Shown in pieces: positions 1-64,000 of a DNA stretch of 64,000 bases (position 1 is the stretch's first letter; each line of letters opens with the position of its first letter). The translations under genes were made by a program, and so were the position numbers. Location: positions 1 through 64,000 of the forward strand of contig JADQBQ010000032.1 in the NCBI GenBank assembly GCA_016278505.1, given 5' to 3'. Source of the stretch: Clostridiales bacterium (GTDB lineage: Bacteria > Bacillota > Desulfotomaculia > Desulfotomaculales > VENG01). The notes beneath the pieces are model-generated. The model was not told the origin of the DNA. It made no database searches and saw nothing but the letters and a program-made list of their open reading frames with translations.

Positions 1-35
1 TTGGCGGTAATTTTAATTTGATGTTTGGGTCGATT

Positions 36-644
36 TTAAAGTGCCGTTCTACAATAAATCCGGTTTTCTTTTTTATTCACGTTAAGTGGTTTGGGTTTTA
101 TTTTATGTAATGAAAAGGCGCATTTGTCACAAACTCCAATGATGGACCTCGGGCCCAACAGGTTAATGGCACTGGAGCAGTTAGGGCAGGAATCCAATAA
201 CTGTACGTTATGCCAAAAGCAAAAGTTTATTTCTTTAATTTGCCATATTAACCTGTAATAAGGGGCCTCGGTCAGGCATAAAGGACAATATTTTCTACTT
301 TGTCCGATTAAACCGGACGAAACCCTTGTAGACAGTAATACTTCATCCCCAACATTACTTGGTAAAAATTTCTTAATGGCTGGTCCGAAGGTTAATTTTT
401 TAAGGCTATCCTTTGGTACGCCCGATATGCGGGCCAAGTCATTTATATTAAGTACGGCTGCAGGAACATAATCAATCAATGTTGCCATGTTTGATTGGGG
501 GTATCGCGCTTTTTTATCAAGAACAGAACGCCATAGGTCATGAGGAAACAAACAATTGGCCTTAGATATTCTTTGTATGTAACTGGTTGGGGACTCGCCA
601 TTTTCTGGAACCAGTCTTGTTAAAAGCATCAAGTCCTGCAACAC
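36..644 (-). CDS. TniQ/TnsD-family transposition targeting protein, 3' end frameshifted
   Basis: The protein resembles TniQ, the DNA-targeting subunit of Tn7- and Tn5053-type transposons. An N-terminal segment (PENGESPTSYIQRIS) matches the TniQ start. A zinc-binding pattern follows: CPLC near residue 117, then CFWH, CPNC and CDKC. The GTG start at 644 has AAAGGGG six bases upstream; an ATG at 629 is less well supported. The frame ends at 36, but skipping one base in the A6 run at 69-74 (minus strand) opens a frame that continues past the window edge (FIVERHFKIDPNIKLKLPP). TnsD proteins are usually much longer than 202 residues, so the gene is either frameshifted or the run length is wrong. 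Confidence 0.7.
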   Translation of the reverse strand: MLQDLMLLTRLVPENGESPTSYIQRISKANCLFPHDLWRSVLDKKARYPQSNMATLIDYVPAAVLNINDLARISGVPKDSLKKLTFGPAIKKFLPSNVGDEVLLSTRVSSGLIGQSRKYCPLCLTEAPYYRLIWQIKEINFCFWHNVQLLDSCPNCSSAINLLGPRSIIGVCDKCAFSLHKIKPKPLNVNKKENRIYCRTAL

Positions 645-776
645 CTTTAGCCCCTTTCAAATCCAACAGGGTACACAAATAAGAATGAGCATCACTCATT
701 TGGGACACAGCCAATAACATAACATTTATCATTAATTTTTTGCTAGGAAAATATTTTTTAAACATCTCAAACAAAC

Positions 777-816
777 AAAAAAAGCCATACCAGACTAATA
801 ACAATGGTTATGGCTT
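777..816 (-). terminator. Leftward intrinsic terminator
   Basis: The arms AGCCATACC (783-791) and GGTTATGGCT (806-815) pair with one bulged base. On the minus strand they are followed by seven T residues. It would end transcription coming from the hsdR remnant. The bases from 645 to 927 otherwise show no convincing gene; the short frame at 562-804 starts inside this hairpin. Confidence 0.6.
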
Positions 817-927
817 CTTTGGAATATTCTTAGATTTCACGTGTTCCCAGATTTGGAATAAGCTTTTACTTTCTGTAAGACAAGGAATTTTAGGTTGAGG
901 CAATTAAACTATCACGCCCGAGGCCAC

Positions 928-1990
928 TCAACTAGTATGATGTGTACTTTCCCTTACCTCCCGCATTGCCCTGTTAAAGAAATGCCTAATGGCCTGGTCA
1001 CGCGCCTGAGCATCGCTCAATACAATGTTTTTCATTTCATTATCGCGTTGGAACATACGAATAGCACCCATGAAAAATGCCTGCGAGAAAGCCGAATAAA
1101 CAACGTCCGGCGGGTTGTTGCGCAGCATTTCGGTCATATCTTCGTCCATAATCTCCCGGTTAACCTGCTCAAAGCGCAGGAAGTCCTCCTTGGTAAATTC
1201 CGTTCCGTGCCGCTCGTTAAAGGATTGAATGATTTCTGACAAAGAGCGCTCCTCGTCTTCAGTGTAGGGCTTTGCGCCAAAGTCGCTAATCGGCTTTAGT
1301 GCTTCGCGCTCGCCGGGACTTAGCGATGCGTCGTAGCCCGCCTGCTCTTCCTGGACCCGGAAGGCCGTCAGCTGAACCATATCCTCAGTGATCTCGATGT
1401 CGGGCGGGATCTGCCGGTTAGGCAGTAGCCTTACTAACCAGGAGACATAGGAATACAGCTTCTCCAACCCGGTATCGTTAAGGCGCAACACCTGAGCTAA
1501 AAAGCCGTAGAAACGCATGAAGCTCTTAAGAAGTTGGCGAAATTCCTCCTGAAGTCCTTCATCATCCTCCAGATTAAAACGTTCAACAGCCTGCCGGACC
1601 AGCCCTTCCAGCCGAATTCGGTCCTGTGGACTGAGCGCGCCGCGATAATAAGTCTCCGACAAGCGCTCTACCTCGTCCGCATCGATGATGCCGAAGGTCC
1701 TGAGCCGGGCCGCCAATTCGTAAATCTGGTTGGGGTTCGATACCGCTTCCAGCTCCGTTATCCCAAAGAACGGCATAAAGGCGGTCTGAACGTCATCAAT
1801 CATATTATGGCAATCGATGATAAAAGTCTACTTGTCCTTACCAGGATATACACAATTCAGCCTGGATAATGTTGCACCGCCTGCATTCCAGCAAATTTCC
1901 GATCCACGTACATCAGAACTTTGGTTGATCGAAGCCTGTCTGGTATTTCTCAGCAACGATCAGCACCCTGATATTCCTGGGTATGGATTT
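928..1990 (-). pseudogene. hsdR: hsdR remnant: C-terminal part of a type I restriction R subunit
   Basis: The open part (928-1803) carries a typical HsdR C-terminal region. Reading upstream in all minus frames recovers classic HsdR text in pieces: VLIVAEKYQTGFDQP, then MYVDRKFAGMQAVQ, then TLSRLNCVYPGKDK, a TAG stop (1828-1830), then TFIIDCHNMIDDVQ, which runs into the open part. Frame changes are needed near 1965-1970, 1914-1922 and 1871-1876; the last looks like one missing A in the expected CAA-ACA-TTA. The N-terminal nuclease and most of the helicase are gone. The GC content is higher than in the neighbouring R-M genes, so it came from a different source. It cannot encode a working motor subunit. 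Confidence 0.87.
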
Positions 1991-2447
1991 TCACTAAACA
2001 GCAATATCTATAAGGTTAACGGATTTAAAAGGGTAAGACCTAACAGCTTAAATAATACTTTAGGGCAATCCCGACCTGCTTATAGAAGAAAAGTATAAAA
2101 ACGAATGCTAGCATGACAAGTCCCGACATTTTTGAGACAATTAAATGCCCTTCGACCCTCAGAATAGCACCTTAGTTATAAACCCTTTGGGAGTAAAATC
2201 TCTAAATATGGCGAAAATTTTTTAAATACCCATAGGCGATTAGCTAAAGTCAATGTTATCAAAATCTCCCGGTTTCTTTCTATCATTTAAATAAATTTGA
2301 TCTTGGCATCAATTAGTCGTAATATTTTGGGGAAAGCATTTTTAGAATTACAAAGCGGTTGGTGTTTTTTTCTTTTTTTGATAAAATGAAATATGTGACA
2401 AGCCTAAAGGTTTTGAAATACAAATGTTTTTTAAAGGAGAAATTAAA
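1991..2447. other. Gene-free AT-rich spacer upstream of the R-M genes
   Basis: I see no coding region here that I would support. The plus frame at 1817-2098 overlies the hsdR remnant and has no ribosome site or family resemblance. The stretch holds the probable promoter of the rightward restriction-modification operon at its right end. Confidence 0.5.
2359..2387 (+). promoter_or_regulatory. Probable sigma-A promoter of the R-M operon
   Basis: A -35 like TTGGTG (2359-2364) and a -10 like TAAAAT (2382-2387) are separated by 17 bases consisting almost only of T. They lie 60 bases upstream of the methylase-nuclease start, and no other promoter-like pair is better placed. Confidence 0.5.
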
Positions 2448-4838
2448 ATGAGCTACACTATCGATGATATTTTTCGAAATACTAAAACGATATTCGAATT
2501 AACACTTTTTACTAGTCAGGAAATTCAAAATATTGAAAATAACATTTTTGAAAAAGGGGGCAAGCCACGTATAAAATGCTACGGGAGTGATAAGGATCGT
2601 CCCGCAAAACCCGAAGAAATTGTTAGGCAACTTTGGCTATACAAAATAATAAATGAATACCATTACCCAAAAGAAAGAATTTTAGTTGAAAAGTCAGTTT
2701 GGTTTGGATCCGGTGTTAGTGATAAAGCAGCTGATATTGTAATTACACATAAAGATAGTGAGAGTCCTTATATTATTTTTGAGGTAAAGAAACCAAAACG
2801 AAAAGATGGTATAAAGCAATTAAAATCCTATTGTAATGCCGAAGGTGCACCAATTGGAGTTTGGAGTAACGGTGGGGGAAAGGTAATATTACATCGTGAG
2901 GAGCCAAATATTTTCTTAAGTATAGACGAAATACCAACTGCAGATCAATCATTGCAGGATGTTATTGGACAACCTTGGACTATTGACAAATTGAAAGAAG
3001 AAAACAGATTAGCGCAAGAAAAACTCTCACTGAAGAGTATTATTCTTGATTTAGAAAATCTTGTATTAGCTAATGCGAAAGGCATAGATGATAGCTTTGA
3101 CGAAATTTTTAAACTTATTTATGCCAAGCTTTATGATGAATGGGCCGCAGTTAACATTTCACAAAGAAGGAAAAAAATTCAGTTTAGGATTTACGGGGAA
3201 AGCTCTCAAGAGTTATATGATAAAATTAACAATCTATTTCGAGATGCTTCCAATAAATGGAGGGGTGTATTCGCAAGAAATGAAAGGATAAAGTTAAGCC
3301 CAAACCATTTAAAAGTGTGTGTGTCCTTTCTGCAAGGCATTAGGTTATTTAATGCAAATTTACAGATTATTGATGAAGCATTTGAGTATTTAGTTACAGA
3401 AATTGCTAAAGGCAAGAAAGGACAATACTTTACTCCACGTTGGGTTATAGATATGTGTATAAAGATGATGAATCCAAAAATTTATGAAAACGTAGTTGAC
3501 CCTGCATGCGGTTCTGCTGGATTTACAGTTCATTCAATATTTTGGGTAGCGGAACAACAATTTTCTGGTGAGGCATTACCACCGCATATTATTGAGTATG
3601 CAAATAATAATGTTTATGGCATTGATTCGAGTCCGAGAGCTGTAAAAATATCAAAAGCAATTAACTTGATTGCAGGGGATGGAAAAACAAATATCTATGA
3701 ATTAAATACACTTGAACATGATAAATGGGATGAGACAGGCAAGGCAGGGTTTAAACATCTATTAAAAGAATTCGATGATCCTCAAGAGAATGATAGAAAT
3801 ATCAATAACTATAAATACATGGAATTTGATTTAGTATTAACTAACCCTCCTTTCTCTGGAAATATCAATGAAAAGGACATACTCAAGCATTATAGGCTTG
3901 CCGAAAAGAACGGCAAAACTTTAAAAAACCAAGGTAGAGACATTCTTTTTATTGAGCGTTGCCTCGATATGCTTAAAAGTGGATATAGTACGATTGATGA
4001 TCCTGAATATGTTCCAGGTGGTAGATGTGCAATAATTTTACCTCAAGGAAGGTTAAATAACAGCAGTGATATGCACATTAGAAATTATATTCTCGGAAAG
4101 GCTAGATTACTCGCTGTTGTGGGGCTACATCAAAATACTTTCAAACCACATACAGGCACCAAAACAAGTGTGCTATTTCTACAAAAATATACTAATGAAG
4201 AAAAGGAAGCCATTGAACAAGTTATCAGTAAACACGAGGATGAGTGGGAAACGTATTTTAAGGATTGTATTGAACCTTTGGTGTCCAAAGAAGATATTAT
4301 TGAGCATGAATTACCTGAGTTATTTCGATCAATACTTCAAAACGCATTTGAATCCGAGGAACTAATGAATGAATCCAGTCAAGTACAAGAAGTTATAGAA
4401 GAAGATATTAAAGATGAAATCAACAATATTGAGGAGGAAATTGCTAGCAGACCTAAAAGATTTAAGGGAAAGGCCGATATGTTAAGAAAATTGGAAAGAA
4501 AGAAAAAACAGTTAGCATCGCTTTCATTGATCGGCCGAATAAGATGGTTCCTAAGTGATAGAGACTCGGTAGAAGAATATAAAAAGAATTGGCTTGCGGA
4601 TAAAGTCTCAGAAGAAATGGATTATCCTATCTTTTTTGCAGTTAGTGAAAAAGGCGGTAAGGATAATAGTGGAGAACCAGTATATATCTTAGATGAAAAT
4701 GGCGAACCAATACCTGATAGTTATGATCATTTTATTATTGACCAAGATTTGCAATCCCATTTTGGTGAGTTGCCAAATGGGATTGCTGAAGCTTTCTTAG
4801 AATTTGCAAAAAAAGAAAAATTTTACTTCTGGGAGTAA
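2448..4838 (+). CDS. Fused PD-(D/E)XK nuclease and N6-adenine DNA methyltransferase (type IIB/BcgI-like RM subunit)
   Basis: The first ~190 residues match the type I HsdR N-terminal nuclease fold. The catalytic pattern is visible: D96 (ADIVI), then E112-V-K114 (FEVKKP). A HsdM-type methylase follows, with SAM motif DPACGSAGF at 351 and catalytic NPPF at 466. An acidic/basic coiled-coil-like stretch occupies roughly 620-700. One chain could therefore cut and methylate, as in BcgI-type enzymes. The start is ATG 2448, because AAAGGAG (2433-2439) is correctly spaced; the upstream ATG at 2424 has no site. The stop lies four bases from the next gene's start, so the pair is an operon. The cleavage type is inferred. 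Confidence 0.85.
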   Translation: MSYTIDDIFRNTKTIFELTLFTSQEIQNIENNIFEKGGKPRIKCYGSDKDRPAKPEEIVRQLWLYKIINEYHYPKERILVEKSVWFGSGVSDKAADIVITHKDSESPYIIFEVKKPKRKDGIKQLKSYCNAEGAPIGVWSNGGGKVILHREEPNIFLSIDEIPTADQSLQDVIGQPWTIDKLKEENRLAQEKLSLKSIILDLENLVLANAKGIDDSFDEIFKLIYAKLYDEWAAVNISQRRKKIQFRIYGESSQELYDKINNLFRDASNKWRGVFARNERIKLSPNHLKVCVSFLQGIRLFNANLQIIDEAFEYLVTEIAKGKKGQYFTPRWVIDMCIKMMNPKIYENVVDPACGSAGFTVHSIFWVAEQQFSGEALPPHIIEYANNNVYGIDSSPRAVKISKAINLIAGDGKTNIYELNTLEHDKWDETGKAGFKHLLKEFDDPQENDRNINNYKYMEFDLVLTNPPFSGNINEKDILKHYRLAEKNGKTLKNQGRDILFIERCLDMLKSGYSTIDDPEYVPGGRCAIILPQGRLNNSSDMHIRNYILGKARLLAVVGLHQNTFKPHTGTKTSVLFLQKYTNEEKEAIEQVISKHEDEWETYFKDCIEPLVSKEDIIEHELPELFRSILQNAFESEELMNESSQVQEVIEEDIKDEINNIEEEIASRPKRFKGKADMLRKLERKKKQLASLSLIGRIRWFLSDRDSVEEYKKNWLADKVSEEMDYPIFFAVSEKGGKDNSGEPVYILDENGEPIPDSYDHFIIDQDLQSHFGELPNGIAEAFLEFAKKEKFYFWE

Positions 4839-4842
4839 TGAT

Positions 4843-6228
4843 ATGCCTGCCATAAATATAGTAAGCAAGTCTAGAGTCGCGTCAGAAATGAGAATTGATG
4901 CAGATTTCTATCATCCGTATCATGAGTCTATAGATAAGAAGATTTCAAATTTAAATTATACTAATCTAGGAAACGAAATAGATGTTATAACAGATTACCA
5001 TGCAAATGGAAGTTATGAAACTTTAAAGAAACATGTAACATTGTTGGATAAACCAGACTATGCATTAATGATACGCACAAAAGATTTTGAAGATGATGAA
5101 TTTGAGAAAAATGTTAAACATATTACAGAGTCAGCTTATAATTTTTTAGCAAAAACAAAACTTTATGGTGGAGAGGTGGTAATAAATAAAATAGGGAATG
5201 CAGGGAGAGTATACATTGTTCCATTCCTTGATAGACCTGTTTCCTTAGGTATGAATCAACTTATGATTCGCACTTCAAAAAGGATTAACAATTTTTACCT
5301 GTACACATACCTAAAAACAAAGTATGGTGCTTCAAATGTAAAGAAAAGGATTATAGGATCAGTTCCTTTTAGTTATGATAAGATGTCCGTTAGGAAAATT
5401 AAAGTTCCTTTTTTATCAAATATTTTTCAAGAGGAAGTAGGAAAACTTGTAATTAAACACCTGCAATTATTAAAAGAAGGAAAGCATAAATATAAGCAAG
5501 CATTAAAAATAATTACAGATGCAGTAGGGGAAATAAAATGCACGGAACGATTTAGCAACAACACCTATATAAAGTCATTTAGCGGTATTAGTTATAGCAA
5601 GCGTCTTGACAGTCAGTTTTTTCACCCCAAATATGATGAAATATTTAAAGCAATTTCCAGTGTTGGTTATTCCCGCATTGGGGATGTTGCAAATCTTGCT
5701 AAAGGCACTCAAGTGAGTAATACTTCTAATGAAGGTGTTTTATGTGCAAGCATAAAGGATGTTAAAAAAGGTATTATCCATACAAAGGAAAGAACTAAAC
5801 AAAAAAGAATAATTACAATTCAGCCTGAAGATCTTGTTTACGCAATAACTGGAGCCACTATTGGAAAAGTTGGAATTAACATTTACGATGAGTTGGTAGC
5901 AATAAGTGGCGACTTAGTAAGAATTTCTCCATATGCAATAAACCCGTATTACTTGTTAGCGGCACTTGATACTGACTTGCTAAAAACATATAGCAAAAGA
6001 TACATTACTGGTGCAACAAATGGGCACATGTCAAGCAATGATGTTGCAAAAATACCTATTCCCTTGATAAATGATAAAGATCAACAAAAAGTAATACAAT
6101 TAATTAAAGATTGCTTTAAGTTATGCGAAAAATCGGCAGACGAAATGAATATTGCAAAGATGGCTGTTGAAACAGCTATAGAACAAGGTGAAGAACATGT
6201 CTTTAAAATGTTTGATTATTATTCTTGA
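4843..6228 (+). CDS. DNA specificity subunit (HsdS-like, two target-recognition domains)
   Basis: Two repeated halves, residues ~20-215 and ~255-450, each look like a target-recognition domain followed by a helical spacer. The conserved start 'MRIDADFYHP' recurs as 'KRLDSQFFHP' in the second half. It would set the recognition sequence for both cutting and methylation by the preceding subunit. ATG 4843 is chosen because GGGAG, inside the last codons of the upstream gene, sits seven bases away; this suggests translational coupling. At 461 residues it fits two-TRD S subunits. The bipartite target cannot be read from the sequence. Confidence 0.85.
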   Translation: MPAINIVSKSRVASEMRIDADFYHPYHESIDKKISNLNYTNLGNEIDVITDYHANGSYETLKKHVTLLDKPDYALMIRTKDFEDDEFEKNVKHITESAYNFLAKTKLYGGEVVINKIGNAGRVYIVPFLDRPVSLGMNQLMIRTSKRINNFYLYTYLKTKYGASNVKKRIIGSVPFSYDKMSVRKIKVPFLSNIFQEEVGKLVIKHLQLLKEGKHKYKQALKIITDAVGEIKCTERFSNNTYIKSFSGISYSKRLDSQFFHPKYDEIFKAISSVGYSRIGDVANLAKGTQVSNTSNEGVLCASIKDVKKGIIHTKERTKQKRIITIQPEDLVYAITGATIGKVGINIYDELVAISGDLVRISPYAINPYYLLAALDTDLLKTYSKRYITGATNGHMSSNDVAKIPIPLINDKDQQKVIQLIKDCFKLCEKSADEMNIAKMAVETAIEQGEEHVFKMFDYYS

Positions 6229-6370
6229 CATAAAGCGGAAAACGTGATAACCATTGGCAATGTTTAACCGAAAGTAAAGTTGTTCAGAAAAGCACTCCCC
6301 TCCAATCCACATTCTACCGTTTTTAAAGTTTTTCAAAAACTCATATTTTTTCCTGATTCCCCACCAATAC

Positions 6371-6405
6371 AAAAAAACCACCCCTTGGACCAATTCCAAG
6401 GGGTG
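6371..6405 (-). terminator. Leftward intrinsic terminator inside the transposon end
   Basis: A perfect 11-bp stem, CACCCCTTGGA (6379-6389) with TCCAAGGGGTG (6395-6405) and a 5-base loop, is followed on the minus strand by GG and seven T. On the plus strand no T run follows, so it works leftward. It faces transcripts arriving from glmS. Nothing else with gene-like features is seen in 6229-6603 apart from the end repeats. Confidence 0.75.
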
Positions 6406-6484
6406 AGTTCGGAAAAATTTGTCGGGTCAAATAGTAATAACATTATCAAAAGTAAAAGTTTCCTTTAAAGGCATCTTGCCATAA

Positions 6485-6575
6485 GAAGGAAGCTTTTATC
6501 AATACTCACTTGCATCTTTTATTCACACACTTGCATCTTTTATTCACACACTTGCAACTTTTATTCAAACTTACA
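6485..6575. repeat. Tandem 21-bp end repeats and terminal ACA of the Tn7-like element
   Basis: Three adjoining 21-base units lie at 6508-6528, 6529-6549 and 6550-6570. The first two are identical (ACTTGCATCTTTTATTCA plus CAC), and the third differs at two bases. A degraded fourth copy, sharing CTTTTAT, precedes them near 6485-6505. Five bases later the array ends in ACA at 6573-6575. Closely packed direct repeats of about 22 bp are the hallmark of the Tn7 right end, where transposase TnsB binds. They are too short and lack spacers, so they are not CRISPR. Confidence 0.78.
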
Positions 6576-6603
6576 GTAAATTTATTACCAAGCATCCCCC
6601 CGC

Positions 6604-8439
6604 CTACTCCACCGTCACACTCTTGGCCAGGTTCCTGGGCTGATCCACTTCACAGCCCCGCTCCACAGCCATGTAATAGGCTAGAAGCTGCTGGGGAACT
6701 ACTGCCAGTACCGGGGCGAGTAGTGAGTGGGTCTGGGGCAGGTATGCCACCTGGTCAACTACTTGTTCCAAACCGGTGTATCCTTCCGGGGCCAGGGCCA
6801 GTACGGTGGCATCCCTTGCTTTTACTTCTTTAATATTGCTTATCATTTTTTCAATGATATCCTGCTGGGTAGCCAGGGCAATCACCGGCACTCCTTCTAC
6901 GATCAGTGCCAGGGTGCCGTGCTTGAGCTCTCCTGCGGCATAGGCTTCAGCGTGGATATAGGAGATTTCTTTGAGCTTTAGGGCACCTTCCAGGGCCACT
7001 GCATGGTCTAATCCCCTGCCGATGAAGAAGGAGCTCTGGCAGCTGCAATACTGGGCGGCGAAGTCTTTGATAATATTGCCGTTTTTGAGTATGGTCTCAA
7101 TCTTATCCGGTAATTCCCGCAGGCCAATGAGTAACTCTTTAGCTTCTTCGACATTCTGGGTGCCGCGTTTTTCAGCCATGTACAGCCCCAGTAAGTACAT
7201 GGCCATCAGCTGGGTGGTGTATGCCTTGGTGGAAGCCACGGCTATTTCCGGCCCGGCCCAAGTATATAAAACGTCATCGGCATCCCGGGCAATGGAACTG
7301 TCCACCACGTTGGTTACAGCCAGGGTCCAGGCGCCGTTTCTTTTGGCTTCGCGCATGGCGGCCAGTGTATCTGCGGTTTCACCGCTCTGGCTGATTACCA
7401 CCACCAAGGTATTCTTATCCATGATGGGATTGCGGTAGCGCAGCTCGGAAGCGATATCCACTTCTACCGGGACCCGCGCCATCTTTTCCATCACATGCTT
7501 ACCCACTAAGCCGGCATGATACGCCGTACCGCAGGCGGTTATATATATCTTGTTGATGTTCTTTAGCTTTTCTTCATCCAGTGTAATTTCATTTAATATT
7601 ACTTTACCTACTTCCGGGTTGATGCGGCCGGCTAATGTATCACGCAGAGCACGGGGCTGTTCGTGTATTTCTTTAAGCATAAAATGTTCATAGCCGTTCT
7701 TTTCTGCCTGCTCGGCTTCCCAGTTCACTTCAAATACCTTCTTTTCTACCGCATCTCCGGAACCGTTAAACACTTTGACTTCAGTCGAGGTAAGATCTAC
7801 AACTTCCCCATCCTCCAAGATATAGGTACGGCGGGTATGCTTAAGCAGCGCGGGAATATCCGACGCCAGGAAGTTTTCACCGTCTCCCAGCCCCACTACC
7901 AGGGGGCTGTCGTGGCGAGCGGCTACCAAGCGCCCGGGCTCATCAAGACAAAGGACTACCATGGCATAGGATCCTTGTAACTTGGTAATTGCCCTGCGTA
8001 CAGCTTCCAGCAGGTCACCTGCGTATAGTTCTTCTATTAAATGAGGCAGTACTTCGGTATCTGTTTCGGAATTAAATACATGCCCCCGGGAAATAAGCCA
8101 ATCCCTGAGAGCCATATAGTTTTCTATAATGCCGTTATGGACCACGGCGAACTTGCCGGTGCAATCAGTATGGGGATGAGCGTTTACATCGTTGGGGCGC
8201 CCATGGGTGGCCCAACGTGTATGCCCGATACCGCAAACAGCGTTGAGGCAAAAATCATTGCTGGAGGTTTTTAAACCTGCCAGTTTACCCTTTTGCTTTT
8301 TTACCTGTATCATGGAATCATTTCCATCCAGTACTGCCACGCCGGCAGAATCATAACCGCGATATTCCAGCCTGGCCAGCCCCTCCAGCAGGATGGGGAC
8401 GGCCTGCTGATGTCCTAAATAACCTACTATTCCGCACAT
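6604..8439 (-). CDS. glmS: Glutamine-fructose-6-phosphate aminotransferase
   Basis: It makes glucosamine-6-phosphate from fructose-6-phosphate and glutamine, the entry step to peptidoglycan amino sugars. The N-terminal glutaminase begins MCGIVGY with Cys2 as nucleophile. Two SIS sugar-isomerase domains follow, with CGTAYHAG, SQSGETADT and STKAYTTQ. The C-terminus PRNLAKSVTVE is the segment whose DNA is read by TnsD in attTn7 systems. The 611 residues are full length. GGAGG lies upstream of the ATG. Expression should be repressed by glucosamine-6-phosphate through the upstream ribozyme. It follows glmM, cdaR and cdaA on the same strand. Confidence 0.97.
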   Translation of the reverse strand: MCGIVGYLGHQQAVPILLEGLARLEYRGYDSAGVAVLDGNDSMIQVKKQKGKLAGLKTSSNDFCLNAVCGIGHTRWATHGRPNDVNAHPHTDCTGKFAVVHNGIIENYMALRDWLISRGHVFNSETDTEVLPHLIEELYAGDLLEAVRRAITKLQGSYAMVVLCLDEPGRLVAARHDSPLVVGLGDGENFLASDIPALLKHTRRTYILEDGEVVDLTSTEVKVFNGSGDAVEKKVFEVNWEAEQAEKNGYEHFMLKEIHEQPRALRDTLAGRINPEVGKVILNEITLDEEKLKNINKIYITACGTAYHAGLVGKHVMEKMARVPVEVDIASELRYRNPIMDKNTLVVVISQSGETADTLAAMREAKRNGAWTLAVTNVVDSSIARDADDVLYTWAGPEIAVASTKAYTTQLMAMYLLGLYMAEKRGTQNVEEAKELLIGLRELPDKIETILKNGNIIKDFAAQYCSCQSSFFIGRGLDHAVALEGALKLKEISYIHAEAYAAGELKHGTLALIVEGVPVIALATQQDIIEKMISNIKEVKARDATVLALAPEGYTGLEQVVDQVAYLPQTHSLLAPVLAVVPQQLLAYYMAVERGCEVDQPRNLAKSVTVE

Positions 8440-8502
8440 ATATAAAAACCTCCGGTTAATAAACTTTAATTGTAAGCTAAACTACGGGTGCTAGGCCGCT
8501 AA

Positions 8503-8579
8503 GCCACGGGGACGGTTCCATCGTCTTCCCTGACGGCCCTTCGCTAACGCTTCGGGGACGCTCGAACCGTCCCCATGGC
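8503..8579. repeat. Inverted repeat in the glmS 5' leader
   Basis: The arms GCCACGGGGACGGTTC (8503-8518) and GAACCGTCCCCATGGC (8564-8579) pair over 16 bases with one mismatch. A GC-rich 45-base interior lies between them. The element sits after the ribozyme and before the glmS ribosome site, in untranslated leader RNA. It looks like a dispersed REP/MITE-type insertion; no second copy occurs in this window. Confidence 0.6.
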
Positions 8580-8605
8580 ACCGCTAACCTTTGTTTATGA
8601 AAAAA

Positions 8606-8825
8606 GTTATGCCGGGGCATAGCAAGCCCACGGCACACGTATTCTATATTCGCACTATGCCTTGCAAGCCACCCGGCACCTTTTGTCCCGCTGGTTACCC
8701 ATCGGTTTTGAAGTACCTTTAACGGTCGTGGCCCGACCGGGGAGCATCCGCCGAAAAATTCGATAAAACTCCCTCCTCGTCACCCGGCACTCAATTGTGC
8801 CGGATCTGGCGCTTGGAATTTAGTT
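8606..8825 (-). ncRNA. glmS: glmS ribozyme riboswitch
   Basis: The minus strand carries the conserved core in order: AAGCGCCAGA at 8814-8805, with the expected self-cleavage before G8812; a CCGGCAC...GTGCCGG hairpin; GACGAGGAGGGA; TTTATCGAA; and GGCGGATGCTCCCCGG near 8752-8735. These match the known Firmicute glmS ribozyme, which uses glucosamine-6-phosphate as cofactor to cut its own mRNA. The 3' part folds as GC-rich hairpins and ends in a run of six U (8605-8600), which may also terminate transcription. It lies directly upstream of glmS, as expected. Confidence 0.93.
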
Positions 8826-8894
8826 GTATACGTCCTTTAAGACCCTAAATACTTAACCACCTCCTTTGGTGAGCTGATTATGGCGTGCTAATTC

Positions 8895-10235
8895 CTATTC
8901 AGAACCTACCCTTTTTGCCACCTGTACCAGTTCATCCACCACCGAGCGCAATCGATCCATGTCTCTTGCTTCAGCCATCACACGCACCAGGGACTCTGTA
9001 CCTGATGGGCGCACCAGTATTCGCCCCTGTCCCTGCATTTTCTCTTCCATTTTGCTTATCGCTTCCGCGAGCACGGGACTTTGCATTACCTTTTCTTTAT
9101 CTTCGACACGAACGTTTTCCAACAGCTGAGGCAGTCTTTCCATCTGGGCGGCCAGTTCCGCCAGGGAGCGGCCACTTTCTTTAACTACCTTTAAGAGGTA
9201 TAGGGCTGTTAATATGCCGTCACCGGTGGTGCCGTGCTCCAGGAATATAATATGACCTGATTGTTCTCCACCAAAACAGGCACCTGTACGCACGAGCTCT
9301 TCCAGCACGTAGCGGTCTCCTACCTTTGTTTCTACAATCTTGATGCCGGATTCTTGCATGGCCAGGCGAAGTCCCATATTACTCATTACAGTTACCACCA
9401 ACATGTCTTCCTTAAGCTTACCCTCAGCTTGCAGATGCCGGGCACAGGCAACCATAATACGGTCCCCGTCCACCAGCTGCCCGTTTTGGTCCACGGCAAT
9501 TACGCGGTCAGCATCCCCGTCATGTGCCAGCCCAAGATGAGCACCGTGCTCCAGAACTGCTTTTTGCAGGACCTCAGGATGAGTGGACCCGCACCCTTTG
9601 TTAATGTTTATTCCGTCAGGGCTGCTGAATATAGATACCACTTCAGCCCCCAGTTCACTGAGCACACGGGGAGCCAACTCATAAGCCGCGCCGTTGGCAC
9701 AGTCCACCACTACTTTCATGCCGCTCAAGTCTGTAGCAACCGCCTGCCGCAGGAATTCTACATACCTATCGGCGGCATCCTGCACTATTTCCACACATCC
9801 CACGTCCTCACCGGTGGGAGAGGGAAGATTATCACAGCCCTGCACAACCAATGCTTCAATTTTACTTTCCAATTCATCAGACAACTTATAGCCACTGGGC
9901 CCGAAAAATTTGATCCCGTTATCCTCCACCGGGTTATGCGAGGCAGAAATAACCACGCCACCGGCAGCATCCAAAGCCCTAGTCAGGTAAGCAACGGCTG
10001 GAGTAGGCATAATACCCACTTTTAAAACATTCACACCGGCAGAGCATATACCTGCAATCAACGCCCCCTCGAGCATTGCACCGGAAATACGTGTATCCAT
10101 ACCCACAACCAGGTAGTTTTTGCCGCTTCTTTTGCTTAGGAAAGACGCTGCGGCCTTTCCTAATTGGAGGGCTGTTTGGGGTGTGAGGGTTTTATTGGCT
10201 ATGCCGCGCACTCCGTCTGTGCCGAAAAGTGCCAT
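8895..10235 (-). CDS. glmM: Phosphoglucosamine mutase
   Basis: It converts glucosamine-6-phosphate to glucosamine-1-phosphate, the step after GlmS. The 446 residues are standard. All four mutase motifs are present: the phosphoserine loop ISASHNP near residue 100, the metal loop DGDADR, the sugar loop GGEQSGH, and the phosphate-binding RPSGTES near the C-terminus. The ATG has AGGAGG six bases upstream. It lies between cdaR and the glmS leader, as in many Firmicutes where CdaA, CdaR and GlmM interact to tie c-di-AMP level to wall synthesis. The 173-bp gap to cdaR shows no gene. Confidence 0.97.
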   Translation of the reverse strand: MALFGTDGVRGIANKTLTPQTALQLGKAAASFLSKRSGKNYLVVGMDTRISGAMLEGALIAGICSAGVNVLKVGIMPTPAVAYLTRALDAAGGVVISASHNPVEDNGIKFFGPSGYKLSDELESKIEALVVQGCDNLPSPTGEDVGCVEIVQDAADRYVEFLRQAVATDLSGMKVVVDCANGAAYELAPRVLSELGAEVVSIFSSPDGININKGCGSTHPEVLQKAVLEHGAHLGLAHDGDADRVIAVDQNGQLVDGDRIMVACARHLQAEGKLKEDMLVVTVMSNMGLRLAMQESGIKIVETKVGDRYVLEELVRTGACFGGEQSGHIIFLEHGTTGDGILTALYLLKVVKESGRSLAELAAQMERLPQLLENVRVEDKEKVMQSPVLAEAISKMEEKMQGQGRILVRPSGTESLVRVMAEARDMDRLRSVVDELVQVAKRVGSE

Positions 10236-10408
10236 GGAAATCCTCCTGTGTCAAAAATCGCTCTATTATTACACAAACACTTTCAATTATACCTCTGTTC
10301 GTAACCGGACGTCAATTTGAAACATTCTCCGCCAATAGTAACGCCGGTAATCATCATTCTATGCCGGCGGATCATATAAGGTTAATACAATGAGCAATAA
10401 AAAAAATG

Positions 10409-11368
10409 TTACTCCCCTGATGCCGGTGCGGATTCAACCGCCCCGTTATTTTCACCCGGTACTGTATCCGGCACAATTTCTACCGTCACGTCCACTTCCC
10501 GCGGCTCCACCAAGGCACCCTGCGGATTTATAATCTTTACTTTTTTTGTCACATCCGCTGCTGCTCCGGCAATGTCCACGGAAGCGGTTGTGACATTTTC
10601 CAGACGGTCCAAAAGGTCTTGGCCCCCAGTCACTTTGACCAGATCAGGACTGGCACTTACACTCTCCACGCGGAAACCGGCAGCGGGACTTCCCTGCACT
10701 CTGGCCTTCACTCCCACTGTACCCGCAGGCAGGGACTCTACCGGTATGGTTACCTTTACTGTGTCCGGATGCAGTTTCACACCCTCAACTCCGGTACTCA
10801 CCGGGCGCACCTGCACAATTCCTGTAGGTGTACCCCTTATGTCCACTGTCACTGCCACCCTTTCTATCTCTTGTAATACCTGACTGGGCCCGCGGGCCTC
10901 TACCACCGGGGGAGTAACTACCGGTTCCAAACGTTGATACCCCTGGGCAGGTGACCCCAAAATGTTTACCGTTACCGGTACTGCTTTCTGTATTATCCTA
11001 TCCAGAGACAATGTAACCCTTTGCGGACTAACCCGAATTACTTCCACCCCTGTAGGGCCGTTAACCCGTACCGGAAAACTATGTGTTCCCTTTTCAGCTC
11101 CCGCCAGGTTAACCCGGGCCTCAAATTCACCGGCATCTACGAGGGCCAACCGCCCCTTTGAGCTTTTATAATATACCGTTACTGAAGAGGGTATCTCCTG
11201 AATAACCATTCCGGCAGGGAGCCCCTGCTGCTGAAGGTCAACCCGGGCGGCACGTTCCAAAATGGGGTTTCTTTGATGGGTAACATAAACCCACAGTACT
11301 ATCGCCAGAAATAAAGCCAAGAGGCGAAAGGCAGTGGATTCCCGCCATTTAAAAGTCAACTTTTTCAC
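10409..11368 (-). CDS. cdaR: YbbR-domain regulator of diadenylate cyclase
   Basis: It is a membrane-anchored extracytoplasmic protein that regulates CdaA in other Firmicutes. One N-terminal membrane segment (residues ~12-30, FRLLALFLAIVLWVYV) is followed by several YbbR repeats with the recurring pattern V.V...G.P..G. It overlaps the end of cdaA by four bases, so the two are translationally coupled. The first possible start is GTG 11368, but GGAGG lies only three bases from it. TTG at 11359 is better spaced (eight bases) and may be the real start. The acidic, low-complexity C-terminus is unremarkable. Confidence 0.9.
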   Translation of the reverse strand: MKKLTFKWRESTAFRLLALFLAIVLWVYVTHQRNPILERAARVDLQQQGLPAGMVIQEIPSSVTVYYKSSKGRLALVDAGEFEARVNLAGAEKGTHSFPVRVNGPTGVEVIRVSPQRVTLSLDRIIQKAVPVTVNILGSPAQGYQRLEPVVTPPVVEARGPSQVLQEIERVAVTVDIRGTPTGIVQVRPVSTGVEGVKLHPDTVKVTIPVESLPAGTVGVKARVQGSPAAGFRVESVSASPDLVKVTGGQDLLDRLENVTTASVDIAGAAADVTKKVKIINPQGALVEPREVDVTVEIVPDTVPGENNGAVESAPASGE

Positions 11369-12192
11369 CTCCGGTGCAGGAAAGAAGGAAAATTATTGCC
11401 GGTCTTGGGCTGCAGCGACAGGGAAAGTCTTTCTCGCAGCAAATCTTCAGTAAGCCCCCTGGTTAAAATCCCCTCAACGGCCAGGGATGTTAATCCAGTT
11501 TCTTCCGACACAATCACCGCCAGGGCATCTGACTGCTCCGTAATTCCCACCGCAGCTCGGTGCCTGGTTCCCAGGCTGCGGGCCAACCGCGAACTACTGG
11601 AAAGCGGCAAAACACAGCCTGCCGCAGCTATGCGATCTCCGCGTATGATGGCCGCACCGTCATGGAGTGGGGTTTTCTCAACAAAAATATTGGTAAGTAA
11701 TTCGGCGGACAGTATAGCATCTATTTGCACTCCTGCATCTATATATTCCTCTAAACCGGTGTTCCTTTCCAAAACAATAAGCGCCCCGGTTCTGGTTTGG
11801 GCTAATTCCTGCACGGATTTTACCACTTCTTCAATTACATCGGTCCGGTCGTCTTCAGCCATCAGTGTAAGGGGGCGGGCCAGAAATCTGCCTCCCCCTA
11901 TTTTTTCCAGTGCCCTACGCAGCTCGGGCTGAAAAACTATGGGCAGAGCCACCACCAGTGCTGTCATGGTTTGCCGCAATAACCAGTGCACCGTTTCCAG
12001 CCCCAGCCAGTCACTGGCCGCAGTGGCTACAAGCAGCACTACCAGCCCTTTTAAAAGCTGCACCGCCCTGGTACCTTTTATCAACATAATCAGCCTGTAC
12101 AATACAAAGGCCACAATAATAATGTCAAATACACTGATGATAATATTTAACGGAGAAAAATTATATAAATTTAAATACTTTACGAAGTCCAA
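11365..12192 (-). CDS. cdaA: Membrane diadenylate cyclase CdaA
   Basis: It makes cyclic di-AMP from two ATP at the membrane. Three hydrophobic segments lie within the first ~95 residues and are followed by the DAC domain. The domain carries the two signature motifs, LHDGAAI and GTRHRAA, which bind metal and ATP. The 275 residues are normal. The start is TTG 12192, with a GGTGG-like site. The order cdaA-cdaR-glmM-glmS is conserved in Firmicutes and couples osmotic and potassium signalling to wall precursor supply. Confidence 0.95.
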   Translation of the reverse strand: MDFVKYLNLYNFSPLNIIISVFDIIIVAFVLYRLIMLIKGTRAVQLLKGLVVLLVATAASDWLGLETVHWLLRQTMTALVVALPIVFQPELRRALEKIGGGRFLARPLTLMAEDDRTDVIEEVVKSVQELAQTRTGALIVLERNTGLEEYIDAGVQIDAILSAELLTNIFVEKTPLHDGAAIIRGDRIAAAGCVLPLSSSSRLARSLGTRHRAAVGITEQSDALAVIVSEETGLTSLAVEGILTRGLTEDLLRERLSLSLQPKTGNNFPSFLHRR

Positions 12193-12285
12193 TACACCAC
12201 CACCCGGAAACCTAATTCCATTAGAATAAACTTGTCTCCTTCATCATTATCCCCCAGTGTTTAAGCCAGGTCAAGCTGGCCCTTA

Positions 12286-12315
12286 AAATAAAAATAACCG
12301 GCCTTTAAAGGCCGG
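12286..12315 (-). terminator. Leftward terminator after the 88-residue gene
   Basis: The palindrome CCGGCCTTTAAAGGCCGG (12298-12315) is followed on the minus strand by TTATTTTTATTTT. It separates the small upstream gene from cdaA. Confidence 0.8.
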
Positions 12316-12334
12316 CTTTCTCGTTGATGGATAT

Positions 12335-12601
12335 TTATACATTGGCATATCCAGATGCATGTTTCAATTTACTTTTGTCATAAAAACCTTTAGACAAAGT
12401 AACCAAAAAGCTGTTTCCTTTTTTACAACAGCCTACATCCCAACCGTCTCTCATGGCCAGGCGGGCCACTTTCTCCGCTGAAGCTGCACGGTTAATATTC
12501 CTTATAATTACTGTTCCTCCGCTCACCTGTTCCAATTCCCTGCTCACTGCACGCTCAAGATCACGTGTGGAAAGGTTAATTGCATTTAAAGTCTTGCGCA
12601 C
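12335..12601 (-). CDS. Uncharacterised 88-residue protein
   Basis: I do not recognise the family with confidence. The sequence is a compact alpha/beta type: SGGTVIIRNINRA, then AEKVARLAMRDGWDVGCCKKG, then a strand NSFLVTLSK. This layout recalls TusA/SirA-like folds, but the CxxP signature of sulfurtransferases is absent, and the Cys pair sits in 'DVGCCKKG' instead. The GTG start has an AGGGGA site. It stands alone, with its own terminator downstream and no coding sequence within about 230 bp upstream. Confidence 0.65.
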   Translation of the reverse strand: MRKTLNAINLSTRDLERAVSRELEQVSGGTVIIRNINRAASAEKVARLAMRDGWDVGCCKKGNSFLVTLSKGFYDKSKLKHASGYANV

Positions 12602-12833
12602 CCTATGGATCCCCTTCCATTGTTATCAATGTTATAATAATATTTTTCTCTCTCTACTTGTAACTATATATACTTTTTCAACAAATTATGTCATAGTCCT
12701 GCCAAAGATATTTAATTTTTAAAAGTCTATATTTTCTGTATTTTTAGAAATAATAGACAGATCCCAGGGTGCGCACATTTGTTTATTTTACCAAATTCGA
12801 CTTTAATCTACATTTGATGAGCTAAAAATTGCT

Positions 12834-14447
12834 TTATACATCTGCTGGTGCTGCCGTGGAGGACATTGAATTCTTATTTTTAGATTCTTCATGTTGTAAA
12901 AGACCATAGGTTATACTATCCACCAGTGCCTGCCAGCTGGCTTCAATGATGTTGGGGCTTACTCCTATAGTTCCCCAGTTTTTCTTGCCGTCGGTGGTTT
13001 CCACCAACACTCTGACCATGGAGCCGGTACCATCCTTTCCTTCCAGGACCCGCACCTTATAATCGGCAAGATGCATTTCCTTGATGGCCGGGAAAAAGTC
13101 ATTTAACGCCTTGCGCAGGGCATTATCCAGCGCGTTTACCGGTCCGTTGCCTTCGGCAGCGGTATGCACCTCATGGTCCCCCACCGTCATCTTGATCACT
13201 GCCTCGGAACGTACCTGCCCGTCATCCCGCATTTCAATCATGATGCGCAGGTTATTTAGCTCAAATGGTTCCTGGTAGTCGTGATAGGCCTTGCGAATGC
13301 GTAAGGCGAAGGAACCCTCAGCACCCTCAAACTGGTAACCGCGATGTTCCATTTCCTTCAGCTCTTCCAATACCTGTCGCTCTTCTCTGCCTGTATTCCG
13401 GACATCAAGGTTAAGCTCTCTATATTTATATAATAAATTACTCATGCCACTTAATTCTGATACCAGTACCCGCCTGTTGTTGCCTACCAATTCCGGCTCA
13501 ATATGCTCGTAAGTGCGCGGATTCTTTTGCAGTGCGCTGACATGCACCCCGCCTTTATGGGCAAAGGCACTGGATCCCACGTAAGGCTGGCTGCTTGCCG
13601 GACTCATGTTGGCCAGTTCGCTCACAAAACGGGATAGCTCGGTTATTCTATTTACATTGGCACCGGGTAAGGTTTCCATACCACACTTATAACATAGGTT
13701 GGGGATCAATGAACACAAATTGGCATTACCACAGCGCTCACCGTACCCATTCACTGTACCCTGCACCTGAAAACAGCCGGCCTGAACAGCGGCCAGGGAA
13801 TTGGCCACGGCCAATTCGGAATCGTTGTGGCAGTGTATTCCCAGCGGCACCTGTATGCGTTCCCGTACCAAGCTTACAATGTTACTGATTTCCCAGGGCA
13901 TGGACCCGCCATTAGTATCACAAAGGATTATCCTGGATGCACCGCCCTTTACAGCTGCATCCAAAGTGGCCAAGGCATATTCGGGATTTGCTTTATAGCC
14001 GTCAAAGAAATGCTCAGCATCATAAAAGGCCGTTAACCCCTTACTTATCAGGTAAGCAAGTGAATCTTGAATCATATTTAAATTTTCGTCCAGAGTGGTT
14101 TCGAGAGCCCGCTCCACGTGGAAATCCCAGCTCTTGCCAAATATAGCAACTGTACTAACAGCCGACTCCACCAGGCATTTCATATTGTGGTCTTCTTCCG
14201 GCGTAATCCCAGGCTTGCGGGTACTGCTGAAAGCAGTTAGAACCGTATTGTTAAAGTATATATTTTTGGCCCGCTTAAAGAAAGCCAGGTCTTTGGGATT
14301 GGAGCCCGGCCAACCGCCTTCAACGTAATGAAAACCCATTTGATCCAGCCGCTGCACTATTTTTAACTTGTCTTCCAGAGAGAAGGTTATACCCTCTCCC
14401 TGAGCGCCGTCGCGTAGAGTTGTGTCATACAATTCTATTGATCTCAT
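12834..14447 (-). CDS. cimA: (R)-citramalate synthase
   Basis: It condenses pyruvate and acetyl-CoA to citramalate, giving a threonine-independent route to 2-oxobutyrate and isoleucine. The N-terminal HMGL-like TIM barrel starts ELYDTTLRDGAQ and contains the metal-binding HCHND. The C-terminal ~150 residues form the LeuA allosteric domain (GNGPVNALDNALRKAL). Length (537) and the sequence GGWPGSNPKD favour the CimA/LeuA2 family over isopropylmalate synthase, and a true leuA sits upstream. It begins next to the leuB stop and is the last gene of the operon. No threonine deaminase is in the window, so isoleucine probably depends on this enzyme. Confidence 0.92.
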   Translation of the reverse strand: MRSIELYDTTLRDGAQGEGITFSLEDKLKIVQRLDQMGFHYVEGGWPGSNPKDLAFFKRAKNIYFNNTVLTAFSSTRKPGITPEEDHNMKCLVESAVSTVAIFGKSWDFHVERALETTLDENLNMIQDSLAYLISKGLTAFYDAEHFFDGYKANPEYALATLDAAVKGGASRIILCDTNGGSMPWEISNIVSLVRERIQVPLGIHCHNDSELAVANSLAAVQAGCFQVQGTVNGYGERCGNANLCSLIPNLCYKCGMETLPGANVNRITELSRFVSELANMSPASSQPYVGSSAFAHKGGVHVSALQKNPRTYEHIEPELVGNNRRVLVSELSGMSNLLYKYRELNLDVRNTGREERQVLEELKEMEHRGYQFEGAEGSFALRIRKAYHDYQEPFELNNLRIMIEMRDDGQVRSEAVIKMTVGDHEVHTAAEGNGPVNALDNALRKALNDFFPAIKEMHLADYKVRVLEGKDGTGSMVRVLVETTDGKKNWGTIGVSPNIIEASWQALVDSITYGLLQHEESKNKNSMSSTAAPADV

Positions 14448-15536
14448 TTAACTCCCCCCGGTAGAAACACCAAGGTTTTCGACTATTAGATCTCCCATTT
14501 GGGAGGTATTTAACTGCACTTTACCATCTTCCATGATATCGGCGGTACGGTAACCGGAATCCAATGCCCTGGTAACCGCTTTTTCCAAGGCATCGGCCGC
14601 GTTATCCTCGCCAAAACCGTAGCGCAGCATCATGCTCACCGACAAAATGGTGGCAATGGGATTGGCCTTCCCCTGCCCGGCTATATCCGGTGCCGAGCCA
14701 TGAATAGGCTCGTATAACCCGGTTTTTCCTCCCAGGCTGGCTGAAGGGAGCATGCCTATGGAGCCGGTAAGCTGCGCCGCCTGGTCGCTGAGGATATCAC
14801 CAAACATATTCTCTGTTACCAACACATCAAACTGCTTGGGATTACGCACCAACTGCATGGCACAGTTATCCACCAGCATATGCTTTAATTCCACGTCCGG
14901 GTACTCATTGGCTAAGGACTCCACAATCTCGCGCCAAAACCGGGAACTCTCCAAAACATTGGCTTTATCCACCGAGGTTAACTGCTTACCTCTGCGGCGC
15001 GCCATGTCAAAACCTATACGTACCACCCGTTCTACTTCTTCCGTGGTGTATTCCAAGGTTTCCACTACCCGCCGGCCCCCGCCGGGCAAGTCTTCCCTTT
15101 GCTTGGAGCCAAAGTATAGGCCCCCGGTTAGCTCCCGCACCACCATGATATCCAGACCTTCCACAACTTCCCGCTTCAAGGTGCTGGCACCGGCCAAGGA
15201 TGTAAAAACTTGTGCCGGGCGCAAGTTGGCATATACCTGCAGTTCTTTTCGCAGCGGGAGTAGCGCCCCCGCTTCCGGGCGCAGGTGCACAGGAAGTTTA
15301 TCCCACTTAGGGCCGCCTACGGCCCCCAGCAGAACGGCATCGCTCTCCAGGCATAAGTCCAGTGTAGATGAAGGGAGTGGCGTTCCGGTCTCATCGTAAG
15401 CACAGCCGCCAATGAGGGCTTCAGAAATCTCAAACTGCAGATGGTACTTTTTACCCAGGGACATTAGTACTTTTAATGCTTCTGCCATTATCTCGGGACC
15501 TACTCCGTCTCCGGGTAATACCGCCAGTTTAAACAT
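14448..15536 (-). CDS. leuB: 3-isopropylmalate dehydrogenase
   Basis: It oxidises and decarboxylates 3-isopropylmalate with NAD in leucine synthesis, and probably also handles the citramalate-derived intermediate. It begins [13 protein letters not shown] and carries the substrate segment LRPAQVF, the metal-binding NMFGDILSD and the cofactor motif GSAPDIAG. The length of 362 is typical. The start overlaps the end of leuD by eight bases, and the stop touches cimA, showing tight coupling. Confidence 0.96.
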
Positions 15537-16029
15537 CTGTTTTCACCCTTTTCGCTACATAGTTTATTAGTCCACCCGCAGAGATAATATCCTGCATAAA
15601 AGAAGGAATCGGAGTGGCTTGATATTCTTCGTCCTTGGTATAATTTACTATTTTGCCCGTTTCCATATCCACTGAGATTTGGTCCCCGTCGCTGATAGAT
15701 TCTGCAGCCTGGGGGGACTCAAAGATGGGCAGTCCTATATTAAAAGCATTGCGGTAAAAAATACGGGCAAAGGTTTTGGCGATCACACAGCTCACTCCGG
15801 CAGCCTTGATAGCTATGGGAGCATGCTCCCTGGAACTGCCACAGCCAAAATTTTTATCCGCCACAATAATATCCCCGGCCTCTACTTTAGCGGGGAACCC
15901 AGGATCCGCATCTTCCATACAGTGGTTAGCCAGCTCGGCAGGATCGGAAGTGTTTAGATAACGGGCAGGTATAATGGCATCGGTATCTACATCAGAGCCA
16001 AACTTCCACGTTTTACCTTTAAGTTCCAT
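15529..16029 (-). CDS. leuD: Isopropylmalate isomerase small subunit
   Basis: It is the swivelling-domain partner of LeuC, for 2- to 3-isopropylmalate conversion. Motifs [13 protein letters not shown] and [12 protein letters not shown] are intact. At 166 residues it is the short bacterial/archaeal-type form rather than the ~200-residue E. coli type. The start overlaps the leuC stop by one base. Confidence 0.95.
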
Positions 16030-17291
16030 TATTCCACCTCCCGGGGATGGGCTATGCGACCCAGAATCGCAGACGCAGCTGCAACTGCCGGGTTGGCCAA
16101 ATATACTTCGCTTTCCGGGTGACCCATGCGTCCTACGAAATTGCGGTTGGTGGTGGCCACCGCCCGCTCTCCTGCCGCCAGTATACCCATATGGCCTCCC
16201 AGACAGGGACCGCAGGTAGGTGTGCTGAACGCAGCCCCGGCGGCTATGAAAGTTTCCACCAGTCCTTCTTTAATAGCCTGCCGGTAGATATCCTGGGTAC
16301 CCGGGATCACCAGCAGCCGTACATTGGAGTTTACGGCACGGTTTTTCAAGATCGCCGCTGCCTCGCGCAGGTCAGACATACGCCCGTTGGTGCAAGAACC
16401 AATGACAGCCTGATCAATGGTGGTGTTAGCAACTTCTTCCACCGGTTTTACATTTTCAGGCAGGTGGGGCAGTGCTACCTGGGGTGAAAGGGATGAAACA
16501 TCGATATCGTAAACCTGGGCATATTTTGCTCCCGGGTCACTGCTTTCAAAGTGGTACCCTCTCTTGGCCCGGCCCTGCACATAATCCCAGGTGGTAGTGT
16601 CAGGCGCTATGATGCCATTTTTGGCCCCGGCCTCCACGGCCATGTTAGCCATGCTAAATCTACTGTCCATACTTAAATTCTCAATGGCCGGCCCGCAAAA
16701 TTCCATAGCCTGATAAAGGGCCCCATCCACTCCGATCATACCGATGGTATGCAGAATGAGGTCTTTACCGCTAACCCACTGGGGTAGTTCTCCTGTATAA
16801 ATAAATTTAAGTGACTCGGGCACTTTTAGCCAGGTTTCCCCGAGCGCCATGGCTGCCGCGAGGTCAGTGCTGCCAACACCGGTGGAAAAGGCCCCCAGTG
16901 CCCCGTAAGTACAGGTGTGGCTGTCGGCACCGATGACCAGATCCCCGGGTACAACAAGTCCCTGTTCGGGCAGCAGGCAATGTTCAATACCCATCTTCCC
17001 CACTTCAAAAAAGTTGGTAAGAGAGTGCTTGCGGGCAAACTCCCGCAGCATTTTAGCCTGCTCCGCCGATTGGATATCCTTATTGGGAACAAAATGGTCC
17101 GGGACGAATATTACCCGGTTTTTGTCCCAAACTGTTTCCACATCTAGCCTGGCAAACTCTCTAATGGCAACCGGGGCAGTTATGTCATTACCCAGGGCCA
17201 CGTCGACCTTCACATTGATCAGTTCACCGGGCTCCACGAATTCGCGCCCGGCATGGGCAGCCAATATCTTTTCCGTAATTGTCATGGCCAT
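16029..17291 (-). CDS. leuC: Isopropylmalate isomerase large subunit
   Basis: It is the aconitase-type [4Fe-4S] dehydratase acting with LeuD. Cluster ligands are visible in [11 protein letters not shown] and CGPCLGG. The length of ~420 matches the shorter LeuC2 form that pairs with short LeuD. Start ATG 17291 ([15 protein letters not shown]) is preferred: GGAGG lies nine bases upstream, whereas the GTG at 17297 is only three bases from it. It likely also isomerises citramalate, since cimA shares the operon. Confidence 0.95.
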
Positions 17292-17297
17292 ATCCAC

Positions 17298-18827
17298 TCA
17301 CCTCCGCCCGTTATTTTTTTCGTAGATCATTTTATTTACCGCGCTTACATAGCCCCGGGCACTGGCTTCCAGTATATCTGTACTCACGCCGCGCCCGCTG
17401 TAGATCCTTTTACCGTCCGCCGTGATCTTCAGGTTTACGTCGCCAATGGCATCCTTACCTGAAGTTACTGCGTTAATCCCCCAGCTCACCAGGCGGCAGC
17501 TGATTCCGGTGATTTTATCCACCGTCTTGCAGATAGCATCCACAGGACCGTTTCCACAGGAAGCCTCTTCAATCACTTCGTCACAGTGACGCAGTCCGAT
17601 GGTGGCTGTGGGGACAACTGTGCTGCCGCTGCTTATATGCAGGTAAGTTAACTCGTAGGTGGCAGGCACACTGAGAATCTCTTCTTCTATGATGGCCTCC
17701 AGGTCATGGTCGGTTATTTCCTTTTTCTTGTCGGCCATATCTTTAAAGCGTGTAAATGCCTTGTTTAAATCTTCGCCGTCAAGCACATAACCCAGCTGGG
17801 CCAGGCGGTCTTTGAAAGCGTGCCTGCCGCTGTGCTTACCCAGTACTATGTTGCCGTAGGTAATACCTACCATGACCGGATTCATGATTTCATATGTGGT
17901 ACGTTCTTTTAATACTCCGTCCTGGTGAATACCTGATTCATGGGCAAAGGCATTTTTACCCACGATAGCTTTATTGGGCTGCACAGCCATACCGGTCATA
18001 TTGCTGACCAACTTACTGGTGCGGTATATTTCCTTGGTATTCACCCTGGTACCCAGGTGGTAAAAATCCCGGCGGGTACGCAGAGACATAATCACCTCTT
18101 CCAGGGAAGCATTGCCGGCCCGCTCACCAATGCCGTTCACTGCGCCTTCCACTTGCCGTGCGCCTTCGGCCACTGCGGCAAGTGAATTGGCCACAGCCAA
18201 CCCCAGGTCATCATGACAGTGAACACTGACAATTGCTTTTTCAATCCCTTTTACCTGCTGACGGATAGTGCGAATAAATTTCCCCCACTCTTGCGGCGTG
18301 GCATAGCCTACGGTGTCCGGAATGTTAATGGTAGTAGCTCCTGCGGCTATAGCCGCTTCCAACACCTGGCACAGAAAACCCATGTCACTGCGGGAAGCAT
18401 CTTCGGCGGAAAACTCCACATCGTCCGTGTATTTACAGGCATGTTTTACACCATCTACTGCTGCCTGTATCACCTGTTCCCTGGTCATACGGAGCTTGTG
18501 CTGCATATGAATGTCCGAGGTGGCAATAAAGGTATGAATACGGGCCTGGTCGGCGTATTGCACGGCCTCCCATGCCCGGTCAATATCAGCGAAATTAGTG
18601 CGGGCCAGCCCGGCCACTGCCACACCCCTTACTTCCCGGGCAATGGTTTGCACCGCCTGAAAGTCACCCTGGGAAGTTACGGGGAAACCGGCCTCAATAA
18701 CATCCACACCCAACCTGGCCAGCTGTTTGGCTATCTCCAGTTTTTCATCAACATTAAGACTCACTCCCGGAGATTGTTCCCCGTCCCTCAAGGTAGTGTC
18801 AAAAATGAAAACCTGATCTCCACTCAT
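17298..18827 (-). CDS. leuA: 2-isopropylmalate synthase
   Basis: It condenses 2-oxoisovalerate and acetyl-CoA, the first committed leucine step. The barrel motif [13 protein letters not shown], the metal-binding VHCHDDLG and the NGIGERAGN segment are present, and the C-terminal allosteric domain ([13 protein letters not shown]) provides leucine feedback. The length of 509 fits the short bacterial class. GGGGGG lies six bases from the ATG. The stop codon adjoins the leuC ribosome site. Confidence 0.96.
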
Positions 18828-18845
18828 TTTATTCCCCCCTATTTA

Positions 18846-20513
18846 TTAACAATCAATAGCTTCGTTAATGGCTTTACCGGCAAGAACCATGGGGGTAACA
18901 TTTTCATCTGCACTTACCAAGCAATTAACCACCACCGGTCCCGGTATAGCCAGGGCCTTTTTAACCACTTCGTCAATCTCATTTCCGGTACGTGCCGTGA
19001 ATGCCTCTATACCGTAGGCACGGGCAAAGATTTCAAAGTCCGGGAGGAATTTAAATTGGGTTGCCATATATCGCTTGTCGTAATATACCTCCTGCAGCTG
19101 GCGTACCATACCCAGGCAGTTATTATTTAATATAAAGACCTTAACAGGCAGTTCCTGCTCTACGGCTGTAGCCATTTCCTGCATGGTCATCTGGAAGCTG
19201 CCGTCACCTGTGACCAAAATCACCGTTTCACCCGGGAGTCCTGCCTGGGCCCCTACTGCCGCCGGTAGGCCAAATCCCATACAGCCAAGGCCGCCTGAAG
19301 ACACCAGCGCCCCGGGACGGTTGAACCGGTAATACTGGGCCACCCACATCTGGTGCTGACCCACATCGGTGGCTACGGTAGCTTTTCCACCGGTATGCTC
19401 ATAGATCTTTTCGATCACATACTGCGGTTTTAATTCCCCTTCTTTTTGGCTGTATTCCAGGGGATATTCTTGTTTCCATTGCTGCACCCGGTCCAGCCAC
19501 GTATGATCTTTCTTAGGGGAAATGGCATTATTAATGCGGCTTAATACCTGCTTCACATCCCCTACTATAGGCACATTAACCAGCACGTTTTTCCCTATTT
19601 CCGCAGGGTCAATATCTACGTGGACAACTTTCGCCTGGGGGGCGAACTGAGCTATTTTACCTGTTACCCGGTCATCAAAGCGGGCACCAAGAGCAATGAG
19701 CAGGTCACATTGGGTAACGGCCAGGTTGGCATACCGCGTACCGTGCAGCCCCAGCATGCCCAAGAACAACGGGTGATCCCCGGGGAAGCTGGAAAGCCCC
19801 ATAAATGTATTGGTAACCGGGGCGTTAATGGTCTCCGCCAGATACCGCAATTCCTCTACGGCCCCGGCGTTAAGAATACCGCCACCGGCATAAATCACCG
19901 GACGTTGACTGGATTCAATCAATTTAACGGCTTCATTTATTTTTTGTGGATGTCCCCGGAAAGTGGGGCGATACCCGCGCATTGACGCATGTGCAGGATA
20001 TTTAAAATCAATCACGGCATCAGCTACATCTTTGGGCAGGTCAATGAGCACCGGACCCGGTCTACCCGTGGAAGCAATATGAAATGCATTTTTCATAACG
20101 ACAGGCAAACTTTTAGGATCCTTAACCAGGTAATTGTGCTTGGTTATAGGCATGGTGATCCCGGTTATATCCACTTCCTGAAAGGCGTCGGTTCCCACCT
20201 GGCTGGTGGGAACCTGGCCGGTAATAACCACCAGAGGCACCGAATCCATGTAAGCATTAGCAATCCCGGTGACAAGGTTTGTAGCCCCGGGGCCGGAGGT
20301 AGCCATGGCCACCCCTACTTTTCCGGTTGAGCGGGCGTATCCGTCTGCCGCGTGCATAGCTCCCTGCTCATGTCGAACAAGCACGTGCTTGATATGGGAA
20401 TCATAAAGTGCATTGTAGACCGGTAGGATGGTACCGCCGGGGAAACCAAAAATGGTTTCCACTTTTTCATTTTCGAAACATCGAACCAGGGCTTCTGCTA
20501 CGGTAATCTCCAC
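18846..20513 (-). CDS. ilvB: Acetolactate synthase large subunit, copy 1 (operon-distal)
   Basis: This is the ThDP-dependent catalytic subunit of acetohydroxyacid synthase. GFPGGTILP, the catalytic Glu in RHEQGAMH, and the ThDP-magnesium segment GDGSFQM...NNNCLG are present. It has 555 residues and a GTG start with a GGGGGG site. A second large subunit lies two genes upstream, but only one small subunit is encoded between them. This copy has NNNCLGMVRQLQEVYYD where the other has [17 protein letters not shown], so the ThDP/FAD-side loops differ and the paralogues are not a recent duplicate. It may differ in preference for 2-oxobutyrate or pyruvate, or in dependence on IlvH. Confidence 0.95.
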   Translation of the reverse strand: MEITVAEALVRCFENEKVETIFGFPGGTILPVYNALYDSHIKHVLVRHEQGAMHAADGYARSTGKVGVAMATSGPGATNLVTGIANAYMDSVPLVVITGQVPTSQVGTDAFQEVDITGITMPITKHNYLVKDPKSLPVVMKNAFHIASTGRPGPVLIDLPKDVADAVIDFKYPAHASMRGYRPTFRGHPQKINEAVKLIESSQRPVIYAGGGILNAGAVEELRYLAETINAPVTNTFMGLSSFPGDHPLFLGMLGLHGTRYANLAVTQCDLLIALGARFDDRVTGKIAQFAPQAKVVHVDIDPAEIGKNVLVNVPIVGDVKQVLSRINNAISPKKDHTWLDRVQQWKQEYPLEYSQKEGELKPQYVIEKIYEHTGGKATVATDVGQHQMWVAQYYRFNRPGALVSSGGLGCMGFGLPAAVGAQAGLPGETVILVTGDGSFQMTMQEMATAVEQELPVKVFILNNNCLGMVRQLQEVYYDKRYMATQFKFLPDFEIFARAYGIEAFTARTGNEIDEVVKKALAIPGPVVVNCLVSADENVTPMVLAGKAINEAIDC

Positions 20514-20567
20514 AGGCGAATCCCCCCTTTTAGAAAATTTTATCGGTACTTCTTTAGACAGTATGGT

Positions 20568-21563
20568 TTACTTCTTCTTCAGCCAGGGCATCATTTTACG
20601 GAGCTCGGCGCCTACTTGTTCGATCTGTCCTTGCTGCTCTTTTTTGCGTGTGGCCTTGAACATGGGCTGGTTGGCCTGGTTTTCCAGCATCCAATTTTTA
20701 GCGAACTCTCCGCTCTGAATTTCGGACAGTATTTCCTTCATTTCGGCGCGGGTTTCGTCCGTGACCACCCTTTTACCGGACACATAGTCACCGAATTCCG
20801 CGGTGTTGCTGATGGAATAGCGCATGTAACTGAGTCCGCCCTCATTAATAAGATCAACGATCAGCTTTAACTCGTGCAGGCACTCAAAGTAAGCCATCTC
20901 CGGCGCGTATCCCGCATCAACCAGGGTATCAAAACCGGCCTTAACCAACTCACTAACACCGCCGCACAGTACTGCCTGCTCACCGAAAAGGTCGGTTTCG
21001 GTTTCTTCCTTAAATGAGGTTTCGAACACGCCGGCCCTGGTACATCCGATGCCCTTGGCATAGGCCATTCCCGTTTCCCTGGCCCGGCCACTGGCATCCT
21101 GATACACAGCTAGCAGTCCGGGAACTCCCATACCCTCTTCAAACATGCGGCGCACCAAGTGCCCGGGGCTTTTGGGAGCAACCATGACCACATCAACATC
21201 TTTGGGGGGCACAATCTGACTAAAATGAATGTTGAAGCCGTGACTAAACATGAGGGTCTTATTTGCATTTAAATAGGGCTCTATTTCTTCGGCATAGATC
21301 CTTCCCTGGGACTCATCAGGCAGTAAGATTTGAATAATATCGGCCCTGTTGGCAGCTTCAGCCACAGTTGTTGCCTCCAGCCCGTCAGCCTCGACCTTGG
21401 GCACACTGGAACTGTCCTTTCTAAGGCCCACAATTACATTCAACCCGCTCTCTTTCAAGTTCTGAGCCTGGGCGTGGCCCTGGCTGCCATATCCCATTAC
21501 AGCTATAGTTTTATCCTGCAGTAACGCTAAATCGGCATCTTGATCATAAAATACTTTAACCAT
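20568..21563 (-). CDS. ilvC: Ketol-acid reductoisomerase (class I)
   Basis: It isomerises and reduces acetolactate or acetohydroxybutyrate. It has the Rossmann motif [12 protein letters not shown], the phosphate-discriminating loop GLRKDSSSV, and the knotted C-terminal domain. 331 residues is the short class I form. AGGAGG lies 11 bases from the ATG. It sits six bases after ilvH. Confidence 0.97.
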
Positions 21564-21569
21564 AATCTA

Positions 21570-22100
21570 TTAGTCCTCCTGATTACCATTCATTTTTTGT
21601 GATCTTTCAGTGAAACCTGTATACCTGGATCCCCTCTGCATAGCTATTTTACCCGTACGAACAAGTTCTTTAATCCCGTAGGGCTGTAAGGATTCCTCAA
21701 AAGCATCAACCTTACCGTTATTCCCGGTGCACTCCAAGGTGAGGGTCTTTTTACCCAAATCTACAATACGGGCTCTGAATACATCGGCAATCTGCATCAC
21801 TTCCCCGCGCAGGGAAGGGTCTACACTGACTTTGATTAATACCAGCTCACGATCCACAAATTCATCGGCGGTGATATCACTTATCTTGATTACGTCCACC
21901 AGCTTATGCAGCTGTTTATTTACCTGCTCTAAGACCCTGGCGTCTCCCTCCACCACAATGGTCATGCGGGAAACTGTCGGGTTATCTGTCCTGCCCACCG
22001 CCAGGCTGTCAATGTTAAAACCTCTTCTACTGAAGAGACCTGCCACCCGGGCCAGGACGCCGGGATTGTTTTCCACCAAAACAGCGAGAGTATGCCGCAT
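21570..22100 (-). CDS. ilvH: Acetolactate synthase small (regulatory) subunit
   Basis: An N-terminal ACT domain (RHTLAVLVENNPGVLARVAGLF) binds valine and confers feedback; a C-terminal ALS_ss domain activates the large subunit. The start is ATG 22100: GGAGG is seven bases upstream, and MRHTLAVL is the usual N-terminus. A longer reading from 22118 would overlap ilvB. It has 176 residues. It lies between the two ilvB copies' neighbours and may serve both. Confidence 0.94.
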   Translation of the reverse strand: MRHTLAVLVENNPGVLARVAGLFSRRGFNIDSLAVGRTDNPTVSRMTIVVEGDARVLEQVNKQLHKLVDVIKISDITADEFVDRELVLIKVSVDPSLRGEVMQIADVFRARIVDLGKKTLTLECTGNNGKVDAFEESLQPYGIKELVRTGKIAMQRGSRYTGFTERSQKMNGNQED

Positions 22101-22114
22101 TACTGCACCTCCAA

Positions 22115-23773
22115 TCATCCCAGCATTTTATTAATAGCTTCTCCCGGTGGTACCATGGGTAGTACATTTTCCTCGGGATCGGTAATAAAGTCCATTACCA
22201 CCGGCTCATCTACGGACAGGGCATGCTCTATGGCCGGCCTCACTTCAGAGGGGGTGGTAATCTTGATGCCCACGGCACCGTAAGCTTCCGCCACTTTAGA
22301 AAATTCGGGGTTACTCATTTCCGTATATGAATAGCGCCGGTTATAGAATAGTTCCTGCCACTGCCGCACCATACCCAGATAGCCATTATTTAATATGGCT
22401 ACTTTTACCGGTAGTTTATAGTTTACCACCGTGGCCAGTTCCTGAATATTCATCTGGAAACTGCCGTCTCCGGCGATGTCAAACACCGTTTCTTCCGGGC
22501 AGGCCACCTGTACGCCTATAGCGGCAGGGAAACCAAAGCCCATGGTGCCCAGCCCGCCGGAAGAGATGAAGCTGCGAGGGCGGTTAAAGGTGTAGTACTG
22601 GGCCGCCCACATTTGGTGCTGGCCCACTTCGGTGGCAATCCTGGCCTGGCCTTTGGTGGCGGTGCAGATTTCCTGGATTACCTGCTGGGGCTTGATGCGG
22701 CCATTGTCCACGTAGCCGAGTGGATATTCCTTTTTCCATTTGTTAATGGTTCCGTTCCAGGCGCTTTCCACTTTGGGTTCCAGCTGCTTCATTATTTCAC
22801 GCAGGCATAGTCGTACATCTCCGGCCACCGGAAAGTCTACCCGTACATTTTTTCCTATTTCAGCCTGGTCTATGTCTATATGAATAACCTGAGCATTAGG
22901 GGCAAAGCTTTCCAGTTTACCGGTCACCCGGTCGTCAAAGCGCACGCCTACGGCAACTAAAAGGTCACAGTCACTGATGGCATAGTTGGCATATTTGCTG
23001 CCGTGCATACCCAGCATGCCCACGGACAGCGGGTGATCACCTGGAAAGCCGCCCAGCCCCATCAGTGTGGTGGCCACGGGCATTAATAGTGTTTCAGCCA
23101 ATTCCTTCAGTTCTTCATGGGCACCGGAGCTGACCACTCCTCCCCCGGCATATATAACGGGCCGCTCAGCTTCTACGATAGCCCGAGCGGCCCTGGACAC
23201 TTGCTTGGGATCCGGTTTAAAAGCGGGGCTATAGCCCGGCAGAAGCACCGGTCCCGGGTCCTCGTATGCAGCAACCGTACTGGAGACATCTTTAGGGATA
23301 TCTACCAGCACCGGCCCTGGGCGCCCGGTAGTGGCAATATGAAAGGCTTCTTTGACTATTTTACTGAGGTCATTGACGTCTTTAACCATGTAGTTGTGCT
23401 TGGTAACCGGTAAGGTTATACCTGTAATATCCGCCTCTTGAAAAGAATCTTTCCCTAAAAGTGAGGTGGCTACCTGCCCGGTAAAGGCCACCATGGGAAT
23501 GGAATCCATATATGCGTTGGCAATACCGGTAACCAGGTTGGTTGCCCCCGGGCCGGAAGTGGCCAAGCATACGCCAGGCTTGCCGGAAGCACGGGCATAC
23601 CCGTCGGCGGCGTGGGCTGCTCCCTGTTCATGCCGGGTTAGATAGTGGTTAATGTCTGTGTCATAAAGAGCGTCGTAAATAGGTAGAGCAGCCCCACCGG
23701 GGTAGCCGAAAATAGTATCTACCCCCTGGGCCTTTAAACTCTCCATCAGGATTTCTGCTCCGGATTTCTTCAT
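22115..23773 (-). CDS. ilvB: Acetolactate synthase large subunit, copy 2 (operon-proximal)
   Basis: It is the catalytic acetohydroxyacid synthase subunit, immediately followed by ilvH, so this is the likely cognate partner. Motifs [17 protein letters not shown] and [11 protein letters not shown] are intact; 552 residues. CGGAGG lies upstream of the ATG. Compared with the downstream copy it keeps the usual W (MVRQWQE) that lines the channel in many catabolic and anabolic enzymes. Both lie in one transcription unit. Confidence 0.96.
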
Positions 23774-23798
23774 TGTTATTCACCTCCGGGTTTTATTT

Positions 23799-25463
23799 CT
23801 ATTTCCGCCCCAAGACCGCACCGGTACTGGCGGAAGTAACCAACCGGGCATAACGTGCCAAGTACCCTTTATTGATTTGCGGCTCTGGAGCCGTCCATCC
23901 ATCGAGGCGGGACTCTATTTCCTGCTCAGTTAATTTTACGTTTAAAATATTATTGGGAATGTCAATTTCAATAATATCTCCGTCCTTGATAGCTGCAATG
24001 GGACCTCCCATTGCAGCTTCCGGGGAAATATGGCCTATGGAAGCACCCTTGGTGGCGCCACTAAAACGTCCGTCGGTGATCAGAGCCACTTCTTTATCCA
24101 TTCCCATTCCGGCCAAGGTTGCAGTGGGGCCGAGCATTTCCCGCATTCCAGGTCCGCCCCTGGGGCCTTCGTAGCGGATAACTACCACATCGCCTTTATT
24201 TATTTCCCCGGCCATAATGGCGCTGCCGGCCTCTTCTTCCGACTCAAACACCCGGGCGGGGCCCTGGTGCACCAACATTTCCGGCGCCACTGCCGATCTT
24301 TTAACCACAGCGCCATCCGGGGCCAGATTGCCCCGCAGTATGGCGATACCGCCGGTGGAGCTGTGAGCGTCTTCAATGCTGCGGATCACATCTGTATTTT
24401 GAACAGCCGCACCCTGTATATTTTCACCCACTATTTTCCCGGTTACGGTTTTGATGCCGGTATTAATAAGCCCCTTTTGTGCCAGAAGAGCCATTACCGC
24501 CGCAACTCCTCCGGCCTCGTTCAAGTCCTCAATGTAGTGGTCTCCTGCCGGACTGAGCTTGCACAGGTTGGGAGTTTTCTTACTGACATCATTTATTTTA
24601 TCCAGATCCAGTTCCATCCCGGCCTCGCGGGCCACAGCAGGTAAGTGCAGCACTGAGTTCGTGGAACAGCCCAGGGCCATATCTACGGCCAGGGCATTAT
24701 CGAAAGCTTCAGAAGAAAGTATACGCGAAGGAATAAGTCCTTCCTGTACCATTTCCACGCACCGGTATCCAGTTTCCTTGGCCAGCCGGCGGCGTGCCGC
24801 TGACACTGCGGGCAGCGTACCGTTACCCGGCAGGGCCATACCCAACGCCTCAGTTAGGCAATTCATGGAGTTGGCCGTAAACATGCCGGCACAGGAACCA
24901 CAACCCGGACAAACGCTTTCTTCCATTTGGGCCATTTCTGCTTCGCTCATTTTGCCTGACTTGACTGCACCCACTGCCTCGAACATATTGGACAGAGACA
25001 ATTTGCGTCCCTTTAAATTTCCTGCCAGCATGGGACCGCCGCTTACAATGATGGCCGGTATATCCAGCCTGGCAGCAGCCATCAACATACCGGGAACAAC
25101 TTTATCACAGGCGGTGACTAACACCAGCGCGTCGAAAGGATGGGCGGTAGCCATGACCTCAATGGAATCAGCTATTATTTCCCTGCTGGCCAGGGAATAT
25201 TTCATACCCGTGTGCCCCATGGCGATGCCGTCACACACTGCTATGGTGGGAAATTCCATGGGTGTACCACCGGCCATGCGCACGCCGCTCTTGACAGCGT
25301 CTGTAATTTCACGCAAGTGTATATGACCGGGAACAACTTCATTAAAGGAATTTACTATCCCAATTAGGGGTCGCTCCAATTCCCGGTCCACCATGCCCAA
25401 GGCCTTTAAGAGGGAGCGCTGGGGTGCCCTTTCCGGGCCTTTTTTAATGACATCGCTGCGCAC
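23799..25463 (-). CDS. ilvD: Dihydroxy-acid dehydratase
   Basis: It is an Fe-S enzyme converting dihydroxy acids to 2-oxo acids for valine, leucine and isoleucine. Cys-bearing motifs [10 protein letters not shown] and [18 protein letters not shown] and the segment [10 protein letters not shown] are intact; 554 residues. GTG start with AAGGAGG seven bases upstream. Confidence 0.97.
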
Positions 25464-25500
25464 GTTGATTCCTCCTTGTATTACTCTTTAAGAGGTATAT

Positions 25501-26379
25501 TTATTTAAAGATCTGTGGTCCGTCCACTTTGGTCAATTCCCGGAAGGCATCGATGAGTTTCCAAGTCATTTGCCCCGGCTTGCCGTCTGCTATAGTACGG
25601 CCGTCAACCTTTACTACCGGGATCAATTCGGCGGCAGTACCGGTAAGGAAGCACTCTTCGGCATTAAATATATCATGCCTGGTGAACATTTTTTCTTCCA
25701 CAGGAATACCCTTTTCCCGGGCCAGATCCATCACACAGTTGCGGGTAATACCCTCCAGGATGCCCGCGTGAATGGGCGGGGTGATAAGTTTACCTTTCTT
25801 AACCAGGAAAATATTATCACCGGTGGCCTCAGCAACATAGCCCTCCTGATTTAACATAATAGCCTCGGGAACTCCGGCCAGGTTAGCTTCAATTTTACCA
25901 TAAATATTGTTTAGATAATTAAGGGACTTAACCCTGGGGTTACAAGCCTCACCCAGGTTACGCCGGGTGGCCACAGTAATAACTTCCAGGCCCTTGGTAT
26001 ATAATTCATCCGGGTAAAGCTGGATAGATGCTGCGATACAAAATACTGTGGGTCGGGGACACTTTTTGGGGTCCAGCCCCAGGTCACCTTTACCCCTGGT
26101 GGCAACCAGCCGTATGTATGCATCCCGTAGGTCGTTACGGCGACAGGTCTCCAGCACTACTTCCGTCATTTCTTCCTCACTGATGGGGAGTTCCATGGTC
26201 AGGGTTTTTGCGGATTCGTAGAAGCGCTCAATATGTTCTTCCATTTTGAATACCCGGTTATGATAAGCACGAATACCCTCAAACACACCGTCCCCATAGA
26301 GCAGTCCATGGTCAAATACTGAAACAACAGCGTTTTCTTCAGGCACAAAATTACCGTCCAAATAGATCTTTAAACTCAT
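25501..26379 (-). CDS. ilvE: Branched-chain amino acid aminotransferase
   Basis: It is a fold-type IV PLP aminotransferase for the last step of valine, leucine and isoleucine synthesis. It opens with YLDGNFVPEENAVVSVFDHGLLYGDGVFEG in overlapping motifs. The catalytic Lys lies in RVKSLNYLNN near residue 160, and EATGDNIF follows. The 292 residues are normal. It is the first gene of the operon and lies just downstream of the T-box and ykkC-type leader, so the leader controls the whole ilv-leu-cimA unit. Confidence 0.95.
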   Translation of the reverse strand: MSLKIYLDGNFVPEENAVVSVFDHGLLYGDGVFEGIRAYHNRVFKMEEHIERFYESAKTLTMELPISEEEMTEVVLETCRRNDLRDAYIRLVATRGKGDLGLDPKKCPRPTVFCIAASIQLYPDELYTKGLEVITVATRRNLGEACNPRVKSLNYLNNIYGKIEANLAGVPEAIMLNQEGYVAEATGDNIFLVKKGKLITPPIHAGILEGITRNCVMDLAREKGIPVEEKMFTRHDIFNAEECFLTGTAAELIPVVKVDGRTIADGKPGQMTWKLIDAFRELTKVDGPQIFK

Positions 26380-26423
26380 ACATTCACCACTCCTGTAAAA
26401 TAATTTATTACTTTCTGGTTCAA

Positions 26424-26480
26424 AAATAAAAAGACCCCGCCGATATAATTCCCGAGAGTGGAACCTATCCGCTTGGGCCT
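26424..26480 (-). terminator. Riboswitch-controlled terminator before ilvE
   Basis: On the minus strand AGGCCC (26480-26475), GCGGATA and GGTTCC pair in order with GGGAATT, TATCGGC and GGGGTCT, then a run of T follows. The 5' half of this stem overlaps the 3' strand of aptamer helix P1 (TAGGTTCCACT, 26467-26457). The two structures exclude each other, which predicts that ligand binding prevents termination (an ON switch). Confidence 0.68.
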
Positions 26481-26634
26481 TTTATTCCCACGGTGTAACC
26501 TAGGGGAGGACATTAGTAAAAAAGTTTCTAACTAGTTCAAAAATTAAATGGATCGAATGCCAATTTCCTCCAAGGTCTGTACCGCTTGGTCCAGACCTCC
26601 CGGATTTCACCGGAAGCGGAACCCTAGGTACACT
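26457..26634 (-). ncRNA. ykkC-family riboswitch aptamer, probably the ppGpp class
   Basis: The minus strand reads AGTGTACCTAGGGTTCCGC, then a CCGG...CCGG hairpin, then GGTCTGGACCAAGCGG, a large hairpin, and GTGGGAATAAAAGGCCC. These are the conserved blocks of ykkC RNAs (CTAGGGTTCCGC ... GGxCTGG ... GGGA.AAAAG.CCC). P1 closes as AGTG-ACCTA with TAGGT-CCACT. Guanidine, ppGpp and PRPP classes share this core. The position before ilvE in a branched-chain operon, in tandem with a T-box, is the documented context of the ppGpp class, so that ligand is inferred from context rather than read directly. Confidence 0.8.
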
Positions 26635-26664
26635 TCCCTCTTAATAGGTATTAAATTAAGTAAT

Positions 26665-26711
26665 TTAAAAAACCTCTCGCGCCTGACATCTTTAATGTCA
26701 GGGACGAGAGG
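26665..26711 (-). terminator. T-box terminator
   Basis: CCTCTCGTCCCTGACAT (minus strand, from 26711) pairs with ATGTCAGG-CG-CGAGAGG almost perfectly, and six T follow. It competes with the T-box antiterminator directly upstream. Confidence 0.88.
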
Positions 26712-26962
26712 TCGTATAGGCACACCTCACGCGGTACCACCCTGTTTGCTCCTAAGCTCCAGGAACCACTTGCGTGTCTAAAGACACGGTTTGGTAACGG
26801 GTTTGCTCACCCGGTTCTGCCTACGGCTGTACGCTTTCGACAGAACGGCTCCGGGGCGATACTTCACCTGTGCCTGCGCCGGTTTACAGCTGATCCGGCT
26901 CTCTGGAGCACGGCTTTAACAGGTTCTGCTCCCCTTCACTGCCTCGTACTTCTAAACTTGTT
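26665..26962 (-). ncRNA. T-box leader, probable isoleucine specificity
   Basis: The T-box AGGGTGGTACCGCG lies at 26743-26730 and forms the antiterminator side. In Stem I the specifier loop is framed by GGGG/CCCC below and ACCTGT/ACAGGT above, with left side AGCAGA and right side GAAGTATCG. The codon followed by a purine and then the lower stem is AUC (26860-26858), hence isoleucine. The typical AGAGAGCCGG and GGAGCC elements flank it. It ends in the terminator at 26665-26711. Uncharged tRNA-Ile should allow read-through into the second riboswitch and ilvE. Confidence 0.9.
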
Positions 26963-26967
26963 ATCAA

Positions 26968-26996
26968 AGTATACAGTAAAACTCTCTTGGGGTCAA
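26968..26996 (-). promoter_or_regulatory. Promoter of the ilv-leu-cimA operon
   Basis: TTGACC (26996-26991) and TATACT (26973-26968) are separated by exactly 17 bases. They lie just upstream of the T-box leader. This is a near-consensus housekeeping promoter, consistent with regulation being carried by the leader RNA. Confidence 0.85.
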
Positions 26997-27055
26997 CTGT
27001 TTTTGGCGAAAGAAGTTTTTCACAAAGTGCGCTCCCTAAAGGGGTACATCTTGCT

Positions 27056-28597
27056 TTATATGAATTGCTGCAGAACTACCATACTTACACCTATACAAGC
27101 ACCTAAGATGGCACCCAGCCAGGTAATTGCCACCAGTTCACGGCGCATGATACCAATAACAAGTTCTTCCACCTCAAGCACATCCAAATCATCCACGCGC
27201 CGCGTGATTAATTGGCTGAAATTGACGAAATTTAGAATATCAGGCAGGAAACGATCGACAAAACCGCGGTAGACGCCTAGTACATTTTCTTCCAATTCCT
27301 TTGCATCTTTAGATGATAAGCGGGGCCATAATTCATCAATGCGGGAATACCCAAGCCATAATGCTGTTTTATGCACATAGCCGCCCACAGAAGCTTCGAA
27401 TTCCGATCTGGTGATAATTTCACATAAAACCTTCATTAAATATGCTTCAGTGTCTTGTTTAAATTTCTCCCGATCTTCCACACCTAACAATTCTCTCCAG
27501 GACGCACTTGTACCGGCCAGTTTTTTTTCTAACACGTTAAAAACCCCGGGCACAGTCTCACCGCAGCTTAATTTATTACTAAGCCATTCACTCAATTCCA
27601 GAATGGTCTTTTTCCTGGTTTCATCATCCACCTTGGCAGCCACATCGCACACGCGCCGGTCCAAAAAGTCATTAAACATAGACTCCACCTTCTGAACCAG
27701 AAGATTTTGGTTTTCCGGCTGGGCAAAGAAATTAGCAATTTCATCCACAATTTTATCGGCAACTTGACCGGAGTTATTGCCCAATTTGTCTAACAGGCCG
27801 CCCATCATGCGGTGCAGCAGTCCCTGGTCGAAAAAGCCTTCCACCCTTTTTGCTAATAGCTTCCTGGTCTCCGGGGCATCGAGATAACTGTTTACTAAAC
27901 TGATAATGTGAGGTGCTTGTTTTGCCATATATTCCCGCAGGTCGTCCAACAAGTTACCGGGTATATATTCTTTTATCGTGCCTGTGCTTGCACATACCCT
28001 TTCCACCCTGACGGCTAAGAAATCCTGCAACTGCCGCCGGTTTTCTTCTGCGGCAAAAAAATCTTTAATTAGCTTTTGCAGTTGATTCCTACACGCCGAA
28101 AATTCACCTTTGTTTACTAGTTCCGCAGGATGCCGTTCCAGCAGCTGTACAATCAGCGCCGACAGTTGCGTGGATATAAGCTGCAATAAGCGCCTGTCCC
28201 TGGCTCCCTTTAAAAAATAGGCTGTAATTGTTTTTTGACATTTTTCCCGCGCGGTAAAATCAATGCCTGCATCTTCCAATACCTCTTGCACAGTTTTGCC
28301 GTGCGCCTCACTAACTTTTCGGCGTACCAGGGATCGCACCTGTTCCTCTGTTTCCCCTGACAATAGTTCACCTGAAATGTATTCCCTGGTCAACAAATGG
28401 CGGCTAACTGAATCCCCTATGCTCCGGGCTAAACGATTCTTTTCCTTGGGTATCACGCCTGGAGTAAAAGGTAAGCGGATACCCAGCAATCGCTTGGCAT
28501 TAAGCGGGCGAAATAACATTTTTATGGCTATCCAGTTTGTAATATAACCAATAGCAGCACCCACCAGGGCGCTAACCAACAACTTCTCCCAATTCAA
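27056..28597 (-). CDS. DUF445 family membrane protein
   Basis: An N-terminal membrane segment (LVSALVGAAIGYITNWIAIKMLF) and a C-terminal one (WLGAILGACIGVSMVVLQQFI) flank ~450 mostly helical, charged residues. This is the DUF445/YheB-type architecture, whose function is not established. LPFTPGVIPKEKNRLARSIG after the first helix is the family signature. The TTG start has AGGAG seven bases upstream. It lies between the ilv leader and argH and shares no obvious link with either. Confidence 0.85.
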   Translation of the reverse strand: MNWEKLLVSALVGAAIGYITNWIAIKMLFRPLNAKRLLGIRLPFTPGVIPKEKNRLARSIGDSVSRHLLTREYISGELLSGETEEQVRSLVRRKVSEAHGKTVQEVLEDAGIDFTAREKCQKTITAYFLKGARDRRLLQLISTQLSALIVQLLERHPAELVNKGEFSACRNQLQKLIKDFFAAEENRRQLQDFLAVRVERVCASTGTIKEYIPGNLLDDLREYMAKQAPHIISLVNSYLDAPETRKLLAKRVEGFFDQGLLHRMMGGLLDKLGNNSGQVADKIVDEIANFFAQPENQNLLVQKVESMFNDFLDRRVCDVAAKVDDETRKKTILELSEWLSNKLSCGETVPGVFNVLEKKLAGTSASWRELLGVEDREKFKQDTEAYLMKVLCEIITRSEFEASVGGYVHKTALWLGYSRIDELWPRLSSKDAKELEENVLGVYRGFVDRFLPDILNFVNFSQLITRRVDDLDVLEVEELVIGIMRRELVAITWLGAILGACIGVSMVVLQQFI

Positions 28598-28633
28598 ATA
28601 AATTCTCCTAGCGCACCCTTATTTTATTTGCTC

Positions 28634-30016
28634 CTATTTCTCTTGTTGCAACCTTTCCCGGTGCCGGGTAATCACCTGCCGCACAGTTTCCGGGGCGGGG
28701 CCGCCGTATATATTGCGCGCGGCAACACAGCGGTCGGTGGCAATGAAAGTATAAACGTCTTCATTTACTGCCGGACTGAACTCCCGGTACTCCTCCATGG
28801 AAAGATGTTCCAAGTCCTTTTTATGTTCCATGCAGTACCAGACTATCTTCCCCACCACCTCATGGGCTTCCCGGAAGGGCAAGCCCTTTTTGACCAAATA
28901 ATCGGCCAGGTCGGTGGCATTGGTAAAACCGCCGCCTGCCGCCTTTTTCAAGGCGGCATTCCGTACTTGCATGGTGGAAATCATGGGGCCAAAAACCATC
29001 AGGCACTTTTTGACGGTATCCACTGCATCAAAAAGAGGCTCTTTGTCTTCCTGCATGTCCTTGTTATAGGCCAGGGGAAGCCCCTTGAGCATAGCAAGAA
29101 GGCTTTGCAGTGAACCAAAGACACGGCCGCTTTTGCCCCTTACCAGCTCGGCCACATCAGGGTTTTTCTTTTGCGGCATCATGCTGCTCCCGGTGCTGTA
29201 GGAATCATCAAGCTCAACAAAGCCGAACTCCGCCGATGACCACAATATAATTTCCTCACAAAAACGGCTCAGGTGCATCATGATTACTGCTGCAGCCGAG
29301 GTGAATTCCACTACAAAATCGCGATCGCTTACTGAGTCCAGGCTATTTTCGGTAACCGCCCTAAAGCCAAGTTCCTCAGCCACAAAATGCCTGTCCAGCG
29401 GAAAAGTGGTGCCCGCCAGGGCACCCGCTCCCAGCGGCATTACGTCGGCACGCCGGTAACAGTCACGCAGCCTCTCCACGTCCCGGTCAAACATCATAAA
29501 ATAAGCCGTCAAGTGGTGGGCCAGGGTAACCGGCTGGGCCCGCTGCAGGTGAGTATAACCGGGCATTACCGTTTCCGTATTATCCTCGGCCAGGTCCAAA
29601 AGGGTCTCCTGCAGCTGCCGTAGAAGCGACACCACTTCTGTTATTTCTGCTTTCACGTACATACGCATATCCAGGGCCACCTGGTCATTTCGACTGCGCC
29701 CCGTATGCAGCTTTTTGCCCAGCGGGCCTATTTTTTCCGTCAACAACTGTTCTACATTCATATGTATATCTTCCGCTTGCACGGAAAACTCTGCCTTACC
29801 GGCCTCTATGTCGTCAAGGACTTCTCTTAACCCGTTAACAATTTTCTCCGCCTCACCGGCAGTCAAAATCTCTGTTTTACCCAACATTTTGGCGTGGGCA
29901 ATACTGCCCTGGATATCATATTTATATAGTCTCTTATCAAAAGAGATGGACGAATGAAAATCATCCACTAAATGGGAAGTCTTCTTTTGAAAACGCCCGG
30001 ACCATAATTTGCTCAA
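28634..30016 (-). CDS. argH: Argininosuccinate lyase
   Basis: It splits argininosuccinate to arginine and fumarate, the last arginine step. The fumarase-family signature [12 protein letters not shown] is intact, with HTGRSRNDQ and [11 protein letters not shown]-type motifs. TTG 30016 (M-SKLWSGRF) is preferred: GAGGGG lies six bases upstream and families begin KLWxGRF; GTG at 30034 lacks a site. It is separated from argG, argF, argD and argB by 30 kb, unlike the common argGH pair. Confidence 0.95.
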
Positions 30017-30112
30017 TCTTATCCCCTCTTCCACAACTTTGCCAAATTGGTAACATTATAACACCACTGCCGCTTACTTAAAAGAGATTAACCCTCACAA
30101 GCGTTTTTCCTG

Positions 30113-31195
30113 TTACCTAACTCTCCACTTAAAAACTACAGGGAGATCTGAAATACCTTGTGCTAAAGCTTTCTCCTGAAATACTTGGTATATCCTATCC
30201 AGTACTTCCGCTTCGGGTTTCCAATCCTCATGAAACTTGAATTCCAGGTACCCTTGTGGGTTTGTACCGAATCCCATCACGGGACCTTCCGGAGCACGCA
30301 TCCCATCCAATTCTTTCCATAATCCTTCCCACTGTTCTTCTTCCCCAAACACACCTATTAGTTGATCATACCAATCCCTTTCCTGCTGGAAAGTGGCGCG
30401 GCCGATAAATGCCCCCCTGGCTTCTATTATTGTTTCATCTTGCTCACTGTCAGCGGGAAGGCTGGCATCACGCGTTATTTCCAGGGGATAATACCTGAAA
30501 TAGGACGCTATCTCCTCCGGCAGCAAGGTAATATTACTGACTCTCAGAGGTCCATCCGATTCCTGGTAGGCCGTCTCCACCAGGAGCATCTTTCCCCCTT
30601 CAAATTCTAAAAGGGCCGGCTGTTTGCTTCTCAAAGGATGCTGCTGCAGGTAGGGTTCTAAGTTCCGGAAGTCCTCCCTGGTAAAATCTTCTCGGAAATG
30701 GTCCACCAGAATATCCTGCATCTTTTCATAGCTGGTCACGCCCCTCAACTCCGAGCGGTAAAGCTGAATGGCGTTGGCGGGAGTTGTCGTGGTAACATCA
30801 TAGGCCCTTACCGCAAGAATGGTAGCCAGGGTTAATACCAGAGCCCCTTTTTCCAGGCGGGTTAAATCTAATAACTCCCACAGGGTAAAAATTAGTAAAG
30901 CAATATTAAATAGAATTATAGTTGAATAATTAAGCGAAAATCCGGTAAACTCTCTCACGACCACGTAGAACAATGTTATCAGTACAAAGGATATACAGAT
31001 ACTGATGACCCGCTGTTTAAGAGAGTTCTTATCCTTTAAGTAGTAATACCTGATTAAAAATAATGATATTGCCAGTAATGCAGAGGAAATCGTAAATATT
31101 ACCAGCTCCCGAGTTTCTGCACCTGTACCATGAAAGATCCCCACCAGTAAAAGAAAGCCAATAAGTAACAGGAAAATACTGTCCCTTGTTTTCAT
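30113..31195 (-). CDS. Unknown membrane protein
   Basis: I do not recognise it. Four to five hydrophobic segments fill the first ~150 residues (for example FLLLIGFLLLVGIFHG and VISICISFVLITLFYVVV). A hydrophilic ~210-residue domain rich in acidic residues and aromatics follows, probably on one face of the membrane. ATG 31195 is better placed after GGGAG than the GTG at 31201. It lies between a hairpin terminator and argH. Confidence 0.75.
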   Translation of the reverse strand: MKTRDSIFLLLIGFLLLVGIFHGTGAETRELVIFTISSALLAISLFLIRYYYLKDKNSLKQRVISICISFVLITLFYVVVREFTGFSLNYSTIILFNIALLIFTLWELLDLTRLEKGALVLTLATILAVRAYDVTTTTPANAIQLYRSELRGVTSYEKMQDILVDHFREDFTREDFRNLEPYLQQHPLRSKQPALLEFEGGKMLLVETAYQESDGPLRVSNITLLPEEIASYFRYYPLEITRDASLPADSEQDETIIEARGAFIGRATFQQERDWYDQLIGVFGEEEQWEGLWKELDGMRAPEGPVMGFGTNPQGYLEFKFHEDWKPEAEVLDRIYQVFQEKALAQGISDLPVVFKWRVR

Positions 31196-31236
31196 ACACA
31201 CTTCTCCCTATGTTATAAAGTAATGAAAGCAACCAA

Positions 31237-31265
31237 AGCGGTTTTTGTCTGAGACAAAAACCGCT
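31237..31265. terminator. Hairpin between the NamZ-like gene and the membrane gene
   Basis: AGCGGTTTTTGTCT (31237-31250) and AGACAAAAACCGCT (31252-31265) are perfectly complementary. The trailing T runs are weak on both strands, so termination is likely but not certain. Confidence 0.55.
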
Positions 31266-31327
31266 CTTCTTATTCAAGCCCTTTCATCAACATGTTCAGG
31301 ATAGGTAAGAATAATCCTTTCCACTGC

Positions 31328-32893
31328 TTAATTGGTTGTAATTTCAACTGCCCGCAGGCTGGGCTTCCAGACCACGCTGCAATCGAAAAAATCTCCCAGG
31401 TAGCGCAGGGGCACCATGGTGCGGCTGTTTTTAATCACCGGCGTGGTATCCATTATTCTGGAATCACCGTTTACCTCGGCCACTGTACTATTAAGGGCAA
31501 AGTGCACGGTTTTACCCTGCCTGGTGACAGTGATATCTCTGGCATCACTGTCATAATCCACTCTGGCACCCAAAGCTTCCAGGATGGCTCTTAAAGGAAC
31601 CATGGTCCGGTCTGAAACATCAATGTACGGGGCGGCATCGAACTTCACCTGTTCTCCATCCACCAGCACCTTTATTTGAGCCCCACCGGCCGGTTCCCCT
31701 GGGTTGTACCCGTAAATCAAATACTGGTTCCGTAACTTTTTAAATTCGTCCAAAGCCGGGGCATACCTGGCCTCGATTTCCTGAGGAGAGAGCCCCTCCT
31801 CAAGATAGCGGCCGAATTTATCGGTCCCCATTACCTTATCAAACATAACCACAGTATTACCACTCTTGGGCACATTAAAACCAGTTAATTGACGGGCATA
31901 GGCCAGGGCATAAATGCCGCTTTTGGCAGGGTTAAACTCATGGTAATCAGTGATTTGCAGTCTTACTCCACCTTCTGTTCCCCTGGAATCGGCTATAAAT
32001 TTCACCCCGGGCAGGCCGGCACCATTAAGGAGTCGGGCATATCTCCAGGAATCAATACCCTTTCCGCCTATCCACTGGAATTGATCCCGCTGGCGAATAC
32101 CCGTTCCTTCACCGAGGCCGGTGGCCATATAACCAAAAACCGACTTTAAGTTGGGAATGTTGGGTGAGGTGGCCTTCCATTCCAGCCCCGTGTCTTGGTA
32201 AATCATTTCGCGCCCGTACCCTTCCATTGGAACCACTGTAAGGTCCGCACCTATTTTCCGGTTAAAGAATTTGGCCAATTCACCGGTGGTCATACCGTGG
32301 GCCATGGGCAGGTTATCAATGCCCACAAAGGATTTAAAGGGGTCTTCCAGCACCGGCCCCTCCACAATCACCCCGCCCAGGGGATTGGGCCGGTCCAGCA
32401 CAATAATGGGTATATCATATTTTTGGGCCGCCACCATGCAGTAATTCATAGTGGATTTGTAGGTGTAAGTCCTGGCCCCTATATCCTGTACGTCAAAAAT
32501 CAGCACGTCCACACCTGCAAGCATTTCTTTAGTAGGCATACGGTTGGGCCCGTATAGGCTGAAAACCGGGATACCCAAGTCCGGGTGCATGTAAGACGAC
32601 ACGTATTTCCCCGCCGGAGTGGTACCGTCCAGGCCGTGCTCCGGGCCGTAAAGGGCCACCAATTGAGTTGTACTGTCACCGAGGAGCACATTTATGGTAC
32701 TTTCTCCCTTACTGTTAATACCGCTCTGGTTAGTGATAAGACCAACCCTTTTGCCCTCTATCAATTTGTGATAGTCCCTATTTTCCATCAGCACTTCATT
32801 GCCCAGCTTAAAGCCCGGTGCCGCGGCAAAGGCTGTATTGGTCACTAGCAGCAGTGAAGCCAATACGAACATCATCATAACGGTTCTCTTCAT
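31328..32893 (-). CDS. Exported NamZ-like (DUF1343) exo-muramidase with stalk domain
   Basis: A signal peptide (MKRTVMMMFVLASLLLVTNTAFA) precedes a DUF1343 domain, residues ~28-400, with GLITNQSG, YGPEHGLDG, FDVQDIGARTYTY and DRPNPLGG. NamZ, the characterised member, removes terminal N-acetylmuramate from peptidoglycan fragments. The last ~110 residues form a copper-amine-oxidase N-like stalk domain with the repeated DRTMVPLRAI...SRTMVPLRYLGDFF. This domain is common on Clostridia surface proteins and probably tethers the enzyme. Good ribosome site GAGGGGAGAAGGG. Confidence 0.88.
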   Translation of the reverse strand: MKRTVMMMFVLASLLLVTNTAFAAAPGFKLGNEVLMENRDYHKLIEGKRVGLITNQSGINSKGESTINVLLGDSTTQLVALYGPEHGLDGTTPAGKYVSSYMHPDLGIPVFSLYGPNRMPTKEMLAGVDVLIFDVQDIGARTYTYKSTMNYCMVAAQKYDIPIIVLDRPNPLGGVIVEGPVLEDPFKSFVGIDNLPMAHGMTTGELAKFFNRKIGADLTVVPMEGYGREMIYQDTGLEWKATSPNIPNLKSVFGYMATGLGEGTGIRQRDQFQWIGGKGIDSWRYARLLNGAGLPGVKFIADSRGTEGGVRLQITDYHEFNPAKSGIYALAYARQLTGFNVPKSGNTVVMFDKVMGTDKFGRYLEEGLSPQEIEARYAPALDEFKKLRNQYLIYGYNPGEPAGGAQIKVLVDGEQVKFDAAPYIDVSDRTMVPLRAILEALGARVDYDSDARDITVTRQGKTVHFALNSTVAEVNGDSRIMDTTPVIKNSRTMVPLRYLGDFFDCSVVWKPSLRAVEITTN

Positions 32894-32976
32894 TTCCCTT
32901 CTCCCCTCATAATGTCATTATAATTAAGACGAGATTACTCCATCAAAAGTTTCAATATCTAGTCCCATAATTTGAG

Positions 32977-33501
32977 TTAAATTTTTTTAAATTGTCGCCG
33001 GCAAACCATGGAATAGCTCAAGAAAAGAATGCCTATAGCTGTAATGAACGGGTGAACAGGAAACTTGGCTTGATACAATACCAATATGGCCAGCAAAGAA
33101 CCGGCTGCAGTAATAGGTACACCTACGAAAAAGTTGTTTTTATCCAGGGTGTTAAATCTGGCCAGGCGATAGACTCCACAGATAACAAAAGTGACTGTCA
33201 AGATTATCCCCACTACCTGCAATTTGGCGAAATTAAGCATGTAAACATTAATCACCGGCGCGACACCAAAAGTAATAATATCAGCTAAAGAATCCAACTG
33301 TTTGCCAAATTCATTACTTACTTCATATTTACGGGCTAATATACCGTCAAACCGGTCGCATAATGCACCGGCAATAATCAGCAAGCTCGCCAGACTATGC
33401 AGGTTATCTACAGCAAAAATAATGGCAATGGTTCCTGTGGCAACGTTGCAAAACGTTACTATGTTGGGTAATATGGCAACATGGAGCATAATATTTCCCA
33501 T
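32977..33501 (-). CDS. pssA: CDP-diacylglycerol-serine O-phosphatidyltransferase
   Basis: It is a multi-spanning enzyme forming phosphatidylserine. The CDP-alcohol phosphatidyltransferase motif DG-x2-AR-x8-G-x3-D-x3-D is complete around residues 48-70 (DRFDGILARKYEVSNEFG). About five membrane segments are visible. The 174 residues match Gram-positive PssA. AGGGGTG lies upstream of the ATG. No psd gene is adjacent in the window. Confidence 0.9.
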   Translation of the reverse strand: MGNIMLHVAILPNIVTFCNVATGTIAIIFAVDNLHSLASLLIIAGALCDRFDGILARKYEVSNEFGKQLDSLADIITFGVAPVINVYMLNFAKLQVVGIILTVTFVICGVYRLARFNTLDKNNFFVGVPITAAGSLLAILVLYQAKFPVHPFITAIGILFLSYSMVCRRQFKKI

Positions 33502-33530
33502 TTTTATGCACCCCTAACACAAATCGAAGG

Positions 33531-34055
33531 TTAACACGTTTCCCATTTATGACATTCATAATAATCTATTTGTTTCTGAGAAACTGGATAACGACCACAG
33601 TTAAAATACCGCCAGAATACAGTATTATAGCTCAAGCATAGTTTATTATCAGTATCAAGCAACGGGCACTTTATTTTCAAACAACACTTAATACACCGAG
33701 CACAATCATCTTCACGGTCTTTCCACTGGCTGCTAACTTTTACAAATCGCCGGTCAGGTCCAGTCATGGGAGGAGCAGTTAAAGGAAGCTCAAACATATG
33801 CTTGTAGTCCTTGTCCTTAAGCAGCAACGCAACCGACCGGTAATAGCAAATAATCACAGGGACAAAATGCTTACTGTATTTCCAAAACCGCAAGTCATTA
33901 AAATATACATAAGTAACCAAGGGTGCTGCAACAAATATAAAACTCCCCCCCGACAACAACACCATACCAAATACAACATACAAAAAAATTCTGCAGCCGG
34001 CCCATTTTGCCTTCTGCATACTATGATACATACTAACACTACCTTTCTGCAGCAA
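33531..34055 (-). CDS. Membrane protein with Cys-rich C-terminal domain
   Basis: Family not recognised. One or two membrane segments (residues ~20-52) precede a soluble domain whose last 60 residues hold nine Cys: CARCIKCC, then CPLL, CLSY, NCGRYP and ECHKW, ending WETC. This spacing suggests Fe-S or zinc binding. Its TTG start abuts the upstream stop; ATG 34031, after AAAGG, is an alternative. It follows the GAF-CPBP gene and may share the redox-sensing job of that operon. Confidence 0.72.
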   Translation of the reverse strand: MLQKGSVSMYHSMQKAKWAGCRIFLYVVFGMVLLSGGSFIFVAAPLVTYVYFNDLRFWKYSKHFVPVIICYYRSVALLLKDKDYKHMFELPLTAPPMTGPDRRFVKVSSQWKDREDDCARCIKCCLKIKCPLLDTDNKLCLSYNTVFWRYFNCGRYPVSQKQIDYYECHKWETC

Positions 34056-35522
34056 TTACGGGCATATCCAATCCCAAAAGCCGAGAAGGCCCAGCCAGTT
34101 TCCCAGCAAGAAATGAGATATGCTAACCCCGATTAATGTCTTGTGCCGGGCATACATGCCACCCCAGAGAATACCTCCCAATATGGAGACAATGCCCAGG
34201 CCAATTGATTCATGGATGTGAAATACCCCGAACATAAAAGAAGTGACCACAACAGCCCAAATCCAGCTAAAACGGCCCAGTAAAAAGCGCTGTATGGCTC
34301 CCTGCAATATCCCCCGGCTAATAAGTTCTTGCAAAGGTGCCACCAAAACATAAGTGTAATAGCTTATATCCAAGTATTTGAAGGAGATTAACGACTCCCC
34401 TGGAAACAGTCCCCATTGCCGGGCAAGGGTATATTTAACCCAGGCCAGTACTATCATTAAAAAACCACTGATGAGAAGGGACTCCGTGATGGATTGTTTG
34501 GCACCCTGCAAAGTTAGCCCAAAGCTGGACCAGGGCAGTTTACTTCTTAAAACAATCCCTATGGTTACAAAAACAAAGGAAACCTCCATCAACCTACTAA
34601 TAATATAAATTGCGGTATTATTGAACTGAATCCCGATTAAAACATTGAGCATAAAGGTGTATAGGCTAATCATGAGAACTATGGCTATGAAAATATACCC
34701 AAATTCTATTCTCATGCTTATGGATTTATCCAATTCTTCTTTCTTTTGCTTTAAGTTAAGGAAGGTTTCTTTTAATTTAGAATAAAGGATGGCATTCTCT
34801 ATGGCAGATGCCGCCTGCACTGCAACTGCAGATAGCAGTTTAAGATCCCCCGCCGTATAGTTGGTGGGATCTTCAGTACTTACATTAATTACTCCCAGTA
34901 CCCTGCTCTTAATCTTTAACGGCGCGCACATCAAAGAACTCTCTTTAAAGCTGCCGGCACAAGATCTTTCATCCGATAAGACATCATTCACTATTTCGGG
35001 CTTTCCTGACCGGTAAACACTTTCCACAATACCCTTACCGGGCATGGAATCAAGGGCAAACTCCTTCCCCGAAACCGCCATAACTTCTATCAAACCTTCG
35101 TCTTCATGACTGATCATTATTGATATGTTATCTGCTTTAAATAGTTTCTGCGCTTCATCCACCAATAACTGGGCCACATCTTTCGGTTCCAGGTTTCCGG
35201 CAAATTTTTCCGTTATATTATACAGAAATGTAATCTCCCGGTATTTGTCTAACACCTCACGCCCAAGGGCCTTCTTTTCGTACTCCAGATAAGCCAGCTG
35301 GGAAAATAAATCCGCTACGGTTGCTGCCTTTTCATGCCCACAGATCCATCCAACCGGCCGACCGTCCACATTTACCGGGTATTTACAGGGCAGCTCACTG
35401 CTTTCCACTCCGGCCAGCAAATTACCATGGTAATCATAAATACATACGGTACTACCGGTGGAAAATACAAACTCATCAATTAAAGAAGCTATTTGCTTCT
35501 TTTTGACCAATTTTTTAAGCAC
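34056..35522 (-). CDS. GAF domain fused to CPBP/CAAX-protease-like membrane domain
   Basis: The N-terminal ~75 residues resemble a ligand-sensing module, and a GAF domain follows (~95-250, with SSLMCAPLKIKSRVLGVINV). After a coiled coil, eight or so membrane helices carry the CPBP motifs: LQELISRG in place of EExxxR, then FMFGVFH, then HFLLGN. The first, catalytic Glu of the EE pair is Gln here, so protease activity is doubtful. The GTG start has no strong ribosome site, suggesting coupling to the kinase gene 61 bases upstream. A signal-dependent membrane role is inferred. Confidence 0.82.
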   Translation of the reverse strand: MLKKLVKKKQIASLIDEFVFSTGSTVCIYDYHGNLLAGVESSELPCKYPVNVDGRPVGWICGHEKAATVADLFSQLAYLEYEKKALGREVLDKYREITFLYNITEKFAGNLEPKDVAQLLVDEAQKLFKADNISIMISHEDEGLIEVMAVSGKEFALDSMPGKGIVESVYRSGKPEIVNDVLSDERSCAGSFKESSLMCAPLKIKSRVLGVINVSTEDPTNYTAGDLKLLSAVAVQAASAIENAILYSKLKETFLNLKQKKEELDKSISMRIEFGYIFIAIVLMISLYTFMLNVLIGIQFNNTAIYIISRLMEVSFVFVTIGIVLRSKLPWSSFGLTLQGAKQSITESLLISGFLMIVLAWVKYTLARQWGLFPGESLISFKYLDISYYTYVLVAPLQELISRGILQGAIQRFLLGRFSWIWAVVVTSFMFGVFHIHESIGLGIVSILGGILWGGMYARHKTLIGVSISHFLLGNWLGLLGFWDWICP

Positions 35523-35583
35523 ATTCTTGTTAATTAGTCTTCACCCACCATAACAGTAGTATTTAGCCGGATAAAGGCCATCG

Positions 35584-38424
35584 TTATTTATTTATAAACA
35601 GGAAAAACACATTATCCAACCCCTTTTCCAAGCGCAATGTGTTCACCACATTATGCTGTTTGGAAAACATACTGTCTACAATAATTAAATCGGGTTTTTC
35701 TGCTATGGCCTTACTAATGCATTCTTCACGGTCACTGGCTCCTACTACTACGTAACCCCTTGCTGTTAGCAACTCACCCAAAGTATCCAGAGTGGAATTG
35801 TCCGCATCAACCACCAGCACCTTCTTTTTGGAACCACCCTGGGTAACCAGAATTCCTATTTCAGAAAGCAGTTCCTCAGAATTAATAGGCTTGGTAAAAT
35901 ACCGGTCAACACCGATGCGATAGCCCCTTTGCTTATCTTCTATAATGGAAACGATGACCACGGGTATATCCATGGTTACCGGATCATTTTTTAATACCGC
36001 AGCCACATCAAATCCGTTCATTTTAGGCATCATTACATCCAGGATAATTAAATCAGGCCTTTCCTTCTTAACCATAGTGATGGCCTCAACACCATCCACC
36101 GCCTCACCAACTATGTAACCGGCACTCTCCAGTTCCTGCCTCAAAAGTGCTCTGATACTGGCATCATCGTCAACCACAAGTATTTTTTTCCGGCCATGAA
36201 TCCGCACCGGCACATTGGTTACCACCTGTTCTTTCATTTGCTTAATCAATGTATCCACATCGATCTTTTCCGTTTGGTTCTTTGCTCCTTCAACTGCCGG
36301 TAAGGTGAAAGAAAAATTACTTCCCCGGCCCGGCTCGCTTTCTACCCAAATATGCCCGCCGTGCTGCTCAACAATCTGCTTACAAATGGGAAGTCCCAGG
36401 CCGGTTCCCACCGGCTTATCGGTGAGGGTGTCTCCCACCTGCTTAAATTTTTCAAAGACCTTTTCCTGGTCTTGGGCTGCTATTCCAACCCCTGAATCTA
36501 TTACACTGATTAGTACTTGATCCCCTTTTGTTGCGGCCCGGCAGGTTATAGATCCGCTTTCCGTGAATTTAACCGCATTGGAGATAAGGTTTATTATGGT
36601 TTGGATAAGCCTGTCACTGTCACCGTTTACACCGGGCAGATCCGGTTCAATTTCCTTCACCAGCTCCAATCCTTTAGGATCAAAAAGAGATGCCGTTGCA
36701 GCAGTGGCACTTTCCATAACTTTCACCAGGTTAACAGGCTCCATTTTCCATTCAATTCTCCCGGCCTCCATTTTGGAAATATCCAGCACATCATTGATTA
36801 GTTTTGTCAGTCTTGAGCTTTCGGTAATAATTATGTTCACATTGTCCCCTACCTGCCGGACAGCCCTTTTAACCTTTTTATCGTCATTATTGATTTGCGG
36901 TACAATTACTTCGTCAAATCTCTTTTTTATAATTTTGGAAAAACCCAGTACCGAAGTAAGGGGAGTTCTCAATTCATGGGATACAGTGGATAAAAATTCA
37001 GACTTCATTTGATCCAGTTCCTGCAGCCTCTTATTCTCCTCCGCCGAAAGCTTTGCTTCGTATTTTATGTGCACAATACACCCGCCCAGCTCGTTTTCCC
37101 CGTTATAAACGGCCCTGGCCCGCTGCCTGCATGTTTCGTAACCACAGGCACCGCAATTTAGCTCATCCTCAACTGTATACTTGCCGTCATGTTCCAGAAT
37201 CCTTATCAAATCTTCCTCGGTGGGCTCTTTTCTGTCGTATTGCTTATCGTTCCATGTTCGGTATAACTTGTTATCTTGAATCAGCTTTTCCACGATCGCC
37301 AGCCATTGCTTGTATTCCGGAGCTCGCACAGTATTCTTGACCACGATGGAATAGTCTTTGTATTTCTTAACCATACCCTCTTGCACGGCTTTCCGGAACC
37401 GCTTTTGGGTATATTCCGAAACTATGCGGCGGTTTTCCCAAACGTCACTGTCCACTCCCAGTGCCTTACCCGTAATACACCCTTCACAGTATAAAATATC
37501 GGCCAGCAGAGGATACCCTTTTAAATCTCCATCCTCCATTTTCTTTTGCGCCATACGATGGAGAAAATCAATACTGCGGTCTTCACCTTCTAAAATAAAA
37601 TGATCTTTGCCAATGGGATTATAGCCTTCACTTCCAGTAAACTGCTCCATGGTTTTGGTCAGGCCGCCGGAAATGGGAAATCCTGCACCATAAAAAGGCT
37701 GTACCCCGTCATATTCGGATTCCTCCAGGCTGGAAGGAATGATTCCTTTGCTGTCAATCATTTGCATAAGCTCCTCAAAAGTGAGCTTTTCATCGTACAA
37801 ATTAAGCTCCGGATCTAATAATTCAGATTTTTTGGCAAAACAAGGAGTGGCCCCAACAATGGAGATGTTTCCCTCGTGCCAGTGCCTCACTATCACTGCT
37901 TGGGCGGCCATGGGACTCATAACCGGCGCAAATTCTTCTATCAGAACCGGGGCATGTTTTTCTATGTAGTTCATTAACGAGGAACAGGGACTGGCAATTA
38001 CGTGAGTATTATCTCTTCCCTTTTCATTTACCCGGCGGGTAATATAATCCAGATAAACCTTTGTTACCACGTCAGCGCCGAAACTTGATTCATAAACAAA
38101 TGCAAACCCCAGGTTTCTCAGCGCGGTACAGAACTGTTCCGGAGAACACTTGTATTTCTTATGGGCCACTATAACGTGCGACGGGGCCAAGATTATGGCG
38201 GTTCTTGAGCTTTTTAAAATACCCTCGGTGTTGGCAATACTTTCCCTGTATCTTTTGGCACCTTTACTGCAAACCAAAATACATGCCCCACAATTCAGAC
38301 AACTTTCTTTAATAATCTCTGATTTACCGTCAGCTATTCTAATTGATTTCGATACACAGACTCTGAGGCAGGCCGAGCATGCTTCACATTTTCCTTTATC
38401 CGTATAGACAATTCCACCAAGCAT
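35584..38424 (-). CDS. Ferredoxin/[FeFe]-hydrogenase-like hybrid histidine kinase
   Basis: Domains in order: two [4Fe-4S] ferredoxin motifs (C13-16-19-23 and C42-45-48-52); an [FeFe]-hydrogenase large-subunit-like domain (~75-400) with SPCSSLMNYIEKH, TPCFAKKSE and CEGC replacing the usual TSCCP, MPC and C-x3-C H-cluster motifs; an Fe-S domain (CGACGYETC); a HisKA domain (SHELRTP); an ATPase domain; and two receivers. The first receiver is normal (LDVMMPK), the second degenerate (VVDADN, VDSMF). One Cys of each H-cluster loop remains, so a cluster may still bind. It is probably a hydrogen or redox sensor. ATG 38424, after AAAGG, is preferred over 38454. Confidence 0.88.
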   Translation of the reverse strand: MLGGIVYTDKGKCEACSACLRVCVSKSIRIADGKSEIIKESCLNCGACILVCSKGAKRYRESIANTEGILKSSRTAIILAPSHVIVAHKKYKCSPEQFCTALRNLGFAFVYESSFGADVVTKVYLDYITRRVNEKGRDNTHVIASPCSSLMNYIEKHAPVLIEEFAPVMSPMAAQAVIVRHWHEGNISIVGATPCFAKKSELLDPELNLYDEKLTFEELMQMIDSKGIIPSSLEESEYDGVQPFYGAGFPISGGLTKTMEQFTGSEGYNPIGKDHFILEGEDRSIDFLHRMAQKKMEDGDLKGYPLLADILYCEGCITGKALGVDSDVWENRRIVSEYTQKRFRKAVQEGMVKKYKDYSIVVKNTVRAPEYKQWLAIVEKLIQDNKLYRTWNDKQYDRKEPTEEDLIRILEHDGKYTVEDELNCGACGYETCRQRARAVYNGENELGGCIVHIKYEAKLSAEENKRLQELDQMKSEFLSTVSHELRTPLTSVLGFSKIIKKRFDEVIVPQINNDDKKVKRAVRQVGDNVNIIITESSRLTKLINDVLDISKMEAGRIEWKMEPVNLVKVMESATAATASLFDPKGLELVKEIEPDLPGVNGDSDRLIQTIINLISNAVKFTESGSITCRAATKGDQVLISVIDSGVGIAAQDQEKVFEKFKQVGDTLTDKPVGTGLGLPICKQIVEQHGGHIWVESEPGRGSNFSFTLPAVEGAKNQTEKIDVDTLIKQMKEQVVTNVPVRIHGRKKILVVDDDASIRALLRQELESAGYIVGEAVDGVEAITMVKKERPDLIILDVMMPKMNGFDVAAVLKNDPVTMDIPVVIVSIIEDKQRGYRIGVDRYFTKPINSEELLSEIGILVTQGGSKKKVLVVDADNSTLDTLGELLTARGYVVVGASDREECISKAIAEKPDLIIVDSMFSKQHNVVNTLRLEKGLDNVFFLFINK

Positions 38425-38478
38425 TTTTTTAGCCTTTCTCCTCTCGGGATACATTTGTAATATGGTTAACTAATAATA

Positions 38479-38853
38479 TTAGACCCCTAATACTTCCCTG
38501 GCCTTTTCCACTACTTCATCCGGATTAAATGGTTTGGTCATATAGATATCCGCTCCCACTTCATTACCCTTTTTCTTGTCAAATTCTTGTCCCTTGGCGG
38601 TGAGTAAAACAATATATACATCTCTCATGGCCAATTTGTTTTTGACAGTATCACAGACCTCAAACCCGTTCATTTTAGGCATCATAACGTCCAGGAAAAC
38701 CAGTTCCGGCTTTTCGTCCCGAATAGTCTCCAGCGCATCCTGGCCATTTTCCTCAATAAGCAACTCCACACCTTCATCTTCAAATTCTTCCAAAGTTTGC
38801 TCCAAAAGCACCCTGATATGCGGCTCGTCATCGACTATCAATATTTTTGCCAC
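38479..38853 (-). CDS. CheY-like single-domain response regulator
   Basis: A lone receiver of 124 residues with the acidic pair VDDEP, phospho-acceptor Asp in FLDVMMPK, Thr in LLTAKG and Lys in MTKPF, all intact. It has no output domain. The GTG start has AGGAGG eight bases upstream. It lies 54 bases before the hybrid kinase and is the first gene of that leftward operon, so it probably exchanges phosphate with it. The operon begins 121 bp from conserved element A. Confidence 0.93.
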   Translation of the reverse strand: MAKILIVDDEPHIRVLLEQTLEEFEDEGVELLIEENGQDALETIRDEKPELVFLDVMMPKMNGFEVCDTVKNKLAMRDVYIVLLTAKGQEFDKKKGNEVGADIYMTKPFNPDEVVEKAREVLGV

Positions 38854-38973
38854 TCCCCCAACCTCCTGTTTTCAAAAAATAAAAGAAACACACCGGTAAT
38901 CCCGCTGCCAGTCATAAATATAGCCGGGTGTTTTGGGATGCATTTTAAAAAAATGTTTTGGTCATTAGTACAT

Positions 38974-39026
38974 TTTTACAGTATAATTGTTACAAAAGTT
39001 CGATTTTTTGTTACAGGCATGTAAAC
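38974..39026. promoter_or_regulatory. Conserved 53-bp element, copy A
   Basis: TTTTACA, seven bases, TGTTACA (38988), 14 bases, TGTTAC (39009), four bases, ATGTAAAC (39019-39026). The same blocks at the same spacing recur at 40154 and 59202. TGTTAC repeats 21 bp apart, two helical turns, as expected for OmpR/PhoB-type regulators. On the minus strand TATACT at 38985-38980 could be the -10 of the CheY-kinase operon, with the repeats covering the -35 region. The copy lies in the divergent gap between that operon and the OmpR-type gene. Confidence 0.72.
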
Positions 39027-39095
39027 CTCTTTTAGTATTAACTAATTATTCAATTACTCATCTGTTTATAATTACATTTCCACAGGAGCAAATCC

Positions 39096-39800
39096 ATGCG
39101 AAAAGTAATCATGATTGTTGACGACGATCTCTCCATACGTAAATTGCTAAAAGCCGCTTTAGAAAAAAACGGGTATAATACGGTGCCTTGCACCTCAGGC
39201 GAAGAAGCCCTGGAACATCTTGACAAATACCACATTGATGCAATAATACTGGACATCGTCCTGCCCAACATGGACGGCTTGGATGTTTTAAAAAAGGTCA
39301 GGAATTCGGTGCACCGGCAAATACCCGTGATCATGCTCACCTGCAAGGACAGTGAAATTGAAACAGTCATCGGCCTGGAAATGGGCGCGGACGATTACCT
39401 GAGCAAACCGGTAAGGTATCATGAATTAATCGCCAGATTGAAATCGGTATTCAGAAGAATAAACGCCGGCGCCCAAACCGAACCCGGGTCGCTGAACCTG
39501 CACGGCCTGGAGATAAATATGGCCACCCGCACTGTATATATTTACCGGACACCGGTGGTATTCACTTACATGGAATTCGAACTTTTGGCTTTCCTGGTCC
39601 AAAACCCCGGCAGGGTCTTTTCCAGGGAATATTTACTTGATGTTTTGTGGCATGAAGATCAGTTTGTGGAAACCCGCACTGTTGATGTGCATGTCAGGCG
39701 CCTCAGAAAAAAAATGGAAGAGCACGGGCTAAGCCCCGGTATAATAGAAACTATCAGAGGCGTGGGCTACCGCCTGACCGGATTACCGGAAACGGACTGA
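39096..39800 (+). CDS. OmpR/PhoB-family response regulator
   Basis: The N-terminal receiver (VDDDLSIRK, LDIVLPNMDG, LTCKD, SKPV) is complete. The C-terminal winged-helix DNA-binding domain runs from ~130 to 228 and ends with the family pattern VDVHVRRLRKKM...IRGVGYRL. AGGAG lies seven bases before the ATG. No dedicated kinase is fused or directly downstream; the hybrid kinases on both sides are candidates. It is the only DNA-binding regulator among the signalling genes and the natural candidate to bind the repeated 53-bp element, one copy of which lies 70 bp upstream. Confidence 0.93.
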   Translation: MRKVIMIVDDDLSIRKLLKAALEKNGYNTVPCTSGEEALEHLDKYHIDAIILDIVLPNMDGLDVLKKVRNSVHRQIPVIMLTCKDSEIETVIGLEMGADDYLSKPVRYHELIARLKSVFRRINAGAQTEPGSLNLHGLEINMATRTVYIYRTPVVFTYMEFELLAFLVQNPGRVFSREYLLDVLWHEDQFVETRTVDVHVRRLRKKMEEHGLSPGIIETIRGVGYRLTGLPETD

Positions 39801-39805
39801 CGTAT

Positions 39806-40069
39806 TTAACCCTTCATTCTTTTGATTACACTCAACAGGTTATAGACTCTGTATTTATTTACAACTTCCCTTCCCAGGATTAACACTCCAATCCAAAAAA
39901 CCAAATGACTAGATACATATAGCGCAGTACATATAAACAATTTCATTTTCAAATAAACAGGTAAAAACGGAACGATTAAAATAAAACTATATATAATCCA
40001 GGAGAAGATAATAAAAAAGAGACCAACCTTTTTTATCTTTGTTTGTTTGTTTTGTTTTTGATTACACAA
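39806..40069 (-). CDS. Small two-helix membrane protein (transporter-suffix-like)
   Basis: Two hydrophobic helices (VGLFFIIFSWIIYSFILIVPFLP and LVFWIGVLILG) end in GREVVNKYR. This resembles the small 'transporter suffix' proteins of unknown role. The TTG start has no clear ribosome site, so the start is uncertain. It is convergent with the OmpR-type gene, leaving five bases between stops. It starts 85 bp from element B. Confidence 0.55.
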   Translation of the reverse strand: MCNQKQNKQTKIKKVGLFFIIFSWIIYSFILIVPFLPVYLKMKLFICTALYVSSHLVFWIGVLILGREVVNKYRVYNLLSVIKRMKG

Positions 40070-40153
40070 AGTACCAGCTTCCAGTCCCGCCAGCCACTTT
40101 TTGATGGCCGGTTTTCTGCGCTTGTTTTTTTATCGGATTGGTTATTATAATCC

Positions 40154-40206
40154 TTTTACAATAATATTGTTACAGAATTTAATTCTTTTGTTACGAAAAT
40201 GTAAAC
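40154..40206. promoter_or_regulatory. Conserved 53-bp element, copy B
   Basis: TTTTACA, TGTTACA at 40168, TGTTAC at 40189 and ATGTAAAC at 40199-40206 keep exactly the spacing of copy A. It lies in the divergent gap between the small membrane gene (leftward) and the giant hybrid kinase (rightward, start 80 bp away). TATTAT on the minus strand (40166-40161) is a possible leftward -10. Confidence 0.7.
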
Positions 40207-40285
40207 TATTTGAAAACTATTTAGTTTGAAAAGTCATCCCACATTCTGAATGACTAAATATAAATACAAACTATGGTGGTTTACC

Positions 40286-43200
40286 ATGATAAATGATGAT
40301 TTTAGAATAAGCAGCAAATTATATGAAAGTTCCGGACTCATCCTCTGCCGTGCAATTAAAAAAAATAACGGCAATCCAGTCATTTTAAAGCAAATTAAGG
40401 ATGAGCACCCTTATATGGACAGGTTTTCTTTGTGTAAGAGAGAATTGGAGGCGACTAAGAATCTTCAGCATGAAGGCATCCTTAAGATATGGGGAATTGC
40501 CGAAAACCACCGTGCCCCGGTGCTGGTCATGGAGGATTTTGAAGGAAATGTTCTGGCCAATATTTTGGCCAACGGCAAAATCAGTATACAGCTGTTTCTG
40601 AAAACTGCCCTTAGACTGGCGGACATACTCGGTTTTATTCATAGTGCCAAAATGTCCCATTTTCAAATCCAACCTGAAAACGTGCTTATTGATCCGGACA
40701 GCGCGGCAGTCAAATTGACCGGTTTCAACCCGTATACCGGCATTCCCGTTCACCAACAATTACCATCCTTTATCAGTAAATTTAAAGTCGCTTATATATC
40801 CCCGGAACAAACAGGGAGGGTGGTTCAAGAGGTTGATTACCGGGCCGATTTCTATTCCCTCGGGGTGATATTTTACCAGATGTTAACGGGGGTTTTACCC
40901 TTCCGGTCGGATGACTATATGGAAATAATATACTCCCACCTGGCCCGGGAAGCAGTCCCGATTCACGAGCTTAATAAGGAGGCACCCCGGGTTTTATCCG
41001 ATATTGTAGGCAAGCTAATGCAAAAAGAGGCTGAAGAAAGGTACCAAACCGCCGCAGGTCTGAAACGTGACCTGGAAGAATGCCGCCAAAGGCTTGCCTG
41101 TCAAAGTGGAATATTTAAGATCGCTCCCTTTACCCCGGGGCGGTATGACGCGCCGGTAAAATTACAGTTGCCGCAAGGGGTATTCGGCCGGGATGAGGAG
41201 CTAAAAAGGCTTGTGACCTGCTTTGATCAAGTCCGGGAGGGCAAGCCCGGGATAGTCTTCATCGCAGGTTACCCGGGGGTTGGTAAGACGACCCTGGTGC
41301 GAGAAATGTATGCCCCGGTAAAGAACGCCGGAGGTTTATTCACCTATGGAAAATTTGACCAGTATAAAAATAATACCCCCTATGCTTCTTTAATTCAGGC
41401 CTTTGACCTTCTTTTCAGGAAAATACTGGCTTGGGACAAAGACAGTATTACCGCGTGGAAAGACAGAATTACCGGTGCCCTGGGCAATAACGCAGGAGTG
41501 ATTACCAATGTCTTTCCGCGGCTGGAAAAGATTACCGGCCCCCAGGAACCGGTGGAAAACCTCCCTGTAAATGAAGCGCAGTACAGGTTAAACCGGGTTT
41601 TAATCAGTTTCCTGCAGGCTGTGGCGACAAAGGAAAACCCTCTGGTTATTTTTCTGGATGACCTGCAGTGGGCAGATAACAGCAGCATCCAGCTTTTGGA
41701 TCTTATACTCTCGGGCGTCGAAAAAATGCACGTTTTGTTTATAGGGGCATACAGGGATAATGAAGTAACCCCCTTACACCAGTTATATCCCCTTTTAGAA
41801 AAGACGCCCGGTACAGGCGTTGTGGAGATTATTAACCTTAAGCCGCTGGCTCCGGAACATGTTCGCCGGATAGTTTCCGAGATGCTTTACAACAGCGATC
41901 AAACAGAGATGCTGGCCAAGCTTTGTAGTGAAAAAACGGGTGGAAATCCTTTCTTCCTGTTACAGTTTATCAAATCACTTCAGGACGATGGTTTAATCAA
42001 TTTCAACCGGCAAGAAAGAAAGTGGGAAGTAGAATTAGATCAGATCACCCATCGCAATGTTACCGATAATGTTGTTGACCTGGTAGTGAGGGAAATTGCC
42101 GGGCTACCGCAAAGGACCACTGAAATACTCAAATTGGCGGCTTGTATCAATAACACCTTTGAGGTCGAGACCCTCGCGGCCATTCTTGGCGTTTCGCGTC
42201 AATCTGCCGCCGAAGCGCTTATGGTTGCAGTTCGGAGAGGACTGGTGGTTTCCCAGGATGTGTCCCACAGCTACCGTTTTTTGCATGACCGGGTTCAGCA
42301 GGCAGCCTATATCCTGGCCAGCAAAGAACAGAGAATAGATTTTCATTACCGGATTGGTAAGTTATTGCTGGAGAAACATTTTGAATGGGAAAAGGCGGAA
42401 AATCTACTGGAAATTACGGACCATTTAAATTTGGCCGAAAGTATTGTAACTGCGAGGAACGAGAGCCTGCTGCTGGCCAGGCTCAATCTGGAGGCCGGCA
42501 CAAAGGTGAAAGGGTATTCCGCTTATCAAAGGGCGCTGGACTATTTATCCCGGGGTATCGGCCTGGTGGGAAATAACGGCTGGGATAACTGCTACGAAAT
42601 TACTCTGTCCCTTTATACACAAGCAACCGAGATGGCTTACATATGCACCCAATATCAGCCCATGGAGCAATTTGGAAACACAGTCCTGGACAAGGGAAAA
42701 ACCCTTCTCGACCAGGCGAAAATATACGAAATAAAAATTGAGTACTTAACTGTGCAAAACCGGTTGGAAGAGGCCATTGAAACGGGCAGGCATGTTCTAA
42801 AGCGTTTTGGGATTAAAATTCCCCGCCGGCCCACCCGCCTGAATATTATGCTCATGTATTTCAAAACCCGGCTGGCCCTGGCGGGCCGAACATTTGACGA
42901 CCTGAGAAAAATGCCGGAGATGCAAGACCCCAAACACTTGACCATGATGCGGATTATTATCAGTACAGGCTCTGCGGCATACAGTTATTCAGAGCCGGTA
43001 GTGGTAATGCTTATGCTAAATTTGGTACTGATGTCTATAAAGCACGGTATTGCACCGGTTACACCGGTGTCCTATGTGGTATATGGACATATACTGTGCG
43101 CTTATATTAAAAAAAGAGAACTGGGGTACAAATTCGGCAAACTGGCTATAGAATTGCAAGCCGGCATGGAATCAAAAGCCTTTGCCTGCAAGACCAACAT

Positions 43201-46200
43201 GCTCTTCGAGATACTATTAAGACACCAACGGGAACATATTGGCAATACGCTGAACGGCTTCCCTTATAACCACCAACAGGGGCTGAATACCGGTGACTTG
43301 AATTCCGCAGGCCATGTGATGATGCAGCACTTTACTTATTTGTACCTGGCCGGCAGGGAGCTTTTATCTATACAGAGGGATATTGAGCAATACAGGTATG
43401 ACTTGCTCAAAACCGGTAACCAGACATCAATTAATGTCTGCATGATGTACCTGCAGGGGATTGTTAATTTGCAAGGAGCTACAGGGGAACCATGGAAATT
43501 AACCGGGCAATATTTCAACGAAAAAGAGACGCTGACGCACTACAAATCAGCCAATGACCGGACTATCATTTTTAACTCTTATTTTAATAAAATGATTATT
43601 TCATATTTATTCGGACAGTATAATGAGGCCCTGAATAACCTCAAAATAGTGGAAGAATACCTGGACGGTGCCATGGGATTTTATTGCATACCGGTTTACA
43701 ATTTCTACAGTGTTCTGATCCGCCTGGAATTGCTGGGCGGCTTTTCCGGCCGGGTAAGGAGCAGGCATAAAAAGAAAATGCTTGCCTGTCTCCGTGAAAT
43801 TAAAGGCTTTTATATGGACGCGCCTGAAAATAATACCAATAAGTACTTCCTTGTTTTGGCGGAGCAAGCCCGGGCTGCAGGAAATCATAATCAGGCTATG
43901 GAGTATTATGACAAGTCCATTAAAGCGGCCGGAGAAAACGGTTTCTTGCCGGAAGAGGCACTGGCCAACGAGATGGCGGCAAAATACTATTATTCCACAG
44001 GCAAAATAATTATTGCTGAGAATTATGCAAGAAATGCAGCTTATTGTTATACTAAATGGGGATGTGAATTAAAGGCAAAACAGCTTCGGGAGCAGTATCC
44101 GAATTTGCGGCAGGAAATGGCATCATCCAGGGACATTTCTCCCGGGGAGCTGGATTTGAATACTATCGTTAAAGCCAGCCAGGCACTTTCTGAAGAAATC
44201 GTCCTTCAGGAACTGCTGAAAAAGATGATCTATATTGTTTTACAGAATGCAGGGGCCCGCAAAGTTCTATTTGTTATGGAAAAAGAAGGGAAACTTTATA
44301 TTGCAGCGACAGGTAGTGCAGACAGTGACCAGGTTAAAGTAATGAAAGGAGAGGCTGTCAAGGGAAACTCTTCCGTTTCCGAAAAGCTTCTAAATTATGT
44401 GGCTAACACCGGAGAGTATTTACTTCTCAACAGCAGAAGCGATATTGAGACTTTTATTGATGAACAGTCCGTGCAGAATAACGATGCAAAATCCTTATTG
44501 TGCTTTCCCGTGGAATCCAAACGCAGCCTGGCAGGCTTGCTTTACCTGGAGAATGATTTAATGGACGGGGCTTTCACCGGCCGGCACCTGCTGGTTTTAA
44601 AAGTACTTTCCTCCCAGCTGGCCATATCTCTGGAAAACGCCAGGCTGTATCAAAACATGGAAAGAATGGTGGAAGAAAGAACAGAACAACTAAAAACCAA
44701 AAACTATGAGCTAGAATGTGCCAATATGGAGCTGGAAAACGCTAACCGTGCCAAAACCGAGTTCCTGGCCAATGTTAGCCATGAAATGCGTACTCCCCTT
44801 CATGGTGTTTTAGGAATGGCGAATCTATTACTAAAAGCCGACTTTGGCCCTGAGCAGAAGGAAAACATAGATTCCATCATCAATTCTGCGCGTTCCTTAC
44901 TGGAAATAATCAACGCAATACTTGACTTTTCCAAAATTGAATCCAATATGATGATTTTGGAAAAATGTAACTTCGATATTGACCAGTTGATAAAGGAAAT
45001 ACTGCCTGCTTTTGTTCTAAAGGCGGAAGAAAAAGGTTTAAAGCTTTTCTCCACCATACACCGGGAATCAACACATTGCTTCTATGGCGACCCCTTAAAA
45101 ATAAAACAAGTAATAACCAATCTTTTGAGCAACGCAATAAAATTTACTGAACAGGGGAAAGTGGAGCTTTTAGTATCGGTGGTTAAAAGCGGAAATAATA
45201 AATACATAATGGAAGTATCGGTAATAGATAGCGGAATTGGAATTCCCCGGGACAAGTTTGATTATATTTATCAAGATTTCACCCAGGTGGATAGCAGTAC
45301 CACCAAAAAATACGGCGGAACCGGGTTAGGGCTTTCCATTACCAAGAAACTTGTCCGGCTGATGAACGGTACCATCACTGTGGATAGTTCTCCGGGGCAG
45401 GGCAGTACGTTCAAATGCATGTTGCCTCTCCAGACTGCGAACAGCAGCCAAAATACCTTTTCCGCCAATGGCCAAGATAAACTGAAGCATAACAAGCAAG
45501 ATCTTGCTCCTCTGAGAATACTGGTTGCGGAAGATAATTTGATCAGCGGAAAATATATTAAGGCTTTATTGGAATATCTAAACTGTAACGTAACCCTGGT
45601 TATAAACGGCATGGAAGTTCTGGAGACGCTAAAGACAGGTAACTATGACTGCATTATCATGGATAAGAACATGCCTGAAATGGACGGTATTGAAACTACC
45701 CGGATCATTCGAAAGGATGAGGAAGGCACCGGCAAGCATATTCCCATCATCGCCCTGACGGCTTCAGCCATAAAGGGGGACAAGGAGAAACTACTTGCCC
45801 AGGGCATGGATTACTACCTGTCGAAACCCATTAATGAAACAGAGCTGGTAGAAATACTAAAGGATGTGAAAGACAGAATGACATCTAAAACACTGCCGGG
45901 GAATAATGTGATAGCCAACAAAGAAAAATTCATAAACCGGCAGGTTTATTTGGAAGAGGCTTCCCTGTTCGGAGAAGAAGTATTCCTGGAGATAATCTCA
46001 GATTTTATGGCAGAGTATCAACAAGCATTACAAAGTATAGAAAATCAAATCTTAAATAACGATTGTACCGGCGCTTACGGCAACATACACAGATTTGCCG
46101 GCACCTTGGCTACTTTTCACTGCAGCGGTCTGGTGGATGAGGTAAAGGCTCTGGAACGAAAAGCAGCGGAAAAAGATATTGAAGGCCTTCTCAACCTATT

Positions 46201-46303
46201 GCCGGTTTTCAAGGATAACATTCAGGCATTTTTAACTGAATGTGAAGATATTAAAAGTATACTGGTTAAAAGAACAGTTAACCGTAACAACACCCCCGGT
46301 TAG
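40286..46303 (+). CDS. Giant pseudokinase-AAA-GAF hybrid histidine kinase
   Basis: Domains: Ser/Thr-kinase-like (~1-265); an AAA/NACHT-type ATPase with Walker [10 protein letters not shown] (328-336) and Walker B FLDD (D458-D459); a long helical repeat region (~600-1280); GAF (~1290-1455); HisKA with H1499 (SHEMRTP); an ATPase domain; a receiver with D1793 ([10 protein letters not shown]); and Hpt with H1935. This is the layout of bacterial Ser/Thr-kinase/two-component hybrids. However, the kinase catalytic loop HRDxKPEN reads HFQIQPEN (125-132) and DFG reads GFN, so both catalytic Asp are lost although the ATP Lys (VILK) remains: a pseudokinase. ATG 40286 follows GGTGG; 40250 lacks a site. 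Confidence 0.92.
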
Positions 46304-46308
46304 TCCCA

Positions 46309-46347
46309 AAAGGTAACCTCGCACCGAAAGCGAAGTTACCTTTTTTT
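46309..46347. terminator. Bidirectional terminator between convergent genes
   Basis: AAGGTAACCTCGC and GCGAAGTTACCTT pair with one mismatch around an ACCGAAA loop, and seven T follow on the plus strand. A runs on the other side allow leftward use too. It ends the giant kinase gene and the surface-protein operon. Confidence 0.8.
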
Positions 46348-46352
46348 AAAAG

Positions 46353-49300
46353 CTATTTGGAAAGTAATTTATACAGCACATATACAACCTCCAACCTTTT
46401 GGAAGTTGCCTTGGGACTAAGTCTTTCACCTTTACCCGCAATAATTCCGGTTTCAACAAACAGTTTCATCGCTTCCACCGCATAGCCTGAAATTTCACTA
46501 GCGTCGCCAAAACTCTCCAGGGGTTTACTGCCCTTACCCTCCGGCAGTTCCCCCATTTTCTCCAACATGCGGTAAAGGATAACGAACATGTCCTGGTGGC
46601 TGATGGTAGCTTCGGGGTGGTAAAGGTTATTACCTATTCCCGCAACGAGACCAAGCCGCTTTGCAGTCCCCAGGTACGGGGTGTAATATGTGTCACCCGC
46701 GTCGGAGAAATTACCGGCGACATAGCTGTCAAGCTCTATATCGTATGAATTCATGACCATAACCAGAAAATCCGCCATGGTTACATTATTACGGGGTGCA
46801 AATCTTTCCCCGCCTATCCCGTTTACAATGTTTCTTGCCGCCATAAAGCCTACTGCTTCACTGTACCAGGCACCACCGGCTACATCATCGAAGTTAACTT
46901 CATTATAGCCCACTGCAAAATTTGAGAAGTGGGAGGTTTTGAAATCAACCGTTCCGGTTTCTTCGTCATACCTCCCCCTTACTGTTTTCAGATTACCCTC
47001 GTCACTAATGTAATAGACTATTATGGAGTTTTTCTTCTCACCTGGTGCGGGGGTATAGGGGATGCTTATATTTACCTTCCCCCCTCCAAAGTCGGAAATT
47101 GCAGTAGTCCCCACCCTTGCGGTAAAGTCATATACCGGCCTGTTGCCTACCTTGGCCTTTATTCTTGAGGGCAAAGTTTTGTTATCCACCCTGTCCATGC
47201 TAATACCGATATTTCCTCCCGGTGCCGCTCCTCCCAATTTTTCCACCGCTTTTTTATCGAAAATGGCTGTAGCTATTGCTGTATTAACTTTCAAACCTGT
47301 GTTGCCGGTTTCCGGCAGCTTTTTAAAGGCATCTTTATCTATTTCTATAGTTACCTCATTTGTCTTGGGGGGTGAATCAACTATTATTTCCACTACCGTT
47401 TTTTGTTCTTTTTCTGTTTCTTTAATTTTTGCGATTAGCTCTTCCAGTACTTTAGCTTCTACCTTTGCCGATGCCTTGCCGGTTACTTCACCTATTGTGG
47501 ATGTGACGGTGGTTGATACCGTAACTGTTCTCCCATCCTTTGATGATATTGCTGTAACCCCGGTTGATGGTATTTTAACCCCCGGTTTCGGCAGCGGTGA
47601 TGAGCGACGGTTGTTTTTTCTACCGGTATCACCACCATCGTCACTGTCATTATCCCCGCCATCATCTGTACCGTTATGGGGGATCCAATCGGCATACAAG
47701 ATTGCATTAGCATTACCCATGCAAAAAGTGTCACCCGTAGAGTAAAGGGTTGTATTGCCGCCTATTATCGCATTCCAACCGTTAAAGATATAACCGTTTT
47801 TTACGAGGTTGCCTGTGTTGCCCAAAACCCTAACCGTGTCACCTTTCTCATAATTAACGCTGTCAATGGGAACACTTCCTCCGGTATTACCGTTACCATA
47901 ATAGGTTACATTGTAGGTATTAGCTTCAATCTTGACCTCTCCCACCGACAGTTTCCTTATATCTTCCAGGGCAAAACTTCCGGTGAGAGGATAGGAAGCC
48001 TTCACAAAAACAGGCCCCGACCCGTCAATTGTCAACTCACCTTCACTTGAAATATTAGCATATTCTTCTCCGGAGGGTATCGACCAGTTTATATTACTGT
48101 TGTCTATAACGATCTCGCTGCTGTCGTTATAAGTTCCATACACCTGTAGTTGTACCGATTTATGCTGCTCAATCCTGCTTGCAGCCAAATCTATTCTAAT
48201 TGATTGTAATTGATTTGTTGCAGCCTTCATTACTTTTGTCTCAAAAGCACTGGTATTGCCCGCATCATCTTCAGCCTCTACCGAAATGATCTTACTCTGG
48301 CTTCCCGCCATGGTAACGCCACCGGTAAATATGCCGTCCTGTTTAGTTTTGACTAACCGCCCGTTAACGGTAACCCGGCTGCCGGGCTCGGCAAAACCGC
48401 TCACATTGACCCGGTCACCCTCGATTATCTGCCCCTGTTCAGGACTGTCAATCATCAGAACGGGTGGTGTAGTATCAACATGAACCATAACCGCTTTTTG
48501 GGTAGCATCACCGGCAGCGTTCCTGGCAGTCAAAAGAAGAACATTATTTCCTTCCTGTAACTCCAGGTTGGTTTTCAATGACGTTCCCTCGTTACTACCC
48601 AACTCTTCTTTTTCCCGGGTTAACCCTTCTTCTCCGCCGGAAACTTTAACTTTTTCTCGGATAATCTTCAGATCGGCATTTTCACTGGTTTTCAGTTGAA
48701 CGGCAATCTCACCGTCACCAGTTAAATAAGCTTCTTTCCCCTGAACCATTCCTTTTTTGAGGTTTCCTGCCGCATCCTTCAGGATAAAGTCCAGCTGCGG
48801 GTAATTTGCTTCCCTGAATACCAGGGTGTTGCTGCCGGTTGGGCTGCTTGTGTAAGTGGCTTCTACATTGTCTCCTTGTCCATTCTGTTTCACGACATTA
48901 TTTACTGCTGTCACGGCTACTTTATAAGTGTCACCATCAACAAGCCCGGTTTCCCGGCCGTTACTCTCCCACCTGCCGGCAATAAAGGTTTCCTGAGTGG
49001 CACCCTCGCGGCGTTCATGATAAGCAGCACCTGTATTAGGTAGTGGTTGACCGTCTTCGTCCAGGATTTCAATATAATATCCCTTTGCCTTTTCATCTAT
49101 TGAATCCCAGATTACTTTAAGGCGGTTGCTACCGACGTTTTCAAGCTGAACCCTGCCGGGCGCTACAGGTGTATGGATACTGGAAACAAGCACGGTGTTG
49201 TTGGAATACATGGAGTCAACATTACTCCCGTCCTTGATCAATTCCGCCCGTACATAATAATTACCTGATGACAAGTCTCCGGGTATTTCCATCTTAATGG

Positions 49301-52300
49301 CACAGTTATTTTCTGTGATATCATATTCACCAACCAACCGGCCTGCATCATTAACATCTTTGCTCAAGTACAGTCGCGTACTCAAGCCTTTACCCAAATT
49401 TGTTTCCAGCATCAAATCAATACTATCACCCTGCTGTGCATCAACATCACGACTTATAACATCAAGACCTGTTATAACAGGAAGCTCGGCAACTTGGATC
49501 AGTTCATAATCTACGGGACTGCCGGATGACAACTGCCACGCTCCGGTCTCCGGTCTTTCCAGCAAAATAAAGACAATTTTCTCGCCATTTTCTTCCGATT
49601 GGAAGTAGTTTTTATCCTCTATCAGCTGAAATCCGCTGCCACCGGGTTTTGTCAGAGTTAGCCCGGGCACGCTTTCACCGCAGGCAATTTTAAGCAGCAA
49701 CTTTCCGGTTTGATTGATTGTAATTTGATGTTCCTTAGCGGCTGTGGCCAGTAAGGAGGCTAAATGAGGCGGGTCGCTGTCTCGCGATGCCAGGTACTTA
49801 GGACTTCTTTTACCTAACTTGGACGAAGCCACCTGTTTAAAGTTGTCAATCACCAGTTTTTCTCCATTGGCTCCTTCCTTGTAGACATATTCATTATTCC
49901 CTTCCACGGGAGTGGCTGTACCGGTGGAAGCCAGCAAATGTATGGCATTGTCTTTCCAGATGTATTTGGCCCCGATGTCCAAAACACCGAATGCTTTTCC
50001 CCTAATATAGACATTTTCATTACTAATCCCCAAAAAAGCATCCGCCAAGCTGTATCCAAAAATAGTTCCCGAAACTTTTCCATTCCCCCCCAGGTCAATG
50101 GGACGCAGGGGATTATCATAGTTAAATGCATTATAACCAATGTAGAGTTTAGCTCTTCCTTCAAGTAAATCAAGTATGTTAAGACCACCTTCACCGGCAA
50201 TACGGATACCGGTTTCGGGACTGTCAAGAATGGAAAGAACAGCATCCGCCAAGTTAAGGGAAACAATACTCACAGTTCCTTTAACCTCTGCCCTGTTTTT
50301 GGAAACATATATTTCTACCGGATCACCACTTAGAATTTTCCCGGTGGGGTCTGCTATACCTCCGGTAAACTCAACCCAAGGCAAAGCAGAATTATCCCGT
50401 TGGTCACCGGATAAAGTCGAAATATTGTGTATGCCGGCACCACCCCGAACGATATTAAATAGAACGGTAGGCGGGAGAACAGGGAACCCTGGTTTACCAC
50501 TAATCTCAAAGTCAATGGTGTCCGGATAGGGAGTATATATTGTATTGTCCTCTACCGGTACTTTAAAAATCAAGGTTCCATTTCCATTAAGGATTTGGAA
50601 TTCAAAATCTACCTCCAGCCCGTACATATTTTCAATGGTATCAATCATCAGGGTGCCGCTGCCTCCCAGATCGATACCCGGAATAAGGCCGGTGGGCACA
50701 CCAACTGTGGGACTGGCTTTAATCCCCTCATACCCGGAGGCTGAATAACGGATATCCTCAACCTCAATTCCGGCTCCCAGGTCGCCGGCAAAAAACCCCA
50801 TACTTCCACCCAGAGAAACACCATCGCTTCTTAACTTAATATCCTTGATGCTTACCAACCACCCGCCAATTGTCTTGGCAAAATCCACCAATTGATTTTC
50901 ACGACGGATTTCAATGGGCAAAAACTCCTCTTCGGAGACACCATCTCCCCAATCCGTTCCTTCTCCCCACGGGTCTTCCATAGGGAAGGAATAGGTATAG
51001 GCCTTGCCATCTTCCAACTCCAAGGAAAAACTGTCATTGATTACTTCAGTATCATGCACCGATAGAATACCGTTTCCTTCAAGCTTTATATATTGGCCGC
51101 CGTTTTGTGAATATTTGTTGATAAACATTTTTCCACCGGGATGATCCTCCGGAGCACTATAAACAACAGCTCTGTTAATCATACCACCGTCCCCAATCGC
51201 AAAGCCGTTGTCTTTATTGCCGGAGATGCTGCCTCTAATATCGATTAGGCCCTGATATTGATCCTGCCGGTAAAAATTATCCAACTCCCTTTCATTGTCA
51301 AAAACCACCATTTCATGGACATTAGTATCAGTATCCCGGTAAATAAGTAAAATACCATAGTCCTTATTTTTGTACTTTTCTTCGGAACTGGCCGTTATAG
51401 TGGCATTGAAAATATGGGAACCTACTATGCTGTCCTCCCTGGTCTTGATGCTTACATGATATTTCTCATCCATTTTAAGCCGGCTATTAGCATTTTGAAC
51501 TTCGGGAATTAAGAATGTAAGGAGATTATCATTTACAACATTGATGGCATGATTGGGAATTGCAATCCGGTTTTCTGAACGCTCTGTATTTTGCAGAACA
51601 ATTTCCATATCTCCGCTTTGCCCGATACTTCCTACCTCTAAATTATTAAAACCGCTGCCGGTAACCCGGAAAACTCCCGGTTCTTTATAGAACACATTGT
51701 CCGGAGTGAGCCCTGTAAAAGTTAGCGACGGCCAGTTTTCCACCGGCGGAACAATGACTTGGTAATCATATACTCCACCTTCCTGTTCACCTGTTTCCGA
51801 GTCGGTGTAAGCATAAATTATCTGAAAAGGATGCAAATAGGTTTCGTTCTTCATCGTATCCACCGCAACGGTAGCGGTAACCGTGGCACCATCAGCGGGG
51901 TACAATTCACTAATTCTCCTGGCTTCCGTATCATACAGCATTCTTTCCGCGCCGGCTCTCCTGTAATCCTTTACCGTAATACCACCGGGTGAAACCAGCA
52001 TCACACTGATATTTTTAATGGTTTCGTTATAGGTATTTTCAAAGTTAATATCCACTTCAAAATCCCGGTAAGCATCCCCCTCCGGTGTCAGTTCAACCCG
52101 GGCAGGGAACTCTACATTTTCCGGCGGCAAGGGATTTTTGGAAACAAGACCCATCCCAACACCGTAATGCGTTGCATAATTAATAGCTTCTCCCGGTTGG
52201 AGAACCACAGGCTCCCAGTATATGGCCACGGCCGCATCGCCGGTCTGATAGGAATTGTCGGTAGTGGTAAAGTCCAGTTCCGGGTCAGGGGTATAATCCC

Positions 52301-53099
52301 ACTTGTTGTCTTTCAGGTTTTTCCAGTGGCCAACCACAATCCGGTCAGGATCTTTGTCACCTATATCCCGCAGTAATCCATATGTATGCCGCAGCAAGGG
52401 AGTATTACCGTAGCGAGATTCCGTTCTCCAATAGTCCGGAACGGCTTCCCCGGAATACCGGTATTCGTGTTCTACCTGTACCTCACCGGTCGGCCCGGGA
52501 AAAAGAACCTTCTCCGGACAATCGGAGTCGCCTGCCGCTATGTCCAGAAGGGGCCGCACACCAACTTTTCGGTCAACCCCGGATGTATTTTTTATGGTGT
52601 AATTTATTTTAACCAAGCCTGCTTTAGGGTCCAATTCATCAGAGGGTACAGTGATGGTCTGGGTCGCTTCCAACCCCTTAACCTTCCATACCGTTTTATG
52701 GGTTTGCTCGTCAACCAATTGGTTGGATACAACATTGTTTCCAAAGCCCAGAAAACCGTAATCATTACCAAAAATGTAGTTCTCACCGTCAATTCGAAAA
52801 GTAGTAAATGAACTTTCAGCACCCCATTGACCTTGTGAATTAGGGGTTTTACCTGCTGTTAAAAGGTCCATGCCAAAGTCAACATTGTTAGTGGGGTCCC
52901 CCTCCAGGGTTCTGATCAGAAACCTGCCGTTTACCGGATCAACGCCGGCCATCAGCAAATTATTTTTCACGATGGAAAGGGTAGTATATCCGTTAGTCCA
53001 ATCAATGCCCGCCTGGGCGACTCCCGCCGGTAAAAGGAGAGAAATACAAAGGAGCAAACATATTAATTTATTTAGTAATCTCAAATGCTTCTTTCTCAT
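46353..53099 (-). CDS. Giant S-layer-anchored multidomain surface protein
   Basis: A signal peptide (LICLLLCISLLLPAGVAQA) leads into 2200 extracellular residues. Recognisable modules, in order: an IPT/TIG-like domain (SLTFTGLTPDNVF, ~470); a large beta region (~600-1150); a CARDB-like domain; fibronectin III (~1330-1420); Ig-like modules (PPVLMIDSPEQGQIIEG); a Big_2-like domain; an InlB-type B-repeat (TYYGNGNTGGS...GYIFNGW); an Asp/Gly-rich linker; and three SLH motifs at ~2060-2248 that bind secondary wall polymer. The start overlaps the stop of the upstream giant gene by one base (TAATG), with AAGGAGG nine bases before. The partner upstream lacks an anchor, so this protein probably holds both at the surface. 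Confidence 0.88.
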   Translation of the reverse strand: MRKKHLRLLNKLICLLLCISLLLPAGVAQAGIDWTNGYTTLSIVKNNLLMAGVDPVNGRFLIRTLEGDPTNNVDFGMDLLTAGKTPNSQGQWGAESSFTTFRIDGENYIFGNDYGFLGFGNNVVSNQLVDEQTHKTVWKVKGLEATQTITVPSDELDPKAGLVKINYTIKNTSGVDRKVGVRPLLDIAAGDSDCPEKVLFPGPTGEVQVEHEYRYSGEAVPDYWRTESRYGNTPLLRHTYGLLRDIGDKDPDRIVVGHWKNLKDNKWDYTPDPELDFTTTDNSYQTGDAAVAIYWEPVVLQPGEAINYATHYGVGMGLVSKNPLPPENVEFPARVELTPEGDAYRDFEVDINFENTYNETIKNISVMLVSPGGITVKDYRRAGAERMLYDTEARRISELYPADGATVTATVAVDTMKNETYLHPFQIIYAYTDSETGEQEGGVYDYQVIVPPVENWPSLTFTGLTPDNVFYKEPGVFRVTGSGFNNLEVGSIGQSGDMEIVLQNTERSENRIAIPNHAINVVNDNLLTFLIPEVQNANSRLKMDEKYHVSIKTREDSIVGSHIFNATITASSEEKYKNKDYGILLIYRDTDTNVHEMVVFDNERELDNFYRQDQYQGLIDIRGSISGNKDNGFAIGDGGMINRAVVYSAPEDHPGGKMFINKYSQNGGQYIKLEGNGILSVHDTEVINDSFSLELEDGKAYTYSFPMEDPWGEGTDWGDGVSEEEFLPIEIRRENQLVDFAKTIGGWLVSIKDIKLRSDGVSLGGSMGFFAGDLGAGIEVEDIRYSASGYEGIKASPTVGVPTGLIPGIDLGGSGTLMIDTIENMYGLEVDFEFQILNGNGTLIFKVPVEDNTIYTPYPDTIDFEISGKPGFPVLPPTVLFNIVRGGAGIHNISTLSGDQRDNSALPWVEFTGGIADPTGKILSGDPVEIYVSKNRAEVKGTVSIVSLNLADAVLSILDSPETGIRIAGEGGLNILDLLEGRAKLYIGYNAFNYDNPLRPIDLGGNGKVSGTIFGYSLADAFLGISNENVYIRGKAFGVLDIGAKYIWKDNAIHLLASTGTATPVEGNNEYVYKEGANGEKLVIDNFKQVASSKLGKRSPKYLASRDSDPPHLASLLATAAKEHQITINQTGKLLLKIACGESVPGLTLTKPGGSGFQLIEDKNYFQSEENGEKIVFILLERPETGAWQLSSGSPVDYELIQVAELPVITGLDVISRDVDAQQGDSIDLMLETNLGKGLSTRLYLSKDVNDAGRLVGEYDITENNCAIKMEIPGDLSSGNYYVRAELIKDGSNVDSMYSNNTVLVSSIHTPVAPGRVQLENVGSNRLKVIWDSIDEKAKGYYIEILDEDGQPLPNTGAAYHERREGATQETFIAGRWESNGRETGLVDGDTYKVAVTAVNNVVKQNGQGDNVEATYTSSPTGSNTLVFREANYPQLDFILKDAAGNLKKGMVQGKEAYLTGDGEIAVQLKTSENADLKIIREKVKVSGGEEGLTREKEELGSNEGTSLKTNLELQEGNNVLLLTARNAAGDATQKAVMVHVDTTPPVLMIDSPEQGQIIEGDRVNVSGFAEPGSRVTVNGRLVKTKQDGIFTGGVTMAGSQSKIISVEAEDDAGNTSAFETKVMKAATNQLQSIRIDLAASRIEQHKSVQLQVYGTYNDSSEIVIDNSNINWSIPSGEEYANISSEGELTIDGSGPVFVKASYPLTGSFALEDIRKLSVGEVKIEANTYNVTYYGNGNTGGSVPIDSVNYEKGDTVRVLGNTGNLVKNGYIFNGWNAIIGGNTTLYSTGDTFCMGNANAILYADWIPHNGTDDGGDNDSDDGGDTGRKNNRRSSPLPKPGVKIPSTGVTAISSKDGRTVTVSTTVTSTIGEVTGKASAKVEAKVLEELIAKIKETEKEQKTVVEIIVDSPPKTNEVTIEIDKDAFKKLPETGNTGLKVNTAIATAIFDKKAVEKLGGAAPGGNIGISMDRVDNKTLPSRIKAKVGNRPVYDFTARVGTTAISDFGGGKVNISIPYTPAPGEKKNSIIVYYISDEGNLKTVRGRYDEETGTVDFKTSHFSNFAVGYNEVNFDDVAGGAWYSEAVGFMAARNIVNGIGGERFAPRNNVTMADFLVMVMNSYDIELDSYVAGNFSDAGDTYYTPYLGTAKRLGLVAGIGNNLYHPEATISHQDMFVILYRMLEKMGELPEGKGSKPLESFGDASEISGYAVEAMKLFVETGIIAGKGERLSPKATSKRLEVVYVLYKLLSK

Positions 53100-56000
53100 T
53101 ACCCCTGACCTCCTTCCACCACTTCAATGACTATGCGTTTATCCACCATTTCCTGGTCATAAGCATAAACGGTGTAAATCCCGGGCGTTAAGTTAACGGG
53201 GTACATTCTCTCGCCGCCCGGGTGGCTGTTATAGGTAACTCCGGCCTTCTTAAATGCCGCTGCCGGTCTTTCGCCGTCAACTAACTTCACCGTATACTCA
53301 CCCATAAACCCGGCAAAATCTATAGCTGTAGTAACGGTTGAAGTATCCGCAGGTACTTCCACCGTTACCCTGTCTTTAATTTCCTTCCCGTTCACGAAAA
53401 TGCCGGGTGAATACCTGGTTACGGCCAATAACTTAACGGTAATTGTATTTGAGGCCTGCCCGGCCCGGTCTTTTACATAAAATTCATAGGTGATCAACTC
53501 ATCTCCAAGGTCAGTTATCACCCGTTCCTTAACAACACTCTCCATGCTGCGGCTTATATCCTCGTCATTGGCATCTACAGCCTCCATGTAGCTTAAAATT
53601 AGCTCTAAGGCCTTATCCTGTTGGTCACGCTCCGCAGCAATTGCTTGGGGCCCGGTATATGTCAGCACCGGTGGATTTTTGCATATGTTGTCGACGGTTA
53701 CAATTTTTTCACTCTCGTTACCCGCTATATCCTCTGCCGTTATTTTTAGCTTACAGTTTTCCTGCACCGTCAGATGGTAGCTATCACTTACTTTGCCTTC
53801 ATATACGGTCTCGGATACAGACTGATCTGAAATATCATTTATACGCAGGTTTACTTCCTCATTAACAGTTATTGTAACAACCACATCTTCTCCTGTGGGC
53901 GTCCCTATATTTTTCTCCGCATTCATTTGTGGCGGTTCCTTGTCAATCCAGTCTACAGTTAAGGGATAAGAATAAACCTTGCCCGAAGGCCAATGCTCTA
54001 CCTCGTACGTGTACTCCCCATTTTCCGACACAATCAAATCGGAACCGATAGGGTAGCTTTCGCCGTCTTCTCCATCCTTCACGTAAATAACCACCTGGGT
54101 AGATTCATTAGTGGGCTTGGGAACTTCCCGATTCCCTTGCAAACAAGGATTGTATTCGAAGCGGTCAAAAACAGGCTTTTCCCCTATAATACAGTCTACG
54201 GTAACAGTCTCACTGCCTTTGTTTCCGTAATCATCTTCGAATTCAAAAGTAAAATTGCCGTTTTCAGTGAAAACATAGCGATTACTGCCGTTATTGTTGG
54301 TGATATTAAAGCCTCTGTCATTGCCGGGAGTCCACCCTGGCGGCCTTACCAGATAAATCCAGACCGTCACATCTGATCTGGTAGGTTCAGTGGCACTATA
54401 CATGGCCCGCACCTTCGGCGTTTGGTCAATCCAATCCACCCCGGCGGCGACTACCCCTTTGCGGCCCTGGGAGTCATAATAAGTAAAGGTATGGGTGCCG
54501 TTTACGTAAAAAATATGCACCAGCGGAAGCTTTCTGGTATATTTGGTGGCACCATAAATATCTCCAAGCTCGTCATAAATATAGTCACCGGGATCAACAG
54601 GTACAAGTGAGGCGCTCACAAAGGCCGTTTCTATCTTCTCCCCCGGGTATGATGGCTCAGGATTATATATAATCTCGACGGGTGTTGTTTCCGGATCCGA
54701 TTCAGTTGTAAAGCTCCAGGTGATTTCTGCGTTGCCGAGACCATTTGAATTATCTACGGCATTTTCCGGAACGGTGACGGTGTATTCCGTGCCGTACGCA
54801 AAGGGATCGTGGGCTATGGTTAAGGTGCGACTATCTTCATTAAGGGCGGCACTCACGTTACCCAATTCACAGGTTGTCCCGTACTCTTGGTACTCTATCT
54901 TAATGTCGTTTAAGTCATTGGCAATTATATCACCGGTAAACTGTATGCTTACTGCTGCACTCGGGGCTATCCCCGTGCCACTGTCCGCCGGCATCAATGT
55001 CTCGGGTGCCGGGGCCGTTGGTACCGGTTTAGCTTCAGTTGTAAAACTCCAACTGATGTAATTGTATTTATCGTAAATACCGGCGTTGTTTCGTACTGTG
55101 TCCTGCGGAAGCACAACAGTGTACTTGGTGTCATATTTAAACTCGTTATGAGCTATGACGATGGTGCAGCCGTTTATAGTACCGCTTACACCTTCCAGAT
55201 GCCGGTTATCGCCTTCATCTTTAATGTAGATTTCATCGAAATAATCTCCGGCTATAATATCCCGATCGAACGATACGCTGACCGGTGCATCCAAAGCTAT
55301 TCCCACTGCACCGTCCACCGGCGCCATTGTCACCGGCTCTGGGGCCGGCTGTTGTTCTACTATCACATCCAACTCTTGATTACCATGAACCCCATCAACA
55401 TCTACCGTTAAGGTATATGTTGTAATATAGATCTTAGGATCCACTATGGTTAAGCTCACAACAGCATCTCCATTAGTAAAAGTTATCGGACCACTGTATA
55501 ACTCAACTGCCACTGCATTTTCGTCAAATTTTTCTTTCTCACTTACTGTAACATTAATATTACCGTTTAGGTTTTCACCATAAACATCCCTGGCACCCGA
55601 TATGTTCAGGTCAAAGGGTTGACCGGTCATCTTATTACCCGTTTCGACCAATGCCAACTTAAAGCCGGATTGATCCTGATCTGCAGTTACAATCACTGTG
55701 TAATCTCTAGTTATACCATCCTCTGCTGTCACGATATAGGTAACCGGCTCGCTAAAGTCGTTAGCTGTGACCCGGTTGAATTGATCCACACCTGCAACTT
55801 CCACGGTTTCTCCGGTTGTGCTAAAAGTTGCCACTAGAGCTGTTACATCGGTACCATAAGGAACAGCTGCTTGAATATCAGTGCCATTGATGACCGCTGT
55901 TATATCTTCATCCAAAGTACCATTGTCAGCTGCCATAAAACCAAAAGCGGTAATTTCCTTGTCGCTGCTGGGGGGAGGGATCACAGCAATACCAAGACTC

Positions 56001-59000
56001 TCGACACTGGTCACCCCGTCCACTTCAACCGTCATGTTATGGGTTGCTACTGTGTTTAAGGTGATGCCTACGGTAGCTTTCCCTACGGTAAAAGTTACCG
56101 GCCCGTTGTATACCTCACCCTCTGCCTGATCGCTGGTTACCGTCACATTTATATCACCGCTTAAATTTTCACCATAAACGTTCCGGGCACCCGAAATGTT
56201 CAGGTTAAAGGCATTTCCAGCTATCTTGTCACCAGCTTCTGACAATGCTACCCCAAAGTTAGATTGCTCCTGAGCTTCGGTCACAGTCACCGTGTAATCT
56301 TTGGTTGAGCCGTCCTTCGCTGTCACGGTATAGGTGACCGGCCCGGTAAAGTCGTTGACTGTTTGCCCGCTTACCTGTTTCACATCTCCTACCTTAACTG
56401 ACTGAATACTTGATGATGTGGTAAATGATGCTACCAGGTTAGAAACATCTGTACCATAGGCTACTTCTACATCAATAGTACCGGCTTTAGAATCTATAAT
56501 AGCTGCTCCGGTTTGCTCATCAAAGCTACAGCTTAGAATCTCGACTGTTTCAGTGGTAAAACTCCAGGTTATTTTTAAATTTCCAGTATTGGTTAGGGAG
56601 CCAATTACTGTATCCTCTGGAATGGTGACGCTGTATTCCGTGCCATATTTAAAGGGGTCGTGGACAATGGTAATGGTGCGGCCAGTCAGGGTGGCGCTTA
56701 CATTCCCCAGTTCCTGAATTATTCCACCATTATCACAATCTATCTTGATACCGCTTAAGTCGTTCAGAGTTATATCCCGGTCAAACTGTATGCTTACCGG
56801 CGCATCTAAAGCCACTCGTGTTGTGCCGTCTCCCGGTGTTAATGTATCGGCTGCCGGGAATGGCAACATAGCTTGTGAGAATGGGTAGTTGCCTTCCTGC
56901 ATATTCCATATATTGGTAAAATCCCATCCCTCAAAGGTGGATTGTGATTGCATTTCCTGGGTAGTTTTGGGTGCACCTTTACCGGTGTCGCTCTGGCCAG
57001 TGGTTTGAGAGTCATAGTAGGAGACAGAAACAGTGCCTGAATATTCATAGCCCAAGAGGCCGCCAACATCACCGACGCCTGTAACACTTCCCGCTGCATA
57101 GCTGGATTTAATCTCACCGCCGGACTGTATTGATCCTACCAGCCCACCAATCTTGTTGTTGTTTCCAACAACATCTCCAGTAGCGTAACTGTTTTCAATC
57201 GTATAACTGCTAAAATTTCCAGCCAAACCGCCAACATAAGAGTTACCCGTTACTGAAGCTGTAGAAAAACTCTCAGTAATATTACCATTGTTGCTACCTA
57301 CCAAACCACCGACATAGTTATTCCCTTGAACTGATCCGAAAACGGCGCAGTTGATAATTTCTCCAACATATTCCACTAATGGGTCTCCATAATAACTAGT
57401 AGAGTTATAGCCCAGCAGGATTCCTGTGTTATCCCCTCCAATAACATTACCCGATACATAGCAATTATTCATCTCACCACCTGAATTGAATCCAAATAAA
57501 CCTACATAATTTTCATCGGGGCGGTTGATATTTAGATTGCTGATAGTATGGAAGTTGCCATCAAATGTACCTGAAAAGGACGGTTCTCCCCCAAAACCTC
57601 CAATGGGGTTCCAATTATCGTACCCTGAGAGATCTATATCACTTATTAGCGTAAAATTCTTATCCATGTAGTTCCGCACGTTATTCAACTGGTCCGCTGT
57701 GGCGATTTGATAAGGAGATTGCTCCGTCCCGTCCCCACCGGCAAATACTGACAGGCTTGTGAAGCTCCAGGTAATTTCTGAATTGGCAACTCCCGTTGAG
57801 GAACTTATTATTGTATTTGCCGGAATGGTGACGGTGTATTCAGTGCCGTACGCAAAGTCATCATGGGTTATGGTGATGGTGCGATCAGTAAGGATGCCGC
57901 TTACGTTCCCTGCTTCTTGGGTTCCGTTATCATACTTTATTTGAATGCCACTTAAATTTGTTTCAGTAATATCCTGGTCAAACTGTATACTCACCGGCGC
58001 ATCTACTGCTATTCCTGTTGCACCGTTTGCCGGTATTAAATCTTTAACTGAAGGAGAGGGTAAGTATATTTGTGGAATTGGATATGGAAATGCCTCTTCA
58101 CCTTCCTGAAACATCCATGTATTTTCAAAATCCCAGCTCACAAAGGTGTCTTGTGATAGCATGTCCAATCTGGTTTTGGGTTCTCCTTCTTCCCCGATCC
58201 GGGCAGCATTAATTGATTCATAGTAAGAATCAGAAACAGTGCCCCCGTAATTAGCACCGGCTAAGCCTCCAACTTTACTTTCTCCATCAACAGTTACAGC
58301 TGTATAACAAAACCTGACTTCACCGCCGGATTGTACTGCCCCTACCAGTCCACCTACATAAATGGTTCCCGAAACAGTAGTGGTTTCAGGAGCTCCATAG
58401 GCAAAACTGTTTTTAACGACACAATTAGTGCCAACAGTTCCGACTAAGCCTCCAACATTGTCACCGCCTGTTACTTTAATCCCCATAGAGCTGCTTTTAG
58501 TAATATTACCACCGTTATAGCCCGCCAAGCCGCCCACATGATTATTCCCGTAGACTTCTCCGGCTACGGAGCTAGCGGTAATAACACCGCCGGAATTCTG
58601 GCCCACCAAAATTCCACTATTATCAGCCCCGGTAACATTCCCCATTACTAAGCAATTTTTTATCTCACCCGTATTGAATCCAAACAAACCTATGTTTTTC
58701 TCGCCGGGTCGATCAATATTAAGAGAATTGATGCGATGGAAATTGCCGTCAAATGTGCCGCTAAAAGGAGATTCCGAACCTCCGATGGGTTTCCAGTTGG
58801 ACGAGTACTCTGACAGGTATATATCTTTCACCAGCGTAAAGTGCTTATTCAGGTAGACGGATTCCCGCACACTATTCAATTGTTCCGGTGTCGCGATTTC
58901 ATAAGGAGATTCCGTCGTTCCGTTCCCGCCGGCAAACAGGCTTGCATGCGCCGGTAAAGGATTCCCAACGCTCAAGGATAAATAAAAAAGAAGCATGGAC

Positions 59001-59056
59001 AATAATACTACCTGCAAAAACTTATACATTAAAAAAAGACTTTTGTTTTTTTGCAT
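53099..59056 (-). CDS. Giant secreted protein with GLUG, Ig-like and SbsA-type repeats
   Basis: A signal peptide (VVLLSMLLFYLSLSVGNPLPAHA) is followed by two GLUG-repeat blocks (VGGLVG/VGGLAG motifs, ~85-300 and ~510-720). At least four SbsA-type Big_5 Ig domains follow the pattern APVSIQFD.DI...EYTVTIP...ITWSFT. There are two copies of a cadherin-like pair (YTVTAKDGSTKDYTVTV; FDLNISGARDVYGENL) and several Ig-like modules towards the end. The near-identical modules point to internal duplication. No SLH, LPXTG or transmembrane anchor is seen. GGAGGG precedes the ATG. Adhesion or matrix binding is inferred from the modules only. Confidence 0.85.
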   Translation of the reverse strand: MQKNKSLFLMYKFLQVVLLSMLLFYLSLSVGNPLPAHASLFAGGNGTTESPYEIATPEQLNSVRESVYLNKHFTLVKDIYLSEYSSNWKPIGGSESPFSGTFDGNFHRINSLNIDRPGEKNIGLFGFNTGEIKNCLVMGNVTGADNSGILVGQNSGGVITASSVAGEVYGNNHVGGLAGYNGGNITKSSSMGIKVTGGDNVGGLVGTVGTNCVVKNSFAYGAPETTTVSGTIYVGGLVGAVQSGGEVRFCYTAVTVDGESKVGGLAGANYGGTVSDSYYESINAARIGEEGEPKTRLDMLSQDTFVSWDFENTWMFQEGEEAFPYPIPQIYLPSPSVKDLIPANGATGIAVDAPVSIQFDQDITETNLSGIQIKYDNGTQEAGNVSGILTDRTITITHDDFAYGTEYTVTIPANTIISSSTGVANSEITWSFTSLSVFAGGDGTEQSPYQIATADQLNNVRNYMDKNFTLISDIDLSGYDNWNPIGGFGGEPSFSGTFDGNFHTISNLNINRPDENYVGLFGFNSGGEMNNCYVSGNVIGGDNTGILLGYNSTSYYGDPLVEYVGEIINCAVFGSVQGNNYVGGLVGSNNGNITESFSTASVTGNSYVGGLAGNFSSYTIENSYATGDVVGNNNKIGGLVGSIQSGGEIKSSYAAGSVTGVGDVGGLLGYEYSGTVSVSYYDSQTTGQSDTGKGAPKTTQEMQSQSTFEGWDFTNIWNMQEGNYPFSQAMLPFPAADTLTPGDGTTRVALDAPVSIQFDRDITLNDLSGIKIDCDNGGIIQELGNVSATLTGRTITIVHDPFKYGTEYSVTIPEDTVIGSLTNTGNLKITWSFTTETVEILSCSFDEQTGAAIIDSKAGTIDVEVAYGTDVSNLVASFTTSSSIQSVKVGDVKQVSGQTVNDFTGPVTYTVTAKDGSTKDYTVTVTEAQEQSNFGVALSEAGDKIAGNAFNLNISGARNVYGENLSGDINVTVTSDQAEGEVYNGPVTFTVGKATVGITLNTVATHNMTVEVDGVTSVESLGIAVIPPPSSDKEITAFGFMAADNGTLDEDITAVINGTDIQAAVPYGTDVTALVATFSTTGETVEVAGVDQFNRVTANDFSEPVTYIVTAEDGITRDYTVIVTADQDQSGFKLALVETGNKMTGQPFDLNISGARDVYGENLNGNINVTVSEKEKFDENAVAVELYSGPITFTNGDAVVSLTIVDPKIYITTYTLTVDVDGVHGNQELDVIVEQQPAPEPVTMAPVDGAVGIALDAPVSVSFDRDIIAGDYFDEIYIKDEGDNRHLEGVSGTINGCTIVIAHNEFKYDTKYTVVLPQDTVRNNAGIYDKYNYISWSFTTEAKPVPTAPAPETLMPADSGTGIAPSAAVSIQFTGDIIANDLNDIKIEYQEYGTTCELGNVSAALNEDSRTLTIAHDPFAYGTEYTVTVPENAVDNSNGLGNAEITWSFTTESDPETTPVEIIYNPEPSYPGEKIETAFVSASLVPVDPGDYIYDELGDIYGATKYTRKLPLVHIFYVNGTHTFTYYDSQGRKGVVAAGVDWIDQTPKVRAMYSATEPTRSDVTVWIYLVRPPGWTPGNDRGFNITNNNGSNRYVFTENGNFTFEFEDDYGNKGSETVTVDCIIGEKPVFDRFEYNPCLQGNREVPKPTNESTQVVIYVKDGEDGESYPIGSDLIVSENGEYTYEVEHWPSGKVYSYPLTVDWIDKEPPQMNAEKNIGTPTGEDVVVTITVNEEVNLRINDISDQSVSETVYEGKVSDSYHLTVQENCKLKITAEDIAGNESEKIVTVDNICKNPPVLTYTGPQAIAAERDQQDKALELILSYMEAVDANDEDISRSMESVVKERVITDLGDELITYEFYVKDRAGQASNTITVKLLAVTRYSPGIFVNGKEIKDRVTVEVPADTSTVTTAIDFAGFMGEYTVKLVDGERPAAAFKKAGVTYNSHPGGERMYPVNLTPGIYTVYAYDQEMVDKRIVIEVVEGGQG

Positions 59057-59201
59057 TCCGTTAACCCTCCACAGAAAACTAGTTTTTTCTTGTTTTCTTA
59101 TCTAGATAGTATTTAAATTTTATATAATCTCTGGCGGCGCATACAACCTTTATTGTAAGGTTGATCAATCAATGATGGTGGTTGCACTGAACCAGCAAAC
59201 A

Positions 59202-59254
59202 TTTTATAACATAATTGTTACAAGAATTCGTTTTTATGTTACCAGAATGTAAAC
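59202..59254. promoter_or_regulatory. Conserved 53-bp element, copy C
   Basis: TTTTATA, TGTTACA at 59216, TGTTAC at 59237 and ATGTAAAC at 59247-59254 repeat copies A and B without a gap. The only gene it can serve is the leftward surface operon, whose start is 146 bp away. On the minus strand TATGTT (59213-59208) falls where copy A has TATACT. This copy therefore suggests that the element drives leftward, activator-dependent promoters. Confidence 0.72.
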
Positions 59255-59264
59255 AATACGGAAT

Positions 59265-59303
59265 AAAAAGACACCTCCTGCTTTATTGAAGCAAGAAGGT
59301 GTC
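59265..59303 (-). terminator. Leftward terminator after the radical-SAM remnant
   Basis: The minus strand folds GACACCTTCTTGCTTC with GAAGC-AGGAGGTGTC around a short A/T loop (allowing mismatches) and continues into five T. It shields the surface operon promoter from transcription arriving from the right. Confidence 0.7.
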
Positions 59304-59341
59304 CTTTAATCGAATGACTTCATAACTTATATGCCCGGCAA

Positions 59342-59866
59342 CTAACGCCCTATGCCGAAGATTTTGCGGAAGTGTAAGCCATACACAGCAAAGGTCATGG
59401 CATCGGGTAAACAGCGGGGATACTTGGCCAGTGTTTTGGTCAGCATCTTCCAGTAATGGTGGCGTCCTTTTTCGATTACTCCGAGGTAGAATATGGCTTT
59501 GAAAAAAGCCTTTAGATAGCTCAGGCGGAACATGTTGGCCCTGTAGCGCCGGGCCGGTTTAAACTCTTTAAAGAATTCCAGCATGCGGTCATAATACCGG
59601 GCGGGATCATATATTGTTTCCACAACCTTCCTGTAGCCGTCGATAAGGGTTTGCCTGTTCATTTTGGGGATAAAAGGCGGTTTTCCCTTTGCAGCCGCTT
59701 GTAAAGCCTGGTACCCTTGGGGGCGTTTAAAAGTCCCACCATGGCTGTAACAATGCCGCTTCCCTGGATAAATTTAATCTGTCTTTCAAAGATGGAAGGG
59801 GTGTCGCTGTCAAACCCCACTATGAACCCTCCGCTGACCTGCATATTACCGTGTACTTCTATACCA
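59342..59866 (-). pseudogene. Remnant of a B12-binding radical-SAM protein (C-terminal, DUF4070 part)
   Basis: The reading [22 protein letters not shown]...[22 protein letters not shown] is typical of the end of a radical-SAM barrel. It then jumps out of frame to [17 protein letters not shown] and a DUF4070-like tail. About 20 family residues are missing at the junction near 59660, and the tail is in another frame, so an internal deletion broke the gene. Upstream of 59866 a stop occurs and the cobalamin and CxxxCxxC parts are absent. Two short frames (59342-59662 and 59659-59844) are what is left. Confidence 0.8.
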
Positions 59867-60055
59867 TGTTTTCAAATTATACAAAAGAAAACTGAAAGTT
59901 TTGGAATTTACATGAAAGATTACGTTACATTACGCGGTAACAGGGTAATTGCTGCATCTATATGCCCTTTATCCTTCAACAATGACTGTGTGATAAAACC
60001 CGCTCATTTCACCAGAACATAAGCTGTATAGTGACGATTTACGCGAAAAATTCTT

Positions 60056-60116
60056 AAAAAAAGAAGGGTAGACTTCATGGAATATTGTCAATACCATGAA
60101 GTCTACCCTTCTTTTT
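60056..60116. terminator. Long perfect hairpin downstream of argG
   Basis: GAAGGGTAGACTTCATGG (60063-60080) and its exact complement (60094-60111) are continued inward by TATTG/CAATA and flanked by A and T runs. The stem is about 23 bp plus A-T flanks. On the minus strand T7 follows the stem, so it ends the arginine operon; the plus strand has T5. It is much longer than an ordinary terminator. Confidence 0.85.
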
Positions 60117-60141
60117 GGTGCATCTTTTTACCTAGTCTTTT

Positions 60142-61347
60142 CTACTTCAGTCCGGTTTTCTTTTCCATTATTGCCTGCACTTTTAAGGGCAATCCGAAAA
60201 GATTGATAAAACCTTCGGCATCGGCCTGGCTGTATACCTCATCCTCGTTAAAGGTAGCCAGCTCTTCGTCATACAGGGAATAAGGGGATGTTACCCCGGC
60301 GGGTGTGCAGTTGCCCTTGTAGAGCTTCATGCGTACCGTACCGGTAACAGTACGCTGGGTTCTATCCACGAAGGCGTCCATGGCCTCGCGTAGAGGTGAA
60401 AACCATACACCGTCGTACACCAGCTCTGCATAACGGGTGGCCAGCTGTTCTTTAAAGTGCAGTGTATTACGGTCCAGGGTCAAGAGTTCCAGTTCCCGGT
60501 GAGCAAGATACAGTATGGTGCCGCCGGGAGTTTCATACACGCCCCTGGATTTCATACCCACCAGGCGGTTTTCCACCATATCCACTACTCCCACTCCGTT
60601 GGCCCCGCCAAGAGCGTTCAATTTTTCCAGTAGCGTCACGGGGTCCACTTCCTCCCCATTAAGGCGGCGCGGAACTCCCCGCTCAAAGGACAGTTCTACA
60701 TAGGTGGGTACATCAGGTGCCTTTTCCGGGGAAACCGTCAGCAGCAATACATCCTCCGGCGGCTCCTTGCCGGGATCTTCCAGGTCCCCGCCCTCGTGGC
60801 TAAGGTGCCACAGGTTGCGGTCCATGCTGTAGGGCCGGTCCTTGGTTACCGGTACCGGGATGCCTCTTTCTTGGGCATAATCTATGGCATCATCCCTGGA
60901 GCGAATATCCCACTCCCGCCAGGGAGCAACAATTTTCAGTTCCGGCGCCAGGGCTTTCACACCCAGCTCAAAACGTACCTGGTCATTACCCTTACCGGTG
61001 GCGCCGTGGGCTATGGCCTCTGCGCCTTCCTTGGCAGCTATTTCCACCAACTTCTTGGCAATTAAGGGTCTGGCCATGGAAGTGCCTAAAAGGTACTTAC
61101 CCTCGTAAACAGCCCCGGCCTTTAAGGTGGGGAATATGTATTCCTCCACGAATTCGCGGCGCACATCTTCTATATATATCTTTTGCGCGCCGCTGTTTTC
61201 GGCCTTTTCCTCCAGGGGCTCCAGTTCCTCCCCCTGGCCCAGGTCCGCAGCCATGGCAATAACCTCATAGCCATATTTTTCCTTTAACCAGGGTATGATG
61301 ATGGATGTATCCAGGCCTCCGGAATAGGCCAATACCACTTTTTTCAC
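60142..61347 (-). CDS. argG: Argininosuccinate synthase
   Basis: It joins citrulline and aspartate with ATP. It begins [14 protein letters not shown], the N-type PP-loop, and contains [13 protein letters not shown] and SVDRNLWH-type ([20 protein letters not shown]) substrate segments. GTG 61347 is preferred: AAGGAG is eight bases away and [11 protein letters not shown] is the family start; GTG 61356 overlaps the site. About 401 residues. It is last in the leftward arg operon. Confidence 0.96.
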
Positions 61348-61364
61348 TTTTACCACTCCTTTGC

Positions 61365-62312
61365 TTAATAACCCATTAACAGTGCCAGAACTGCTTTTTG
61401 TGCATGCAGCCGATTTTCTGCCTCATCCAAAACCACGGCATGAGGCCCGTCAATTATTTCCGCTGAAACTTCCTCGCCCCGGTGGGCCGGCAGGCAGTGC
61501 ATAAAGATATAATCAGGCTTGGCCCGTTTGATCAGGTCAGTATTTACCTGGTAAGGGGCAAAGGTTTGAAGACGCTCCTTTTGTTCAGCTTCCTGCCCCA
61601 TACTGGCCCAGACATCGGTTACCACCACGTCTGCATCCTGCACGGCCTCCAGCGGACTCAACAATATGGCCACGCTGCCACCGGTTTCAGATGCCATACT
61701 GCTTGCCTCTTCCACTATGTGCGGTGCCGGCAGGTAATTTTGCGGCGAAGCAACGCTGATATGCATACCCATTTTGGCACAGCCGTATAACAAAGAATGA
61801 CAAACATTATTACCGTCTCCCAGGTAGGTAAGTTTCAGTCCTTTTAATTCTCCCTTATGCTCCCGCACTGTCTGCAGGTCAGCCAAAATTTGGCACGGGT
61901 GCAATAGGTCAGTAAGACCATTGATAACCGGGATGTCAGCACTTTCCGCCAGTTCTTCCACATCCTTCTGGGCAAAGGTGCGAATCATGAGACCGTCTAA
62001 ATAACGGCTTAACACCTTGCCGGTATCAGAGATAGTTTCCCCGCGTCCCAACTGCAGGTCGGCGGCACTAAGATGGAGCCCGTGCCCCCCCAATTGAAAC
62101 ATGGCTACTTCAAAGCTCACCCGGGTACGTGTTGATGGTTTCTGGAAAATCATACCCAATGTTTTTCCCTGCAGCAGCGATGATTGATTACCTTCTTTGT
62201 GGGATGCTTTTAGTTCATCTGCCAGATTCAATATCTGGTTAATTTCTTCCGGAGTATAATCTTTCAGGGACAGTAAATCCCGTCCTTTTAAATTGCCTTG
62301 TAATAACGGCAT
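61365..62312 (-). CDS. argF: Ornithine carbamoyltransferase
   Basis: It makes citrulline from ornithine and carbamoyl phosphate. The carbamoyl phosphate site KPSTRTR, HPCQ, and the ornithine loop [10 protein letters not shown] are intact; 315 residues. GAGGGTG lies five bases from the ATG. It is separated from argD by a 301-bp non-coding stretch holding an inverted-repeat element, and lies 17 bases before argG. Confidence 0.96.
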
Positions 62313-62370
62313 AATTTCACCCTCTTGTTATGGTTTTCAGTCACTCGGGTTATTGACAAAGCTGGTTGCG

Positions 62371-62581
62371 AACCTGCCTTTTGCGCCCGCTCATTGCAAT
62401 TCATCTCGCCGGTCAGGCTAAGGCTCAGTCTCACGCTGCAGCGGGGTTCCCGCCCCATTCGCCGTCCTGGCTCAGGGGGCGGCTTCGCACGTCCTGTGCT
62501 CAGCCCCGCTTCCGCTTATCGACTTCGCCAAGCCTGGCCACGGCTCGATTCAATGCATTCGCTATGCGCAAAAGGCAGGTT
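62371..62581. repeat. 211-bp GC-rich element with perfect 16-bp inverted ends
   Basis: AACCTGCCTTTTGCGC (62371-62386) and GCGCAAAAGGCAGGTT (62566-62581) are exact inverted copies. The ~180-base interior is GC-rich with several smaller hairpins and no open frame I would support. It occupies the argD-argF gap, whereas the other genes of this operon are tightly spaced. It looks like an inserted MITE or intergenic repeat. No direct target duplication is obvious. Confidence 0.65.
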
Positions 62582-62613
62582 TATCATCAATCTTGAGGGA
62601 CAGTCTTCTTCAT

Positions 62614-63804
62614 TTATACTTTACTTAGGACGCCGTCCAGTATTTCTACTGCGCGGTCTATTTGGGCACGTTCTACATTGAGGGGAGGGATAAAGCGCAG
62701 GGTGCTGCCGTTTACACAATTAATGAGTAGACCTTTTTCCTGGCACTTGGCAACAATGCCGGCACCCTCAACGTTTAGTTCCATCCCCAGCAGGAAGCCC
62801 ATTCCCCTTACTTCTTTGACGAAATTGTACTTACCGGCTAACACATCAAGCCATTTCTTAAAGTAAAGGCCGGCAGCATTTACCTTGGCCATGAATCCTT
62901 CTTCCAGCATAGTCTCCATCACTGCCACACCGGCAGCACAGGCCAGTGGATTGCCCCCGAAGGTGGATGCGTGATCCCCGGGCTGAAATGCTTGGGCCAC
63001 TTCATCTTGGGCCAGCATGGCACCAATGGGAAAACCTCCACCCAAAGCCTTGGCCAGGGTAATAATGTGCGGCTCCACGCCATATTGTTGGTAGGCGAAT
63101 AACTTACCGGTACGGCCCAGCCCGCACTGCACCTCATCAAAAATGAGCAGCAGCCCCTTTTGGTCACATATTTCTTTTACACCTTCCAGGTAGGATTGAT
63201 GAGCTGCATTTACTCCGCCCTCTCCCTGCACAGGCTCCAGCATTACGGCACAGGTATGGGGACCTATAGCCTCTTCCAGCGCGGCCAGGTCATTGAAGGG
63301 CACATATTTAAATCCCTCGGGCAGTGGTTCAAACCCCTGTTGGAATTTTGCCTGCCCCGTAGCTGTAATGGTAGCCAGGGTACGACCGTGGAATGACTTA
63401 AGCGCGGTTATTATTTCGAACTTATCCTGACCCCTTTTAAACTTGGCATATTTGCGCGCCAGCTTGATGGCCGCCTCATTGGCCTCGGCACCGCTGTTAC
63501 AGAAAAAGGCCTTGCCACAGCAAGAGTTTTCCACTAAAAGACGTGCCAGGTGAGCCTGGGGTTCAATATGATAAAGGTTACTTACATGCATCAGGGTACG
63601 CGCCTGCTCAGTAACAGCATCCACCACGGCAGGATGGCAGTGCCCCAGAGAATCTACCGCCAGGCCCCCCACAAAATCCAGGTATTCATTACCCTCGGCA
63701 TCCCACACCCGCGAACCTTGCCCTTTTACCAGGGCCAGCGGCAGGCGGCCGTAGGTTTTCATTATATATTTTTCCGTTAATTCCATTATTTCTTGGGTAC
63801 TCAC
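62614..63804 (-). CDS. argD: Acetylornithine aminotransferase
   Basis: It is a PLP class III aminotransferase making N-acetylornithine. CNSGAEANEAAIKLAR, the LIFDEVQCGLGRTG segment and the PLP Lys in LAKALGGGFPIGA are intact. GTG 63804 (STQEIMELTEKYIM) is chosen: GGGAGGAGG is seven bases upstream. The longer frame to 63954 is only the shadow of argB in another frame. 396 residues. Confidence 0.95.
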   Translation of the reverse strand: MSTQEIMELTEKYIMKTYGRLPLALVKGQGSRVWDAEGNEYLDFVGGLAVDSLGHCHPAVVDAVTEQARTLMHVSNLYHIEPQAHLARLLVENSCCGKAFFCNSGAEANEAAIKLARKYAKFKRGQDKFEIITALKSFHGRTLATITATGQAKFQQGFEPLPEGFKYVPFNDLAALEEAIGPHTCAVMLEPVQGEGGVNAAHQSYLEGVKEICDQKGLLLIFDEVQCGLGRTGKLFAYQQYGVEPHIITLAKALGGGFPIGAMLAQDEVAQAFQPGDHASTFGGNPLACAAGVAVMETMLEEGFMAKVNAAGLYFKKWLDVLAGKYNFVKEVRGMGFLLGMELNVEGAGIVAKCQEKGLLINCVNGSTLRFIPPLNVERAQIDRAVEILDGVLSKV

Positions 63805-63833
63805 CAAAAACCCTCCTCCCAAAACCAGATATG

Positions 63834-64000
<167 letters not shown>

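Follow-up and report, generated by a model that had tools for sequence, protein, structure and literature searches.

A 53-bp tandem-repeat element and an adjacent OmpR-type regulator as a probable small regulon with surface and sensor-kinase targets in a Clostridiales bacterium

Genes and element copies at the locus

The window, a stretch of 64,000 nucleotides from a Clostridiales bacterium, holds a block of sensory and surface-protein genes in which a 53-bp element occurs three times (W1–W3; Table 1). The copies align without gaps and in the same orientation (plus strand as read), with 36 of 53 positions common to all three and pairwise identities of 40/53, 43/53 and 40/53; the preliminary description had placed them at the same coordinates and estimated about 36 shared positions. 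The motif TGTTACA, a TGTTAC 21 bp further on and ATGTAAAC are invariant across W1–W3, and conservation ends sharply at either flank. All three are intergenic and upstream of genes, with the TTTTA end facing the minus-strand gene. Their earlier assignment to the kinase operon and OmpR-type gene, the membrane gene and giant kinase, and the surface operon was confirmed in gene content; no element in the window faces the giant-kinase gene.

Table 1. Genes, element copies and associated features of the locus, in window coordinates
Feature	Position	Strand	Remarks
174-aa protein, unknown family	33531–34055	−	Conserved in kinase operon
GAF + CAAX-protease-like membrane protein	34056–35522	−	Conserved in kinase operon
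Hydrogenase-like hybrid kinase	35584–38454	−	Fe-hydrogenase-like domain, HisKA/HATPase, two receivers
CheY-type single receiver protein	38479–38853	−	First gene of W1 operon
Element copy 1 (W1)	38974–39026		Faces (−) CheY/hydrogenase-like-kinase operon; OmpR-type gene (+) beyond other end
W1 promoter end (predicted)	38974–38983	−
W1 half-sites, read on +	38988, 38999, 39009, 39020		TGTTAC, TTCGAT, TGTTAC, TGTAAA, respectively
OmpR/PhoB-type response regulator	39096–39800	+	REC + Trans_reg_C; proposed binder; start 70 bp past W1
87-aa membrane protein	39806–40069	−	Transporter suffix family (NF033684)
Element copy 2 (W2)	40154–40206		Promoter end toward small membrane (transporter-suffix) gene (−); giant kinase gene (+) on opposite side
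Giant hybrid kinase, 2017 aa	40250–46303	+	Ser/Thr kinase-AAA_16 ATPase-GAF-HisKA-HATPase-REC-Hpt
2248-aa secreted surface protein	46353–53099	−	S-layer homology (SLH) domains, Glucodextran_B; second after W3
1985-aa secreted surface protein	53099–59056	−	Big_5, GLUG repeats; signal-peptide-like N terminus; first after W3
Element copy 3 (W3)	59202–59254		Promoter end toward giant surface-protein operon (−); no adjoining plus-strand gene
Terminator-like hairpin, insulating W3	59274–59298	−	Toward upstream DUF4070 fragment; 1 found against 0.3 expected

The element is rare. Within the window, the core TGTTAC-N15-TGTTAC-N4-ATGTAAAC with up to three mismatches matches only at W1–W3, and 100 dinucleotide shuffles gave no match. 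In the whole genome (G000, 3.92 Mb, with the window on contig 46) zero copies are expected and three exact core matches are found, again W1–W3; at three mismatches one further match appears, as does one with the reversed-pattern control, which marks it as background. A sequence-only profile of 53 positions, built from seven copies, recovers all seven at E ≤ 7e-12. Scanned against G000, it gave no other match below E = 0.05, the next best being the reverse strand of W1 at E = 0.05.

Some further features were seen around the module. Beside W3 lies a 106-aa DUF4070 fragment (59342–59662), a domain normally found in larger proteins; it is probably a gene remnant. The frame of the small membrane gene (39806–40150) is open upstream of its TTG start, with no standard start codon, and TTTGTGTA around that start is conserved with G068, a related genome described below. 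The genes argH (28634–30034) and argG-argF-argD (60142–63954) flank the module on opposite sides, with about 30 kb between them. G068 likewise has argD-argF-argG directly adjoining the module, which suggests a conserved insertion point.

Distribution of the element in related genomes

Across 113 genomes of the order, which are also the class-level set, the element was found at ≤1 mismatch in two: G000 and G068, a member of a different family. Close orthologs of the regulator (E ≤ 1e-70) occur in the same two of the 113 and in no other. The chance that two independent genome pairs out of 113 coincide is 1 in 6328, with few independent genomes behind the co-occurrence (two in the order plus G478, below). 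Orthologs of the giant kinase (65–66% identical) are likewise confined to G000 and G068, the other genomes having paralogs at 32–34%.

Contig 11 of G068 carries the same locus. Its proteins are 70% (regulator), 69% (hydrogenase-like kinase), 77% (CheY), 53% (GAF/CAAX), 52% (174-aa protein) and 56% (suffix protein) identical to those of the window, and the gene order is rearranged, with the suffix, GAF/CAAX, 174-aa, CheY and hydrogenase-like-kinase genes in one operon. G068 holds four elements. G1, the counterpart of W1, precedes the regulator gene and is bordered on its other side by a gene for a LuxR-type regulator. W2 has two counterparts: G2, which heads the suffix-to-hydrogenase-kinase operon, and G3, in reversed orientation, which heads the giant kinase. 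G4, on a separate contig, heads an operon encoding a Polysacc_synt_2 dehydratase, a sugar transferase, a glycosyltransferase and a UDP-sugar dehydrogenase. Despite these gene moves, every unit is still headed by an element whose A/T end points to the gene, the behaviour expected of a directional promoter. We also observed a second giant-kinase paralog (33% identical; G068:C24:132558-137285, L132 5059-9786), with a LuxR-type end, directly before the G4 operon.

Allowing ≤2 mismatches, a scan of 398 sampled genomes of the phylum added one genome, G478, with three elements within 4.6 kb. Its 21-kb contig encodes a regulator homolog (48% identical), with an element 72 bp upstream, and a frameshifted giant-kinase homolog (41%); the two further elements face the genes of a secreted Big_2/NHL/CuAO-N1 protein and of a lipoprotein. 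Since the three G478 elements share extra common bases downstream, regulator and element were apparently duplicated there. A fragment of a second OmpR-like gene lies beside another element (G478:C5; L184 8628-9050). G000, G068 and G478 agree in having an element shortly before the regulator gene, with its orientation relative to that gene unchanged. The three remaining single matches in the phylum sample resemble background; lone matches at two to three mismatches (G000:C55, G068:C14, G068:C38, G017, G431, G380) were set down to chance, as reversed-pattern controls gave similar or higher numbers and their spacers are unlike the element.

Half-sites and the predicted promoter

Comparison of ten copies resolved four invariant or near-invariant half-sites: TGTTAC (element positions 15–20), a TTCGAT-like hexamer (26–31), TGTTAC (36–41) and TGTAAA or TGTTAA (47–52). 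Their offsets of 0, 11, 21 and 32 bp place them on one helical face. Promoters activated by B. subtilis PhoP carry four TTAACA-like repeats upstream of the −10. The ten copies also have an invariant TA at element positions 4–5, and on the minus (transcribed) strand most of them read GTTTACAT-N4-GTAACA-N15-TGTAAC-N5-TAyTGTAAAA. Judged from its letters, the element is a predicted tandem operator joined to a promoter, and the conserved A/T block at one end is probably the −10.

A ribosome-binding site follows G2 and G4 almost directly (about 10–20 bp after the element), which makes a −10 within the element probable. Two registers fit, TAyTGT or TAaAAa, and W2 has an alternative TATAAT further downstream. 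No −35 hexamer occurs at the proper distance: the best match is 3/6 or lower in seven copies with both −10 registers, in line with the activator-type minus-strand −10 lacking a −35 that had been proposed before. On the plus strand, W1 and G1 have a TAGTAT in common, which may act for the regulator gene alone. A plus-strand promoter in every copy was ruled out, as W3 has no plus-strand gene. An ECF-sigma promoter was rejected: by eye, no conserved −35/−10 pair stands at ECF spacing, and there is no sigma-factor gene among the scanned window proteins. A leader RNA element is unlikely, since W3 and G4 lie upstream of any plausible transcription start.

Candidate regulator, sensor kinases and alternative readings

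Most probably the 53-bp element is the activator-dependent promoter/operator of a small regulon under the adjacent OmpR/PhoB-type regulator. Two regulator dimers would bind head-to-tail on the four half-sites, which follow one another at 10–11 bp along one DNA face (TGTTAC-N5-TTCGAT-N4-TGTTAC-N5-TGTAAA), and the bound regulator would bring RNA polymerase to the A/T-rich −10 beside them, which lacks a −35. Minus-strand transcription would run from W1 into the CheY/hydrogenase-like-kinase operon, from W2 into the small membrane gene and from W3 into the giant surface-protein operon; W1 probably also drives the regulator gene at its other side, giving autoregulation. The OmpR-type protein, already suspected to be in control, is on comparative grounds the likely binder, because it occurs in the same 2 of 113 genomes as the element and has the element at the same place upstream of its gene in three genomes. 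The idea of a single regulon also stands, as a small dedicated one whose three copies track one regulator clade. Surface output, the third part of the earlier proposal, recurs as giant surface proteins here, the polysaccharide operon in G068 and secreted proteins in G478; each of the three lineages has the element at a surface or secreted target, which strengthens this link.

Gene neighbourhood makes the giant Ser/Thr-His hybrid kinase the likelier partner of the regulator, ranked above the hydrogenase-like kinase. It would most likely pass phosphate to the regulator via its own REC and Hpt domains. The protein contains PF00069, PF01590, PF00512 and PF02518, as HstK-type dual kinases do. Cyanobacterial members of that group (cbSTKIII) similarly combine a Ser/Thr kinase, GAF and HisKA in a single chain (PMC2176072), whereas the giant kinase adds AAA_16, REC and Hpt and has beside it a dedicated regulator for which an operator is predicted.

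The hydrogenase-like kinase might instead be the sensor that phosphorylates the OmpR-type regulator, so that hydrogen or redox state controls surface display; this reading is compatible with the regulon proposed above, and we consider it doubtful. In the window and G068 alike the regulator has this kinase as a neighbour, the kinase operon carries the element, and the cluster-loop cysteines of the kinase (SPC, PCxAKKSEL and CEGC-type) are retained in 12 of the 12 homologs listed. Against this, the pair of CheY and hydrogenase-like kinase occurs in G074, G097, G030 and G020, none of which has a close regulator ortholog. No element, at up to five mismatches, lies near the operon in G030, G074 or G020, even though G030 has the entire suffix-to-kinase operon. 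Conversely, the 21-kb contig of G478, which carries the regulator, giant kinase and elements, lacks the pair. The kinase also comes with receivers and a CheY partner of its own, and its third cluster loop departs from that of catalytic enzymes (below). As its operon is found in other genomes that have neither regulator nor element, the hydrogenase-like kinase seems to be a target, and the redox or hydrogen input put forward in the preliminary description is possible but not supported. The family of this kinase is present in 16 of the 113 genomes of the order.

Canonical FeFe hydrogenase H-cluster loops include CxxxC in L3. The third loop of the hydrogenase-like kinase is a CxxC instead (LYCEGC or similar; CEGC in the window protein and ten homologs, CDGC in the other, with the L1 and L2 cysteines retained) and does not show the pattern of an active FeFe hydrogenase. 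The protein may be an FeS sensor and not a hydrogenase. It resembles the sensory Fe-hydrogenase-like histidine kinases, in which Fe_hyd_lg_C with two N-terminal FeS motifs is fused to HisKA/HATPase, and departs from them in its L3 CxxC and in scoring 143 bits against the TIGR04105 cut-off of 450.

By domain scores (PF00072, 103.9 bits; PF00486, 96.6 bits) the regulator belongs to the OmpR/PhoB family, and it lies under the NCBIfam equivalog cut-offs for PhoB (220.9/296.2 bits), MtrA (206.8/300) and YycF (201.3/340). In a tree of 56 regulators, the proteins of the window, G068, G478 and L005 form one starred clade (100/98), apart from the WalR-like (VDVT-type) group. The L005 member (L005_RR, 57% identical), the one clade member that a scan of genome contigs with the regulator returned, has no element in the 115 bp between its gene and the contig end upstream; this gene (L005 116-820, MAG Clostridia bacterium M55B163) lies near two ABC-type peptide exporters and small GG-type leader proteins, possibly a peptide-secretion locus. 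The half-site geometry fits the OmpR/PhoB family, which supports the regulator as binder, and so does the recognition helix of the regulator, RTVDVHVRRLRKK, which is similar to that of WalR, RTVDVTVRRLREK. The half-site offsets agree with the 11-bp direct repeats of a Pho box. The Pho box core, however, is TGTCA, whereas that of the element is TGTTA or TGTAA; the predicted targets include no phosphate genes, and the regulator falls short of the PhoB equivalog. PhoB binds two 11-bp direct repeats spanning 22 bp (PMC3978041), and the Pho boxes of E. coli PhoB and Streptomyces PhoP share with the element their tandem 11-bp repeats and an OmpR/PhoB-family binder (PMC3978041, PMC2605767).

A housekeeping regulator of WalR/YycF or PhoP type, encoded elsewhere, could also be proposed as the main binder, with the element marking an envelope or phosphate regulon and the OmpR-type gene merely a target. 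The WalR/VicR operator is TGTWAH-N5-TGTWAH (PMC4168254, PMC5405149), and the distal box TGTTAC-N5-TGTAAA matches it exactly in W1, W2 and W3. Direct repeats with an 11-bp period, a winged-helix OmpR/PhoB-type regulator and envelope or surface targets are common to WalR/VicR (YycF) of Bacillota and the present system (PMC4168254, PMC5405149), and the classical WalR targets include envelope and surface genes (PMC9210968). The element nevertheless differs in its four half-sites within a fixed 53-bp frame, its central TTCGAT and its three to four copies per genome, and the regulator stands outside the WalR clade and under the YycF and PhoB cut-offs. It tracks one rare regulator clade (2 of 113 genomes plus G478), whereas general OmpR-family regulators occur in 60 of 60 genomes searched, and three copies are too narrow a set for a housekeeping regulator. 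Such a binder is thus quite improbable.

A mobile or recombining repeat (MITE-like or a site-specific recombination site) lying between genes by chance would account for a 53-bp repeat at three places in one orientation, but is hardly credible, given only three copies, no sign of terminal inverted repeats or of a recombinase (Pfam scans turned up neither a recombinase nor a sigma factor among the main window proteins), strict placement upstream of genes, a spaced conservation pattern inside the element, and retention, in either orientation, beside orthologs in another family. The low copy number and the conserved positions rule out a MITE, REP or recombination site, and the many unrelated copies that the preliminary description associated with a mobile repeat are not there.

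OmpR/PhoB-type regulons with tandem-repeat operators are an already known kind. Our literature search found no description of the locus, and within its reach the regulator clade, the operator and the regulon are all undescribed. The analysis takes a hand-spotted repeat to a defined candidate regulon, with a regulator clade, a precise predicted operator, three to four promoters in each genome and equivalents in three lineages. HstK-type dual Ser/Thr-His kinases are common and their outputs are little covered in the literature found; in the locus, such a kinase comes with a regulator next to it and a list of predicted targets. These targets vary by species (S-layer-type giants, a polysaccharide operon, secreted repeat proteins) around a constant set of regulator, kinase and operator, a clear example of regulon rewiring. 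We speculate, with little confidence, that one operator joins two unusual sensors, the hydrogenase-like FeS kinase and the giant Ser/Thr-AAA-GAF-His phosphorelay kinase, in feedback, such that the metabolic or hydrogen state of an anaerobe would time the rebuilding of its surface, whether by S-layer-type giants or polysaccharide. If true, this would be a dedicated surface-remodelling switch, refitted with different surface cassettes across species of the phylum.
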